A DNA stretch of 64,000 nucleotides from Imbricaverruca yamaguchii. Its lineage: Eukaryota > Arthropoda > Thecostraca > Neoverrucidae. This document shows positions 1-64,000 of this stretch, piece after piece (positions within the stretch are counted from its first letter, which is position 1; each line of letters starts with the position of its first letter). The notes beneath the pieces are model-generated. The model was not told where the DNA came from. It ran no database searches and saw nothing but the letters and a program-made list of their open reading frames with translations. The DNA is taken from assembly GCA_034440575.1 (NCBI GenBank), contig JAOTOL010001308.1:248001-312000 (forward strand), given 5' to 3'. The translations under genes were made by a program, and so were the position numbers.

Positions 1-200
1 GGCTTCACAGATAGTGTGTGGCGTCGGCGGTTAGAAATATATCAGAAAACATCCCATTAAGAAATGTGCACTAATGTTTATTGTTCATTTCAGTGCCATT
101 CCCCACCTTCAGCTAGGTGTCATGATTTAAGCACCTATTGCTGTTGTACCACTCTGAGAAAATGTCCAACTGCACTGTAAGACTGATTACAATAGACGTT

Positions 201-371
<171 letters not shown>

Positions 372-3300
372 TTTACCCGCAGTGCCGCCTATCTACATCC
401 CGAAGGGGTTTGGGCACCCGTACGCCCTCAGGAAGCAAACGACCGTCCACCACGAGGACGGACATAGCAATGGACCTATCATTCGCGACATCGAGCCTCC
501 AGTCTTCTCTTCCTGAATTGGTTCAGAGTCTGTCGCCTCCCAATAGGATCTTCAGGAAAGTTAGGCCGAATTAATTCAATTTATGGGAGACCGCTGCTGG
601 CCATAATACACGAGAACAAAACAAACTTGCCTGAAAGTAATGACGCTATGGATTCTTCCGCTCAATGCATCTCTCGTTGCTATGGCAATGAGGAGGAATT
701 GGCAATTCGTGGAAATATCGAACGAATGCGGTTTTGGCGATACTTTTGTGAGAGGTTCGGCGGATTTAGTGATAATTCTGGCGAAAGCTTGGCGGATTTG
801 GGTGGAAATGTAAAGTTGCGTCGAGATGTCAGTGGGTGGAAATAGTGCCAGCGGCGGGCAGGCGTTGTGACTGCGGAGTATTTTGGAGGTATAAGCACCA
901 GTGCTGAGAGGAAATAGTTAGCTAAGCCAATGGCCTGAGCCAGATATGTTGGCCGAACATTGAAGGCTTACTCGAGTTTGTGGAGAGGTCACGGGCAATA
1001 GCAGTGAGATTATCACTGCCTCGTTACGAGCAGCAACATTGCCTTTAGGTCAGCCCATTCTGCGAAGCGTTTACAGCATTTTCACACGCACAGTCAGTAC
1101 AGTGCTTTCATACGTGGGCGTAGGAACAGGGGAAGCGTCACGCCTTCTAGCCTTCAGGAAGCGCCGATCTTAACCAAAAGCCGCATGGCACTGACTGGGA
1201 AATCAGCCTCGTGATCAGTTTGGCTCTAACATTTTTGCCGCCTCTACGTCCATGCTTTAACGGGTGAAGAGCCGAATAGGTGATCCCTTTCCCACCCATT
1301 GTGGTTGTCCTTTGCCTTGCTCTGCCTGTGGCGGAGTCACTGGGCGCCGGTCTCGTGGCAGGAATGTTTTCTCGTGATTGTGTTGTGTGCGGCAGAGGCG
1401 ATTGTGCGCATACAGGCGAGATGATATGCTATTTATTTTGTGAAGAGCACTGAGCCGCGGCCCAAAGTCGGTGAGAATCGCCACTGCCTTCTGTCAACTC
1501 GATCGCTTGATACTCATTGCTCTTTCACGGCAGATATGTACGATATACAGCCTGTAATTAGATATTACACTGTCGTTGTTTTTGTTTACACCAGCTCACG
1601 AACGTTATCCAGTAATGTTAACCAAATACATGTGCTCGTCGCAGCAGCTGTTTCCAAGGCAGCCATTCGAGTCGGCGAGCAGTCAGAAGGCGAAAATATA
1701 CGACGAAACTATGACAGGGTGTCCAATGCACAGGATGAAATGCGAATAGGCTAATCGTAGCATTGAGCATGACAAGGTAATAAGATGATGCTATAACTGT
1801 GATACGACTTTCCCCATGCTATAATTGCATGCGTTCTACAGCGAAGCCACCATTTGCATTGATCTGGGAGGTTGAGATGTCTTTAATCTTTCATTTGTCA
1901 ATCCGGACGATAATCACCTGCGTTGACATGTTTTTGTTCAACGGCAAGCGATATTCTCGAATGTCTCCGGCTGTCAGTGCATTTTATGCTCCGACGGCGA
2001 TACAGAGACGCTTGTAAAACTGCACATGGTTGTGAAAATAGGCACTAATTTCAACAAATCGGTTGTGCTAGTGAGAAGTATTCGTGTGCTACTCATGAGG
2101 AAAAGCGGGGAGCAGACGGGCTCCTTGACAATTTCTGAAGCATAGTCCTAAAATGATTGCGATCTTTTTCCGAGGAAAAATACGGGTGAAAGTCAGAAGC
2201 AGAGCATTGCGTATGTGGCTTATCATACCATCATACTGACACGTACTGTATATTTTGGTCCCGTCTCACAGTATTCACTTACAATACGCACCCATGAGTT
2301 TCCTAATATATTTACTTGTGGGCAAAGACGCCAGTCATCCAGTTTCCTTTGCAAATATATTTCAATAATCATGCTCAGGGTACGGCACTTGCCTTGGTCA
2401 TGCACCAATACAAAATCGCAACATGACTTGACGTTTTGCGCTTTAAAATCAATTGGTCACTACAAACCTTCGCAGTCTATCAAAATATGCGGTTGGTCTC
2501 GCAGTAGGTCGGACCATGGAGTAGCAGGCGGAAGATCGGGGTCAGACAGCGTTCTCTGACTGTTGGTGACCTCTCTACTAAGTAGTAGATCTATATATAT
2601 GCATATACTTACATACACACACATATATATACATACCCATATATATATATGTGTGTGAAGATACATATATATATATATCTTCATGTGCGTCAAATGGATT
2701 ATGCTCATAATCTTCTTCCATGAGTTGTATTGGTTCTTGAGTTGTATTTCACATGACATATGTAATATTGGAAATACAAGCATAATACCCAGTTGCATCA
2801 TGTAGCTATTGTATGAACTAATTGAGTAGTAAGTTAATTTATCCTCCGCAATCATTCTTTATTAAAATAATTTGAAAAATAATGAACACATTGGCTTCAA
2901 ATCATTCGTTACTATAGACAACAAAATACTTTTACATATCCGAGTATTCTATGGACTAGCATTTCCCTACGATTAAATCACACCATTCGCAGACGCAAAC
3001 ACAAGCCTTTTATCTGATCCATTGTCGAATTTTAGCTATGTTATTTGGTTCCAGGTTGTAAAATTTAAATGTGTACACTGCTGCGATACATCGCGATATC
3101 AATATTTCCCGCACAAATGTTCACTTTGGCTTGAATGATCCGGTCATTGCCTTCAGTGTTGGGTTTTGTTAGCCAGACATGCTTCATTAATGACTTCTCT
3201 CTGTGGAACTTCACTTGCTCTTGCGACGTCCAGATGATGTGCTGTGTGATTTGCAGCCGCCAGAATAAACCACCACCTGAGATCACTGCGTGTCACTGAG

Positions 3301-3496
3301 GCTGCTGCATGACACGATTGTCAGCCTGTGCATTTGTTGTCGGGCTTTCGAGCTGCCGCCACGGCGCTGCATTCCAATCTGACTTATGTCGCCGAGTATG
3401 TCTAATCGTTAGATCTCAAGCCGCGCGCTGCAGGTCCGCCAGGCGCCCAACCACGTCCATTTGGGCGGCTCCGTCTGCCGAGGCGGCGCCGCCCAA
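372..3496. other. no gene recognised
   Basis: Only short ORFs without recognisable domains, codon bias or splice-bounded structure. The part closest to 3497 would be the 3' untranslated region of the minus-strand gene. A reverse-complement AATAAA lies near 2856-2862, about 640 bases beyond its stop codon, and could be its polyadenylation signal. Confidence 0.5.
2588..2692. repeat. AT/CA-rich microsatellite cluster with a small palindrome
   Basis: Alternating TA, CA and CATA runs. It includes a self-complementary segment near 2657-2684, where GAAGATA and TATCTTC flank a TA run, so it could fold as a hairpin. Confidence 0.8.
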
Positions 3497-4111
3497 TCAC
3501 TCGCTGGGAATGTCCAGGCTCAGGCAGAAGGTGGGCGGGTCGCGCTCGCCCTCGCAGATCGGCGACAGGGCGTGTTCGGCCGACGATATCTCCGTGATGA
3601 CGGGCTCGACGCCCATGTCTCCCTCGAACGCATTCAGCTTGTCCGGCCGCCGCTTCCACAGCCACGAGCGGCAGTCTTTCTTGAAGCTGCTCGCCATCTC
3701 GGAGCGGTCGTGGAAGCGGCCCTGAAACCACTGCAGCGACAGCGGGATGTACTTGACCTCGATGCGCGCCGCCAGCGTCCGGTCCCAGTCGTCGAACGGC
3801 GCCGTCGGCTTGTCGCGCTCGTACTGGGTGCCGTCGGGAGCCTCTGTCGGCGGGTTGGGAAGCTGAGCTTCGTCCGGTCCCACACAGATGTCGTGGCAGT
3901 AGGTGGTGGTGATGATCACCTCGGAGAGGTTGCGCGGAGGCGTGGACGACGGCGCTCTCTGCGGCAGGTAGTTGGTCATCGAGTCCCTCCTGTTCACCGT
4001 CTCCGCGGTGCTGTAGTCGGAGTGGAGGAAGGAGGGTGAGCTGAAGTGGCCCAGGGAGTGGTGCAGCTCTTTGCTCAGGTCGTCCCAGGAATCGCTCGAC
4101 AGGCGGCGGTT
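3497..4111 (-). CDS. 3'-terminal exon of an unrecognised protein-coding gene
   Basis: This minus-strand exon opens after an acceptor (CAG at 4114-4112 read on the minus strand) and stays open for 204 codons to a stop at 3499-3497. It is GC-rich with balanced amino-acid composition, unlike the surrounding DNA. The start is serine-rich and acidic (RLSSDSWDDLSKEL). The middle is proline-rich and followed by a hydrophobic/aromatic stretch (EVKYIPLSLQWFQGRF), and the C-terminus is acidic, ending LSLDIPSE. There is no clear membrane segment, and I do not recognise the family. Upstream exons should lie at higher coordinates on the minus strand but I could not place them. The plus-strand and other-frame ORFs here are shadows caused by GC-rich codons. 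I am fairly sure this is a real exon and unsure of its function. Confidence 0.65.
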   Translation of the reverse strand, partial: NRRLSSDSWDDLSKELHHSLGHFSSPSFLHSDYSTAETVNRRDSMTNYLPQRAPSSTPPRNLSEVIITTTYCHDICVGPDEAQLPNPPTEAPDGTQYERDKPTAPFDDWDRTLAARIEVKYIPLSLQWFQGRFHDRSEMASSFKKDCRSWLWKRRPDKLNAFEGDMGVEPVITEISSAEHALSPICEGERDPPTFCLSLDIPSE

Positions 4112-7100
4112 CTGTCACGGAAACCGAAGCATTGTCAGGCAGGAAGAGCCACGGTGCCGCACAACAGGGCCGTCATCGACCCTCGCTCCTGCGATGTCAG
4201 ATGCCATCAGAGCAGGACTGCAGCCAGCGCTTCATTAAGGGGACCCGGCCCCAGAATAAGGGAATAAGGGCCCCCAGAATGAGGTCTATTCAATTCAGAA
4301 GGAATGAAATAGACCAGACACAGCTTTTTGGGGTTAAAATCTCAAAATGTATATTTGTTCTAGTGCATCTTTATTCCTAAAGGTGGTCAGGGTACCTCTT
4401 AGCTGCGTCTTTGGGCGCCACGGTGTTGTTTATTACTTTGGACAGCCACGGTATACCCCTCCCTCCACAGGCTGCTACCGTACTCTTTTACTTCTGTGGT
4501 CCGCTGCCGCGCCCTCGTTTGCTCCCGTGCACCGCTTCCTTATTCGTTTGTTGCTGCTTCCGGCTGCAATGCACTCGTTGGATACGGTGAACCGCTAACT
4601 GGAGTTATGGCTACGACATGTCCGGTGGGGCGGGGCGAGACAGACAGTCATGTTCAAAACTTATACTGGAGCCGAGGAAAGTCACCCGAATAGCAGCGGA
4701 TTCACTATTCCGTATGGGAGTACGGTTTGCTGCATGCGTTCTGGGCTGAAAATCTGGAGTTAGCTAGGTGCTATACACAGTCATGTTGAATAGCCATACG
4801 TAAATTTATGTAAATTTACTGTACGTAACTACTTACTACTTCATACGTAAATTTACTGGCTCCAGCATGCAGTCGCATACCGTCTGTTCCGCAATACACG
4901 GAGACTGCAATCGAGACTGCAATGGTGGACTACGCTTCACCTGCATTTCATGAGAACTTCACCGATAGAGCCAGTCATTTCACTAGAAAGGATAATTTAA
5001 TGAGGCAACATCATCTATCCATATAGATATCAAGGGATCGAACAAATCGCCACTGTTTACTTTGTTCTGATATAGGCGACATCGTAAGTAAGGTAATTGC
5101 AAGGATACCCGCCGGTCAATTATCTTCCCATACAGGCATATATAGATACTTCGCAATATTTATTGGTGTTGCCAAGTAGAATCTGGTATCTATTTTGACA
5201 TGTATCACCATAAGCCTAACCCAATGTAAAATTTACCAATTGGTGATGTATTGAGAACAGCAAAGGTGCAGAACGCGTCAGCCCCGCCTTTAGGCACATC
5301 GTTCTATGAAAATTATTGACAGTTCCGATCATTTACAACGACCATAGACACTGAATTTTACCTTGTGTACGTGATATGGACTCGGTGGTTCAGCTCGTGC
5401 ATAACTGAATGTGCTCAAGCAGTGCACTCCGGATGACTACTGAAAGAGCGAAGAAAATACAACCATGATTGTGTATTTACGAATGGTCGGTTTCATTCTA
5501 CCACATTGAGAAAGTCGAGGCTCGTATATTTACTTTACTTTTCCCCCTAAATTATGCCTATAAGTTTTAACGAAACACATTTCTTTCAAAGTATTCAAAG
5601 ATGTTTGTTTGCTCTGGAGAAGGTCCAGTATAAAATGATCGTCACGGAGAAGACGGAGCACTATCTTACTTACTTTTTGCAAAGTTGTGCAACAGCATAT
5701 TTTGAAAGAACCAAACTCAGGCTCGCTCAGTGGCAGATCCAATGAGAGGGAGGCATCCCCCTCCATGGAAAGTCGGTGTCCCTCTGACTGAAAAAGGCGC
5801 CCCACCACAAGGATACCCGATTGCACATGCACTCCTCCCCTCGAACTTCGATCAATTAGTGGCATCATTCCAGATGAGTATTCCTCTTCCCCAATCAAAT
5901 CATTAGATCAGCCCTTGTGTTCACTTGGCACTAACACTGAATGGAGAGGTGTGCGGAGTAGAGTTTCTGACTTCAACTCTTTGGCATTTTTGCAAGTTTA
6001 TGCATTCGTTCAAAAGCGCATTTTCTTTTACTTCGGTCAGCGATACCTATAACAATAGCGATATTTAGTATATCCAGGAGGATGCCTTTTTTTATAGTTT
6101 CACATTTACTGCTATTCCAATCGGTCTTCCCTGAAAAATGCTGTTTATCTTGATATTCGGAAATTTTCCTCTGTGGCTGAGCCTTTGGTTGCCCGAGTCA
6201 CTTTGAGGTATGCACTTAATACTATGACATTGTAGGATGACGAGAACAGCACTAGTGTTACTCAGTAATTCACCTAATACTTACACATCTCGTGTCACTG
6301 GAACTGCGTAATTTGTCACTCATGTTTAAACCTGTACAATTTTAGAAAGCACAAACATTTTGACGCATTTTTACTACAATCAGCTGCAGTTAAGCTTTGT
6401 CTTGATTTTTTTTTGGTGCTGGCTCATGGACTGCTGTAAAGGGCACTTTTATGTGTGTGGATATCTAGTACACTAAGTGTCTTATACTTTGGCAAATTAC
6501 TTGTTTTCAGCACCATTAGACGAACATTACAAATTATCCTGAAATATGCATGCATTCACAGCAGCCCTCTGTTTTCGATATACTCATCATCATGAGGCTC
6601 AAATGATAAAAGCATTGGGAGCCCCAGTGCATGGAGGACATAGCCGGATCCAAATGGATGGTGGTCAATCCCCATAGGGCGATTATAATTATTCGGGTGC
6701 AAGCCAAAATTTCTTCTTCTTTTTTTTTTTTGGGGGGGCGAGTCCATCTCAAAGGTATGCAAATCGATACCCATGCTCGACATCAAGCATACGACGTATC
6801 ATACATTGCCTAACCCACTTGTTCGTTGTGTTAATGCTAGGATAGGCTTCGCATGTGAATTACATTTTTATCGCGCGAAAATCGTGTCGAAAAACTGCCC
6901 CTATATTGGTGCACGTGGGGCAGCGCCACATGGACATAATGATCCGATAAACACAAAATGCACACGCAGTTGCAGCCGACACGTTGGGTGAACGTGCTAA
7001 GTGTACTTTCCCACTTCCACATGTCATGTGACATCGCCACAATTGTCGACCAAAAATTACAGAATTTAGCAATTTTCCAGATATATCACTGAAGAGAATA

Positions 7101-7560
7101 GCCTAAATATAGTGCCCATATTCTTTTCCGTATTCTATATTAAACGTTCCATTTTTGCAACGTTTAATTGTAATTGTAATCGTATGCATCGTATTGTATG
7201 CAATTAAGTGCAATAGTATTGTGGCCTATTCGGGACCGTTTATCACATGGTGCATGTGACTGTAGTCATCATAGTGTAAGAACACTGTATGGCCATGGGT
7301 GGCAAAAGTGGGCAACTACTAGAAGTTGCACCTTATTGTGGCTGTAACGGCAAGCATGGTTGGGACTGGGATAGAGACCACGTAACTAGACTTATTTATT
7401 GGCCCATCACATCCTGTCGCCTCTGGTCACGTAAAGACTGCGAAGAGATGAACGAAACAAACATTTGGAACATGAAGAAAACAACGACATCACTCTTCAG
7501 GATGGAAGCATAAATATTTCATCACGTGCAATGATCACCAAATCAGGGCATATATAAAAA
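4112..7560. other. no gene recognised (intron or intergenic)
   Basis: AT-rich, with only short ORFs lacking domains. It presumably contains the intron upstream of the exon at 3497-4111. Apart from the dispersed repeat at 5735-5885, nothing was identified. Confidence 0.5.
5735..5885 (-). repeat. dispersed repeat related to the 8.5-9.0 and 10.4-10.6 kb segments
   Basis: Has the same style of sequence (blocks with GAGGGAGGC..CCCTC and GGCGCC) as the segments at 8.5-9.0 and 10.4-10.6 kb, apparently in inverted orientation. Recognised by eye and not aligned rigorously. It could be a fragment of a low-copy mobile element. Confidence 0.35.
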
Positions 7561-7620
7561 CAGTGCGCACTTACTTCTGTCCCAGATTGGTGGGATCTTG
7601 TTTGTTTCTCGCCAGAAGGG

Positions 7621-7750
7621 CGGTATCTCTCGCAGCTGTATATCTGCGGTATGTCTCGCAGCTGTATGTATGCGGTATCTCTCGCAGCTGTATATCTGTG
7701 GTATAACTCGTAGTTCTATATTTGCGGTATCTCTTGCAGTTGTATGTCTC
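7621..7750. repeat. 26-bp tandem repeat, five copies
   Basis: Five consecutive 26-bp units starting CGGTATCTCTCGCAGCTGTA. Units 1-3 are close to identical and units 4-5 diverged. The same pattern gives repetitive peptides in several frames, so the short ORFs here are not genes. Confidence 0.9.
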
Positions 7751-7888
7751 CGCTGTACCTTGCACACATCGATGCAGAATCTCCGTAGCCTTTGCGTACA
7801 ACGTGGCAACGAAACGAGAGATTATGTCGGAGCGGCGGCACCGCTCCAAACAGCACACCCCACTTCACCACAGAGCGAACGTGACCAG

Positions 7889-8345
7889 TCAAAACAACGA
7901 GAGTGGATGTGTGTTAGAAGGTGCACGACTCAAGTCGTCGACATCTGCATGCTGCGTATCGCCGGCCCAGGCATCCAGTTTGTCTTGTATGTAGTGATGT
8001 CCTCGTGCTGAGAGAAGGCCTGTTTGGTGTTCTAAAATCGTGCCCAGGTCTCGCAACTCCTGACAGGGCTTCAGCTGGTGACCGTCAAGGTAGCATGATA
8101 TAATATATGGCGCACTTGGGGACGCGGCGAAGATCCATCGGCACTCGGCCAAATTTAATTTCAGCATCCAGGCTAGAGAGCAGCGACGCAACCTGTTCAG
8201 ACTAGCCTGGAAAGCATCACGTGATTTATAGACAATTTTTACATCGTTTGCATACAACGGACAATTTGTGCTGATGTGAAGCGCTACGTCAGCGACAAAC
8301 AATGTAAAGAGCAGCTCTCCGAGAATACTGCCCTCCGCCACACCA
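7889..8345 (-). pseudogene. non-LTR retrotransposon reverse transcriptase fragment (palm/YADD region)
   Basis: The minus-strand translation has the order typical of LINE reverse transcriptases: a GV.EGSILGELLF block (family usual: GVPQGS.LGPLLF), then LYANDVKI where the catalytic YADD box is expected, then a Leu/Arg-rich segment, LKLNLAEC and RDLGTIL. One catalytic Asp has become Asn (YAND), so the enzyme would be dead. The fragment lacks the N-terminal RT blocks and the endonuclease. A second fragment at 11774-12310 on the same strand supplies earlier RT blocks, so both may come from one copy split by a later insertion. The clade looks Jockey/CR1-like but I cannot fix it. Confidence 0.75.
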
Positions 8346-8499
8346 GAGAGAACCCATTTCAGATTGCCTATTCAGATTGCTTGCCAATGGGAGACAACGC
8401 GCGAAAGCTTCCAAATGCAGCCGCCAAAGCGGCAACACATGCGAGTAGGACATGAATTGATCGCCTAATTGGTCGCGTCCATGCATTTCGCCTGTATAT

Positions 8500-9110
8500 A
8501 GTGTGGGATTGAAATATGCTTCTTTTAGCAAGAAGTGCCCCTTTCAGAGTAAACGGCGTCCTTTCAATGTGCTCGAGTTCATCCCCATCGAATTATCCAG
8601 CCAGAGTCGCACTTTGGAAGGATGCGGTCCCAATTAAGTTTGTTTCAGTTAACTCCTCGAATTTTTCAGTCAGAGGCGGACCTTGGACGGTAAAGGTGCC
8701 CCTCTCGGAAGGTTCGAGTGCACTCCACTCCTCAATTTTGTTCAGTTAGAGGCGCTCCCACACCCCAGAAACAAAGTTCCCCTTATGACAGAGGGGCGCT
8801 GAGCCCGCTCCTGCCTGGATTCTTCCTTCCACTGGGAGTCTCTAGCATAAAATTTCGACGGGTCCATTCGAGCACACTGAAGAGGTGCCTTTTTCTCTCG
8901 AAGGGAAACGCTCCTGACTGAACAAAAACTATTCTAGGGATTCACTCGAGCCTTCCCAGAGGGGCGCCTTTTCCCAGCCGGAGGAGCGGTACCTCCCATG
9001 GGAGGAAGGAATATTACCCCGGTTCCGTCCCTCTTGCATCGGTTCCTAGCTCTTGCATTTGTGGGCCAGCAGTTAGCTTGCCACGCTTAGACTATCAGTT
9101 TTTCTTTCTT
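8500..9110 (+). repeat. degenerate ~65-bp repeats, dispersed family
   Basis: Several imperfect blocks share phrases such as TCGAGT...CACT, CAGTCAGAGGCGG and GGCGCCTTTTCCC. The last phrase recurs at 10600 in the same orientation. No coding content is visible. It may be part of the material that separates the two minus-strand RT fragments. Confidence 0.4.
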
Positions 9111-9162
9111 TCTTCATGAGGAGACAGACTTCAAGCCGACACAGACGGACTGTTCGTTTCAA

Positions 9163-9580
9163 ATGGCTGAAATCCAACAAGGCAGCACCAAGTTCGACCT
9201 ACTGGTGGCAAACCTTTCTGTGTCGATCACCACACATGTGCGGATATTACCAAGGCCCAAACGCCCAGTTCCGTGGCCCTTATTGACTCCTTGAGGCGTA
9301 GGCTGGCGAGCCAACGCCTCGAGGAGCTGAAAGCCAAAGATTACCACCAGCAAGTCCGAGACCAGCAGTCGTTCCGGCTGCTCCTGCGGATCCACTCCGA
9401 ACTGGGTACAGCAGGAGGTGCCCCACACGACCGTGAGCTGTTGAAGACTATCTTCAACGGCTGCTGCAGGCAGCTCGGGCAGCATTACCGCTGTGGTGAG
9501 AGGAAGTTGCTCTGGGCTAACTGGCCACCACAGCTGCCAGATTCTCGGAAGCCTCGGCTTCAGGCCTGGTGTCAGCAATG
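9163..9580 (+). pseudogene. LTR-retrotransposon (Ty3/Gypsy-like) gag relic
   Basis: Two plus-strand frames joined by a frameshift near 9265-9285 give a gag-like pattern. An opening MAEIQQGSTKFDLLVANLS is followed by an ALIDSLRRRLASQRLEEL helix, a QSFRLLLRIHSELG segment and a DRELLKTIF segment. This is the order seen in the capsid part of arthropod Gypsy gag proteins (LIRRL.....L..LL..E.LGDRKPSQFLR..R.L.G...D..LL..IF). No protease, RT or LTRs were found nearby, so it is a fragment. The assignment rests on remembered family patterns. Confidence 0.5.
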
Positions 9581-10330
9581 ACGGCAGGCTATTCAGCAGC
9601 GCAGACGGCGCCAGTCGGCGCAGTGTCTCCGGATGCCAGTACGCTGGCGACACGACAGGGCATAGTCGCGAAGTTAACGCTGATGGTCAGTTGTCTGGAA
9701 ACCATTCTGAATGACAGGTCACCAGAGTGAACTGGTGGACGTCACCCTTTCCAGGGCCGTCGGTGGGACCATCAGCGGGCCATGGGGGGGGGGGGCCATC
9801 GGCGGGGTTATCGGCGGGGTCGTCTGCGTTCCCGCTGTGATCGCAGCAGGCAGTTGCATGCTTTTCGCTGGATGCCCATTTCCATTTCATATTGGGGGGG
9901 GGGCAGTCACTATTGGAAAGGTAAAATTGAACATTGGGAGGAGGGGGCATACGCCTCTCCAAAAGCATGCAAAACAACACCCCTGGGCGCAGCCGGGGGA
10001 GGGCCCGGGTGCCGCCCCTTCTCCTTAGCATCCAAAAGTACATTAGATTAAGCAACACATTTTGATATTTTTCACCATGCAAAACAGGAAGTTTTCAGCT
10101 CGCTTCGCGCGCCGATGGTGGCATTTGTTTTGTCATTTTTGTTGGGGGTCACCCCTGCCCTTTAAGAAAATTCTGGATCCGCCCCTATCTGGGTGTAATT
10201 CCCGAATCAAACTATGCATTTTTAGACCTGAAGCTATCATACTGTGCATGGTCTACGAGCTTTCCGAACATAACTTTGGCCAGGTGGTCTCCGCATTGTG
10301 CATAAGAGGAGGCTAAGGGCAAATACAATA
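9581..10330. other. mobile-element debris with G/C runs, no gene
   Basis: Contains long G runs (9783-9794, 9893-9902) and, at 10160-10178, a TTCTGGATCCGCCCC motif like the ends of many hAT-type non-autonomous elements. A matching left end was not found. Short ORFs here lack domain content. Confidence 0.35.
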
Positions 10331-10339
10331 TTTTCATGG

Positions 10340-10700
10340 GAGTGAGCACTCTTCTGGTGGTGGAGGGGAGTTGTTTCCTTGGAAGTGGAAGACTTCCCTC
10401 CGAAATTCCTCGGTGATGCACTTTTTGCTGACAATTCATTGGGCGCGTCAGGAGGGGTGCACCGGATCGTACTGAAAGTTCCTGTTTCACTGACGTCTTT
10501 TACCACCTTCAAAAGGGCGCAGTTTCCTTTCAGAGCAGCGCCTTGGGTTGAAATATCCTTTGAGCGAAGCGGGTTTCACTGTAGTCTGCCCGGAAAGGCG
10601 CCTTTTCCCGGTGGGAGAGGCACCACCATTTCGTGGGGAAGTTTGTCCCTAATATCCATCCTGTATCTGCTCCTGGGGAAGATACCCTCTAAAAGTAAGT
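10340..10700 (+). repeat. second segment of the dispersed repeat seen at 8.5-9.0 kb
   Basis: Shares the GGCGCCTTTTCCC phrase and the general CCCTTTCAGAG...GGCG composition with 8500-9010. It could be the other half of one element interrupted by the gag-containing segment, or a second copy. Confidence 0.35.
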
Positions 10701-11773
10701 ACAACAACGTATCTGGTGCCAGTCGATATCCAACATATCTTCACTTCAGCCACTTCAAATAACAGGCACTGCCCTAGCTATAAACCATGAAAACAGCACT
10801 ACGAGGAAAGGTCGTCACCAATCGGTAAGCAAGCATTAGCTTAGCAGCTCCACATTGGTCAAGAAGTACTCGCCATGCTTTGATTCAATAAAACTTGACA
10901 CATTGAAAAGTGTCGCAAATGTACGGGAGTGTTTAAATCTCATGAAGGAGACTGCTCTGTAGCTTTTCCTCCACATATTCCCTTTTCGGGATTCCTCGGC
11001 TGGGATCCAACGACCTGAATTTAAAAGCACAACCAACATCCAGGTATCTAAATGGTCACTAGGAAATGACGAGCAAAGCTATTGAATCCGCCATCAACAG
11101 CCTCCTACCACACACGTCTAATGGCGGCGGAGCTGCAGTTTGCTGACTCCAGTGTCACAGTCGCCTGCACTGCCGTCCGGTGGAAGAAATTCCGCGTTGT
11201 CTCCCATTGTTAGTCATCAGATTGCTTGCAGATTGTTAACAACAACCCTTCGCAACCAGACAGGTGATAGGTGTCACCACAGTCAGTGGCGCAGCCAGTG
11301 TTTTCCTAAGCTGGGGTCGGTGCCAATCTCTTAAAACATACTTCAAATGATGCCGCTTTAAGCGTGTGTATCAATTTTTGTACCGGCAAGATGGAGTCAC
11401 CAGCAGGTCGTCTGGTGAACAGGATAGCCGACAAAGCGTCGGCGGCCAGTGGCGTGCGGGGACACCTAGACGAGGATCGCCCGGACCGACCAAGCCGAGC
11501 GACAATGCGCCGCGCCAGCGAGGGGCTCCACACCGGGAACGTCCGTGGTCGCGGCTCGGTGCCAAGACGGTGCGGCGGCAGGGGCGCGCCTTCTCCCACC
11601 ACGGGGAGGCGGCGCGACCAAAATGTCGGATTGTGCATAGTAAAAATCACACAATTATCTGCCTGATCTAGTGTACTTTTATTGATGGGGTGTGCTCTCG
11701 GATCCCATCTCCCTTGGCTGCACCTTGAACCCAAGTGCTTTGCATGCCGTGCCAGCTATGTGAAGTGCATGTT
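10701..11773. other. no gene recognised
   Basis: Moderately GC-rich around 11400-11620. ORFs overlap on both strands with no domain signature. A CAGTGGCGCAGCCAG motif at 11283-11297 looks like a transposon terminus, but no partner end was found. Confidence 0.4.
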
Positions 11774-12310
11774 TCAATATATGCAACGTAAGTTTGTGAT
11801 CAACTCTTGTGAATGGTAGACTATAATCAGTGCATATGGCGCATGCATGCCTACAGCATGATATTGAGGAGGAACTAGGTTCTGCGAGCTATATAAATTT
11901 TGTGGGAAAAACAGAACCGCCCGGGAGTCAGGAATCGCTGACAAGCATGCGCCTGGTAAATACTCATGCACAGCTGTTCTCAAAACTTCGGAGCACATTG
12001 GCAAAAGAGACACTGATCTACGAATGCTTGCTTGCTTCTTGGAGACGTTGAAAATTGGAGCTATAGTTTCTTGTTTCCAAACACTGGGAAACACATCCGA
12101 ATCCAGGGAAGCCTTGCGCAGGATCTCGAAGGGGATCACAAGTACATAGTCGCGTTCTTTCAAGATGTCAATGGAGTACCGAAGGGGCGAATGGGACAGC
12201 CGCCTCCTGGAGGGTCGGGAGGGGGCGCAGTCCCCCTGGAGGGTCTTCATGCCTTTAGGGTCAAATGAGGTCGAGAGTAGACGCCACATAGAGCCGCCAC
12301 TCCACTGCAT
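11774..12310 (-). pseudogene. non-LTR retrotransposon reverse transcriptase fragment (N-terminal RT blocks)
   Basis: The minus-strand ORF contains FPSVWKQETIAPIF followed about 20 residues later by SVSLLPMCSEVLRTAVHEYL. This matches the LINE RT blocks usually written W..A.I.PI.K and YRP.SLL....K..E. The YRP box is degraded to RRSVS. The following palm region (YADD) is missing here, but a fragment with that region lies on the same strand at 7889-8345. Together they look like one LINE split by about 3.4 kb of later material. Confidence 0.65.
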
Positions 12311-12687
12311 CAGCGAAGTATGTGTGCTCTTGAGCCCTCAGTGGCTGGGCGCCGAGCAGCTGGTCGGTCCCCACCCGCTAGGTCGGTCGACTTTGTACCG
12401 CCGCAGTTCCTCAATTTATCAAGCGATTTCGTTTCTTTTGCATAGGATGCGATTATATTGTTGTTTTTTTTTAAATAAATAAATTGTATTATAATGTCAC
12501 CATAATTTATCACAATGTCGCCGCCCAGTTATGAGATATTGTCGGAAAATAGCGTTAGTAAGCCGATTCCGGCCACGTCTCCAATGCGTCTGATAGATGG
12601 GCAAGATGGGAGCAAGCGACCGAGAAGGCCGCCGTTCTGTACATGTGCGCCAAATAGCACTAAAAACATATCACCGTCAACAGCTGA

Positions 12688-13713
12688 TTAACCCGTCCCG
12701 TCTCGGGGGGAGGTCTTCAACCCCCCCCCCCTCAGCTTTTTCGCGGATAGCGGACGAACGACGCGGCGCAGCGAACCCAAATTTGGCATACCTTTTCCCA
12801 CATCAATTTGACATGCTGATTCAAAATCTTTAGGTCAGGTCATCTAGGGTCAACGAGTTAGTCAAGTTGAAGTGATTTCACCTCCAAAAAAGTTCAACCA
12901 GTCGTCACGTTTTAACAGATACAGATATTTTAATGAAACTTTCAGCGTTTGATTATCTTTACGGATGCAACAAAACGTACCAGATGAATTTTTTTCATTT
13001 TTCCCCGTTTTTTGACTATCTATACATTTTGCGTAATTGCCAAATTGCAGTTAAAATGCAGGAATCTGGCTAAAGTAAGCATTTTTATTAGGGCAAGTTG
13101 ACTTCCAGCAACGTCTCCCGGTCTGCTCTACCCATTGGAAAAGGAAAATTAAAGAAATTTGAAAAACTCAAAATTTTGACATTTCCAAAAAAAAATGGGT
13201 AGGGGGCAAAAAATTGTATTCCTGGTCGATTTCGCCGTCCTTTTCTAATTCTAAATAAATTTTGTTTTTCATGTATACCCAAAATGAATCCCCAAGAGTC
13301 AAAAACATAATTTAAGTCGCGAAAAGTCGTGAAAATCTATCCCCCTGGTGACGTCACTTTTGGGGGGACGAGTAGCCTAGGGGTAAGTTGCTCGTCTCAC
13401 AATCGAAAGGTTGTGGGTTCGAGTCTCACCTCTCGCTACTCTTCGCCCGCGACCAATCGGCGTGAGAGATTGGCGACGCTGCATGACTCAACGGTCGATG
13501 TGTCGTAAAAACCAATAACCAACCGACGTCACTTTTGGGGGTTAAGTGTTTTGGGGCTTGACCCAGACCCTACTCGTCGAGCGCTTTCCGATGACACCTC
13601 TTACGTTTTCGTGCGATGCTTAGTTAGGATTGTATAGGGGGTCTTCAACCACCCCCGCCCCCCTCACCGAGACGGGGTGGGAGGATTTGACCGGAAAGAC
13701 CGGAAAGGGTTAA
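12688..13713. mobile_element. candidate TTAA-bordered DNA element (1.03 kb)
   Basis: Both ends begin TTAACCC when read inwards (12688-12694, and the reverse complement of 13707-13713). Both ends also carry a matching CCCGTCTCGG...GGTTGAAGACC / GGTCTTCAACC block (12695-12728 and 13637-13675). The right end has an extra 30-base stretch between the two blocks. A TTAA border is typical of Kolobok- or piggyBac-type target sites. No transposase ORF is present, so it would be non-autonomous. It contains a SINE. Confidence 0.55.
13350..13541 (+). mobile_element. tRNA-derived SINE flanked by 17-bp target duplications
   Basis: A perfect 17-bp direct repeat, GACGTCACTTTTGGGGG, flanks a 158-bp insert (13367-13524). 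The insert starts with a tRNA-like head: an A-box-like TAGCCTAGGGGTAAGT, a CTCACAA anticodon-loop-like segment and a B box GGTTCGAGTCTC. The loop would give anticodon CAC (Val), but the anticodon stem is poorly paired, so it is not a functional tRNA gene. The body contains GAGAGATTGGCGACG.TGCATGA, which resembles the body after the SINE head at 19848. It is nested inside the TTAA-bordered element. Confidence 0.85.
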
Positions 13714-14242
13714 AGGACAAAATTATACCGGTCGTTTCGGCGACTCGACCTGGAAGAGCTATTCTGGCCGAAGCTCAGCCTATTCCGGATGAGGCATGCG
13801 TACACCTTTATGACGTTATATCAACTCATGGCTACCAAATTACATTTTCCTCGGGTGCCCATATTTGTCAAAATAAACAAACTCAATGAAGAGAGCAGAC
13901 GCCGACAGAAACCGAACAAGCGAGCGGGGTGGCGGGCTGTTTGAAGGAGGGATAGGTACGTAGACTGTACCTACCTACGTACCCATACGTTTATACCCTA
14001 AAGACAAGGTTCATGGATAGATATCAAGATCACGACTCATGGTCACGATTAAGGTCTTCGAAATTAAGATGCATGAACATTGTGCTGCTATTTCAATGTT
14101 CCATGGGTAGGTACCTACCTAGGTAATGCCATAAGTCTCACCTGGGTAATGACTTAAGGCAGGCGTGAGATGCATGAATGTTGCAAAGATTTAGCATCCA
14201 GCCTATAAGAATTTACTGTAAAGAATGGCATTATTGTGCTTT

Positions 14243-14830
14243 AAGGTAAGTAGGGGAAGAGGCAGGTTTCTGAACACTTAAGGCACCATGCAACAAATGG
14301 CTTACTGCTGCTTTTGTATGGTTCAACCAGTAATTCTACTGTATTTGGTGAATGCAAAAATGAACAAGCTATCCATATTCAAGCAATTCCTTTAATGAAA
14401 ATCATCTAACCACTTGTAAAGAGCAACTTTAAAATAGATATTTATTTTGTAGTGGTGTGCTGTATTCTGAACAGTAACATGTTGTGCATGAATACCTCCC
14501 TGTATCAATTGTGGTACAAGCTATTAGTAATTACTCAAATATGCTGGTGTAATTGAGAAAAGAACTGTAAATCATTTCCCTATGGTTTTCTTAAGCCAAT
14601 TGCTCTTTGAAGCCTAAAATCATGCCTGTGAACTTTGCCTGTTCTGTGCACAAAACATTGGTAGAACTGTTTAATCAGACATACATATTTTGATAGAAAC
14701 AAGTCCATCATTTCTGAATACCATAATATTTTTGTTATTTATGCACTGATCATGATGTGGGAGATGTTAAAAGGTAGGTGTTCACAAAACAGAACATGTT
14801 CAGATACCCCCCTCTTCCCCTACCTACCTA
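14243..14830. mobile_element. candidate MITE with ~30-bp inverted ends
   Basis: The left end (14243-14276, AGGTAAGTAGGGGAAGAGG then TTTCTGAACA) and the reverse complement of the right end (14798-14830, GTAGGTAGGGGAAGAGG then TATCTGAACA) match over about 30 bases with a few differences. A target duplication is not clear because the flanks are TACC-rich. No ORF inside. Confidence 0.45.
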
Positions 14831-16770
14831 CCTAGGTATTGATGAGACAAGTCTAACACCTTTTTTTTTTGTTAAACAACTATTCTGCCTGATGACTGAA
14901 AAGTATGTATTTGCAGTGGAAATAACTTGTCACATGTTAATCACATTCATCAGCATTGCATCAGAAAGTAGGTAATTCTGAAAATTCAGTGATGATGTAC
15001 AGCTTTGCCCCCCCCACAAAAAAAGGAAAAATGTATGCTTTAAAGTGGTTTTGGTTTTTTAAATTTGTTTTTAGAATACCTTGTTTATAAAGGTTACTAA
15101 GATCCTGGGACCACTAATTTTCCATGCAAATGCTTGATTTTTAGGTTATGAGCAAAATAATGCCAAAAAGGGGTTTTGAGTTAGACAACTGCATTAAAAG
15201 GAATGTCAAAATGCAAGATATACTTACTTATCATGGCCCACCTTTTGTGTAAAAACAAAATTTTTGTCACATTTTTGGGGAAAGATTTTTCACTTAATTT
15301 TCCAACTTAGAAAAACCTAAACTAACCTAACATAGCAAAACCAATCTGCTTCCTTTATGGAGGAAAATGTGTGTAAATGCCTTGTTACCACCTTAAAGAG
15401 ATGCTTGTTCATGATTCTCAATCATGATTGTGATCCTCAATTTATGCCACTATCAATTTTTTGTTGTAACTGACAATGCTTTATGTGATTAACAAGCTGC
15501 ATGAAAAATGCAGTTGATCCATCCCTAAACCCAAAGAACAAACAAAAAAGTTACATGACACATCACCAATCTGTCTCAGGTGCAGCCTAACACTGAATTT
15601 GTATGATATATTTTCAGTGCCATCATGGTGGTGAACTATTGTAAGGCATGGAAGGATGTTCCAGCTTAATGTAATAATATTACTGGCGAATATAAAATAT
15701 TGAATATGTTCTAAGAGTGATTACTGCTAGAATATGCAAAAATTTGCAAATATAAGATATTGTGGGTTAAATAACATTTTCAAGCACTTCTTTCCATGCA
15801 ATTCTTGTCTGATACCAATTAAGGTTACCCAATATGTGAGAGGAAGTCATGGCCTCACTGTCTCCCTTGCATTCATGTTGAGCTTAATCCTATATTAGGT
15901 TCATGAGCTTGTTGATGTTGATAAGGATCAGGATTGGATTATATTTTTGAATTTTGGATTTGTATGGTGCACTTTTTGTGTCATCAATTTGGAGGGGATG
16001 ATTTCAGCATATTTATGACATCAGAAACTCCCTTTGTAAATTTTGGTTAATTGTTTAGCTGTGGCAAAGAGCAATATGTTTCTATTCCTTGTCAAACACT
16101 ACCATTCAAGCTTGCAGTGAGAGAGAGAGAATACAGTTTTCCAAGGAGATTAATGTTCTAAATGATGGCATTCAGAATTTTGCTGTCTTTTCAAATGTGG
16201 CAGTGAGGGGAGGTGAACTACTTTTGTCAATGTTCTGACTCATTGGATCAGCAGAACTCACATTTTGGTGGTGCCCAAACATTACCAGCCTTTATAGTTT
16301 TACCACAAGATAAACAGGACACATTAATGTGTGGCTTATATCTGGAGAAAATCTCTTCTGGAAAGATTTTAAGCATTGTGACTGGAGAAATGTGGTGAAG
16401 AGTGAAGAGTTATGTGACTACACAATATGTTTAGCAAACTGATTTTTCATCATGTGAAAAATATTTTTCTTTAAAATTGCACACATAGCTGTGTGAAGAC
16501 ACCTTTTGTTGGTGTTGTTTTTATGCTTTTGAGGGGGCATGTGCACCCTTAATGTTGGCTTGCCCCTCCTTTATGGGATGGCATGGAACCCTATGGAGTC
16601 CCCCCAAAACAAAACAAAAATGTTCCTGTCTATTGTTCCCATGTATTGTGCCCCCAATAATTTACAGATGCAAATGCTTCTACACACACACCTGCAGTAC
16701 AAATGTGCATGGTAGATGCTCAACTATTTGTACCCTTATGGGACAGACTTGTGCATGTGGTTGTTCTCAA

Positions 16771-16921
16771 GTTCTCACCATAGCTTGTTGTGTACACTGC
16801 ATAATTATCCTGCTATTTTGGACCTGATGAGCAGAGGACAGTTCTCACCAGAAGTTCTCACCATAGCATGTTGTGTACACTGCATAATTTTCCTGCTATT
16901 TTGGACTTGATGAACGGAGGA
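16771..16921. repeat. 83-bp direct repeat, about two copies
   Basis: GTTCTCACCATAGC.TGTTG and the following bases through TATTTTGGAC.TGATGA are present twice, at 16771 and 16854, nearly identical. Confidence 0.85.
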
Positions 16922-17113
16922 CTGCTCCATGATAGGATGTAAGGTCATAACCTTGGGGCGTGCCACCGAACTGAATGACCTGTTTATAGGTGTTTATAGG
17001 CCAGTTATGCCTCAGAGGATGGTGTGGGGGACATTGGTCAGTCAGCATTAATCCAACCAATTCAGTTACTGCCATCTCTAGAGTGCGGGCTGGCCCAGGA
17101 AAAGTTACATAGG

Positions 17114-17182
17114 GTCGGACTTGAAACAAAGACCTCTCGCACTTGAACTGAAGCATTGGTCGACTGAGCCACCAAGGCGGCA
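17114..17182 (-). mobile_element. tRNA-like SINE head (minus strand)
   Basis: Read on the minus strand: an A-box-like TGGCTCAGTCGACCA near the 5' end and a B-box-like GTTTCAAGTCC about 45 bases later. The spacing fits a tRNA-derived SINE promoter. Acceptor-stem complementarity is poor, so I call it a SINE relic, not a tRNA gene. Confidence 0.5.
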
Positions 17183-18252
17183 ATATACTACAGACATACA
17201 AATTCCTCAGTTTGAAGGAGATGGCTAGCAATTTTTGCTGTCCCTGTCCGGCAAGGTGTAAAATTAAGAAGTTTCTGTAGAAAACTGGGCCTTATGAAAC
17301 ACATATTTGCTTCCAAGGCGATTACATTTTCCTCCATTCTTACAACATGTGTCGGTCCACATAGCTTGTGTCTGATAAGTATGATATGTTCAATGTTCAA
17401 TGCAATCAACATGATCTCCTTCAGATCTGCCTCATTTTTAGTGATTGTATGCAGGACACTTGAGCATAATTGCATTGTGCTTGTTCATTGCAAATAATGC
17501 GTATAGCAAAATAAATATTTCCGTTCGCATCAGACAGGCTACTATCTATGAATTTGAACACACCGCCATCGGTGCGATGTCGCACCTCCCAACGCCTATA
17601 TCCCGTGCGGGGTCGGACACTGCAGAAGACACCCTGTCGTGTCACGTTGCCGGCTGTGACCCGCGCCTGGCTGGGTGTCCGCCTGGCGCCACCACACCGG
17701 CCGTCCACGTGCCCACCCGCTGATTAGGTGGGCCTGTCGCCTGTCGCCTGTCACTGCCGCCCCGCCAAACGGCGCAGTCCGACGTGCGCGATGCGCACTG
17801 CCAGTACAGACTTCAACCCTGACGGAGTACACGGAATGGTCTCGAGCAGTGCGTTGGTCCGAACCGAGAGTCTGCTCAGTTCCCGCTGTAAGGAAACATC
17901 ACGGCCTGCGCCCACGCCAGATTGTGGTGGCCCAGCCTCAGCTGTTCACGTGTCGACTAAAATCTAAGGGCTTTTATTGTTGCCTGGAATGCACGTCTTC
18001 AGCATGTAATACTCTGATCTGGAGAGATACGTATGCAGCTATACCAACCTGATAGCTTCAGGACCAGCAACCGGTGCCCTGCTCTCCGCCACAGGACAGA
18101 CTGAATATCGGACATGTTTTGGGCCGTCGCGTCGATGGTGAAATTACTTCGTGTTTTTTTGCTTTTCCGCCAGCTTGGATGTGTTGTACCGACGTTCCAG
18201 AGTGCACACGCAACATGACAGCGGCTTTCAGCTGCATGACTTTCGTCAGCTT
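17183..18252. other. no gene recognised; GC-rich CpG-containing segment
   Basis: The 17560-17950 part is GC- and CpG-rich, with overlapping ORFs on both strands and no protein signature. It could be a promoter-proximal or exon-1 region of the downstream CEP95 gene, but I see no sequence that settles this. Confidence 0.3.
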
Positions 18253-19075
18253 CTCCCGCCCGCCGTACCGACCGGCATTCCAACTAGGCAGTCCTCCTCT
18301 CCTGCATGCCGTACCGACCGGCACTATGACCACGGGCCACTTTTCCCGCCTGCCGTACCGACCGGCGGTCCAACCAGGGGCCACCTCTCTCGCCTGCCGT
18401 ACCGACCGGCACTATGGCCAGGGGCCACCTCTCCCGCCTGCCGTACCGACCGGCGGTCCAACCAGGGGCCACCTCTCTCGCCTGCCGTACCGACCGGCAC
18501 TATGGCCAGGGGCCACCTCTCCCGCCTGCCGTACCGACCGGCACTATGACCAGGGGCCATTTCTCCCGGCTACCGTACCGACCGGCACTATAACCAGGGG
18601 CCACCTGTCCCGCCTGCCGTACCGACCGGCACTATGGCCAGGGGCCACCTCTCCCGCCTGCCGTACCGACCGGCACTATGACCAGGGGCCACCTCTCCCG
18701 CCTGCCGTACCGACCGGCACTATGGCCAGGGGCCACCTCTCCCGCCTGCCGTACCGACCGGCACTATGACCAGGGGCCACCTCTCCCGCCTGCCGTACCG
18801 ACCGGCAGTCCATCAAGGGGCCACCTCTCCCGCCTGCCGTACTGACCAGCAGTCCAACCAGTGGCCACCTCTCCCGCCTGCCGTACCGACCTGCAGTCCA
18901 ACTAGGGGCCACCTCTCCCGCCTGCCGTACCAACCGGCACTATGACCAGGGGCCACCTCTCCCGCCTGCCGTACCGACCGGCAGTCCAACCAGGGGCCAC
19001 CTCTCCCGTCTGCCGTACCGACCGGCACTATGGACCAGGGGCCACCTCTCCCGCCTGCCGTACCGACCGACATGG
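18253..19075. repeat. 44-bp minisatellite, about 18 copies
   Basis: Units contain GCCGTACCGACCGGCACTAT then CAGGGGCCACCTCTCCCGCCT with a 44-bp period (for example 18396 to 18440). Two unit variants alternate (CACTATG versus CGGTCCAAC). 44 is not a multiple of three, so the long ORFs on both strands are an artefact of missing stop codons. Each unit has a pyrimidine-rich CCTCTCCCGCCTGCC tract but no following AG. Confidence 0.95.
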
Positions 19076-19559
19076 TGGTGGTGCTGACCGGCTAGCAGTC
19101 CGACCAGGGATAGTGGAGCCCAATTACCAGTAGATCAGCATTCCTGTCCAGCATACCTGATGACCGCCCTCCGCATCACTAACCCTTATCACTCAATCGG
19201 TGCACATAGATCAACATCTCTGATCTGCATCTCCTGTCATGATTCCAGTGCTCTTTTGTCGGGTTATCATGATAACGCATCCGGTCGAGGAGCAGTGCTG
19301 AACCGATAACACGCTGTTTTATTTCCAGATATTGGAAGTGTAACCTGAATGTGACAAAACAATGGGCGACAAAAGGATCAGAAGGCGAGGTAAGTTGGAA
19401 GCACGTCCCTAAATAAAAAGGTGCACGTTCTGCCCTCATCATAATGCGTGAACTGGAAGAATAAACAGCCTCCGCCCAAATGCACATGTTCAGTCATAAA
19501 ACTTAGATACGTTCTTTGGGTATTATGAGTAGTATAAGTCTGCTATCATTATCTTATCT

Positions 19560-20340
19560 GCCCAACCCTATATATCTGCCTGCCCTACCTTATCTACCCT
19601 ATTTCATCATATTATGTTCTATGTTGTCTTGTGCACTCTAACCCATTATACTCTTCTCACCCTACCTATAATTTCCAGTCCTATATTACCTCATCCTATT
19701 ATTTCCTGTCATGTCTTACCCTGTCCCACCCTGCCCTATCATATTCTACCCTACCTTACGATACCCTAACATACCCTATCCTACCATACCATACCATGCC
19801 GTACCACACCATATCATATCCAAACCTATCTTATCCTACCTTACCAGGACCGCGGTATCTCAGCCGGTAGGACACTCGACTCTTGGTCGTATGATCGTGG
19901 ATTCGAATCCCACAACCGCGCGATTGCCGAGTCTATCCGCGATTAACTGATGTAAGAGGTTGGCGATGGTGTATGATATGTCAGTAGAATACATCATGAA
20001 AGGACCTGATCCTACCGTCCCTTCTATCCTACCATGCCTTACCCCACTGCACCATACCATGCCCTGTCATGCCCTACCAAATTACCATACCCTATTCCCC
20101 ATTGCCATGTACTCGAGCATGCACTGTCCTACACTACCATGCCATCCTACGTCTTAGCATATCCTACCCCACACTACCATACCTTATCATGCCCTTCCAT
20201 ACTCTGCCCTGCACTATGATACCCTATCATAACCTGTCATACACTACGATACCCTACCATACCCAGTCCTACACTGCAATACCCTGTCATACCCTGCCCA
20301 ACACTGCAATAACTTGTCATACCCCACACCACCCTGCCCC
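19560..20340. repeat. degenerate CCATA/CCTAT satellite-like tract
   Basis: Roughly 700 bases of imperfect pentamers (CCATA, CCTAT, CCTAC and variants), interrupted by the tRNA-Lys-like SINE at 19848. No coding content. Confidence 0.85.
19848..20000 (+). mobile_element. tRNA-Lys(CTT)-derived SINE
   Basis: The head at 19848-19920 has the layout of tRNA-Lys: A box TATCTCAGCCGGTAGGACA, an anticodon loop CTCTTGG giving CTT, then TCGTGG and a B box GGATTCGAATCCC with a matching CCGCG..CGCGG acceptor-like pairing. Differences in the anticodon stem and an added body (GTAAGAGGTTGGCGATG...) show a SINE, not a tRNA gene. The body resembles that of the 13367 SINE. The exact 3' end is unclear. Confidence 0.8.
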
Positions 20341-20708
20341 AGTTGCGAATTACGATGGTGTCCATGTCGACAATGAAACAATAACGTTGTGTTATGGTTG
20401 AGGTTGACCCACCAAACTGGCAACCTGCATGCATCGAAACAACCATTCCGTTTGGGATTACCGATGGGGTGGTTGGGCCAACCTCGCCAATGGGATTATT
20501 TTTTTGGGAGGACCCTACCCCCACTAGTCTCGTGTCACTGTATACTTGCACTCTGCACTGCAATGGCCCACCATTTGATCACGCCTCACCAGTGTGAACG
20601 ACGTTTGTCCATTAATCAGGAACCACCCCAGAAAGTGCAAATATGCCCTTCCCCCATGTTTCCGTTAATTTCTTCTTGTTCTCATATGTGAATATTACTG
20701 TTGCCCAG

Positions 20709-20813
20709 GGTTAGAATATTGGTTTTTCGTTAGGTGTGAGATGTCGAAATGAGCAGGGTAGGATGTCGAAATTTCCCATGGAATTAGTATCATTTACAAT
20801 GCTTTTGATGTCC
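20709..20813. repeat. left part of a dispersed repeat split by the TTAA element
   Basis: Closely matches 38748-38855 (shared TTAGGTGTGAGATGTCGAAA and the following bases, then AATGCTTTTGATGT). The right part continues after the TTAA element at about 22184. Confidence 0.8.
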
Positions 20814-22183
20814 TTAACACGCGCCCCGAAGGGCCTCGGAAAATTACGCGCGCTGGAGGGGGGGGGGACGGATTCCGCCCCATAAGATCTTGGCTCCAAT
20901 GAAGGCTAGAGGAACGAAATTCGCAGGGTGGATGGGCACGATAGTTAACTCTATTGTGTGCAAATTGCGTAACCTTAGGTCAATATCTTCAAGGTCAAAT
21001 GAGGTCAAAATAACAAACTTTTCTGGTTTTGCGTGGTTTGGCTTGTCATTGTTATGGAGCACTCTGATTGTGTTTAAATGCTTCAAAATTGGCAGTAATT
21101 ATGTTTTAGACATTACTAATGATGCCATACATATGCCAGATCCGTCATTTGACCTCAGGTCACCTATCTAGGAGCACTTTATCAGGTCATTACCTCCAGT
21201 TACCGGAACCGGGCTGCCTACCTGACTGCTCCGTTGGGCGGCTCGGCACAATCGGCTTCGCAAAGAAAGGAATGAAATACATGAATAAAGTATAGAAACG
21301 CTCAGGCACACAATGACAAACAGTAGATTTCAGGATGTGTAGGGAGTAACATGCAAAGTGATATCAATCGCATGAAAGTCATTTCCATTTATGACAATAT
21401 TCCAGTTGATCAAGTTTGGTTCCATTAGCTTGTCATGATGACCTCGGCGACCTAGCATGACTTTTAAATTATATAGCATAACAATATGCATAAAAAAGTT
21501 GCTAGTGTTGTGAAGAACGCTTCCATTTTGCCAATATCCGGGAAGTGCATCAGCGCCGATTTTTGTGGTCTGGCGCTGTTATTTTTTTTAAACTTCAACG
21601 GCCCATAACTTAGGAATTTTTTCGGCCGATTTTCATTTTTCTTCCTTTAAGCAATGCGCCGGACATTTCTAAGCAGGTACGGTAAAAATGGCGTATATCG
21701 GCCGGTACAATTTGGAGTTGTTTACGAAAAGTCGGAGGGGTGGACGGATTTCGCCCTCCACTCCTCCAGATCGTGTGTTAACCTGTCATGAACTTGACCT
21801 GACTTGACCTCGGTTACCTGACATGACTTTGAAACAATGCAGCATAACAATATACATCAAACAAGTCGCTAGTGTTGCCAAGAACACTTCTTTTTTGCCA
21901 ATATACGGGAAGCGCATCAGCGCCGATATTTGTGGTCTGGCGCTACGAAATGGTTTGACTTTAATCCGCGCCGTCAGAATTTTTTTAAACTTTACCGACC
22001 CCTAACTCGAAAAATTATTTTCGTTTTTCGATTTTCGTTTGTCTTACTTTAAACAACGTGTCGTTCATTTCTAAGCAGGTACACAAACAATGGCGTATAT
22101 CGGCCGGTAAAATCGGCAGTTATCTACGAAAAACCAAAGGGGTGGGCGGATTTCGCCCCCCCCCCCTCCAGGGCGCGTGTAAA
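20814..22183 (+). mobile_element. TTAA-bordered non-autonomous element, copy 1
   Basis: Starts TTAACACGCGCCCCGAAGGG and ends with the inverted counterpart GGCGCGTG then TAAA (one change from TTAA). It is the inverted partner of the copy at 28527-29882; the two match throughout. A 360-base block at the right end is present twice in each copy: here an inner copy ends at about 21784 and the outer at 22183. No transposase is encoded. It lies inside a repeat whose uninterrupted form is at 38748-39050, giving a paralogous empty site. Confidence 0.85.
20977..21162 (+). promoter_or_regulatory. cluster of AGGTCA nuclear-receptor half-sites
   Basis: AGGTCA occurs at 20977-20982, 20992-20997 and 21002-21007; the last two form a DR4 (AGGTCA, 4 bases, AGGTCA). 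An everted TGACCT-c-AGGTCA lies at 21150-21162. The same arrangement is conserved in copy 2 (29526-29538 and 29681-29711). Binding is inferred from motif only. Confidence 0.4.
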
Positions 22184-22385
22184 GACACAAATTTGAGAAA
22201 TTGTTGTATGTGATGTTCTTACGACCGTACCTTCATCATTTGTTTCGATATTCATAATTTCGGAAGAGCTATGTTCGGGATAGGGTGAACAACACCTATG
22301 TTGTAAACTGGTATTCTATGCCATATCACATTTTAGGTAATACCTTTACATGAAATTGCGTTGCGAAATGAGAGTAATTCACTCG
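22184..22385. repeat. right part of the dispersed repeat
   Basis: Matches 38880-39040 (shared TGGTATTCTATGCCATATCACATT-like stretch and flanks). With 20709-20813 it forms one repeat copy split by the TTAA element. Confidence 0.7.
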
Positions 22386-22757
22386 TTGTGCTGCCATCGT
22401 CACTGTTCACGTTGCTACACGTTGCTTCGACGCTGATTGGCTGACCATGCTGCTGCAAAGTTACGGTCCAATTTATCCGTTATTTCGTAAACCATGCGAA
22501 GTATCATGTAGTTTGGATGGAATCAGTTGCTCCAATGAACAGATGAATCAGCAGTTTTTCTTGTTTCTGCGTTCGTTGTGTCGTGTTCATGAGCGATGAC
22601 TCTTTTGCAAATGAAATTTCTTGATTGCCATTCTGCAATGAGCTGTTGAAATCATCTGTTCAAAGCATAAGTGCATGGTGGCATAGCCTAAGTGTGTTTA
22701 AGCTGATATGGCCTAACCTGACGTAGCACATCTTCATCTATCCGACACCTGTTGCAG
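22386..22757. other. region upstream of the first traced CEP95 exon
   Basis: Ends in an acceptor (CTGTTGCAG at 22749-22757). An ATTGG (inverted CCAAT box) sits at 22436-22440, but no convincing start exon was found. The missing first coding exon must end in phase 1 and code for only about 8-12 residues, judging from the vertebrate N-terminus. Confidence 0.3.
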
Positions 22758-22889
22758 ATTGTGTGAAACTGTCCAACAAGATCATTGATCGGTGCGACCT
22801 ACCCATCCCGCGCATCACCAGCATAGATGGCATCCGCTCCAACTTGTTCGTCAGTCTTTTGCAAGTGCTGTACCATCACCTACCTGAGG
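22758..22889 (+). CDS. CEP95: CEP95 exon A (N-terminal CH-like region, first half)
   Basis: Acceptor GTTGCAG, donor GTGAGT, phase 1 in and 1 out. It encodes VKLSNKIIDRC, then ITSIDGIRSNLFVSLLQVLY, the start of the CEP95 N-terminal domain. The vertebrate protein has only a few residues before this, so the missing exon should be tiny. Confidence 0.85.
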
Positions 22890-25800
22890 GTGAGTCCTAC
22901 AATAATTGGTTTGATTTTCTTCAACACCTAGAAGTTCCAATATTCCGGACAATTGTGGGGTCAGCTTGCAAGCATTAGCAACTTAGCAGCAGCGAAGTCC
23001 ATCAGAAAGTTGGCCGAATATGTCGATGTCTACTTAACATTTTCTGGATATCTTTGTTTAGTACCAATGCACGTACAAGTGCGTTCTGATCATCGTGCAT
23101 TCTGAAATATTGCATACATCCTCCGAAACCCAAATCTGGAAATTCTCTCCTGGCGTCCTCGATCGAAGTAAAGTTGCGAATCTGACGATGTTTGTAATTT
23201 CAGTCTGTCGAGCTATGATCGTTTCTTGGCGAGGCACGCATCGCTGTCGTGTGCTGGGCTGTGTTGCGACACTGTCTGCGGTGAGCGGCTATGTGATGAG
23301 CTCGTGAGACATCCGGCCGCCCGAAAATCACTTCATGACTGAACGAGGAATTTCGTTTGGGTCGATCCCTTCGTCGCGTCTTCCACAGGCATTGTGGAGG
23401 AGCCGTCCGGCGTCGAGGAGGAGGTAGCCAACGTGCAGACGCTCATCAACCACCTGGCGCTCGACCTGATCAACATCGACCTGAGTCACATATCGGGCGC
23501 TGACGTCATCGCCGGCGATCCGCGCGCCATCTACAACCTGCTGGAGATCTTCTGCGGCCTGCACAAGTACCTCAGCTCCACATCCATTGGTAGGCCACTG
23601 CTTGGACAATCGTCGGTACAGCTGGCTGTTGGTGGCTGATGGGTTACGTTTGAAGCTGGCCAAGCTGGTATCGTCCAAGCACGGTTTTGGTGGTAAATTG
23701 TCGCAAGGTGTCGTCATGTAAAAACATGAATCATGCCCTGTATCTAGGCCAGCGGAGCTGAATGTTGACCAGCATGACATCTGTAACTCTGAGCATAAGT
23801 TCTCGGTGTCGAGGAGTGTTACCCTCAGTTGATCACTAGTCATCAACAGTTCATTCCTCTGCATCGACGTATCATTCTGAGTCGCTGACTGTAGTCTGTG
23901 GGATTGGACTGAGGATCTTTTTGAGAGAGCTGTTATCCTTAGTCGTTCGCCGTCACCCTGGCTGTCGAGGCGCTCTAAAGCCAGCAACCACCGCCGCCAC
24001 CATAAGGTTGGCTCTGGCAGTGATCTTTTTCTGTCTTGAAAATTGAGGCAGCATACCATTTACTAAATACTGAGTCGACATCCTTCCAAAAAAAATGTCC
24101 CACAATGTTCCAAAAACAAAGTCGTCGTCGTGTGCCAACCCGTGGGTGTGAACAGGGCAGTGGAACCTGGAGGAGAGTCTGACTGAGACCGAGAGTGAGC
24201 TGGGCAGCAGGTCCTCCTCGGACGACTCGGCTGCCGACGGTCCGCCCCAGGATACTGCCCAGCCGCCGTCGCCACCGCAACAGCAGGTCAGCGGCCGGCC
24301 GGTCCCGACTGTGTCCCAGCCAGGTGCTGACTGTGTCCCAGTCATGCACTGACTGTGTCCCGGCCATGCACTGACTGTGTCCCAGCCATGTACTGACTGT
24401 GTCCCGGCCATGTACTGACTGTGTCCCAGCCATGTACTGACTGTGTCCCGGCCATGTACTGACTGTGTCCCAGTCATGTACTGACTGTGTCCCGGCCATG
24501 TACTGACTGTGTCCCGGCCATGTACTGACTGTGTCCCAGTCATGTACTGACTGTGTCCCGGCCATATACTGACTGTGTCCCAGCCAGGTACTGACTGTGT
24601 TCCAGTCATGTACTGACTGTGTCCCAGTCATGTCCTGACAGTGTCCCAACCATGTCCCGGTTGTGTCCCAGCTTTGTCTCGACTGTATCCCAACTGTGTC
24701 TCAGCTGCGTCCCAATCATGCCCTGGCTGTATTCCATTCATGTTCTGGCCGTGTCCTAGCTATGTCCCAGCCATGTCCCAGGTGTGTCCCAATCATGTCC
24801 TGATTGTGTCTCAGCCATGTACTGGCTTTGTCCCGACTTATCCCAGCTGTGTCCCGACTGTGTGCCAGAAATGTCCAGGCTGTGTCCCAGCCATGTTCTG
24901 GACTGTGTCCCAGCCATGTCTGGACTGTGTCCCAGTTATGCCCCAGTTTGTGTCCCGGTAATGTCCCAGCCACGTCCCGACCGTGTCCCAATCAGGTCCC
25001 AGTCATGACCTGACTGTATCCCGGCGGTGTCCCAGCCACGTTCCAGCTGCGCCCCGCCCATGTCCGGGCTGTTTTCCAGCCATGTCGCGGATTTGTCCTC
25101 ACGGTGTCCCAGCCATGTCACGGCTGTGTTCTGACTGTTTCCCACCCATGCCTTGGCTGCGGCAAGATCATACTCCGGCCCTAATCCAATTAATTACACC
25201 TCGGTTATATATGGGCATATCCCAATTATTGGCCGGGCGTGTTTCAGCTGTGTTTCAGTTATCGCTTGCTACTCTAAACTGTGCACGAGCGTCATTGTCA
25301 GCTGTTCCGCCGGCCAGGAAGGCGACGATGGCGCGGCGGCGAACGCGGCGGGCGCCGGCCCTTCCGACTCCAATGTCAACGACGGGCGCGAGACACAGGA
25401 AGAGGATGAAGGGGAGCCCGCCGTGCCTCGGTGAGTGCCTCCCGCTGTTATGGGTTCCGCTGCTGTGTGGAGTTGGCCGTTCTCTTCAACGGTGCTTCCA
25501 TGACGCGTCTGGGCTTTCAAGCTAGCTTGGCCGAGTTTTCAGAAATCCCCTCGGAGATGATTTTTTATCTCAAGAAGTGAATGCGATTGTAATTATCTTC
25601 GGCTTTTGGTGTGTTTTTTAAGCATCCGTGCAGTCGGTCCCCGATATTACTCTCTCCCTACCTGGTCACTCGGGAGCCAGGCGAACTGGAACAGTAAGCC
25701 GGTGTAATTTTGCCTTGGCAGCCCATTTGAATAGTTCTATTAGGTAAGCTGCACCGGAATAGCAATATAATAGCATGCAAATCATGCGAATCAGATGACA

Positions 25801-27041
25801 CGCGCAGACCATTTTCTTCCATTCTTAGCGAGCCACTTCAATTCGTTTAGGTTTAGGTTCTTCTCATCCATGAACAGGTATAAAGTATTGACGGTTTCAC
25901 CAGGCGGTGACCTTCGCATGCAATCAGATTGAAAAAAGTTTGCAACCGTTTGTGCCAAATTTGCTGAGTAAGGCAAGCGAAAGCGTGGCGCATTCGTCAG
26001 CCTCTCGGTCTCTGGGTGTCACGACCCTTCCACAGTGCCGGGGTCCGCCACCAACGTGCGGTCTATATGCGGGGAAGTGAGCGGGATATGCGATGTCATC
26101 TGCTGGCGAGGGAGGGCATGTGTGATGCACACTTTTGCAGCACCCAGCTGGGCACGTGGTCCAGTGTGGCCAGTTGTTGGGGAGTTGGTAGGGAGATAGG
26201 TATTGTCGGCGTAAAGCATGGTGCGTTGGATGTTGAGAACTGTGCAATGCTATTGAACGGGACAATGATTGCACGCGGATAACCGTTGTCAAGTTTACAT
26301 TAAGTCATTGTTCAAGAGCGTGAGGAAAATGTTGTGAAGTCCTCTATTAATGTATGGCATCACATCGGCTTGGTGGAATTTACAGACATTTCGTCGGTAT
26401 TCTACTATATTTTTTTCGTAGTGTTTCGCGGCTGTGAGCGGATGGAAATATCGCGCTCTGGGTACACTGAGCGACAGCAACGCCGGCAGGACGGGATACC
26501 GGGCGGCGGTCGCGGCCAGTTTGCCTACTCACTTCCACTTTCGCTTTCTTGTAGTTCGTGCCTGAATTCTGAAATACAATATTTGTTCACGGTTTTTGAA
26601 CAGGCGCCTAGTAATAAGCATGTATGCCTCTCCGCAAATCTAACTTCTTCGTTATGTATTAACCCGCGCCGTCTCGGATGTGAATATTAAATATATTATA
26701 TTGAACATGAGCCGACATGTGCATTCCAACGAACGTATACCAATGCGACAGCTAGACTAACGCTACCAAACGTTTGTGCTCGGATAATTTTATCGTGCAA
26801 TCTGCTTCAAGGCAAACATTTTTCATGTTCACAATTGCCTTGTGCCTGATTATATTGCCTCCTGGTGCGAACTTATATTCCCATTGTTTTAACACACGCC
26901 GCGCCAGACGTGCCAAAAACACCCCCCCTTTTTTGGCAAAAGTAACAACCAAGGAAAAAAAGAATAATGACTGCAATAAAAAACCCCCCCCTCCGAGGAG
27001 AAAAAAAAAAATATAATAATAAAAAAAAAAAGAAAAAAATA

Positions 27042-27095
<54 letters not shown>

Positions 27096-30000
27096 TGCTC
27101 GGATAATTTTATCGTGATCTGTTTCGGAAAGCATTTTTCATGTTCACAACTGTCGTTTACTCCATTGCTTTGGCGGCAATGAAAGTTCGCGTGTATTTAA
27201 ATCGTTGCTTTGCAGCCACGAAGGACTTTCGTCAGCTTTCCTGCAGTCTTCAGGATTTCCTAAAAATGAGATCACCACTGCGGACGTTGGCGGCAGTATG
27301 GCTACTTTGAACAAAGTAGTTTCTAATAAAAATGCGTGAGGCAACGCACTAGCACCACAGAAGTGGTGTAAGCCTGTGCAGGCTGCTCGCTGGGGCTCAC
27401 CATGCACCATGTACCAGGTGCGACGTTAGCATTGCGTTCGCCGTCAATGTAAGACAGATGCCGGTAAATGCTTCTTTGTCCGGTCGCGTGTCACCCTGCG
27501 CGGCGCCTGCTCCGACCCCGGCCGCTGCGGGGTCAAAGGTCGGCCGTTTCAGTCGTAGGGTTCGCCCCGGGCCATGCTGGGCGTCTTGACCAGTTGTGGT
27601 CAGTGCAGCGTGGACTGTGTTGAGCGTGGGGTGGCTGCCAAGCGCTGGCGCGGCATATCGTCCGCCAGCTACTCTACTCTGTGTGTTATATTTGCTAGTC
27701 TAGTTTCGTCGGATGCATTTTGGTTGACTAGTCGTAAATCAGTTATTGAACGATTAGTTATTCGATCATAGCGAAATCGGCTGTTCGTCAGTTGTCGAAC
27801 ATTGTGTCGGTCGTGTATCCATGGTGTCTGGTAGCCAACGATCGCGAGGGAACCGGTGTGCCGTCGAGGCAAAATACGCAGGTTGCGGACCGACTTCGTG
27901 GCGGATAAGTGCCGGCCAGTGCAGCTTCGTGGCCGGGCTGCGGGGCGGCTGCCATGCGAGTAACATGGGATCCCGCGACTTGGCAGGCGGCGTTGTCCGC
28001 CGCCGAGGTGACGTCATCCGTGCTGCCTCACTACTTGATCGTGTAAGGCTGCCACTAGTGGATTACAAGGCAATGGGCTACGGTGTTTCTGCATGTGCAT
28101 GCAGAAGCGTCTAATTCTGAGTTGCAAGCAACCGTAGTCTCTCATGTTGTGCCGTCGAATACCTTATAAAATCATGTTTGCTAAATACATGTTTTGTAAT
28201 TTGTGGATGCGCAAGCATTCTAAACAAAGTGCAGTCATTCACTCTTGGAGTCATTCACTCATTTTTTTAAGTAGTAGAACTGTGGGTTACGTGAAACGCA
28301 AGGCGTTGAAAGGTTGTGTGGGCGGGCTTGCATTTTGAAACGAAGCTTAATCAGAGTATATCGGCACGAGATGGGATCTTTAGCTATCTCGAACTTTCAA
28401 AACCTCTTGTGATGCGGATCGGCCACGTCAGCGGGCCACGTTAGCATTTTCGCGGTGTGCCGATATTTACCAAACGAAGCGGTCCCACATTTCGTCAGAG
28501 AGTAGCTCTTCGTTTTTATCAGTGGTTTAACACGCGCCCTGGAGGGGGGGGGGCTAAATCCGCCCACCCCTCCGGTTTTTCGTAGATAACTCCAGATGTT
28601 ACCGGCCGATATGCGCCATTGTTTGCGTACCTGCCAATAAATTACCGGCACGTTGTTTGAAGTAAGAAAAATGAAAATCGACCGAAAAATTTTCGAGTTA
28701 GGGGTTGCTAAAGTCAAACAAAAATTTTAGCGCCAGATCACAAATATCGTCGCTGATGCGCTTCCCGTATATTAACAAAATGGAAGTGTTCTTGGCAAAA
28801 CTAGCGACTTGTTTGATGTACATTGTCATGCTACATTGTTCCAGAGTCATGTGAAGTCACCGAGGTCATGTCAGGTCAAGTTCATAACAGGTTAACACAC
28901 GCCCTAGAGGGGGTATGGCGAAATCCGCCAATCCTTTCTATTTTTCGTACATAACTCCATATTGTACCGGCCGATATACGCCAATTTTTTCGCATACCTG
29001 CTTAGAAATGACCGGCGCATTGTTTAAAGTAAGAAAAGTGGAAATCGGCCGAGACGTTTTCAAGTTAGGGGCCGTTAAAGTAAAAACAATTCGCAGCGCC
29101 AGACCACAAAAATCGGCGCTGATGCGCTTCCCGTATATTGGCAATAGGGAAGTGTTCTTGACAATACTAGCGACTTGTTTGATGCATATTGTTATGCCAT
29201 ATAATTTAAAAGTCATGTTGGGTCGCCGAGGTCAAGTCAGGTCAAGTTCATTATAGGCTAATGGAACCAAACTTGGTCAACTGGAATGTGTCATAAATGC
29301 AAATGACTGTCATGCGATTGATGTTACTTTACATGTTACTCCCTATACATCCAGAAATCTACTGTTTGTCATTGTGTGCCTAAGCATTTCCATACTTTAT
29401 TCATGTATTTCACTCCTTTATTTACGAAGCCGATTGTGCCGAGCCGCCCAACGGAGAAGTTGGGATGGGAGCCCGGTTCCGGTAACCGGAGCAGATAATG
29501 ACCTAATAAAGTGCTACTATATAGGTGACCTGAGGTCAAATGGCGGATCTGACATCTGTATTGCACCATTAGTAATGTCCAAAACATCATTAATGCCAAT
29601 TTTGGAGCATTTAAACACAACCACAGTGATCCATAACAATGACAAGCCAAGCTACGTAAAACCAGAAAAGTTTGCTATTTTGACCTCATTTGACCTTGAA
29701 GATATTGACCTAAGGTCATGAAGTTTGCACACAATAGAATTCACTATCGTGCCCATCCACTCTGTGATTTTCGTTGCTTTAGCCTTCAAAGGAGCTGAGA
29801 TGTTAGGGGGGTGGGGCGGAAACCGCCCCCCCCCCCTCTCCAGTGCGCGTTATTTTCAGAGGCCCTCCAGGGCGCGTGTTAAGGTCGAGGATTTGGTGTT
29901 ATATGGCCTCAGCTGCGGAGTGCTTCGTAAAGCCACGATCCAATCCAATGCACTAGTACAGCAGTGTGAGGCATGGGATAGTTCACCTAGGTGTAATAAA

Positions 30001-33000
30001 CCGCAAAAATTATGGGAACCGGTACAACATTCTGAGTTCAACAACGTTATGCATGTTGGTTGTGTAATGTGTTGCTAGTCTTATCCTCGTTATCTGTGCA
30101 TTCCGTCGGTTTGTCGATGCATCTGATGCTCGGTTGCTATAGTTACATCCGCTATGACACCGTACGCACCATTGACGTCTCGTTATATTTACTGCTTATG
30201 AACTTTTGTACTTGTGCTGGTAGTATTGCTATGTTGTACCATTTGGTGGTTCAGGGTCATGTGCAGGGGTGAAAAATAGTTTGTTCGTGAACTTTTTCAT
30301 CGGGGACATTATCCTTTCCAGAACATTTTGTCATTTGTTTCATTTGTCATTTGTGTCATTTGTCTCATTTGTCATTTATCTCATTTGTCATTTGTCTCAT
30401 TTGTCTCATTTGTCATTTGTCTCATTTGTCATTTGTCTCATTTGTCATTTGTCTCATTTGTCATTTGTCTCATTTGTCATTTGTCTCATTTGTCATTTGT
30501 CTCATTTGTCATTTGTCTCATTTGTCATTTGTCTCATTTGTCATTTGTCTCATTTGTCATTTGTCATTTGTCTCATTTGTCATTTGTCTCATTTGTCATT
30601 TGTCTCATTTGTCATTTGTCTCATTTGTCATTTGTCTCATTTGTCATTTGTCTCATTTGTCATTTGTCTCATTTGTCATTTGTCTCATTTGTCATTTGTC
30701 TCATTTGTCATTTGTCTCATTTGTCATTTGTCTCATTTGTTATTTGTCATTTGTCTCATTTGTCTCATTTGTCATTTGTAATTTGTCTCCTTTGTCATTT
30801 GTCTCATTTGTCATTTGTCTCATTTGTCATTTGTCTCATTTGTCATTTGTCTCATTTGTCATTTGTCTCATTTGTCTCATTTGTCATTTGTCTCATTTGT
30901 CATTTCTCATTTGTCTCATTTTGAGGTCGGGTGGTGTTGGTAGAGAATGAACTGATCGGTGACAGCGTTCAAGATTCACTGGAACTTGCAAATTGAGATT
31001 ATAATATCACAGGTTAGAAGAAAAGTAATCTACATTTTCGACTACTCACACGTTTTCCTTCACATGCAGGATGGCAAAGCAGGCATTTAGCCTTGGTCAC
31101 GAGTGCGATACATTTCTATTGAATATTTATATGTGGAACATTTCTATCATGGACTTTGGTATCACATTATTCTTTTTGCTCGTTGTGTGCTACTCATTAT
31201 GTGTTATGTATCACATTATTATGCAGCATAATAGCAGTGAACAGTAGTGAAGTACCGGTACGGGTGGACCGCCTCCAGCCGGCAGTCATTATCACGGTAA
31301 CCGCCTCATCCCGGCAGTCATTGCCACGGTAACCGCCTCCTCCCGATAGTCATTGCCACGGTAACCGTCTCCTCCCCGCAGTCGGTACCACGGTAACCGT
31401 CTCCTCCCGGCAGTCATTGCCACGGTAACCGTCTCCTCCCGGCAGTCATTGTCACAGTAACCGCCTCCTCCCGACAGTCATTGCCACGGTAACCGCCTCC
31501 TCCCGACAGTCATTGGCACGGTAACCACCTCCTCCCGACAGTCATTGCCACGGTAACCGCCTCCTCCCGGCAGTCATTGTCACAGTAACCGCCTCCTCCC
31601 CGCAGTTGGTACCACGGTAACCGTCTCCTCCCGGCAGTCATTGCCACGGTAACCGTCTCCCCCCGGCAGTCATTGCCACGGTAACCGCCTCCTCCCGGCA
31701 CAGTCATTTCCACGGTAACCGTCTCCTCCCGACAGTCATTGCCATGGTAACCGTCTCCTCCCGGCAGTCATTGCCACGGTAACCGCCTCCTCCCGGCACA
31801 GTCATTGCCACGGTAACCGCCTCCTCCCGGCAGTCGGTACCACGGTAACCGTCTCCTCTCGGCAGACGGTACCACGGTAACTGTCTCCTCTCGGTAGTCA
31901 TTGCCACGGTAACCGCCTCCTCTTGGCAGTCAGTGCCGAGGTGACCGCCTCTTTCCAGCAGTCTGTGCCGAGGTGACGGCCTCTTTCCGGCAGTTGGTGC
32001 CACGTTGACCTTTCTCCTCCCGGCATTCGGTGCCACGATAACCGCCTACTCTCAGCGGTCAATGCCACGATGACCGCCTCCCCCTCCCCCGGTTCTCACC
32101 GATCCATGCGGGGCCGTCGGTTCACGTGACCGTCTGCCGCGGTATCGTGACGTGACCGTCTGATGTGGGTCATGACGTGGCCGTCTGACGTGGTGTGACG
32201 CGGTGTCGTGACGTGGACGTCTGGTGTGGTGTTGTGACGTGGCTGTGTGATACGGTGTCGTGACGTGGACGTCCGACGTCGTGTCGTGACGTGGCCGTCT
32301 GACGTGGTGTTGTGCCTGGTGTGTGACGTCCGACGTGGTGTGCGGTGTCGTGACGTGGACGTGGCCGTCTGACGTGGTGTTGTGGCCTGGCTGTGTGATA
32401 CGGTGTCGTGACGTGGACGTCCGACGTCGTGTCGTGACGTGGCCGTCTGACGTGGTGTTGTGGCCTGGCTGTGTGATGCGGTGTCGTGACGTGGACGTCC
32501 GACGTGGTGTTGTGACCTGGCTGTGTGATACGGTGTCGTGACGTGGACGTCCGACGTCGTGTCGTGACGTGGCCGTCTGACGTGGTGTTGTGGCCTGGCT
32601 GTGTGATGCGGTGTCGTGACGTGGCCGTCTGACGTGGTGTGACGTGGTGTATCGTCGCTTCAGGTCGCGTCCGACGTCGGCCGGGGTGCGCCGTTCCGGC
32701 ACCGCCTCGGCCGGCGGCTCCCGCACCAGCACCACCGGCGCCGGCGTGCGCGTCACGGCCAGCACCAGCGGCTCGGCGGTGGCGCGCGTGGCGTCCGGTG
32801 GGTCGGCAGGAAGAGTCGCCTCCGGTGGATCGGTAGCCAGGGTAGCCTCCGGTGGATCGGCGGTCAGGGTGGCCTCCGGCGGGTCGGCGACCAGGGTGGC
32901 CTCCGGCGGGTCGGCGGCAAGGGTGGCCTCCGGTGGATCGGTGGCCAAGGTACCCTCTGGTGGATCGGTAGCCAAGGTAGCCTCTGGTGTATCGGCGGTC

Positions 33001-36000
33001 AAGGTGGCCTCCGGTGGATCGGTAGCAAGGGTGGCCTCCGGCGGATCGGTAGCAAGGGTGGCTTCCGGCGGATCGGCGGTTAGGGTGGCCTCCGGTGGAT
33101 CGGCGGTTAGGGTGGGCTCCGGTGGATCGGCAACCAGGGTGCCCTCCGGTGGGTCGGCGGCCAGGGTGGCCTCCGGTGGATCGGCGACCAGGGTGCCCTC
33201 CGGTGGGTCGGCGGCCAGGGTGGCCTCTGGTGGATCGGCGGCCAGGGTGGCCTCCGGTAGGTCGATAGCCAGGGTGGCCTCCGGCGGCTCGGCGGCTAGG
33301 GTAGCCTCCGGTGTATCGGCGGCCAGGGTGCCGTCCGGCGGATCGGCAGCCAGAGTGGCTTCCGGCGGATCGGCAGCTAGAGTTGCCTCCGGTGGATCGG
33401 TAGCCAGAGTGGCCTCCGGCGCCTCGGCGGCGGGCCGGGTGGCGAGCGGCAGCGGCTCGGCGGCGCGCGTGACGTCGGCTGGCTCCGGCACGATGCGGCA
33501 GCGCTCCAGCAGCTCCGGTCTGAAGATGACCTCCAGCGGGTCGGGTGTGATGCCAGCCAGCTCCGCCACCACAGGTGAGCCGCGGCTCCTCGCGCCGAGC
33601 GGACGGCAGAGTGTGGGATGTTGGCGACCGCACAGGTGGCAGCACTGGCTGAATCGCAATACGCCGAACGTTCTGCTATAGAGCTATTTTTGTGAACACA
33701 AATGAGTGCACTTTATAGAACATACCATGGCGAAAGTTGCTGAAAATCAAACTCAAAAGGTCAGGTCAGGTATAAGTCATGTCAAAAGGTCAACACATCA
33801 GACATAATTCCAAGTGAAGGAATTGAAACTTGGATCGTTTTCAAAACATAATTATTAAGGCTTAAAAGATATAGTGGTCTGGCCGAACCTGATGAGACGC
33901 TCAGGTGAATCGTTTTCGTATGGACACTCAAGTCCGCTCGCTCGTTCTTCACCCTCGCTCCCAATAAACAGTGTTTGAAATGCTCCGCCGTGGCCCCAAA
34001 AGCTGGCGTATCAAATCCATTCTGTGCGAAGTGCCACTCTCGCTGAAGAAGACGCTAATGTCGAGTACCACCACCGGTATCCGGTGGTGGTACTCGACAT
34101 TGGTGTCTCGACCTCGGGTGACCACGAGCCCGCACTGTGAGTGCTGACCGTCGATGACTTCAGAGGTGGACGAAGTGTGGCTGCGGCGGTCGAACCGCCC
34201 TGCAGCCCAGCTGACCAGCAGACCACGTGGCAGGCGACCCTGAGGCCGAGCCGTCGGCCCTGCCGAGCAGCGAGTCCGGCCCGGCAGTGGCGGCGCGGGC
34301 GTCTCGCAGCGGCGGCTCGGGCGGCGCCGGCGCGGCCGGCAGCAGCGGCTCTGGCGCCGCGCTCCGCGGCTCCAGCCACGTCGGCGTCAAGTCGGCCCGC
34401 TCCGGCTCCGCGCAACAGTGTGAGTGGTGTGCAGTGTGGAGGTTTTGGTATGTGAAAAAGGTTTGTGCCCACCCAGGTTCAAACGCTAAGTCACTTAAAA
34501 CGGCTATATTTGGTACAGCTGGTGAGCATGACCATGTGCATTTCGCGGTATTCAGTCGCAGGACAATGACGCCGCACGTGGCTATCTGGTATATATAGTA
34601 TATATATGTATAATATATATATATATATGTATGTATGTATGTATATATATATATATGTATGTATATATCCCAGATAGCCCCGTGCGGCGTTTTTGTCCTT
34701 CGACTGAATGCCGCGAAATGCACATGGTCATGCTCACCAGATCCTCTTGGATAAAATGCAAGTCCTCTCACTATGCACCTCCTGCGATCTCACCGGAGGT
34801 GGAAGAAAATCATTCTCTGATTGATTTTATCCTGAAACGTACTGTTTCTGAAAATAAAAATCCTTGCTCTTGCTGCTGGCTTTTGCTAGGAGATTAAATG
34901 GTGTTCTTTTTGAAGTTATAGGAAGTACATGTTCAAGCCTTTCGATTTTGAACCCACTGTTTTTAGAAGATTTGACACAGTTTTGAAAGAAAGCTACGCA
35001 TGTGTCTCACCTTCTTCGAATTATTTTGCTTCTGCTTTCATTCATAGTCTGATCACTCCTAAACCATGGGACAAAGTTAGGTACCTCAAGAAGATTCGCA
35101 GGTGCAAAATTGGATATGTGTTGTAAGAGAGCTATTCTCAGAACATGATCAACTGTTAGCTATCTTCTTCCAATGCAGTGTCAAAATACAATTAGAGCGT
35201 TTAATGTGACGGCGGGTTGTGCGGCAGTGGCCGAGTCCTCCGAGGACACCACGTCCTAACGGCGGGTTGTGCGTCAGTGGCCGAGTCCTCCGAGGACGCC
35301 ACGTCCTAACGGCGGGTTGTGCGTCAGTGGCCGAGACCTCCGAGGACGCCACGTCCTAACGGCGGGTTGTGCGGCAGTGGCCGAGACCTCCGAGGACGCC
35401 ACGTCCTAATGGCGGGTTGTGCGGCAGTGGCCGAGTCCTCCGAGGACATCACGTCCTAACGGCGGGTTGTGCGTCAGTGGCCGACTCCTCCGAGGACACC
35501 ACGTCCTAACGGCGGGTTGTGCGGCAGTGGCCGATACCTCAGAGGACGCCACGTCCTAACGGCGGGTTGTGCGGCAGTGGCCGAGACCTCCGAGGACGCC
35601 ACGTCCTCATGGCGGGTTGTGCGGCAGTGGCCGAGTCCTCCGAGGACACCACGTCCTAATGGCGGGTTGTGCGGCAGTGGCCGAGTCCTCCGAGGACACC
35701 ACGTCCTAACGGCGGGTTGTGCGGCAGTGGCCGAGTCCTCCGAGGACGCCACGTCCTAACGGCGGGTTGTGCGGCAGTGGCCGAGTCCTCCGAGGACGCC
35801 ACGTCCTAACGGCGGGTTGTGCGGCAGTGGTCGAGTCCTCCGAGGACGCCACGTCCTAACGGCGGGTTGTGCGGCAGTGGCCGAGTCCTCCGAGGACACC
35901 ACGTCCTAACGGCGGGTTGTGCGTCAGTGGCCGACTCCTCCGAGGACGCCACGTCCTAACGGCGGGTTGTGCGGCAGTGGCCGACTCCTCCGAGGACGCC

Positions 36001-39000
36001 ACGTCCTAACGGCGGGTTGTGCGGCAGTGGCCGAGTCCTCCGAGGACACCACGTCCTAACGGCGGGTTGTGCGGCAGTGGCCGAGTCCTCCGAGGACACC
36101 ACGTCCTAACGGCGGGTTGTGCGGCAGTGGCCGAGTCCTCCGAGGACACCACGTCCTAACGGCGGGTTGTGCGGCAGTGGCCGAGTCCTCCGAGGACACC
36201 ACGTCCTAACGGCGGGTTGTGCGGCAGTGGCCGAGTCCTCCGAGGACACCACGTCCTAACGGCGGGTTGTGCGGCAGTGGCCGAGTCCTCCGAGGACACC
36301 ACGTCCTAACGGCGGGTTGTGCGGCAGTGGCCGAGTCCTCCGAGGACACCACGTCCTAACGGCGGGTTGTGCGGCAGTGGCCGAGTCCTCCGAGGACACC
36401 ACGTCCTAACGGCGGGTTGTGCGGCAGTGGCCGAGTCCTCCGAGGACACCACGTCCTAACGGCGGGTTGTGCGGCAGTGGCCGAGTCCTCCGAGGACACC
36501 ACGTCCTAACGGCGGGTTGTGCGGCAGTGGCCGAGTCCTCCGAAGACACCACGTCCTAACGGCGGGTTGTGCGGCAGTGGCCGAGTCCTCCGAGGACGCC
36601 ACGTCCTAACGTGTGCGGCAGTGGCCGAGTCCTCCGAGGACGCCACGTCCTAACGGCGGGTTGTGCGGCAGTGGCCGAGTCCTCCGAGGACACCACGTCC
36701 TAACGGCGGGTTGTGCGGCAGTGGCCGAGTCCTCCGAGGACGCCACGTCCTAACGGCGGGTTGTGCGGCAGTAGCCGAGACCTCCGAGGACGCCACGTCC
36801 TAACGGCGGTTTGTGCGGCAGTGGCCGAGTCCTCCGAGGACACCACGTCCTAACGGCGGGTTGTGGGTTGTGCGGCAGTGGCCGAGTCCTCCGAGGACGC
36901 CACGTCCTAACGGCGGGTTGTGCGGCAGTGGCCGAGTCCTCCGAGGACGCCACGTCCTAATGGCGGGTTGTGCGGCAGTGGCCGAGTCCTCCGAGGACAC
37001 CACGTCCTAACGGCGGGTTGTGCGGCAGTGGCCGAGACCTCCGAGGACGCCACGTCCTAACGGCGGGTTGTGCGGCAGTGGCCGAGTCCTCCGAGGACGC
37101 CACGTCCTAACGGCGGGTTGTGCGGCAGTGGCCGAGTCCTCCGAGGACGCCACGTCCTAACGGCGGGGTTGTGCGGCAGTGGCCGAGACCTCCGAGGACG
37201 CCACGCCGTCGCCGCTCAAGGCGCCGGCCGGGCCCGGTGGCGAATTCGAGGCGCTGGGGCGCGCCTCCGCCTCACGGCCCAGTCAGCTGGTGATGCGGGC
37301 CAGCGTCAGCGGCGGCGGGTTGCAGGTGTCGGGCAGTATCGACCACCACCACTACCACCACTACGAGGACGGCGGCGAGACCTCGGAGGTGAGGTCTGCC
37401 CTGCCGACCGGGCTGGCTGGTCAGATCGTCGTGCTGATGTCGGTTGTAGCGTCGTAGCTAATGTCGGTCGTAGCATCGTAACTAATGTCGATCGTAGAAT
37501 CGTAGCTAATGTCGATCGTACCTAATGTCGATTGTACCATCATAGCTAATGGCGACCGTAGTATCGCAACTAATGTCGATTGTAACATCGTAACCAGCGT
37601 CTGTTAAACAGCATTGGAGCTGATATTAGTCGTAATGTAGATATCGATCGTAGCATCGCAGGTGATATCGATGGCAACAACGTAGCTAATGGCGATCGTA
37701 ATTAATGTCGATCGCAACATCGTAGCTAATGTCGATTAAACGTAGGTAATGGCGATCAGCCAGCAATAGAATGAGATAAAGCTAATTTCCTCGAGGAATA
37801 GAACAAGGTTTCTGGGCGGGAGGGAAAGCAAGCACGTGACCAGTTTCAAGAATTCGAGGGTCTTCTAAACCGAACTGGGCCACGTGACAATCGAATGGGT
37901 TGTCTGCCGTGTGTGCGGATCTGAACTGATGCTCTGCATCAGATGACCGACGAACCGTCGGCCGAGCAAGATGAGCCGTCGGCTGACTACGACGATGAAC
38001 CGTCTGCTGAGTACGACGATGAACCGTCTGCTGAGTACGACGATGAACCGTCCGCCGAGTACGACGAGGACCCGTCCGCTGAGTACGACGAGGGACCATC
38101 CGCTGACTACGAGGCCGAAGAGTCCTGTCCGGATGGCTTCCAGGTCCAGCAGAGCAGCGACCTGACCTCGCAGCTAGAGGTCGGTCTCTGGCGGCACTGT
38201 GAGGAACAGCAGTGGTTTACGCAGTCACCAAAATGTACACCCTTGATCACAATGGATCTGGTTTGCGACTGTCTGCGGTAATTTGGTAGTTGCTGTGATC
38301 ATTATGAAAGGCTGGATATTGATCTACTTAGCCTCAACACTGACGTCAAGTTTGCAGCAAAATTTCACAATGAAGTGTATGCTTCAGCGATTTCTGTACT
38401 CATGGTATGGTTCGGCCCTACATCGGGGATATGAAAATCTGACTGTGGTGGTAACTGGCCATCAACCCAATGCAGTGTCCTGAGATTAGTCCACAGACAG
38501 GTGTCTGACGTAAATGAACTTCGGACGTTGATTTTGAAGTTGATTGATGGAGTTGACTGAGTTGATTTTGAAGGAAAACTTTGTCTGTAGGCTGATGACT
38601 GAATGTGCACAATCGTTTCAAACAATTGTGCGGATATACTTCACTGAGTGATTAACGGAGGGCATCTCTGGGTGTAGCTTTCCACCTGAAGCTCGGGAGT
38701 CGGGAGCACATCGTGTAGATTTTCGTAATTTGAACGTATCGTACTAGGGCAGGGTTAAAATAATGGTTTTTCATTAGGTGTGAGATGTCGAAACGAGCAC
38801 GGTAGGATGTCGAAATTTGCCGTGGATTTAGTGTCATTAAAAAATGCTTTTGATGTATTAGACTCAAAGTTGAGCTAATGGTTTAGTTACTTATGACAAC
38901 ATTTATCCTTTGGTTTGATTTGCATAATTTAAGAGCTATATAAGGGATAGAGAGAATAATAACTATGTTATACACTGGTATTGTATGCCAGATCACATTA

Positions 39001-42000
39001 TAGGTAATCCTCTTCGAAATTGAACTGAGAAATATTCGTATATCACCATTCCTTATCGAGAGCATACACATGCTGCATAACAACGAGATACTGTTGGAAA
39101 GGAGATACGAAGACTGCATAATCATGCATCAAGGAGTGGGATGTCGGTACTTCTTGGAGAAGGGTGTCGATTGAATATTCAGAAAGTGATATATCCCACC
39201 CTATTTCACGAATATTTTATAACTCTACTATGGACACCCGTTAACCGTCCTTATCGTGCGCGGTATATATATATTTCAAGTGCACTATATACTTGCTGTA
39301 TATGTACGACAGCTGCTCTGGTCTGTAGCCTTGGCATATTGCCATGCTCTCCGCCTGGCCTGTAGGGCAGGTGCCAGGTGTAACATAGTGTAGGCTGTAC
39401 CTATGGCGTATAGCTGTGCTGGTATGTAGGGCAGGTGCCAGGTGTAATATAGTGTAGGCTGTACCTATGAGGTGTAGCTGTGCTGGTCTGTAGGGCAGGT
39501 GCCAGGTGTAATATAGTGTAGGCTGTACCTATGGCGTGTAGCTGTGCTGGCCTGTAGGGCAGGTGCCAGGTGTAATATAGTGTAGGCTGTACCTATGGGG
39601 TGTAGCTGTGCTGGCCTGTAGGGCAGGTGCCAGGTGTAATATAGTGTAGGCTGTACCTATGGGGTGTAGCTGTGCTGGCCTGTAGGGCAGGTGCCAGGTG
39701 TAATATAGTGTAGGCTGTACCTATGGGGTGTAGCTGTGCTGGCCTGTAGGGCAGGTGCCAGGTGTAATATAGTGTAGGCTGTACCTATGGCGTGTAGCTG
39801 TGCTGGCCTGTAGGGCAGGTGCCAGGTGTAATATAGTGTAGGCTCTACCTATGGGGTGTAGCTGTGCTGGCCTGTAGGGCAGGTGCCAGGTGTAATATAG
39901 TGTAGGCTGTACCTATGGGGTGTAGCTGTGCTGGCCTGTAGGGCAGGTGCCAGGTGTAATATAGTGTAGGCTGTACCTATGGGGTGTAGCTGTGCTGGCC
40001 TGTAGGGCAGGTGCCAGGTGTAATATAGTGTAGGCTGTACCTATGGGGTGTAGCTATACCATACTGCTCTACTATATGGCAGGTGGTACTGTGCAATTGT
40101 GACATAGTGTAGGCTGTAACTATGGCGTGTAGCTGTACTGCAGGTGTACTGTAACCATGCTTCAGCTATACTGTAGCTGCGATGTAGTGGTGGTACTGTA
40201 GCTGTACTGTGGCACTACTGCAGCTGTACTGTGGCACTGTACTGCAGCTGTACTGCAGCTGTGCTTTAGCTGTACTGTGGCACTGTACTGCAGCTGTGTT
40301 TTATCTGTACTGTGGCACTACTGCAGCTGTACTGCAGCTGTGTTTAGCTGTAGTGTGGTACTGTACTGTAGTTGTGCTGTAGCTGTACTGCAGCTGTGCT
40401 TTAGCTGTAGTGTGGCACTGTACTGTAGTTGTGCTGTAGCTGTACTGTAGTTGTGCCGTAGCTGTAATGTAGCTATTCTGCAGCAGTCATTTGACGGTCG
40501 ACAGACGATGCAGAGTCTGACGCCCGAGGAGGCTGGGGCGACCAGTCTGGGCGATTCGGACGAGGAGGAGGAGGAGGAGGAGGGCGACGATGACGAGGCT
40601 GTGGCGGACATTAGCCGTCAGCTGAGCGAGGAGCTGGAGACTATGCGACAGTCAGCTGATGTGGTAGCGCCGGTCGAGTCACAGGGGGTAAGCGCAAGGG
40701 GCCAGCACACGAGGAGGTGGGTCTGGAGCTGCTCCCGTCACTGGTGCTCATCAGTGTGTGCTGTCCAGGTGGGTCTGGAGCTGCTCCCGTCACTGGTGCT
40801 CCTCAGTCTCTGCTGTCCAGGTGGGTCTGGAGCTGCTCCCATCACTGGTGCTCCTCAGTCTCTGCTGCCCAGGTGGGTCTGGAGCTGCTCCCATCACTGG
40901 TGCTCCTCAGTCTCCGCTGCTACCCACCCTCTGCTGCCCAGGTGGGTCTGGAGCTGCTCCCGTCACTGGGGTGCTCCCCAGTGTCTGCTGCTGTCCAGGT
41001 GGGTCTGGAGCTGCTCCTGTCACTGGGGTGCTCTCCAGTCTCTGCTGCTGTCCAGGTGGGTCTTGAGCTGCTCCCGTCACTGGGGTGCTCCCCAGTCTCT
41101 GCTGCTGTCCAGGTGGGTCTGGAGCTGCTCCCGTCACTGGGGTGCTCCCCAGTGTCTGCTGCTGTCCAGGTGGGTCTGGAGCTGCTCCTGTCACTGGGGT
41201 GCTCTCCAGTGTCTGCTGCTGCCCAGGTGGGTCTGGAGCTGCTCCCGTCACTGGTGCTCCCCAGTCTCTGCTGCCCAGGTGGGTCTGGAGCTGCTGCCGT
41301 CACTGGGGTGCTCCCCAGTCTCTGCTGCCCAGGTGGGTCTGGAGCTGTTGCCGTCACTGGTGCTCCTCAGTCTACGCTGCTGCTCAGGTGCATCTGGGAC
41401 TGCCCCTGGCCTCCGATGTCGCGGGGAATCTTGAGGGCTGCCTAGGTAAGCCGCCAGACACAAGTCAAGCGTTCTGCAGACGCCAAGATTTCTGATCTTC
41501 ACGATTATTTTTCCGGTAAGGTCTGGGTCCGACCTCGGTCCGGCCGAGTTTCGCTGGCTCTGGCTGGCGGGCTCAAGCCTGGTCGACTGGGGGCCTGAGC
41601 GGCTCGAGCCAGCTGGACCGGACGCCGATGAGGTTCGGCGACCGGTTCAGCCCAGACCCAGCAATCAATTGCCATAGCCGGGAAGACGATAATGCACTTG
41701 CAAGCGTTAGCAAAAAACGGCCAACGGCGTGCGCGACCGTCGTGCGTCGAGCGCAGCGCCTGAAGTTGTGCGGGTCGTGGTTAGGCGACCGAAAATGGCT
41801 GCCCGGCTGGACGGAATGTATTCGCGGCTTCAGCCACACCGATGGCCGATGGCAGGAGAGTCGGTCGGAACGGTTATCGGCCCAGCACGGTCGGTCTCAG
41901 CCGTGTTTAGGCATTTTCATCCCTCGCCTGCAGCGTGTCCCTCCTCGATTCTATGTTGTTGAAAAGTGTTCTCTGCGTCACAAAACGTGGCATCTGGCAC

Positions 42001-43421
42001 TCATTCGAGCTAGATATGTGTCATTGCCCTCCGAATCCATTCCATTGCCGGAAGTCACAGAATTCGCAAGGAGTAATTCACCTAAGCTGAGAACACCTAT
42101 TTTGAATTATTTCGGCTGAAAATGAAATCAATTTGCTATTCTTGACCCCGTACGGACCAGTCCTGCTGACAATTTCGATGTATGTGCTACACTTCCGCAT
42201 GATGGAATTGGTTCTTTCCGGACGTTGTTTTTTCAATGTCGTTGTGTTCTGGTGCCTTTGGAACATTATGATGTCCATGTCAGCCTTTCTCCAATCTATG
42301 CAAGCGTTCTTGGAAGATCCTTAGCATTTTTCGCACGTACGCTGGTCTATTTTCTGTGAAATATGACTGACTCATGTTTACCCTTCAAATTTTCCATCTA
42401 CCCGCAGTTTGCATATTTTAATTGTATTAGGAGGCGGACGTTTAGTAATGCAGCTGGGGTTTATAAGCGCTTGTGGGACCATGTTGTTAGGGTGTCTTGT
42501 TTTAGAGTAACTCTTTTGTAGCTGTGACTGCGCATCGTATCGATGCAAGCGGAATCTTGTGCTCCTCGAGGTTATCCAAATAGGTGGAGTTAAAACTTTA
42601 AAACTGATAGGACTGCGCGACCCTTGTAAGTCATGCAACCAGTGTTTTCATTGCTGCGCGAATAGCGTGACAACAGACGACTGAGCTCGTCCTGGGCATG
42701 CAGTTCAGAATATGGCTACTTTGTGGATAGGTTTCCCCGTGACTGCATCACTAATTTGTATTTGGTTTGCTGTGCTCTCGTACAGCGTGGCAGTTTCATT
42801 GCAAACAGTGTAGGATTTTCCTTCATCGAAGACATTGAGCACTTGCGTCACGTGTTCTTAGCTGATTATAATTTGCCCTTCGACATTTGTGGGCCCGCTT
42901 TTGTCAGTTTGTGTTCACCTGTGTTTACTAGCAATACTTGGTTTCCTTTCTTGGTTAATTGAGAAGAAATTAATTGTGTTACGGTGTATTTTTTTCACAA
43001 ATTCATTGTATTTCGGTGTTGCTTTTTTCCTCGATTTTATGTTGTTAAAAAGAGATAATTTATCGATGCTATATATTTTGAAAGTTGGAGGCACTTGGTC
43101 CAAGTTTTATTATACAATTCACCCATCTTTCTGCGTACTTTCCGCCTTGCAGGAAGGATATCTAGGTTAGTAATTTTGTTTTTAAGCTTCTTCTGTCATC
43201 TGTCTCACAATAGTACTGTGACATAGTAAGCATATTAATTTATCACTCTTATTCTATGTTTTGTAACTTGCTTCACTGCATGGCTGTGAATCATTCGCTT
43301 TTTTAGGTAAACCACACCAGTGTCACATAATTTTTTATCGTCGGTTTGATGCTACGGTATGTAGCTTTTGCCTGCAATGATATTGTCGGCTCCTTGTTTT
43401 TGCGTATTTATTGCAGAAATG

Positions 43422-43490
<69 letters not shown>

Positions 43491-46400
43491 CATATACATT
43501 TCTGCAATAAATACGCAAAATATATTAGATGCATATATATAATCTAAGATATATACGGCATACACTTTTTGCTTTCACATGCCCTCATGAAGCATTGAAA
43601 AACGAGCACTAGGTAGCCAGGCCCAAAATCAAGAGCCCCTTATAATATGTTATTGTTTCGTATAGCATGGAGCCGAATATATCGCAGCATGACGTCACCT
43701 GGATGGGACGGTAAAACTTGCCGAATATGCCCCTGTGGCCCTCACTGGGCAGGCACTGATAAGTTATGGCTTCTTCAGGATGTGTGCAAAAGGAATTTGT
43801 TGAAAGGCAGGACTGAAAGGACTTGGCGTGCATTTCGGTTCTGACAAAAGAGTGCAAAAGCAACAGCAAAAGAGTGTTCCTCTCTTTTCCTCTAGCACAG
43901 AAAAAGAGTGTTGTGTACATAGCAAATATCTGACTTGCTAACAATTAACTTTCGTAACCAGTATGCGTAATTCATTTATGTTAGCTGACTGATGATAACC
44001 TGGCGACTGTTGACAATTTTGGTAACGCCCGATTGCTTGATTGATTATTTGGGCTTAAGGGCGCATCAACTGCTACTGGTTATGTATCGACCATTTGGTA
44101 CCGCCCGATGACACTTTTACACCTTGATATGTCGCAGTCTCAATGCTGAGAAGTTGAACGCTATGTGACCGGAAGTGGATTTTGTATTACGTGGTCAAAG
44201 AACAAAAATTGTTTCCCGGAAAGTGGTATACAAAGGTTCGATTTTTTTAATCGTGATAGTATTTCTCTTCATAATTTCACCCCGTTGCTTGAAAGTGACC
44301 CAGCTAGCTCGCCAAGTATGAACACTTCAAAGCTGCATACACGATAGTTCTAATGTCAGAAGTTAGTGTGAAAGGTGGCAATACTTTATTTGTGGACCCT
44401 ATTATAGGACAGAAGGGGAAATGGAAATTTATGAGTGAGCCAGGTCTATAAGAGTGGAAGATGATTTCCTGCTGGGTGTTATTTTGCACCAAAATCCGCC
44501 CGGTTTGACACCCCGCCCGCACACTGCGTCCACATCGTGGTCTCGGCCTTCTGACCTTGTGCACCCGTGCCGCAGCAACCACGCCCTGAGGCCTCCGACC
44601 CGATGGAGCGGTACGGGCGGCTCGAGGATGCCGACGACTGCCGCCGGCGCAGTCGTTCGGCGCAGTACGGCGCCGAGCCGCGCCGCGACTCGAGCGTGTC
44701 GGCACACTGGCCGTCTCGGCGGCGGTACCGCTCGGGCAGCTCCAGCAGCGATCCGGACCCCGGCCACGACCGGCGCTACCGACCGCAGCAGCGCAACGTC
44801 GAGACCATAGCCGAGGTGAGTGGTGGCGGCTGCCGGCATCGTCCGCACGGCTGCTGCCGCCTGCGGACGTCGGGACCGCTGCCGTCTGGGGAGGCGGGCG
44901 GTCAGCTCCGCCATCGGTGACAGGGGCCATCCCGGGTCAATGTGCTGTGAGCTGGGTAAAGCCGTGTTCAGAGTGTTGGCTGTGTTCCTGGCGGTGCGTG
45001 AGACCAGTGTGCGCCGTGCAGAGTTCGATTTTTGCGTGATATTCCTGTGTTTGGAGAGGAAATTTTTGAGTTTTCAGTTATGCAGGAGATTTGAGCATGT
45101 GATATCAGAAGTTCAGTTTGCACCTGGCGGCGAATCGTGAGCACTTGATCACCGCGCAGGTAATTGTCAAACAGCACCGTTTAAGTTCCAAACGCGCAAA
45201 TTATAGGTTAATTGTCTGGGGCTGATTGTGTTCTGTATGCCAAAGTCCAGGACAGGCCATATTTCCAATCCGGGTCCTTTGCAAGGTTAGTATGTTGTGA
45301 GATTAGTATGTTAAGTGAAGTATGTGTGATCTGGGTTAATATGTGCTGTGTGAGATCAGTGTGTTGTGCGAAGCTCGTGTGACGTACGCCATGTAAAGTC
45401 TGGTGTGCCAGTTTGTGTCTGGCGTGTGCTATCTTCCAGGCCAGTGTGCCATGTCAGCTGCAGGTCAGCTTCCAGGCCAGTGTGCCATGTCGGCTGCATG
45501 TCAGCATCCGGGCCAGTGTGTCATGTCAGCTGCATGTCAGCTTCCAGGCCAGTGTGCCATGTCAGCTGCATGTCAGCTTCCGGGCCAGTGTGTCATGTCA
45601 GCTGCAGGCCAGCTTCCAGACCAGTGTGCCGCGTCAGCTGCAGGTCAGCTTCCAGACCAGTGTGCCGCGTCAGCTGCAGGTCAGCTTCCAGACCAGTGTG
45701 CCGCGTCAGCTCAGTGTGTTGTGTGCCGTCAGATCCGGGAGACGGCTGGCGAGCGGGCCATCACCCAGACCACCCGAGAACAGACCGGCGACCAGCTGCA
45801 AAAGGAGACGGTGACCCGCGAGGTGCGCCGCAAGGTGTCCAGCGCGCCGCACCACGATCAAAGTGAGCGGTCCGTACCTGCGATGTCAGGTAGAGTAGTC
45901 CGTGTTTCAGGCAGTATCTGTCAGCTGTCCCGGATCAGCCTGGATTAGTTTCAGATGGTGAGTGAGTGCGTCGGCGGGGTGGCCGCCCCGTACTTGTGGC
46001 AAGCTGGATGCCCCATACCTGTGGCAAGCTGGGTGCTCTATACTTCGTGCAGAGTGGGCGTCCCATACCTGTGGCAGAGTGGGCGTCCCATACCTGTGGC
46101 AGAGTGGGCGTCCCATACCTGTGGCAGAGTGGGCATCCAATATCTGTGTCAGAATGGGTACCTCATACCTATGTCAGGCTGGGTGCCCATACCTGTGGCA
46201 CTGTGACAAGCTGGGTGCCACATATGATCTTTGTATGACTGTGTTGACTGCATGCTGCCCCGTCCGTGAAGTTAGTCTATGTGCCCTATTTATTGGTATC
46301 GTGCAGTGTTATTGCTTCTCCCCAGGACGACTAGTACGTGTTCCACGTTACGTTGTACAGACCGTATTTGTTTCCCGCAGTATGCCTGGTTATGTGCTAT

Positions 46401-49400
46401 GTCGGCGTTGTATCAACTGTACGTGTTACCCCCAGTGTGCCTGGTTGCGTACCATGTCGGCGTTGTATCAACTGTATGCGCTCGTCCCCGGTGTAATTGT
46501 TGATTACCTCTGTACCACCCTCAGTGGGCTACAGTTTGTGACTGTCTCCGTACCATCCTCAGTGGGCTACAGTTGGTGATTGTCTCTGTACCATCCTCAG
46601 TGGGCTACAGTTGGTGATTGTCTCTGTGCCATCCTCAGTGGGCTACAGTTGGTGATTGTTTCTGTACCATCCTCAGTGGGCTACAGTTTGTGACTGTCTC
46701 TGTACCATCCTCAGTGGGCTACAGTTGGTGATTGTCTCTGTGCCATCCTCAGCAGGCTACACTTGGTGATTGTCTTTGTGCCATCCTCGATGAGCTACAA
46801 TTGGTGATTGTCTCTGTACCATCCTCGGTGAGCTACAATTGGTGATTGTCTCTGTGCCATCCTCAGTGGGCTACAGTTGGTGATTGTCTCTGTGCCATCC
46901 TCAGTGGGCTACAGTTGGTGATTGTCTCTGTATCATCCTCAGTGGGCTACAGTTGGTGATTGTCTCTGTGCCATCCTCAGTGGGCTACAGTTGGTGATTG
47001 TCTCTCTACCATCATCAGTGGGCTACAGTTGGTGATTGTCTCTGTGCCATCCTCAGCAGGCTACACTTGGTGATTGTCTTTGTGCCATCCTCGGTGAGCT
47101 ACAATTGGTGATTGTCTCTGTACCATCCTCGGTGAGCTACAGTTGGTGACTGTCTCTGTACCATCCTCAGTGGGCTACAGTTGATGATTGTCTCTGTGCC
47201 ATCCTCAGTTGGCTACAGTTGGTGATTGTCTCTGTACCATCATCAGTGGGCTACAGTTGGTGATGGTCTCTGTGCCATCTTCAGCAGGCTACACTTGGTG
47301 ATTGTCTCTGTGCCATCCTCGGTGAGCTACAGTTGGTGATTGTCTCTGTACCATCCTCAGTGGGCTACAGTTGGTGATTGTCTCTGTGCCATCCTCAGCA
47401 GGCTACACTTGGTGATTGTCTTTGTGCCATCCTCGGTGAGCTACAATTGGTGATTGTCTCTGTACCATCCTCGGTGAGCTACAGTTGGTGACTGTCTCTG
47501 TACCATCCTCAGTGGGCTACAATTGGTGACTGTCTCTGCACCATCCTCAGTGGGCTACAGTTGGTAATTGTCTCTGTGTCATCCTCAGCGGGCCACACTT
47601 GGTGATTGTCTCTGTGCCATCCTCGGTGAGCTACAGTTGGTGATTGTCTCTGTACCATCCTCAGTGGGCTACAGTTGGTGACTGTGTCTGTGCCATCCTC
47701 GGTGAGCTACAATTGGTGACTGTGTCTGTGCCATCCTCAGTGGGCTACAGTTGGTAATTGTCTCTGTGCCATCCTCAGCGGGCCACACTTGGTGATTGTC
47801 TCTGTGCCATCCTCGGTGAGCTACAATTGGTGATTGTCTCTGTACCATCCTCGGTGAGCTACAATTGGTGACTGTGTCTGTGCCATCCTCGGTGAGCTAC
47901 AATTGGTGACTGTGTCTGTGCCATCCTCAGTAGGGCTCGGTGACATTTTCTAATGTGCACATCAAGTTTAGCTCACCTTTTTCCCTATGTAAAATTGAAT
48001 TTTAGGGTTGTTTGTCTTCTACACTTTTTCTATTTGAGCCTTCCTTCCGTAGTAAATTCGCACGTTAAGATTTAGAAGGAAATTCCCCTTCAGTGGCTGT
48101 TCGGGCTATTGCCTTTATTTGAAAGGCTACCTCTGTAGCATCCGTTTTTCATGCTTTGACACCGTGTGTTATACCTTTGTGGAATCCTCATTCCTCATGC
48201 CCCCTAAGTCTTCACTGGAAGCATATCTAGACATCCTGATCAACATCAGAATGATCAAGAACATAAAGAGCGCCATCTAAGTCACCATCTGTCTGGAGAC
48301 AGGAGTCGACTATTCGAACAAACAGATCCACATTATTCTAGATTCCACAAACGATTAATGTATTGTATGTAGAAACCATCACAGACAGGGTGGACTGTTG
48401 TTGTTATTGTGGGTTCGTCGCACTTCATCACACAGTAGCATTATTTGGCGGCCAATAGTGGAGGATGTGGAAGACCCTATTGCTTTTTATGACACCCGCC
48501 GATAATTTAACCAGGGGCCTTAAATACAGCAGGTCGCTTACCGCCTTACCAACTTAGCTAAGCCATTCCCAACAGGGTGGAGCTGGCCTTAAAAGGTTGT
48601 GAGGATGTGCTTCTTCGTGGTGAACACAGGCATGATCTCCCTGTGCTGGAGCCGTGCTCGGATGTAGCCGTCCCGAGCCTCCTGCCCGCACACCGCTGCC
48701 GCTGCCTCCGTCACCAGCTTCACACACCGCTCGGTGGACTGGGTGTGGCAGGAGAACTTCGGGGGAATGAAAGGCTCCGCCAGGAAGCCCTGGATCTCCG
48801 CCTTGGAGTGGGAGCAGGTGAAGCTGGGCTCCTGCACTTCCCCCGGCTTCCAGGCGACCAGGTCGATCAGCGTGGTGGCCGACAGGTTCAGCTTGGGTGT
48901 AACCCTCGGCCGGACACTTGTGTCTCCGTACTCTCCATCTCTCCTGAGCGTAAGGATCTGGTTCACCGCAAACTTCCTGTCCTCTGGATCAGAACTGGCA
49001 AGGAGGGAGAGGAGGAGACACTCGGAGTGGGAGTACCAGGCCCCAGTTCGCACGTAGAAGGTCACTGCGTCCTTGACCTTATTGGGCTGGTTCTTCAGGA
49101 TCCGGAGGCTGGTCAGGATGTGGTAGGGCGCGTCGACGATGAAGTGCTTGACCTTCAAATCATAGTACAACTTGAGGTAGAACTCCAGACAGAACTTGAC
49201 GAGAATCTCCAGGGTCTTCAGGTTCTGCCCTGAGAGGCCATGCTTCCTGGTCCACATGAATACGAGCCGCTGCCCTGTGGTGAGCCACCTGGCGTGACAG
49301 AGTTGGCCACACTGCATATCTTGCAAAGCGGGTGGGAGATGTCCAGTCTTCACTGCCTGAACCAGCTTGTAGCAGGTCTTCTGATCCGTGCTCATATTCC

Positions 49401-52400
49401 CCAGTACCTCTTCGGGGATGGTGATCAACTCCTCACCTCCCGGCAGCTTCTTGAAGCTGGAGTTGTAGGCCATCTCGTTCACCTTAGGGAGGAGGGAACA
49501 GACCGGTCCCATGAACCCCTTGTCCGAGCTGGTGGGACCGTCAATGGCTGTGATGAGGTGCCGCAGAGGAAGTTCGTTCGTGTGGAGGCAGCAGATGGCC
49601 CAGAACAGCTTTCTCCCCAGCAGCTTCTCTAGGTGGGCGTGGGTTCCCCCTCTCCACCCTGTGTTCTGGTTGGTGGAGTCACCCATCAGGATCTGGAGGG
49701 AGTCGATGGAGTTGTGCTTTTTCAGCAGTTCATACAAGGCCTGAGCAACCTTCAAAGCTGGCTTCTCGGGATGGATTGGTGGCTGAGGCACGAAGTGAGC
49801 CAGATACCTTCCACTTGGCTCTTCAGTTACAGACTCGTGATCTTCCTTGATCATCATCATCTTCAGTTTCCCCGAGCTGTCAGCAACCATTGCCCGGGTG
49901 CGGGGGTCCCTCCTCCCGTCGTAGCCCATGCCCACTATCTTGTCCGTCACGTGCCTTTCCTGGTCCTTCTCCTGGGCCCCGAGCATAGCTCTCTTCCTGG
50001 CCCTGACGAGCTTGCTGGGGTCGCAAGCCAGGTAGGACATTTCAGGAGCCAAGTGCCCAGCAGCAATGAGGTCCTTGAGGAAGTCTGTGGCTATGGCTGC
50101 AGCTGCTGTCGGGGACACTCCGCACCTGAGGCTCGCCCTGGCCGTGTTCAGCACTAGCATGGTGTTCCTCCTGGGTCCCGGACTCTCCAGGTACCTCAGC
50201 ACGAGCCAGGCGGCGTCACCCAGCCTCTCCTCCAAGAGGACATCCACCAGTCTCCTGGCATCCTCCTCCTGCTCCTTCGCCACACTAGCAGGCGGTTCAA
50301 ACACCTCTTCATCCTCTTCCCCCGATCCTCCCTGACACATGAGCTGGTTTACTTCCTCTTGCTGATCCATCAGCCTGCTCTCCACCTCCTCCTGCTTCCT
50401 CATCCTCTTCATGTCTGCTTCCTTCCCTGCAGCTTTTCGTTTAGCTGCTTTTTGCTGACGCCCAGATTCTTTCTTGTCATCACTTCCCATCATCATTTTG
50501 GACTTTTCTCCCCTTTTAGCTCTCTGGGCAGACATCCACCTGAGCTCCATCACCGGTACCTTGCTGGCCTGGGGGCAGGAGCACTTGATGTGAGCCTTGG
50601 TCTGGCACTCCTTGCCGGGGCAGCCAGATCCGGGCTCGTGGCAGAGCAGGATGGTGTGGGGGCAGGTGGTAATGTCCATCAAGTTGTCCAACATATCCAC
50701 CACCTTCTTCCTCTCTGCCTGCTTCGCCCTCCCCAGGGCAACTTCTTCCACTCTTCTCCAGAGCCTCCCCACCTTTGTCACGAGACTCTTCTCTTGAATG
50801 ATCACTGGAGGGCAGAACTTGGCATTAGATCTATGCCACTGGGCCAGGATCAGGGGAGCCAGCTCCTTAGCAATCTCCCCCACACTGATGTTCTTCTTGC
50901 CTCTCTCTTCCTCAATCATTAGCTGCTCCTTGATCAGAATACCCCTCTGGATCACAGTTCTCACGGTCGGCACTTCACTCGGGATAAACTCCTTCCCCTT
51001 TCCAACAAAATCACTCAACTTGCTGCCAGATTCATTCCTGGTCTTTGGCTTGGCTTTAGAGCCCCCTGGACTGGCCGTGACCATCTCTGTAGTCTGGCTT
51101 CTTGCTCGAATATCGAAACCTGAAAAAAAGAAGGCACATTAAAATTGGCACATTCAAATCGTCATTAAAAGGCACATTAAAATTGCGTGATCAGCAAGAA
51201 TCTGATGGTACAGATGTATGAATATTGTGTTAGATAAATGCGAATATCCGCTTCGCTGTGCTGTTTATGACGGTCACAGCTGCACTGACTTGTGCAGTGG
51301 AAGGCAGTTGATGGTTTGGGTTTGTGCTGGTTACACTTTTTGATCTATGGGAGGGGGGGCAATGGGGCTAAGCAATCTGAAGTGGTGGAATGCATTTTAG
51401 CCCCCTTAAAACTTGCCGCAAATGCATGGTAGGTATATGGAAAAGAGGGGGGCAAATGGGAAAAAAAACTATTTTTACTAGTTTTTCCCTCCCAAATCAA
51501 GCGGCTAGATCCGCCTCTGGCTGGCTAAGGCTGTAACATATGACAGTACATATAATACTCTATTAGATGTCTCGAAGGACCCATATAGATAATAGTAAAT
51601 GTTTTAAAATAACTCAAATACAACAAATCTAATAGATCCAAGAATGAAACCTTGTAACCTGACGCTTTTTCCTTGAGTAGGGCCAGGTAAGTCTAAGTGC
51701 GTGCTGATAAATTGCCCTATATCATTATCAATGCCCTTCAGAAGAGGCTTATTTCAAAATAATGGCTTTGTGACAGCATATCCTTGCTATATCAAGCATA
51801 TATAATTATTTCTTGAAATAAGAAGCCACTCTTCCATGTCATTGAGAGCTGATATCGGTGGTGTACCGAACTATTTTCATAAAAGTGCATTTTAACTACA
51901 GAAGGAAGGCTCAAATCGTTTTTTATATACCATACAGCCCCACTTTAAAATTACATTTTACATCAGAAAAAAACTGAGCCCAAGTTCAAATGTGTATTTA
52001 ATCATGACCAAAGGCATCTCACCGAGCCCTAATCCTCAGTGGGCTACAGTTGGTGATTGTCTCTGTGCCATCCTCAGTGGGCTACAGTTGGTGATTGTCT
52101 CTGTGCCATCCTCAGCGGGCTACAGTTGGTGACTGTGTCTGTGCCATCCTCAGTGGGCTACAGTTGGTAATTGTCTCTGTGCCATCCTCAGCGGGCCACA
52201 CTTGGTGATTGTCTCTGTGCCATCCTCGGTGAGCTACAATTGGTGATTGTCTCTGTACCATCCTCGGTGAGCTACAATTGGTGACTGTGTCTGTGCCATC
52301 CTCGGTGAGCTACAATTGGTGATTGTCTCTGTACCATCCTCGGTGAGCTACAGTTGGTGATTGTCTCTGTGCCATCCTCAGTGGCCTACACCAAGCAGGT

Positions 52401-55400
52401 GTCGCGCCGGTCCGTCGACAGCGACGGCATTACCGACTGCCTCGAGTCGAAGGCAGACGACACCTACATCAAGGCCGAGGGCAAAGGTTAGCCGGCAGAC
52501 GACGTGGAGCCCCAATCACGCCCACCATTGGGAGAGTATCATATCAATGCTGTGTCCCGTTTCACGACCTTGCTCCATATCCTGTGTTACTTGGCTGATG
52601 TGAGCGGGTCACGATCTTTTTAGTCTGTACACCCGGGTGTAAAAGTAAATCAATCATCGGTGTACCGAGAGTGTGACGTGGTGTCTCGTCAGGACGTTTG
52701 CTGTTTATTGACGGGATCCCCAGCTGACGAGCGCGCCGGTCCTCTGGCCTGGTACACGGTAAACTGGCTGAGAGCCAGTTGGAACGGCTGTTAATTCACA
52801 ATTCATCATCGTCTTTCCATCCTAGAAGGATGACGTGGTGACAGATCTTCCGCACAGACTTGGTACCAAATAGTTAGAACAAACGTGACGGCCAGGTTTT
52901 GTTTTGCACAGACGTGACGCCCCATATGCAATGCAGATGTAGTGCTCAATCTTCAGTACAGACTTTTTGCGCTATGTCCAGTGCAGACATGCAGCCAAAT
53001 TTTCATCGGAGACGTGCTGTTCGACTCAGTGCTACCTGACTGAGGTCGAGATGAATTTCCCACGATGCATCCATTTTTGGCGTCACATTTCTCAAGATCC
53101 CAAGATTGCACTTAGATGTTATTAACTCTTATTGAAGCCGTACATTCTCACGCGATAATATGTACGGGAAGTCGAGGAAAGTCGACCCAAGTTTTACTTG
53201 AAGAGGGCCTTGGGCTTACGTAGTGCGACTCTGTGTCCCTCAGAGGCTGAGGAGCAGAGCATCTGACCCACAGAGCCCCTCTCCCTGTGTCCATCAGAGA
53301 CGGACGTGTTCGAGTACCTGCGGCGCGAGTTTCCGTACGTGCACGTGTCCGGTGAGACCAAGCGGCGCCTGATGGGACAGTATCGCCAGCAGATGAAGTA
53401 CATCATGAGTCTGGTCGAGCCGATCGAGTCGAGGAAGATCAAAATACGGGTAGGTGCTGATCGTCAACGTCGCAACTACGCCACGTTTCTGACGACTAAC
53501 CAAGTCGAATGCTTTCCTGCAATGATGGCGTACCCGCTTCCTGAATCACCTGTTTCGATGGGGGGTATTTGCGGCGCTGGCGTAAAAGGAACGTTACTGA
53601 GACACTCCCACAAATCCACTGAGATATCCGTGAGTGATAATTACCGAGTGATCCAGGTAGTCGCCGCGCTTTGGGCTTGGTCTGCCAGTGCTGTTGAAGC
53701 CTTCCCGACAGTGTTTTCGAACAAGGCAAAACGCTGGGACAGCTCGGAGTACGACAAGGATGCGTGTTGGTGTCCACGACAACATTCGTCGTTCTGCAGA
53801 AGCGCGGCTGCTCGCGTCGCGATGCCGCCGACCCTGGAGCGGCGCTCGTGCAACGTCGTGGAGAAGGTGTTTGCGTTTGGGTGTTGCAGCCGCCACGACT
53901 GTGACGACGGTGTGACGATGCCGCGATAACGGCCGTGTCTGTCGGCAGCGGCGGGACGTGCTCCAGCGACAGTCGCTGCTGACGGACATCATGCGCCAGC
54001 AGAAGGTGCACGACCAGCGGTTTCGCGAGCTCTCCGACTGCAAGCGCCGCCAGATCAAGATCCGGTGAGTGGACGTCGCGTGCCGGATCAAGCTGTGGTG
54101 AGGCGTCACGGGGTAGTCGGGGGTGGGGATAAGGTGGCCGACCGTAGTGATGGTTCCAGCGGTGCTGAGCTGCGGCGAGGCGTCACGGGGTGGTCGGGGT
54201 GTGGGTAGGGTGGCGGGCTGCAGTGATGGTGTCACCGGTGATGCTGAGCTGTGGCGAGGCGTCACGTGGTGGTGGGGGGTGTGGGTAGGGTGGCGGGCTG
54301 CAGTGATGGTGTCACCGGCGTTGCTGAGCTGCGGCAAGGCGTCACGGGGTGGTCGGGGGTGAAGGTAGGGTGGCGGGCTGCAGTGATGGTGTCACCGGCG
54401 TTGCTGAGCTGCGGCAAGGCGTCACGGGGTGGTCGGGGGTGAAGGTAGGGTGGCCGACCGTAGTGATGGTTCCACCAGCGGTGCTGAGCTGCGGTGAGGC
54501 GTCACGGGGTGGTCGGGGGTGAGGGTAGGGTGGCGGGCTGCAGTGATGGTCCCGCCATCGATGTACGTGTATGCACGTCGGCAGTGTAGCATAGTCGCCA
54601 TTGCACGCGGAGCTCATCAATGGGCTCCGATTGCACTAGCTGCGTGTATTTCGGCTCCGCTGTCACCACGCGGCATGAAGGGCTGATAACTCCAAGTGGT
54701 GAGAGGTTTCAGTGATATTCAGGCTATGTTCTCGTCAAGTTATTTATTTATTTATTTATTTAACAATACATGCCCTCCACGTGCAGTGGCTGTTACGGAC
54801 AGCCATGAGACAAGTGCGTTGATGAGACTCAACGTCGCGGTCGGTTCCTCGTCCGACTGTCGTCAGACGTTCGAACCCTAAGCGACTCTGGTGCTTACGG
54901 CTCGGCGGGTGTGTTTGCCAATCCACACACCTTTGGGACGCCTGGCGACGACTGGGGAAGCAGTTGGTCGAGATGTTGTGGTCCGTGTAGCACATTTCAC
55001 TAAGCCAGCAGTCTGAATGGTGTCAGCATCGCACGCACTCGCAACTCGTCACGACCATTTAGACAAGCTATCGCCGGGCCGTGAATCTAGTTATATTTAA
55101 AAGAGTGCTAAATGATAAGAGCTTGGCGTCTCAAGAGTCAACTGGGTGTTGCACAGGCTGTATAGTTGTACCACGTACAGGGTGGTTCCGAAATGACATG
55201 ATTGGTGTGAAGCGGTCGTGTCAGCTGCCCACTGTGCCGTGTTATGGAATACTGATACGTGGGCCTACCCTGTGTGGTGATGGCTCTGATGGAGGAAAGA
55301 TACACGGCGAACCGTTTTGACTGTCTGAGCGCTGCAGCCCTCTCACGGTGGAGCGTCGCGATTGGTAGATGTCAGGAGCCGGTAGCGGCCAGAGGTTGCA

Positions 55401-57495
55401 TGGTGCACATTGTGGGGTAATGTGCTCGGGTATCTACAATCGCTTTGGTAGAGTTTTATCGCTTTATTCTCTTTATCTGCCTTCTGTCGCTCTCTCGTGC
55501 ACCCTGCTACCTCTTTTATATCTTTCCGCTCTCTGTGTATCTCGTTCCTTTCCTCATGGAATGTTTTGTTCATTTTTGTTCCGTCTATTCACCTGCTGTT
55601 TGTGTTCTCAGCTATCTTGCCCTGTTTATTTTTCTCCTCACCGGTTCCTGCTTCCACACTCTGTTTGTCTGTGTTACGATATCGCAGTCGATGATGAGGT
55701 TGTGGTGTGGATGCAACAGGAACGTGCCGAGAGACAGCAAGATCTCGTGTCTGCGGGCCCAGCGGTACGTCAGCTCGTTCCAGCAGCAATTCGAGTCGCG
55801 CTCTGCCCTCAACAAGAGCAAGGAGGAGCTGGTGAGTGGTGGCGGTGGTCTCGCTTGGCCTCTCCTGGCGCCGGTGCAGGGCCCGGTGCCGCGGTCCACC
55901 TGGTTAAGAGATGCAACTTCTCGGTCAGGAACCTTTGATGCGTGTTTGGTGTTGCATACTCTTTGATTGTTCTTTGGAAAACTGTCTGGTGCTTCATTGT
56001 GTCGTCCTCTCTGGTTATGGCGTCGAATCATGATCCCTCCCTATCCCTGATTCCCACCTTGTCTATCCGTGACGAGCGCACTAATATTGACGCTTGTAAC
56101 CGTGCCCAATGTCTAAGTTTGTGGCTTCGACGTTTCTTTAATGTTAACTTCCACCAATGACCATAGCCTCAATGGTGCACATCAACCTTTTAGCACCGTG
56201 ACATCATCTCCTGTTGTCGATGACTTCAGCGTGATGACCGGTCACTGTTTCAATGACCTCGACCTCTTCAGACCCAACCGCGCTCCCCATGACATTAAGA
56301 ATGCCCCAAGATCAACATCGGCCTGTCCTGGTGAGCTCGACCGATCCCCCACTGCGACCTGACGGGCCGGCCGCGCCGCCAGCTGCTGCGTGCCGTGTTC
56401 GAGGAGATGCTGGAGATCCAGCGGAGTCGGCTGCGCGCCGTGCGCCGGCTCGAGAAGGAGTCGATCCGCGAGTTCTACGACGCGAACGGCTACACGGCCG
56501 ACCTGAACCGCGTGCACCAGTACTACGAGGCCAACTTCCGCGACCTGGCGCAGCTGCTGGCTCGCGAGCGCGCCGACCTGACGCAGGCCGAGCGGCAGCA
56601 GCGGCGACTGGCCGACCGCATCCGGCGCGAGTTCAAGGACTACATGGAGGCGGACGTGCGCAGTCTCAACGACAAGATCGTCAACAGCTGGCAGCCGCAG
56701 TACAGGTGGGTGGGGAGGCTCCGGGTGCGGGTGGGTGGGGAGGCCCCGGGTGCAGGTGGGCGGGGAGGCCCCGGGTACATGTAGGTGGTGAGGCCCCGGG
56801 TGCAGATTGGCGGGGAGGCCCCGGGTACATGCAGATGGAGGCCCCGGGTGCAGGTGGGTGGGGAGGCCCCGGGTACATGCAGATGGAGAGGCACCGGGTG
56901 CAGATGGGCGGGAAGGCCCCGGGTACATGTAGGTGGTGAGGCCCCGGATGCAGGTGGGTGGGGAGGCCTCTGGTAAAGATGGGTGTGGATGCCCCGGGTA
57001 CAGGTTGGCGGTGAGACCTCGGGTACAGATGGGTGGGAATGTCCTGGGTGCAGGTGAGTTGTTGCATGGGGTGTCTGTTATAGGTGGTGGAGAGACCCTG
57101 GAATAGCTGGTAGGTTGGTAGGTGGAGTGTCTAGTGCATGTGGGTTGGGATGTGCAGGGTCTGGCATAGACGGACGGTTCGCACCTACAACAGATGAAGT
57201 ATCCGTTGAAGATGGGTAGTTACTTGACCATGGTAGCGTAGATGTTGACATTGTTTGCCTGACCGCAGTATTGTCAACGCATTACCGCATAAATCACAAC
57301 AATGCAATGGACTTCTTGTTACGAACATGAGAGGCTACGTCAGAACACTAGGTTGTAGCATTCACGAGCATCCCAGATCATTATTAATTCGATATTTCAT
57401 GAGCTTATCTGACGTGTCGCTGTTGCAGGGAGCTGGATGCGGATCGCGTGCGCAGCGACCTGTACCGAGCCAACTGGAAGTTCTGCGTCTCGTAG
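22758..57495 (+). CDS. CEP95: CEP95 homologue, centrosomal protein of 95 kDa (18 exons traced; first exon and one internal exon not found)
   Basis: Traced exons: 22758-22889, 23389-23589, 24156-24286, 25318-25430, 32664-33574, 34234-34419, 37180-37388, 37943-38179, 40487-40687, 41388-41445, 44576-44815, 45733-45862, 52382-52486, 53298-53449, 53949-54064, 55738-55831, 56383-56705, 57429-57495. All have AG/GT borders. Phases match at every junction except 41445/44576, which needs another small exon. The product is about 1,200 residues. The N-terminal helical CH-like region (LDLINIDLSHISGADV, YNLLEIF), the C-terminal coiled coil (FEEMLEIQRSRLRAVRRLEKE, YYEANF) and the tail ELDADR.RS follow the order I remember for vertebrate CEP95, a centrosome/spindle-pole protein of poorly known function. 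The middle is disordered: a Ser/Gly/Ala/Val repeat, then acidic repeats, then an Arg/Ser segment. Human CEP95 is about 820 residues; the excess lies in the middle. A BLASTP search of the joined exons would settle the name. Confidence 0.85.
23389..23589 (+). CDS. CEP95: CEP95 exon B (N-terminal CH-like region, second half)
   Basis: Acceptor TTCCACAG, donor GTAGGC. It encodes the best-conserved stretch: VQTLINHLALDLINIDLSH then ISGADVIAGD and IYNLLEIFCGLHKYL. Phase 1 in and out. The minus-strand ORFs over it are shadows. Confidence 0.9.
24156..24286 (+). CDS. CEP95: CEP95 exon C (acidic/serine linker)
   Basis: Acceptor GTGAACAG, donor CAG/GTCAGC, phase 1 in and 0 out. It encodes WNLEESLTETESELG, a run of serines and aspartates, then a Pro/Gln-rich end. 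It is followed directly by a 22-bp minisatellite. Confidence 0.75.
24297..25150. repeat. 22-bp minisatellite after exon C, decaying to the right
   Basis: About 15 tidy 22-bp units (TGACTGTGTCCCAGCCATGTAC and variants, 24310-24640), then increasingly degenerate TGTCCCAG-containing units to about 25150. It starts some 10 bases past the donor of exon C, and the first unit has a CCAG/GTGCTG reading like that donor, but derivation from the donor is less clear than at other introns. Confidence 0.9.
25318..25430 (+). CDS. CEP95: CEP95 exon D (Gly/Ala/acidic linker)
   Basis: Acceptor GGCCAG, donor CG/GTGAGT, phase 0 in and 2 out. It encodes EGDDGAAANAAGAG then GRETQEEDEGEPAVPR. Phase 2 fits exon E. 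Confidence 0.75.
25431..28526. other. CEP95 intron: no further exon recognised
   Basis: Intron sequence containing a duplicated segment around a poly(A) tract (26771-27147) and a GC-rich patch at 27430-28030 whose ORFs show no signature. A TTAACCCGCGCCGTCTCGG motif at 26660 resembles the end of the 12688 element, so a solo end may sit there. Confidence 0.5.
26771..27147. repeat. direct repeat flanking a poly(A)/AATA-rich tract
   Basis: TTTGTGCTCGGATAATTTTA, then ATCGTG, CATTTTTCATGTTCACAA at both 26775-26832 and 27092-27148. Between them lie C runs and about 90 bases of almost pure A (27001-27091). Confidence 0.85.
28527..29882 (-). mobile_element. TTAA-bordered non-autonomous element, copy 2
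   Basis: Both ends match perfectly over 20 bases when read inwards (TTAACACGCGCCCTGGAGGG), with TTAA duplicated. Orientation is opposite to copy 1 (20814-22183). An internal repeat of the left end begins at 28890 (GTTAACACACGCCCTAGAGG), so about 365 bases are duplicated at that end. The centre has the conserved AGGTCA/TGACCT half-site cluster. It lies in the CEP95 intron between exons D and E. Confidence 0.9.
29883..30325. other. CEP95 intron, nothing recognised
   Basis: Unique intron sequence without ORFs of interest. Confidence 0.5.
30326..30921. repeat. 16-bp minisatellite, about 37 copies
   Basis: Units TCATTTGTCATTTGTC with an exact 16-bp period (30422 to 30438) and occasional 7-9-bp insertions or deletions. 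It has no stop codons in any plus-strand frame, giving three overlapping false ORFs of repeating Cys/His/Leu/Ser/Phe residues. Confidence 0.97.
31255..32060. repeat. 32-bp minisatellite, about 25 copies
   Basis: Units GGTAACCGCCTCCTCCCGGC then AGTCATTGCCAC, 32 bp. Each contains a pyrimidine-rich tract followed by GGCAG, which resembles a 3' splice site, but it does not match the acceptor of the next exon. Confidence 0.95.
32110..32655. repeat. composite GACGTGG minisatellite, ~78-bp higher-order unit
   Basis: Nested repeats of GTCGTGACGTGG and GTCCGACGTCGTG modules, with a higher-order period near 78 bp. It ends a few bases before exon E. The GTCCGACGTCG module equals part of the exon E head (GTCCGACGTCGGCC), suggesting origin from that exon start. 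Confidence 0.85.
32664..33574 (+). CDS. CEP95: CEP95 exon E (303-codon Ser/Gly/Ala/Val repeat exon)
   Basis: Acceptor GTCGCTTCAG, donor ACAG/GTGAGC, phase 2 in and 1 out; both phases fit the neighbours. It encodes about 24 copies of a 9-residue repeat close to VASGGSxxR (27-bp unit, 32780-33430), with a unique head (SRPTSAGVRRSG) and tail (SSSGLKMTSSGSGVM). Because the unit is 27 bp, all frames on both strands stay open, including a 535-codon minus-strand ORF. Phase agreement, splice sites and similarity to exon F in composition make the plus strand the coding one. No counterpart is known to me in vertebrate CEP95; probably disordered. Exon status should be confirmed by RNA. Confidence 0.65.
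33575..34233. other. CEP95 intron, nothing recognised
   Basis: Unique sequence with a few AGGTCA-like words (33759-33772) and a small inverted repeat near 34058-34105, where CCACCACCGGTATCCGGTGG can fold back. Confidence 0.5.
34234..34419 (+). CDS. CEP95: CEP95 exon F (Ser/Gly/Ala-rich)
   Basis: Acceptor GTGGCAG, donor CAGT/GTGAGT, phase 1 in and out. It encodes GDPEAEPSALPSSESGPAVA then Ser/Gly/Ala/Arg-rich sequence to KSARSGSAQQ, similar in composition to exon E. Confidence 0.65.
34519..34740. repeat. 222-bp imperfect palindrome with TA/TATG core
   Basis: The left arm 34519-34589 and right arm 34669-34740 are about 90% complementary over 71 bases (CTGGTGAGCATGACCATGTG reads in from both ends). 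The 79-bp core is TA and TATG microsatellite. It would form a long hairpin in RNA or a cruciform in DNA. It may be a fold-back element whose core expanded. Confidence 0.9.
34741..35206. other. CEP95 intron, nothing recognised
   Basis: AT-rich unique sequence between the palindrome and the 50-bp array. Confidence 0.5.
35207..37179 (+). repeat. 50-bp minisatellite made of copies of the exon G 3' splice site (~39 copies)
   Basis: Exact 50-bp period (for example 35461 to 35511). Each unit reads CCTAAC (branch-point consensus), GGCGGGTTGTGCGGCAG (acceptor), then TGGCCGAG(T/A)CCTCCGAGG and ACGCCACG, the first 26 bases of exon G, then TCCTAA. The branch A is 18 bases before the AG in every unit. 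In the exon G frame each unit stops at TAA after ten codons. The last unit runs directly into the true exon at 37180. Units are nearly identical, so the array is young or homogenised. Confidence 0.95.
37180..37388 (+). CDS. CEP95: CEP95 exon G
   Basis: Acceptor TGCGGCAG, donor GAG/GTGAGG, phase 1 in and 0 out. It encodes AETSEDATPSPLKAPAG, then ALGRASASRPSQLVMRASVS, a His/Tyr run (DHHHYHHYEDGG) and ETSE. Its first 26 bases are repeated through the preceding array. Confidence 0.75.
37435..37760. repeat. ~24-bp degenerate repeat in the intron before exon H
   Basis: Imperfect units GTCGATCGTAGCATCGTAGC then TAAT, about twelve copies. Confidence 0.85.
37943..38179 (+). CDS. CEP95: CEP95 exon H (acidic 8-residue repeats)
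   Basis: Acceptor CTGCATCAG, donor GAG/GTCGGT (weak), phase 0 in and out. It encodes about seven 8-residue repeats close to DEPSAEYD (24-bp units), then SCPDGFQVQQSSDLTSQLE. The donor could also lie slightly downstream. The acidic, repetitive character suggests a disordered linker. Confidence 0.7.
38180..39357. other. CEP95 intron containing a dispersed repeat copy
   Basis: Contains the uninterrupted copy of the repeat also found at 20709-20813/22184-22385. Otherwise nothing is recognised. Confidence 0.5.
38748..39050. repeat. dispersed repeat, uninterrupted copy
   Basis: Matches both halves of the repeat that copy 1 of the TTAA element interrupts. At the point matching the insertion it reads GATGTATTAGACTCAAA, so it serves as an empty-site reference. 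Confidence 0.75.
39358..40065. repeat. 64-bp minisatellite, about 11 copies
   Basis: Units GTAGGCTGTACCTATGGGGT then GTAGCTGTGCTGGCC, TGTAGGGCAGGTGCC and AGGTGTAATATAGT; exact 64-bp period (39601 to 39665), nearly identical copies. Each holds a GGGCAG/GTGCCAG and GTAGCTGTGCTG pattern. It precedes a degenerate CTGCAGCTG tract and exon I. Confidence 0.95.
40100..40486. repeat. degenerate GCTGTACTGCAG repeats leading into exon I
   Basis: Many short units of TAGCTGTACTGCAGCTG and variants. They resemble the real acceptor (TAGCTATTCTGCAGCAG at 40470-40486), so the tract looks like decayed copies of it. Confidence 0.8.
40487..40687 (+). CDS. CEP95: CEP95 exon I (acidic)
   Basis: Acceptor TTCTGCAGCAG (40484 is an alternative start one codon earlier), donor GGG/GTAAGC, phase 0 in and out. 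It encodes SFDGRQTMQSLTPEEAG, a run of acidic residues (DEEEEEEEGDDDE), then DISRQLSEELETMRQSADVV. Confidence 0.8.
40712..41387 (+). repeat. 51-57-bp minisatellite made of copies of the exon J 3' splice site (~12 copies)
   Basis: Units read TCTCTGCTGCTG(T/C)CCAG then GTGGGTCTGGAGCTGCTCCC and GTCACTGG. The true junction is CTACGCTGCTGCTCAG then GTGCATCTGGGACTGCCCCT. Pyrimidine tract, AG and exon head all align. Each unit also has CAG/GTGGGT, a good match to a 5' splice site, so units could act as either site. Lengths vary by a few bases. Confidence 0.9.
41388..41445 (+). CDS. CEP95: CEP95 exon J (short)
   Basis: Acceptor CTGCTCAG, donor CTAG/GTAAGC. It encodes VHLGLPLASDVAGNLEGCL. It leaves in phase 1, whereas exon K needs phase 0, so either a small exon lies between them or this exon is not always used. 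Confidence 0.55.
41446..44575. other. CEP95 intron(s); an unseen exon is expected here
   Basis: A phase change (1 out, 0 in) requires an additional exon whose length is 2 modulo 3. The 41520-41950 part is GC-rich with ORFs on both strands, but I could not pick an exon. The rest is AT-rich, with a palindrome at 43398-43520. Confidence 0.5.
43398..43520. repeat. palindrome with (AT)n core
   Basis: TTTTGCGTATTTATTGCAGA, then AATGTATATGTA on the left, with the exact reverse complement on the right, around some 60 bases of alternating AT. It has the same design as the palindrome at 34519-34740 but unrelated arms. Confidence 0.92.
44576..44815 (+). CDS. CEP95: CEP95 exon K (Arg/Ser-rich)
   Basis: Acceptor GTGCCGCAG, donor GAG/GTGAGT, phase 0 in and out. 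It encodes PMERYGRLEDADDCRRRSRS, AEPRRDSSVSAHWPSRRRYR, then a Ser/Asp/Arg segment ending QQRNVETIAE. It is probably disordered, with many possible phosphorylation sites (inference). Confidence 0.75.
44816..45449. other. CEP95 intron, nothing recognised
   Basis: Unique intron sequence between exon K and the 36-bp array. Short ORFs only. Confidence 0.5.
45450..45725 (+). repeat. 36-bp minisatellite before exon L (~7 copies), acceptor-like
   Basis: Units GTCAGCTGCAGGTCAGCTTC then CAGGCCAGTGTGCCAT. The last units (CCAGACCAGTGTGCCGCGTCAG) grade into the true acceptor (CAGTGTGTTGTGTGCCGTCAG). The phrase CAGTGTG..G.GTCAG is common to both. Confidence 0.85.
45733..45862 (+). CDS. CEP95: CEP95 exon L
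   Basis: Acceptor GTGCCGTCAG, donor CAAA/GTGAGC, phase 0 in and 1 out. It encodes IRETAGERAITQTTREQTG then DQLQKETVTREVRRKVS and SAPHHDQ. Charged and helical. Confidence 0.8.
45985..46205 (+). repeat. 25-bp minisatellite after exon L (~8 copies), donor-like
   Basis: Units GTGGCAGAGTGGGCGTCCCA then TACCT. The real donor region reads CAAAGTGAGCGGTCCGTACCT (45859-45879): CA-AGTG-GCG-TCC--TACCT is common to both. Units therefore look like copies of the exon L 5' splice site. Confidence 0.85.
46320..46500. repeat. ~62-bp repeat, 2.5 copies
   Basis: TATGTCGGCGTTGTATCAAC preceded by a CCCGCAG/CCCCCAG and GTGCCTGGTT, present at about 46370 and 46432. It has an acceptor-like start (pyrimidines plus CAG). 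Confidence 0.75.
46500..47930 (+). repeat. 38-bp minisatellite made of copies of the exon M 3' splice site (left part, ~37 copies)
   Basis: Units GTGATTGTCTCTGTGCCATC then CTCAG, then TGGGCTACAGTTG. The true junction at 52361-52395 reads ATTGTCTCTGTGCCATCCTCAG then TGGCCTACACC. Sub-variants (GGTGAGCTACAATTG, GCAGGCTACACTTG) recur in blocks, showing segmental duplication within the array. The array is interrupted by a transposon and resumes at 52032. Confidence 0.95.
48500..48575 (-). mobile_element. tRNA-like SINE relic inside the transposon
   Basis: On the minus strand an A-box-like TTAGCTAAGTTGGTAAGGC is followed by a degraded B box. Weak evidence. Confidence 0.35.
48589..51084 (-). CDS. 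putative transposase, 831 residues, intact
   Basis: One uninterrupted ORF fills the transposon on the minus strand, so it is probably the transposase. Residues 141-170 carry a Cys/His cluster (CPHTILLCHEPGSGCPGKEC then CSC), a likely zinc site. Residues 190-245 are Lys/Arg-rich (possible nuclear localisation). Residues 245-300 are acidic and may form coiled coil. Residues 323-343 look helical. The core is MGDSTNQNTG (about 467-476), WAICCLHTNELPLRHL (about 495-510), then AIDGPTSS. The Asp residues may belong to an RNase-H-like active site (inference). I recall similar uncharacterised proteins with DST/DGT..NTG and NELPLRHL motifs in arthropods and cnidarians, without an assigned superfamily. 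An acceptor (TTTTTTTCAG) lies 35 bases before the ATG with the frame open, so an upstream exon may extend the protein. An AATAAA on the minus strand lies near 48113-48119. Confidence 0.8.
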   Translation of the reverse strand: MVTASPGGSKAKPKTRNESGSKLSDFVGKGKEFIPSEVPTVRTVIQRGILIKEQLMIEEERGKKNISVGEIAKELAPLILAQWHRSNAKFCPPVIIQEKSLVTKVGRLWRRVEEVALGRAKQAERKKVVDMLDNLMDITTCPHTILLCHEPGSGCPGKECQTKAHIKCSCPQASKVPVMELRWMSAQRAKRGEKSKMMMGSDDKKESGRQQKAAKRKAAGKEADMKRMRKQEEVESRLMDQQEEVNQLMCQGGSGEEDEEVFEPPASVAKEQEEDARRLVDVLLEERLGDAAWLVLRYLESPGPRRNTMLVLNTARASLRCGVSPTAAAAIATDFLKDLIAAGHLAPEMSYLACDPSKLVRARKRAMLGAQEKDQERHVTDKIVGMGYDGRRDPRTRAMVADSSGKLKMMMIKEDHESVTEEPSGRYLAHFVPQPPIHPEKPALKVAQALYELLKKHNSIDSLQILMGDSTNQNTGWRGGTHAHLEKLLGRKLFWAICCLHTNELPLRHLITAIDGPTSSDKGFMGPVCSLLPKVNEMAYNSSFKKLPGGEELITIPEEVLGNMSTDQKTCYKLVQAVKTGHLPPALQDMQCGQLCHARWLTTGQRLVFMWTRKHGLSGQNLKTLEILVKFCLEFYLKLYYDLKVKHFIVDAPYHILTSLRILKNQPNKVKDAVTFYVRTGAWYSHSECLLLSLLASSDPEDRKFAVNQILTLRRDGEYGDTSVRPRVTPKLNLSATTLIDLVAWKPGEVQEPSFTCSHSKAEIQGFLAEPFIPPKFSCHTQSTERCVKLVTEAAAAVCGQEARDGYIRARLQHREIMPVFTTKKHILTTF
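52032..52381 (+). repeat. 38-bp exon M splice-site array, right part (~9 copies)
   Basis: Continues the 46500-47930 array after the transposon. The last unit ends at the genuine exon M acceptor. Confidence 0.95.
52382..52486 (+). CDS. CEP95: CEP95 exon M
   Basis: Acceptor CCATCCTCAG, donor AAAG/GTTAGC, phase 1 in and out. It encodes MAYTKQVSRRSVDSDGITD then CLESKADDTYIKAEGK. Confidence 0.8.
52487..53297. other. CEP95 intron; duplicated acceptor near its end
   Basis: Mostly unique. CTCTGTGTCCCTCAGAGGCTG at 53231-53251 is a near copy of the exon N junction CCCTGTGTCCATCAGAGACGG (53283-53303), about 52 bases upstream: a single duplication of the 3' splice site. Confidence 0.7.
53298..53449 (+). 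CDS. CEP95: CEP95 exon N
   Basis: Acceptor TGTCCATCAG, donor CGG/GTAGGT, phase 1 in and 0 out. It encodes ETDVFEYLRREFPYVHVSG, then ETKRRLMGQYRQQMKYIMSL and VEPIESRKIKIR. Start of the conserved C-terminal half. Confidence 0.85.
53450..53948. other. CEP95 intron, nothing recognised
   Basis: Overlapping ORFs on both strands without signatures; the intron ends at GTCGGCAG. Confidence 0.5.
53949..54064 (+). CDS. CEP95: CEP95 exon O
   Basis: Acceptor CTGTCGGCAG, donor CG/GTGAGT, phase 0 in and 2 out. It encodes RRDVLQRQSLLTDIMRQQK then VHDQRFRELSDCKRRQIK, basic and helical. Confidence 0.85.
54065..54560 (+). repeat. ~80-bp minisatellite after exon O (~6 copies), donor-derived
   Basis: The first unit begins GATCAAGCTGTGGTGAGGCG, matching the exon O end plus donor GATCAAGATCCGGTGAGTGG. 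Later units carry GAGCTGCGG(T/C)GAGGCGTCACGG, then GGTAGGGTGGCGGGCTGCAG and TGATGGT. Confidence 0.88.
54735..54995 (-). mobile_element. SINE with (TAAA)n tail, minus strand
   Basis: On the minus strand a B-box-like GGGTTCGAACG is followed by a body (CATGGCTGTCCGTAACAGCC) and a tail of six TAAA units (54736-54761 on the plus strand as TTTA). The tRNA-like head is degraded. Confidence 0.55.
54996..55737. other. CEP95 intron, nothing recognised
   Basis: Pyrimidine-rich from 55460 to 55680. ORFs lack signatures. Confidence 0.5.
55738..55831 (+). CDS. CEP95: CEP95 exon P
   Basis: Donor CTG/GTGAGT is good. The acceptor GAGAGACAG has little pyrimidine tract but is the only nearby AG that keeps phase 2 open. 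It encodes KISCLRAQRYVSSFQQQFES then RSALNKSKEEL, matching in order the RAR.YY..YR segment of vertebrate CEP95. Confidence 0.75.
55832..56382. other. CEP95 intron, nothing recognised
   Basis: Unique sequence ending in the GC-rich acceptor GCCGCGCCGCCAG. Confidence 0.5.
56383..56705 (+). CDS. CEP95: CEP95 exon Q (C-terminal coiled coil)
   Basis: Acceptor GCGCCGCCAG, donor ACAG/GTGGGT, phase 0 in and 2 out. It encodes LLRAVFEEMLEIQRSRLRAV, VHQYYEANFRDLAQLLARER, then a long helix to SWQPQY. This is the strongest match to vertebrate CEP95 (FEE..IQ..RLR, YY...F..LA). Very GC-rich codons. Confidence 0.92.
56706..57075 (+). repeat. ~26-bp minisatellite made of copies of the exon Q 5' splice site
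   Basis: Units read GAGGCCCCGGGTGCAG then GTGGGTGGGG. The real junction is CCGCAGTACAG then GTGGGTGGGGAGGC. The array starts at the donor itself, and several units keep CAG/GTGGGT or ACAG/GT. About 12-14 units, with decay to the right. Confidence 0.92.
57429..57495 (+). CDS. CEP95: CEP95 last exon with stop codon
   Basis: Acceptor CTGTTGCAG, phase 2 in. It encodes ELDADRVRSDLYRANWKF then CVS and stop TAG (57493-57495). The vertebrate protein ends with a closely similar ELEADR.KSQL segment, which fixes the C-terminus. Confidence 0.92.
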
Positions 57496-57960
57496 TCGCG
57501 ACGCCACAGACCCGCTGTCCCTCGAACGTCGACCGACCGACCGACCGCCGCACGCGCCAACTCCCCCGCCCCGCATCGGGAAACGTCAGCTAGACGGGCG
57601 GCTGAAAATGTCCTGACGTGTCGCCGCCTATCGGGGCACCTGTTGTATGCCCAAGTAGCTCCGATCGACCCTGCGTGTGGGGTCGCCCGTTTTATCCCGA
57701 AGTGGCTCGGATCGACCCTGCGTATAGGGTCGTCCGCTGTATGCCGGAGCAGCCCGGATCGACCCTGTGTATGGGGTCATCCGTTGTATACTGGAGTAGC
57801 TCGGATCAACCCTGGGTATGGGGCCATCTGTTTTATGCCGGAGTAGCTCGGAGCGATGCACAGACTCGGCTGTCATTGTGAGGTGCGTTTCCAGATGTCC
57901 CATTATCAGTTGTATTATTTTATTGTTTTGTTACGGGCAATAAATTGTTACCGATGCGGC
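57496..57960 (+). other. CEP95: CEP95 3' UTR with tandem repeat and polyadenylation signal
   Basis: About 460 bases. It holds four ~47-bp repeats (57655-57850; units contain GCTCGGATCGACCCTG and GGGTC.TCCGT) and ends at AATAAA (57939-57944). Confidence 0.75.
57939..57944 (+). terminator. CEP95: AATAAA polyadenylation signal
   Basis: The first canonical AATAAA after the CEP95 stop codon, 444 bases downstream. Confidence 0.7.
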
Positions 57961-58390
57961 AAACGCGCGAAGTGAAGCAGCGGAGGGTGCAGCAGCCCGC
58001 CATCGACATTCTTTGTGTGAGAACCACACGATGCCAACTGCTAGTAAGCTATCCGTATTCCAATGACCCGCGTTTCACTTCCCGCTCCGTTTCACTGTGG
58101 AGGTGTCCAATATTCGCTGCACAGTATCGTTCAACGCCGATAAAAACTTGCCACGCCCAAGAAAGTCACAGTCGTCGGACCTCACAACCTTTCCAGATCA
58201 GTTGTGAAAACATGCCGGCCCTCTGGCTGCACCAGTATGGCTTCTGTAGCACACATGACTAACCATGCGGTAACCGCATCAGTGAACCCCCCTCTTGCGG
58301 CGAATCCCCCGACGAGGCACCACCTTTTAGTGGTGAGGGGATTGAGTACCCCAATGACCCGACGACTATCATACCGGTGAGGGGCGAGAC
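57961..58390. other. intergenic, nothing recognised
   Basis: No ORF with family signature between the CEP95 polyadenylation signal and the MITE. Confidence 0.45.
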
Positions 58391-59331
58391 TATGGGTCTG
58401 TTCCCGTGGCTCCACCAGGAGGAACTCAGTGGAGGTAAGTTGAGGCTAGTTGAGACCTGCCCACGGGAACGACCGGTGGAGAAGTCAGCTGACAGCGGTC
58501 TGAATTCTGCGACAAAAAGGAAGTGTTTGGCGCGGTATCTGGCGCTATTGATCAAATTGCCCCTCAAATGTTTGTCCAGATGATCACACAATGAATATAG
58601 GATGACTTATAATACGAGTCCCAAAATTGTCTTTATTTCTGGCGATGTAGGGGCCCTCAAGAACTGTAGGGAGAACAGATGTTCCTTTTGCCTATGGGAT
58701 GAACCAAGCAATCTTTCTTCCATCTCGGTTGAGCACCAGGAGTCGTCTCCCCAGTTTTGTGATTGGTTACAGCCTACCTTCTTAATGTACAGCATATAAT
58801 CTGGTGTCTGGCTACCCCGAGACGCTTTTCTACCCGATGCTGGTTTTTCCCATCCCAACTTTCTCGACCTCCTCGATCGGGCTTGAGTGAAATCTTAGTT
58901 GGCGCCGCATTGCGGTAGTTGCGGCTCGGGGATTGCGGCGGATCCCGCCGATAAAGTAACATCTTGCCCTTAGGACGAATGACGTATATCAAAGGCCACA
59001 AAAAGGATGCTTTGTGGTCTGCATCTGCTACTTCGATTATTGTTCATAGTTGTAATTTCATATTTGCCTTGCGAAGGATGATCCTGGTATTCAGCTGACG
59101 CATGAAGATGAGATTCATATGGCGAAGGACGTTGTTTACGTGCAAATATATGAAACTAGTGCGCCACGATTGAGCTCCACTGAAAAATCACAATTGGACC
59201 CTGCTCCTCGGCTGGTGGAGCTTTTGCTCCACTGGTGGAGGTTGGTGGAGGAAAAATATCCACTGGGTTGGCCACGGGAACGACCAGTGGAGGTTTGTGG
59301 AAGTTAGTGGAGCCACGGGAACAGACCCTAT
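58391..59331. mobile_element. 935-bp MITE, PIF/Harbinger-like ends, TAT target duplication
   Basis: Inverted ends share GGGTCTGTTCCCGTGGCTCC (58394-58413 and complement at 59309-59328), perfect over at least 20 bases. TAT flanks both sides (58391-58393, 59329-59331). Further inverted blocks (CCACGGGAACGACC..TGGAG) lie inside both ends. A 3-bp duplication and GGG-start fit PIF/Harbinger; no transposase is encoded. Confidence 0.8.
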
Positions 59332-59949
59332 GTGTGCTTCACTCGTCCTTCCGTCCATACGCTCCCATTGCAGTGCCCATCTCGTCCCAGCATCCATGTC
59401 GTTCACCTGGCCCTGCAACGCCAACTATCCCTATTGTGAGCAGACAGGGCAACTTTCCCGATGCTGCCCACCAGCTCAGTTTTATCAGCGTAGCCACGTG
59501 CCCTCGGCCCGTCCCCCGGGGTTCACGGAGTCCTGGAGGTGAAGGTCCCCCGTTGCACGGTACTAGTTGTGACGGGGGACCAACACACCTTTTTGGTCCC
59601 TATGTCCCAGAGGGGCGGGCGGGCCCATGAGACCGTTGACCCTGGCTGGTCGCCTCGGGCCGGGGTCCTGGGACTCCTCTCAGTGCCCGCGGGCCGGGGT
59701 CAAGAGATGGGCGGTGCTGGATCCTGGTCGGGATGGTGAGTCTTTCTCCCGGCCGGGCGAAGGTGCTGCCCGCCCTGTATGGCTCCTCAGGCGCCTGGCC
59801 ACCTCCCGTCCGCGGGGCTCCCCCGTTGGGCCCCTATGTGGTGGGGCGCCCGAGGAGTGGAAACCAAGACACTATGCCATCTACAACCCCCAAAATCGCC
59901 CCTGGTCCCAGTCGTGAGGGCCATACCAGCCCCCATCTTCGACGTGATC

Positions 59950-60778
59950 GGAGCTCTCCTTAGGATGATACCCCCGTGCCACTTGTGCTGGTTTTACGAG
60001 GAATTAGTAAGTCTTGCGACCCTGTTCCCCCTACCAAAGGCGGACGGATGTGACAGGTTCGGTAAGATGAGATGCGAAAATCTGAAGTACGGTGCTCTCG
60101 AGGCTGAATTTGCGTCAGCAAAGCAGGCTGATACGGTTCTGTGAACATCTGAGTTTGTGTATGGCGTACGTAAGAATGGGAAAATGGAGGACGATACAAT
60201 CACAATCACCGTAAAGCCACATAGTACAAAAAAAAACACCTTGGGGAGTGATAAACTGCCTTGACCTAAGCGATGTTACAGAGGATAAGATCGTGTATGG
60301 GCTGTCAACGTTCTGGGTTATAGCCGCCAGAAAAATGAAAGTAAAGAAAGGTGCAGACTTTATTTTGACCAGCAATGTTATTTTAACTTACAACGCAACG
60401 GATCTTCCTACGGAGAGCAGAATAGGCTACTTGCATATGAGAGTGAGGAAATTCCTCCCAAATCCAATGCATTGCCTCAAATGCCAAATGTTCGGCCACG
60501 CTACTCGATTTTGCCGTGGCCGCCAAGCGTGCAGCAGATGTGCCAACCATGACCACCCGGGTGAGCAGTGCTCTTCTGAGCACCCTTTCTGTGCGAACTG
60601 CGATGCAGGACAGCTCCCCCATACGTCGTATGACCGTGCGTGTCCAAGTTACATTAGGGAAAAGATAATTATTTCACTGAAGCACACCCACAAAATATCG
60701 TTTAGACAGGCCAGGACCCTACGAAAGGTCGCACCAAAAAAATATCGTACTTTTCCAGAACCAAAACCAGCACGATAA
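59950..60778 (+). pseudogene. LINE ORF1 (gag-like, three zinc knuckles), frameshifted
   Basis: The intact C-terminal part (60248-60775) has LPTESRIGYLHMRVRKFLPN, then knuckles CLKCQMFGHATRFC, CSRCANHDHPGEQC and CANCDAGQLPHTSYDRAC, then EKIIISLKHTHKISFRQAR. This layout is typical of ORF1 in I/Jockey-group LINEs; it binds RNA in the retrotransposition particle. The N-terminal part (60000-60240) is in other frames. Confidence 0.8.
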
Positions 60779-61521
60779 CCGCACAAAACGTACAGCCCGG
60801 TAAGGCGTGCGAGTTAATCGCGCAACTCACAGCTCTTCTTCGAGCTTTTTGGGTGCCCCTCGCCCCGCCTGCGATGAACAGACAGCCCAGTGAAAAGAAC
60901 GACAAAACAACTGAAGCCCCACCAACCACCAATGATTGCGCGGGAAATGTTTTGTAGACCTCTCCGGCGGTCTACCCCTGACGGCGAGGAATGGATCCAA
61001 GTCCACCGGTCCAAGAAGCCGACTCGCTCCTCTCATTCCAAACCCAGTCCATCCCCGACTACCACATCTTCCTATGCCCCATCATCACCCAAATCCACAC
61101 CAACTCCTCCCAAAGCCATCATCGTTAACCCAATGACTTCGGTCATCTTGGAAGGGGGCAGTGCCTCCTCCGGCCGCTTCCTGGTAGTACCACCTCTGGC
61201 ATCGTGGCGATCGCAGATGACTGGGGTTCGACTAGGAGCTCCCGATATGGGAGCATCGGGTCGAGTAAACTGTGACGGGTCGCATGACCCCTCGCTTTGC
61301 GTGCGGCCTGCCGGTCCGTCACAGGCCGATGGCCTGCACGAATCCCTTGCCGAGACCTCTCGAGCACCCCCGTGACAGACAGTTCTTGGAGATATGATGG
61401 GATCTCCACCCGTTCCCCTCGTGAAAACCAGACACGCTTTTCCCCTATTGCCGGACGCAAAAGGGCATCACCCTGGGGATTTTTGCCACCGAGCGGTGGT
61501 AGCCCTAGGAATCGCCAGCGA

Positions 61522-61556
61522 GCGAATTATGCGTCCGCAGAGGACGCAGAATTCGC
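61522..61556 (+). other. hairpin 1 between LINE ORFs
   Basis: 15-base arms GCGAATTATGCGTCC and GGACGCAGAATTCGC with one mismatch and a 5-base loop. Confidence 0.85.
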
Positions 61557-61584
61557 TAATTAGTTAATCGTTAATTCGCATAGG

Positions 61585-61620
61585 ACTAATTAGGGTCCAC
61601 ACTGGTGGACCCTAATTAGT
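61585..61620 (+). other. hairpin 2 between LINE ORFs (perfect 16-bp arms)
   Basis: ACTAATTAGGGTCCAC, loop ACTG, then the exact reverse complement. Only 28 bases after hairpin 1. Confidence 0.95.
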
Positions 61621-61699
61621 CATTCACGTGATTTTGTTTTATTGAACTCGTATTTGGATGTCCTGAGGCAGGACAAGTTTGTACCCATGAACACATACC

Positions 61700-62460
61700 A
61701 CTTTACAATTATAAGACACTATATCATCTCTATATCAATAGTTTTACAGTGGAACTATCTAGGTTTTAGAACTAGCTCCCAGGGCCTCCAGGTTGTCTTA
61801 GGTCGGTACGGCTCTGTGGCGGTATGTCTCCAGGAGACAAAGCTTTCACCTAACTACATGGTGTCGTTGAATGGGTATTCGATATTTTGGAAGGATGTGG
61901 TGACTGATGCTGCGGCACACGGTGGAGTGCTACTGGCGGTCCACATCAGCGTCCCCACGAGAGTATTAACCTGCATATTACACTCCAGGCGGTTGCCGCT
62001 CGGGTGTTTTTTTGTCACAGACTCCTCACAGTATGCTCCGTATATTTATTTGCCTTCAGCGAATGTGGCCCCTACCGTGGCACTCGCCAACTTGCTGTCT
62101 GAACTGCCTGGACCGGTCTTGCTTTTGGGCGATTTTAACGCTCACCACACGTTGTGGGGATGCGACAATAGCAACACCCGTGGTCGCCATCTGGAATATT
62201 TAATCCTTAACGAAATGCTCTCCGTTTTAAATACGGGAACACGAACACTCTTCTCCACACCCCGGGAATCACTTCCACCCTGGATCTCAGCCTGGCCAGC
62301 CCGCAACTAACTGAGTGCCACGAGTGTACGGTGGACTCTGATCCATTGGGGAGCGACCATTTCTCAATCTGGTTAAGTTATCTGGACGGCTTAGTTTTAG
62401 GCCCGCGCCCGCTGCGATGGGATTTTCAGAAAGCGTACTGGGGTAGATTAAAAGAAAGTT
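61700..62460 (+). pseudogene. LINE ORF2 endonuclease domain, frameshifted
   Basis: WNYLGFRTSSQGLQ (family: N-terminal WNCRGL with catalytic Asn), VCLQETKL (catalytic Glu), LLGDFNAHHTLWG (catalytic Asp/Asn) and, after a +1 frameshift near 62265, LGSDHFSIW (catalytic Asp/His at about 62352-62360). All main APE-type motifs are present but not in one frame. Confidence 0.85.
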
Positions 62461-64000
62461 GAAGCTGCTTTCCGCTCCGAACCAAGGCCACTACCAGTGA
62501 CCGAATTCACCGCACTTCTTCTGGAATGCGCCTCCTCAAGTATCCCTGTGCTGTGGTGGACGGAAGATTGCCGTGACGCTATTCGTGCTCGAGGACGCGC
62601 GTTTCGTGGCTGCAATTGTAACAGCACCACTATGAACTTAATAGAGTTTAGGCGTGCTCGGGGCCTCGCCCGGCACACTATGCGGGAGGCCAAGGATGTT
62701 TAGCGGCTTGAGTGTGTTAGCTCACTCAATCGACCTTCGCGAACCTCATTAATTTGGTCTCGCATCAAGAGTATCTCTGGTCGATTCAGTGCAGGTCTGC
62801 TTCCCACGTTGACAGTCGGTAGCCGTGAGGTGACGTACCCTATTGATGTGGCCAACGAGATTGGCCGTGCTCTGGCAGACGTTAGCCGCGCCGGCAACGG
62901 AGACCCATAATTTATGCGCCATAAGGCCCGCTGTGAATCGACTTCGATGAATTTCTCCACTGCAGGCACCTGTCGTACAACGGTTGTTTTTACTCTGGCT
63001 GAGATGGAATCAGCAATTAACTCGTTGCGCAGTGTTGTCGAAGGACCCGATGAAGTGCGCAGTGAGCTGCTGAAACACCTGTCTTCCTCTGTGGGCGCGG
63101 AGCTTTTACGTACCTTCAACCTCATAAGGACGAATGGCGAGTACCCTCCATCGTGGTGCGAAGCTACAGTGATCCCACTCTTGAAATATGGGAAACGCGG
63201 CCTGGAGCCCTTAGATTATCGCCCAATCTCTCTGACGTCTGCATTAGGTAAACTAATGGAGAAACTCGTGAATGGACGCCTGTCCTGGTTCTTGGAAAAA
63301 ATGGCGTCTTCGTAAACTCCCAGTGCGATTTTCCCCAAAACTACTGACCATATTTTGACATTGGACACCGAAGTACGCCTCGCTTTTAGGAGGAAGCGAC
63401 ATCTAGGCGCTGTGTTCTTTGACATAGCGTCGTAGCGACAAGGCCTACGACACCACGTGTCGTAGAGGAAATCCTGCTGAAGATCCACAAGCACGGAATC
63501 CGAGGACGACTTGATACCTTTTTACAGAACTTCCTAGCAAATCGCTATTTTCGTGTACGTGTCGGCAACTGCCTCTCGGATGGTTTATCCAAGATAATTG
63601 AGTTACACAGGGGAACGTCCTGAACGTGACCCTTTCCGTGGTAATGATCAACGATATTGGGGACACGCTTCCTGTGACCATTGGGCGAACCTTATATGTT
63701 GATTTCGCCATGTGGTCATGTGCCTCACGTACACCGCCGATGGAGCGACAGCTGCAGCTAGCCGTCAGGTGTTTGGAGAAATTGGGAAACACAAATGGAT
63801 TCCGCTTCTCTACAGCGAAGACCGTTGTCGTACACTTATGTCGCCACCGTTCATGTCCCAATATGAAAATCATACTGTACAGGCAGGTGATACCAGTGCC
63901 ACCGGTAGTGAGATTTCTGGGGGTGGAATTTGATTCACGCTCGACATACCGACATCTTAAAACGCCACGAGATAAATGTGTGAATACTTTGGGTATCTTA
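62461..64000 (+). pseudogene. LINE ORF2 reverse transcriptase, truncated by window end
   Basis: PPSWCEATVIPLLKYGKRG then LDYRPISLTSALGKLMEKLV (RT blocks 1-2, 63140-63270). FFDIA, LLKIHKHGIRG, RTLYVDFAMW and RFLGVEFDSR follow across several frames. The catalytic YVDD box has lost one residue (YVDF at about 63690-63705). Stops at 62701 and 62908 and frameshifts after 63300 break it further. Confidence 0.85.

What the first reader, a model, noticed from the sequence alone, without database searches (positions are those of the whole stretch)
35207..57075. Minisatellites of one gene are tandem copies of its own splice junctions
At least eight CEP95 introns carry arrays whose unit matches the neighbouring exon-intron border. 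Acceptor side: exons at 37180, 40487, 41388, 45733, 52382. Donor side: exons ending 45862, 54064, 56705. A single duplicated acceptor precedes exon N (53231), which looks like the first step. The unit always includes intron signal plus some exon bases, and the array ends at the true site. I recall amphioxus Adh-region minisatellites called 'mirages' with junction-containing units; this looks like the same phenomenon across many introns of one gene, probably in another phylum. A mechanism biased to splice junctions (for example R-loop or spliced-RNA-linked duplication) is inference.
Basis: partly seen in the sequence, partly recalled or inferred. Interest (0 to 1): 0.92.

Follow-up and report, generated by a model that had tools for sequence, protein, structure and literature searches.

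The report
Barnacle gene with duplicated splice-site arrays
In one barnacle gene, three of the long tandem repeats inside introns are copies of the gene's own exon-intron border, the same oddity once described in amphioxus, and the repeats as a group lie unusually close to splice sites.

Summary
The window is barnacle DNA. I rebuilt CEP95 as a conceptual gene of 18 coding exons (19362-57495, 1202 codons), 82% identical over its C-terminal region to Amphibalanus amphitrite CEP95. Each scores far above all 400 random and all same-type junction controls. The exon at 41388 is not real: it breaks the frame and its peptide has no match in five homologues. Arrays at 40484, 45733, 45862 and 54064 do not clearly contain exon sequence; the duplication at 53231 is weak. 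A broader signal survives: 9 of 17 intronic minisatellites lie within 30 bp of a splice junction, 1.6 expected (p about 2.5e-6), weakened to p=0.0018 if seeds are limited to GC-rich intron sequence and lost if ancestral introns were very short. Junction-spanning minisatellites are known as amphioxus 'mirages' (PMC3087553, PMC3902484), so this is a new member of a known kind in another phylum. A splice-linked mutation mechanism is possible, not shown; the genome search did not complete.

The parts
19362..57495 (+). CEP95 conceptual coding gene, 18 coding exons: 19362-19389, 22758-22889, 23389-23589, 24156-24286, 25318-25430, 32664-33574, 34222-34419, 37180-37388, 37943-38179, 40484-40687, 44576-44815, 45733-45862, 52382-52486, 53298-53449, 53949-54064, 55720-55831, 56383-56705, 57429-57495
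   Evidence: Joined exons give one open frame of 1202 codons plus stop; tblastn and blastp against A. amphitrite CEP95 and a Logan protein; 82% identity over the 321-aa C-terminal region. Exons 19362, 24156, 25318, 34222, 37943 and 44576 had no tblastn hit below E=1 and rest on frame, splice signals and the protein alignment. RNA of this species not seen.
35209..37205 (+). 50-bp x 40 minisatellite that is a tandem copy of the acceptor of exon 37180, with 26 exon bases in the unit
   Evidence: 40 acceptor copies counting the true one, 4 upstream copies identical to the exon's 26 bases
46497..47937 (+). Distal part of the 38-bp minisatellite copying the acceptor of exon 52382 (9 exon bases)
52032..52390 (+). 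Proximal part of the same 38-bp minisatellite, running 9 bp into exon 52382
56703..57056 (+). 25-bp x 14 minisatellite copying the donor after 56705, with 6 exon bases in the match
   Evidence: further donor-like copies
40128..40474 (+). 11-bp-based array ending 9 bp before exon 40484; unit matches the intron side only
32124..32640 (+). 26-bp-based array ending 23 bp before exon 32664; borderline junction match
40715..41397 (+).
24307..24969 (+). 22-bp array starting 20 bp after the donor at 24286; no clear junction match
45433..45718 (+). 36-bp array ending 14 bp before exon 45733; junction match not clearly above controls
54091..54550 (+). 80-bp array starting 26 bp after the donor at 54064; junction match not clearly above controls
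53231..53298 (+). Possible single duplication of the acceptor of exon 53298 (15-base match with one mismatch, weak)

Best explanation
Three minisatellites in this barnacle CEP95 gene are 'mirages': tandem arrays whose unit is the neighbouring exon-intron border. A short tandem duplication first copied a stretch that crossed a splice junction (inferred). Slippage or unequal exchange then multiplied it to tens of copies (inferred from array structure). The damage is tolerated because the extra copies end up inside the intron, and only the copy attached to the intact exon body and its partner splice site makes a proper exon (inferred, exon definition). That is why the array ends at the true site and why the unit length need not be a multiple of three, while the two arrays inside exons here are multiples of three (27 and 24 bp). 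In this gene minisatellites in general lie next to splice junctions more often than chance. GC-rich exon edges probably contribute, and a junction-linked mutational bias may too.
For: Unit-to-junction matches far above random and same-type junction controls at 37180, 52382 and 56705, with exon halves that few swapped exons equal (alignments). Both halves of the split 52382 array match equally. The exon bases concerned code for residues shared with A. amphitrite: ETSED..PSP; M(A/S)YTKQ; SWQPQ(Y/F)R, so the exon is the likely source and the array the copy. Use of any of the 39 upstream AG copies at 37180, or of the 26 upstream AG copies found at 52382, brings a premature stop. Of four donor-like copies downstream of 56705 with scores near or above the true one, three end translation inside the retained array, before the last exon, and the fourth shifts the frame. 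Junction-array periods 50, 38 and 25 are not multiples of 3; the two coding arrays are. 9 of 17 intronic minisatellites are within 30 bp of a junction, 1.64 expected, reached in none of 400,000 random placements.
Against: Only 3 of the 9 sites named pass. No RNA from this species was seen, so use of the true sites rests on frame and homology. The donor case rests on 6 exon bases, equalled by 4-10 of 500 swapped exons. The gene was picked after the fact, and the 30-bp threshold was chosen after seeing the data (10, 20, 40 and 60 bp give p=0.0019, 0.00034, 2.5e-6 and 5e-5). Arrays in one intron are not independent.
Confidence: 0.72

Rival explanations
1. A mutational process linked to transcription or splicing (R-loops, paused polymerase, junction-linked breaks) seeds tandem duplications at splice junctions, so mirages are the visible end of a junction hotspot.
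For: Array ends cluster at junctions, 9 of 17 within 30 bp, and still 9 against 3.24 expected if seeds are limited to intron sequence with GC of at least 0.60, p=0.0018. Three spanning units against 0.33-0.48 expected.
Against: One gene, chosen because it looked striking. No common G-rich strand among the three solid arrays. The effect vanishes if residual introns are capped at 150 bp (p=0.23).
Confidence: 0.25
2. The closeness to junctions is a by-product: introns were very short when the arrays began, so any array was near an end; later growth and transposons lengthened them.
For: Capping residual introns at 200 bp leaves p=0.048, at 150 bp p=0.23.
Against: The six introns without TRF arrays from the second coding exon onward are 499-811 bp (lengths); a cap of 500 bp still gives p=0.00027. 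Does not explain units that contain exon bases.
Confidence: 0.25
3. The exon edges were recruited from older intronic arrays by a shift of the splice site (exonisation), rather than the arrays being copied from exons.
For: Array and exon border are almost identical at 37180 (60 aligned bases without mismatch, one gap).
Against: The residues coded by the shared bases are shared with A. amphitrite.
Confidence: 0.05
4. The arrays are functional: decoy splice sites that lead to nonsense-mediated decay and tune the amount of CEP95 by copy number.
For: All 39 upstream acceptor copies at 37180 keep AG and each leads to a premature stop; 37 of the 40 copies have a CTAAC/T-like branch site.
Against: No RNA or expression data; the same pattern follows from neutral copying.
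Confidence: 0.07

Closest known systems
'Mirages' of amphioxus: Adh3, globins BflGb6 and BflGb9, troponin C, and similar imperfect repeats in PGBD5 (PMC3087553, PMC3902484: passages read; the Adh paper, Canestro et al. 2002, seen only as a citation)
   Same: Minisatellite-like tandem copies spanning an exon-intron boundary, on acceptor or donor side, splice signals repeated, units of tens to 160 bp (Adh3 10-72 bp; globins 150-160 bp)
   Different: Different phylum (barnacle); three in one gene, one with 40 copies; closeness of the gene's arrays to junctions was measured here. Regular RNA splicing and length polymorphism are reported in amphioxus, untested here
Internal tandem repeats at exon-intron boundaries of human genes in segmental duplications (PMC2812944: passages read, among them part of the abstract)
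   Same: Minisatellites placed at exon-intron boundaries of genes
   Different: There they change exons or create new introns among paralogues; here no new intron is shown
Intron gain by tandem duplication, 'introns from tandem arrays' (Zhuo et al. 2007, seen only as a citation; potato RdRp case PMC4974935, search listing only)
   Same: Tandem duplication involving splice signals
   Different: No novel intron position shown here; existing introns appear enlarged
Intronic motifs and minisatellites linked to multiple alternative splicing decisions in C. elegans (PMC4039745, search listing only)
   Same: Minisatellites in introns of spliced genes
   Different: Whether its units copy junctions cannot be told from the listing

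Membership tests
Mirage minisatellite (amphioxus type) | Tandem repeat unit spans an exon-intron boundary | tested here: met
Mirage minisatellite (amphioxus type) | Either the 3' or the 5' boundary can be duplicated | tested here: met
   Two acceptors, one donor
Mirage minisatellite (amphioxus type) | Many copies keep AG or GT splice signals | tested here: met
   All 39 upstream copies at 37180; 26 of 42 copies at 52382, the true site being one of the 26; four donor-like copies after 56705 scoring near or above the true donor
Mirage minisatellite (amphioxus type) | Splicing of the mRNA remains regular | not testable with these tools
   No RNA of this species; full frame only with the border copies at 37180 and 52382 among the copies tested. 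P0001, encoded by a 1478-nt Logan contig of a relative, aligns from exon 44576 to the end
Mirage minisatellite (amphioxus type) | Length polymorphism, also somatic | not testable with these tools
   One sequence only
Mirage minisatellite (amphioxus type) | Occurs in several genes of the genome | not testable with these tools
   Genome search did not complete
Intron gain by tandem duplication | Intron at a new position flanked by duplicated sequence | not tested
   Intron positions of relatives were not available; only proteins were

The most novel reading that the evidence does not exclude
Barnacle (and perhaps other) genomes have a mutational hotspot for tandem duplication at transcribed splice junctions, so that most intronic minisatellites start there, mirages being those whose seed crossed the border.
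Probability: 0.25. Interest if true: 0.8.

Novelty: new member of a known kind. Interest (0 to 1): 0.5.

Why it matters
In the papers I could search, mirages under that name were described only in amphioxus. Finding them in a barnacle suggests they may be a general outcome in minisatellite-rich animal genomes. They provide natural tests of how splicing chooses among dozens of near-identical acceptors. The closeness of array ends to junctions turns the question of where minisatellites start into a countable genome-wide test.

Tried and rejected
Rejected: exon at 41388 (frame; no homologue hit); the claim that every unit holds exon bases; an R-loop strand signature (mixed skew).

Inconclusive: scoring the acceptor copies with a small position matrix from the gene's other acceptors. 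At 37180 none of 39 copies reaches the true site with 16 or 20 intron bases (in one search: true 10.27, copy median 4.38), but 34 of 39 do with 12; the true copy has one extra G in this stretch. At 52382 15-16 of 25 upstream copies reach the true score. So a stronger true site at 37180 is possible but not shown.

No extra evidence: Pfam on a 630-aa joined part of CEP95 gave no family up to E=1, and the 849-aa minus-strand ORF one hit at E=0.74 below cut-off. A first ranking against all junctions put the own junction first for 37180, 52382, 56705, 40484, 32664 and 24286, sixth for 45733, third for 45862 and twentieth for 54064; there two coding arrays also ranked first for their own exon's acceptor. 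The genome search did not complete. Paper searches without a barnacle or crustacean mirage: (open-licence PMC papers only; one search returned none at all).

Rows dropped before counts: in the main distance test six TRF rows (poly-A, two TA-rich rows, the 366-bp x 2 element, a 61-bp row, a row inside the transposon) and the distal part of the 52382 array with the adjoining 46369 row; with the six rows kept and the array counted once it is 9 of 23, p=2e-5. An earlier version without the first intron and with the distal part kept gave 9 of 16, 1.96 expected, p=1.5e-5. Nearby or array-covered junctions were left out of the same-type controls. Coding arrays are not in the distance test. Exon coordinates were up to nine bases off at several exons and were corrected.

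Full report
What the window is. The region is barnacle DNA. A conceptual protein joined from exons found by eye matched four A. amphitrite CEP95 records at 71-82% identity over the 321-aa C-terminal region, and a 398-aa product of a 1478-nt Logan contig at 82%. The species was not determined; a single-exon gene elsewhere in the window is closer to Pollicipes pollicipes (69%) than to A. amphitrite (49%). tblastn of these proteins, splice signals and exon phases gave a complete model: 18 coding exons, 19362-57495, join into one frame of 1202 codons with a start and a single terminal stop. Six of the 18 exons had no tblastn hit below E=1 and rest on frame, signals and the protein alignment. The Logan protein aligns from exon 44576 to the end. 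No RNA of this species was available.

It is 58 bp; exons 40484-40687 and 44576-44815 join in phase without it, and its 19-aa peptide has no blastp hit up to E=10 in five homologues. The neighbouring protein stretch is poorly conserved, so the frame is the main argument. What looks like an exon there is the last, degenerate copy of the array 40715-41397.

Do the units match the borders? For each array, copies next to the junction were left out and the rest was compared with the 60 bases around the junction; the alignment had to cross the border. Controls were 400 random array-free 60-mers and 13-15 real junctions of the same type. A second control kept the intron half and swapped the exon half for other exon pieces. 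Three sites pass: the acceptors at 37180 (105 against a random maximum of 28; exon half 0 of 500) and 52382 (73 against 23; exon half 0-6 of 500 at 6-9 exon bases), and the donor after 56705 (44 against 19; exon half 4-10 of 500). The matched exon parts are 26, 9 and 6 bases. The acceptor at 40484 matches on the intron side only. The sites at 45733, 45862 and 54064 and the single duplication at 53231 are not convincing. Across all 34 junctions the own junction ranks first for its own intron 7 or 8 times, 2.0 expected (p=0.0032 strict, 0.00065 loose). Five are first in both scorings; the other two (strict) and three (loose) are not.

The array at 52382 lies in two pieces, 46497-47937 and 52032-52390, separated by a 4.1-kb insertion whose ends carry the same inverted sequence next to TA. 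Both pieces match the junction equally. So the array was probably already large when the insertion happened (inference).

Direction of copying. The exon bases inside the units code for residues shared with A. amphitrite: ETSED with PSP at 37180, M-A/S-YTKQ at 52382, SWQPQ-Y/F-R at 56705. The exon is therefore the likely source. In the 37180 array four upstream copies are identical to the true 26 exon bases, while the commonest form (17 of 40) differs.

Where arrays lie. Independently of unit content, 9 of 17 intronic minisatellites have an end within 30 bp of a splice junction; placing each array at random in the rest of its intron gives 1.64, and none of 400,000 placements reached 9 (p about 2.5e-6). 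With six further TRF rows kept it is 9 of 23 (p=2e-5). Other thresholds give 4 of 17 at 10 bp (p=0.0019), 6 of 17 at 20 bp (p=0.00034), 10 of 17 at 40 bp (p about 2.5e-6) and 10 of 17 at 60 bp (p=5e-5). Intron sequence near exons is richer in GC (0.61 within 30 bp, 0.46 beyond 120 bp), and if seeds are confined to intron sequence with GC of at least 0.60 the excess shrinks to 9 against 3.24 (p=0.0018). If residual introns are capped at 200 bp the excess is marginal (p=0.048), and at 150 bp it is gone (p=0.23). The six introns without TRF arrays from the second coding exon onward are 499-811 bp, which speaks against very short ancestral introns but does not exclude them. Random seeds would give 0.33-0.48 units that span a junction; three were found (p=0.005-0.013). 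All these figures come from one gene that was singled out because it looked striking.

How the cell may cope. Each of 39 upstream acceptor copies at 37180 retains AG, and use of any brings a premature stop; the same holds for 26 upstream AG-bearing copies at 52382 found with the motif (a slightly different motif finds 25). Of four donor-like copies after 56705 scoring near or above the true donor, three end translation inside the retained array before the last exon and one shifts the frame. A protein close to that of A. amphitrite is encoded if the border copies are used. The simplest account is exon definition: only the border copy sits on an intact exon with a partner splice site at normal distance (inference). 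Whether the true acceptor at 37180 is intrinsically stronger than its copies is unclear: none of 39 copies equals it in a 16- or 20-base model, 34 of 39 do in a 12-base model. Unit lengths at the borders (50, 38, 25) are not multiples of three, while the two arrays inside exons (27 and 24 bp) are, as expected if selection sees the protein only.

Comparison. [quoted passage not shown] the globin paper states that both boundaries can be duplicated and that regular splicing seems undisturbed (PMC3087553, PMC3902484; passages read). Human repeats at exon-intron boundaries are described in PMC2812944 (passages read). Nine paper searches listed no such report for a barnacle or other crustacean in this library. 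This is a new member of a known kind, in another phylum and with three cases in one gene. A junction-linked mutation mechanism remains open and needs a genome-wide count, which could not be made because the genome search did not complete.

Noticed in passing
47938-52031, ORF 48589-51138 minus: A 4.1-kb DNA-transposon-like insertion with inverted ends (GGGCTCGGTGA next to TA on both sides) and an 849-aa ORF without a Pfam family above cut-off sits inside the 38-bp array and splits it.
   Followed up: partly
32788-33431 and 37970-38112: Two minisatellites lie inside CEP95 exons (27 bp and 24 bp units, both in frame), coding 9-aa and 8-aa repeats; A. amphitrite CEP95 has a similar Ser/Ala/Gly-rich repeat region at the first.
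   Followed up: partly
3497-4114 minus: Single-exon gene of about 205 aa, 69% identical to Pollicipes pollicipes LOC119095994 and 49% to A. amphitrite FJT64_003937; three further hits are unnamed ENA contigs; no Pfam family up to E=0.1. Both named hits are barnacles.
   Followed up: partly
61594-62310 plus; 62911-63315 plus; 7889-8371 minus: Pieces of non-LTR-type retrotransposons: endonuclease domain (PF03372, 1.4e-12) and two reverse-transcriptase fragments below Pfam's cut-off.
   Followed up: no
28527-29251 and about 20800-22200: A 366-bp element in two tandem copies; by eye similar stretches recur, partly inverted, in the first CEP95 coding intron, so probably a mobile element family.
   Followed up: no
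19845-19930: By eye a tRNA-like (SINE-like) stretch interrupts a degenerate TACCCTA-rich region in the first CEP95 coding intron; not tested.
   Followed up: no
201-371: (ATG)57 trinucleotide run.
   Followed up: no
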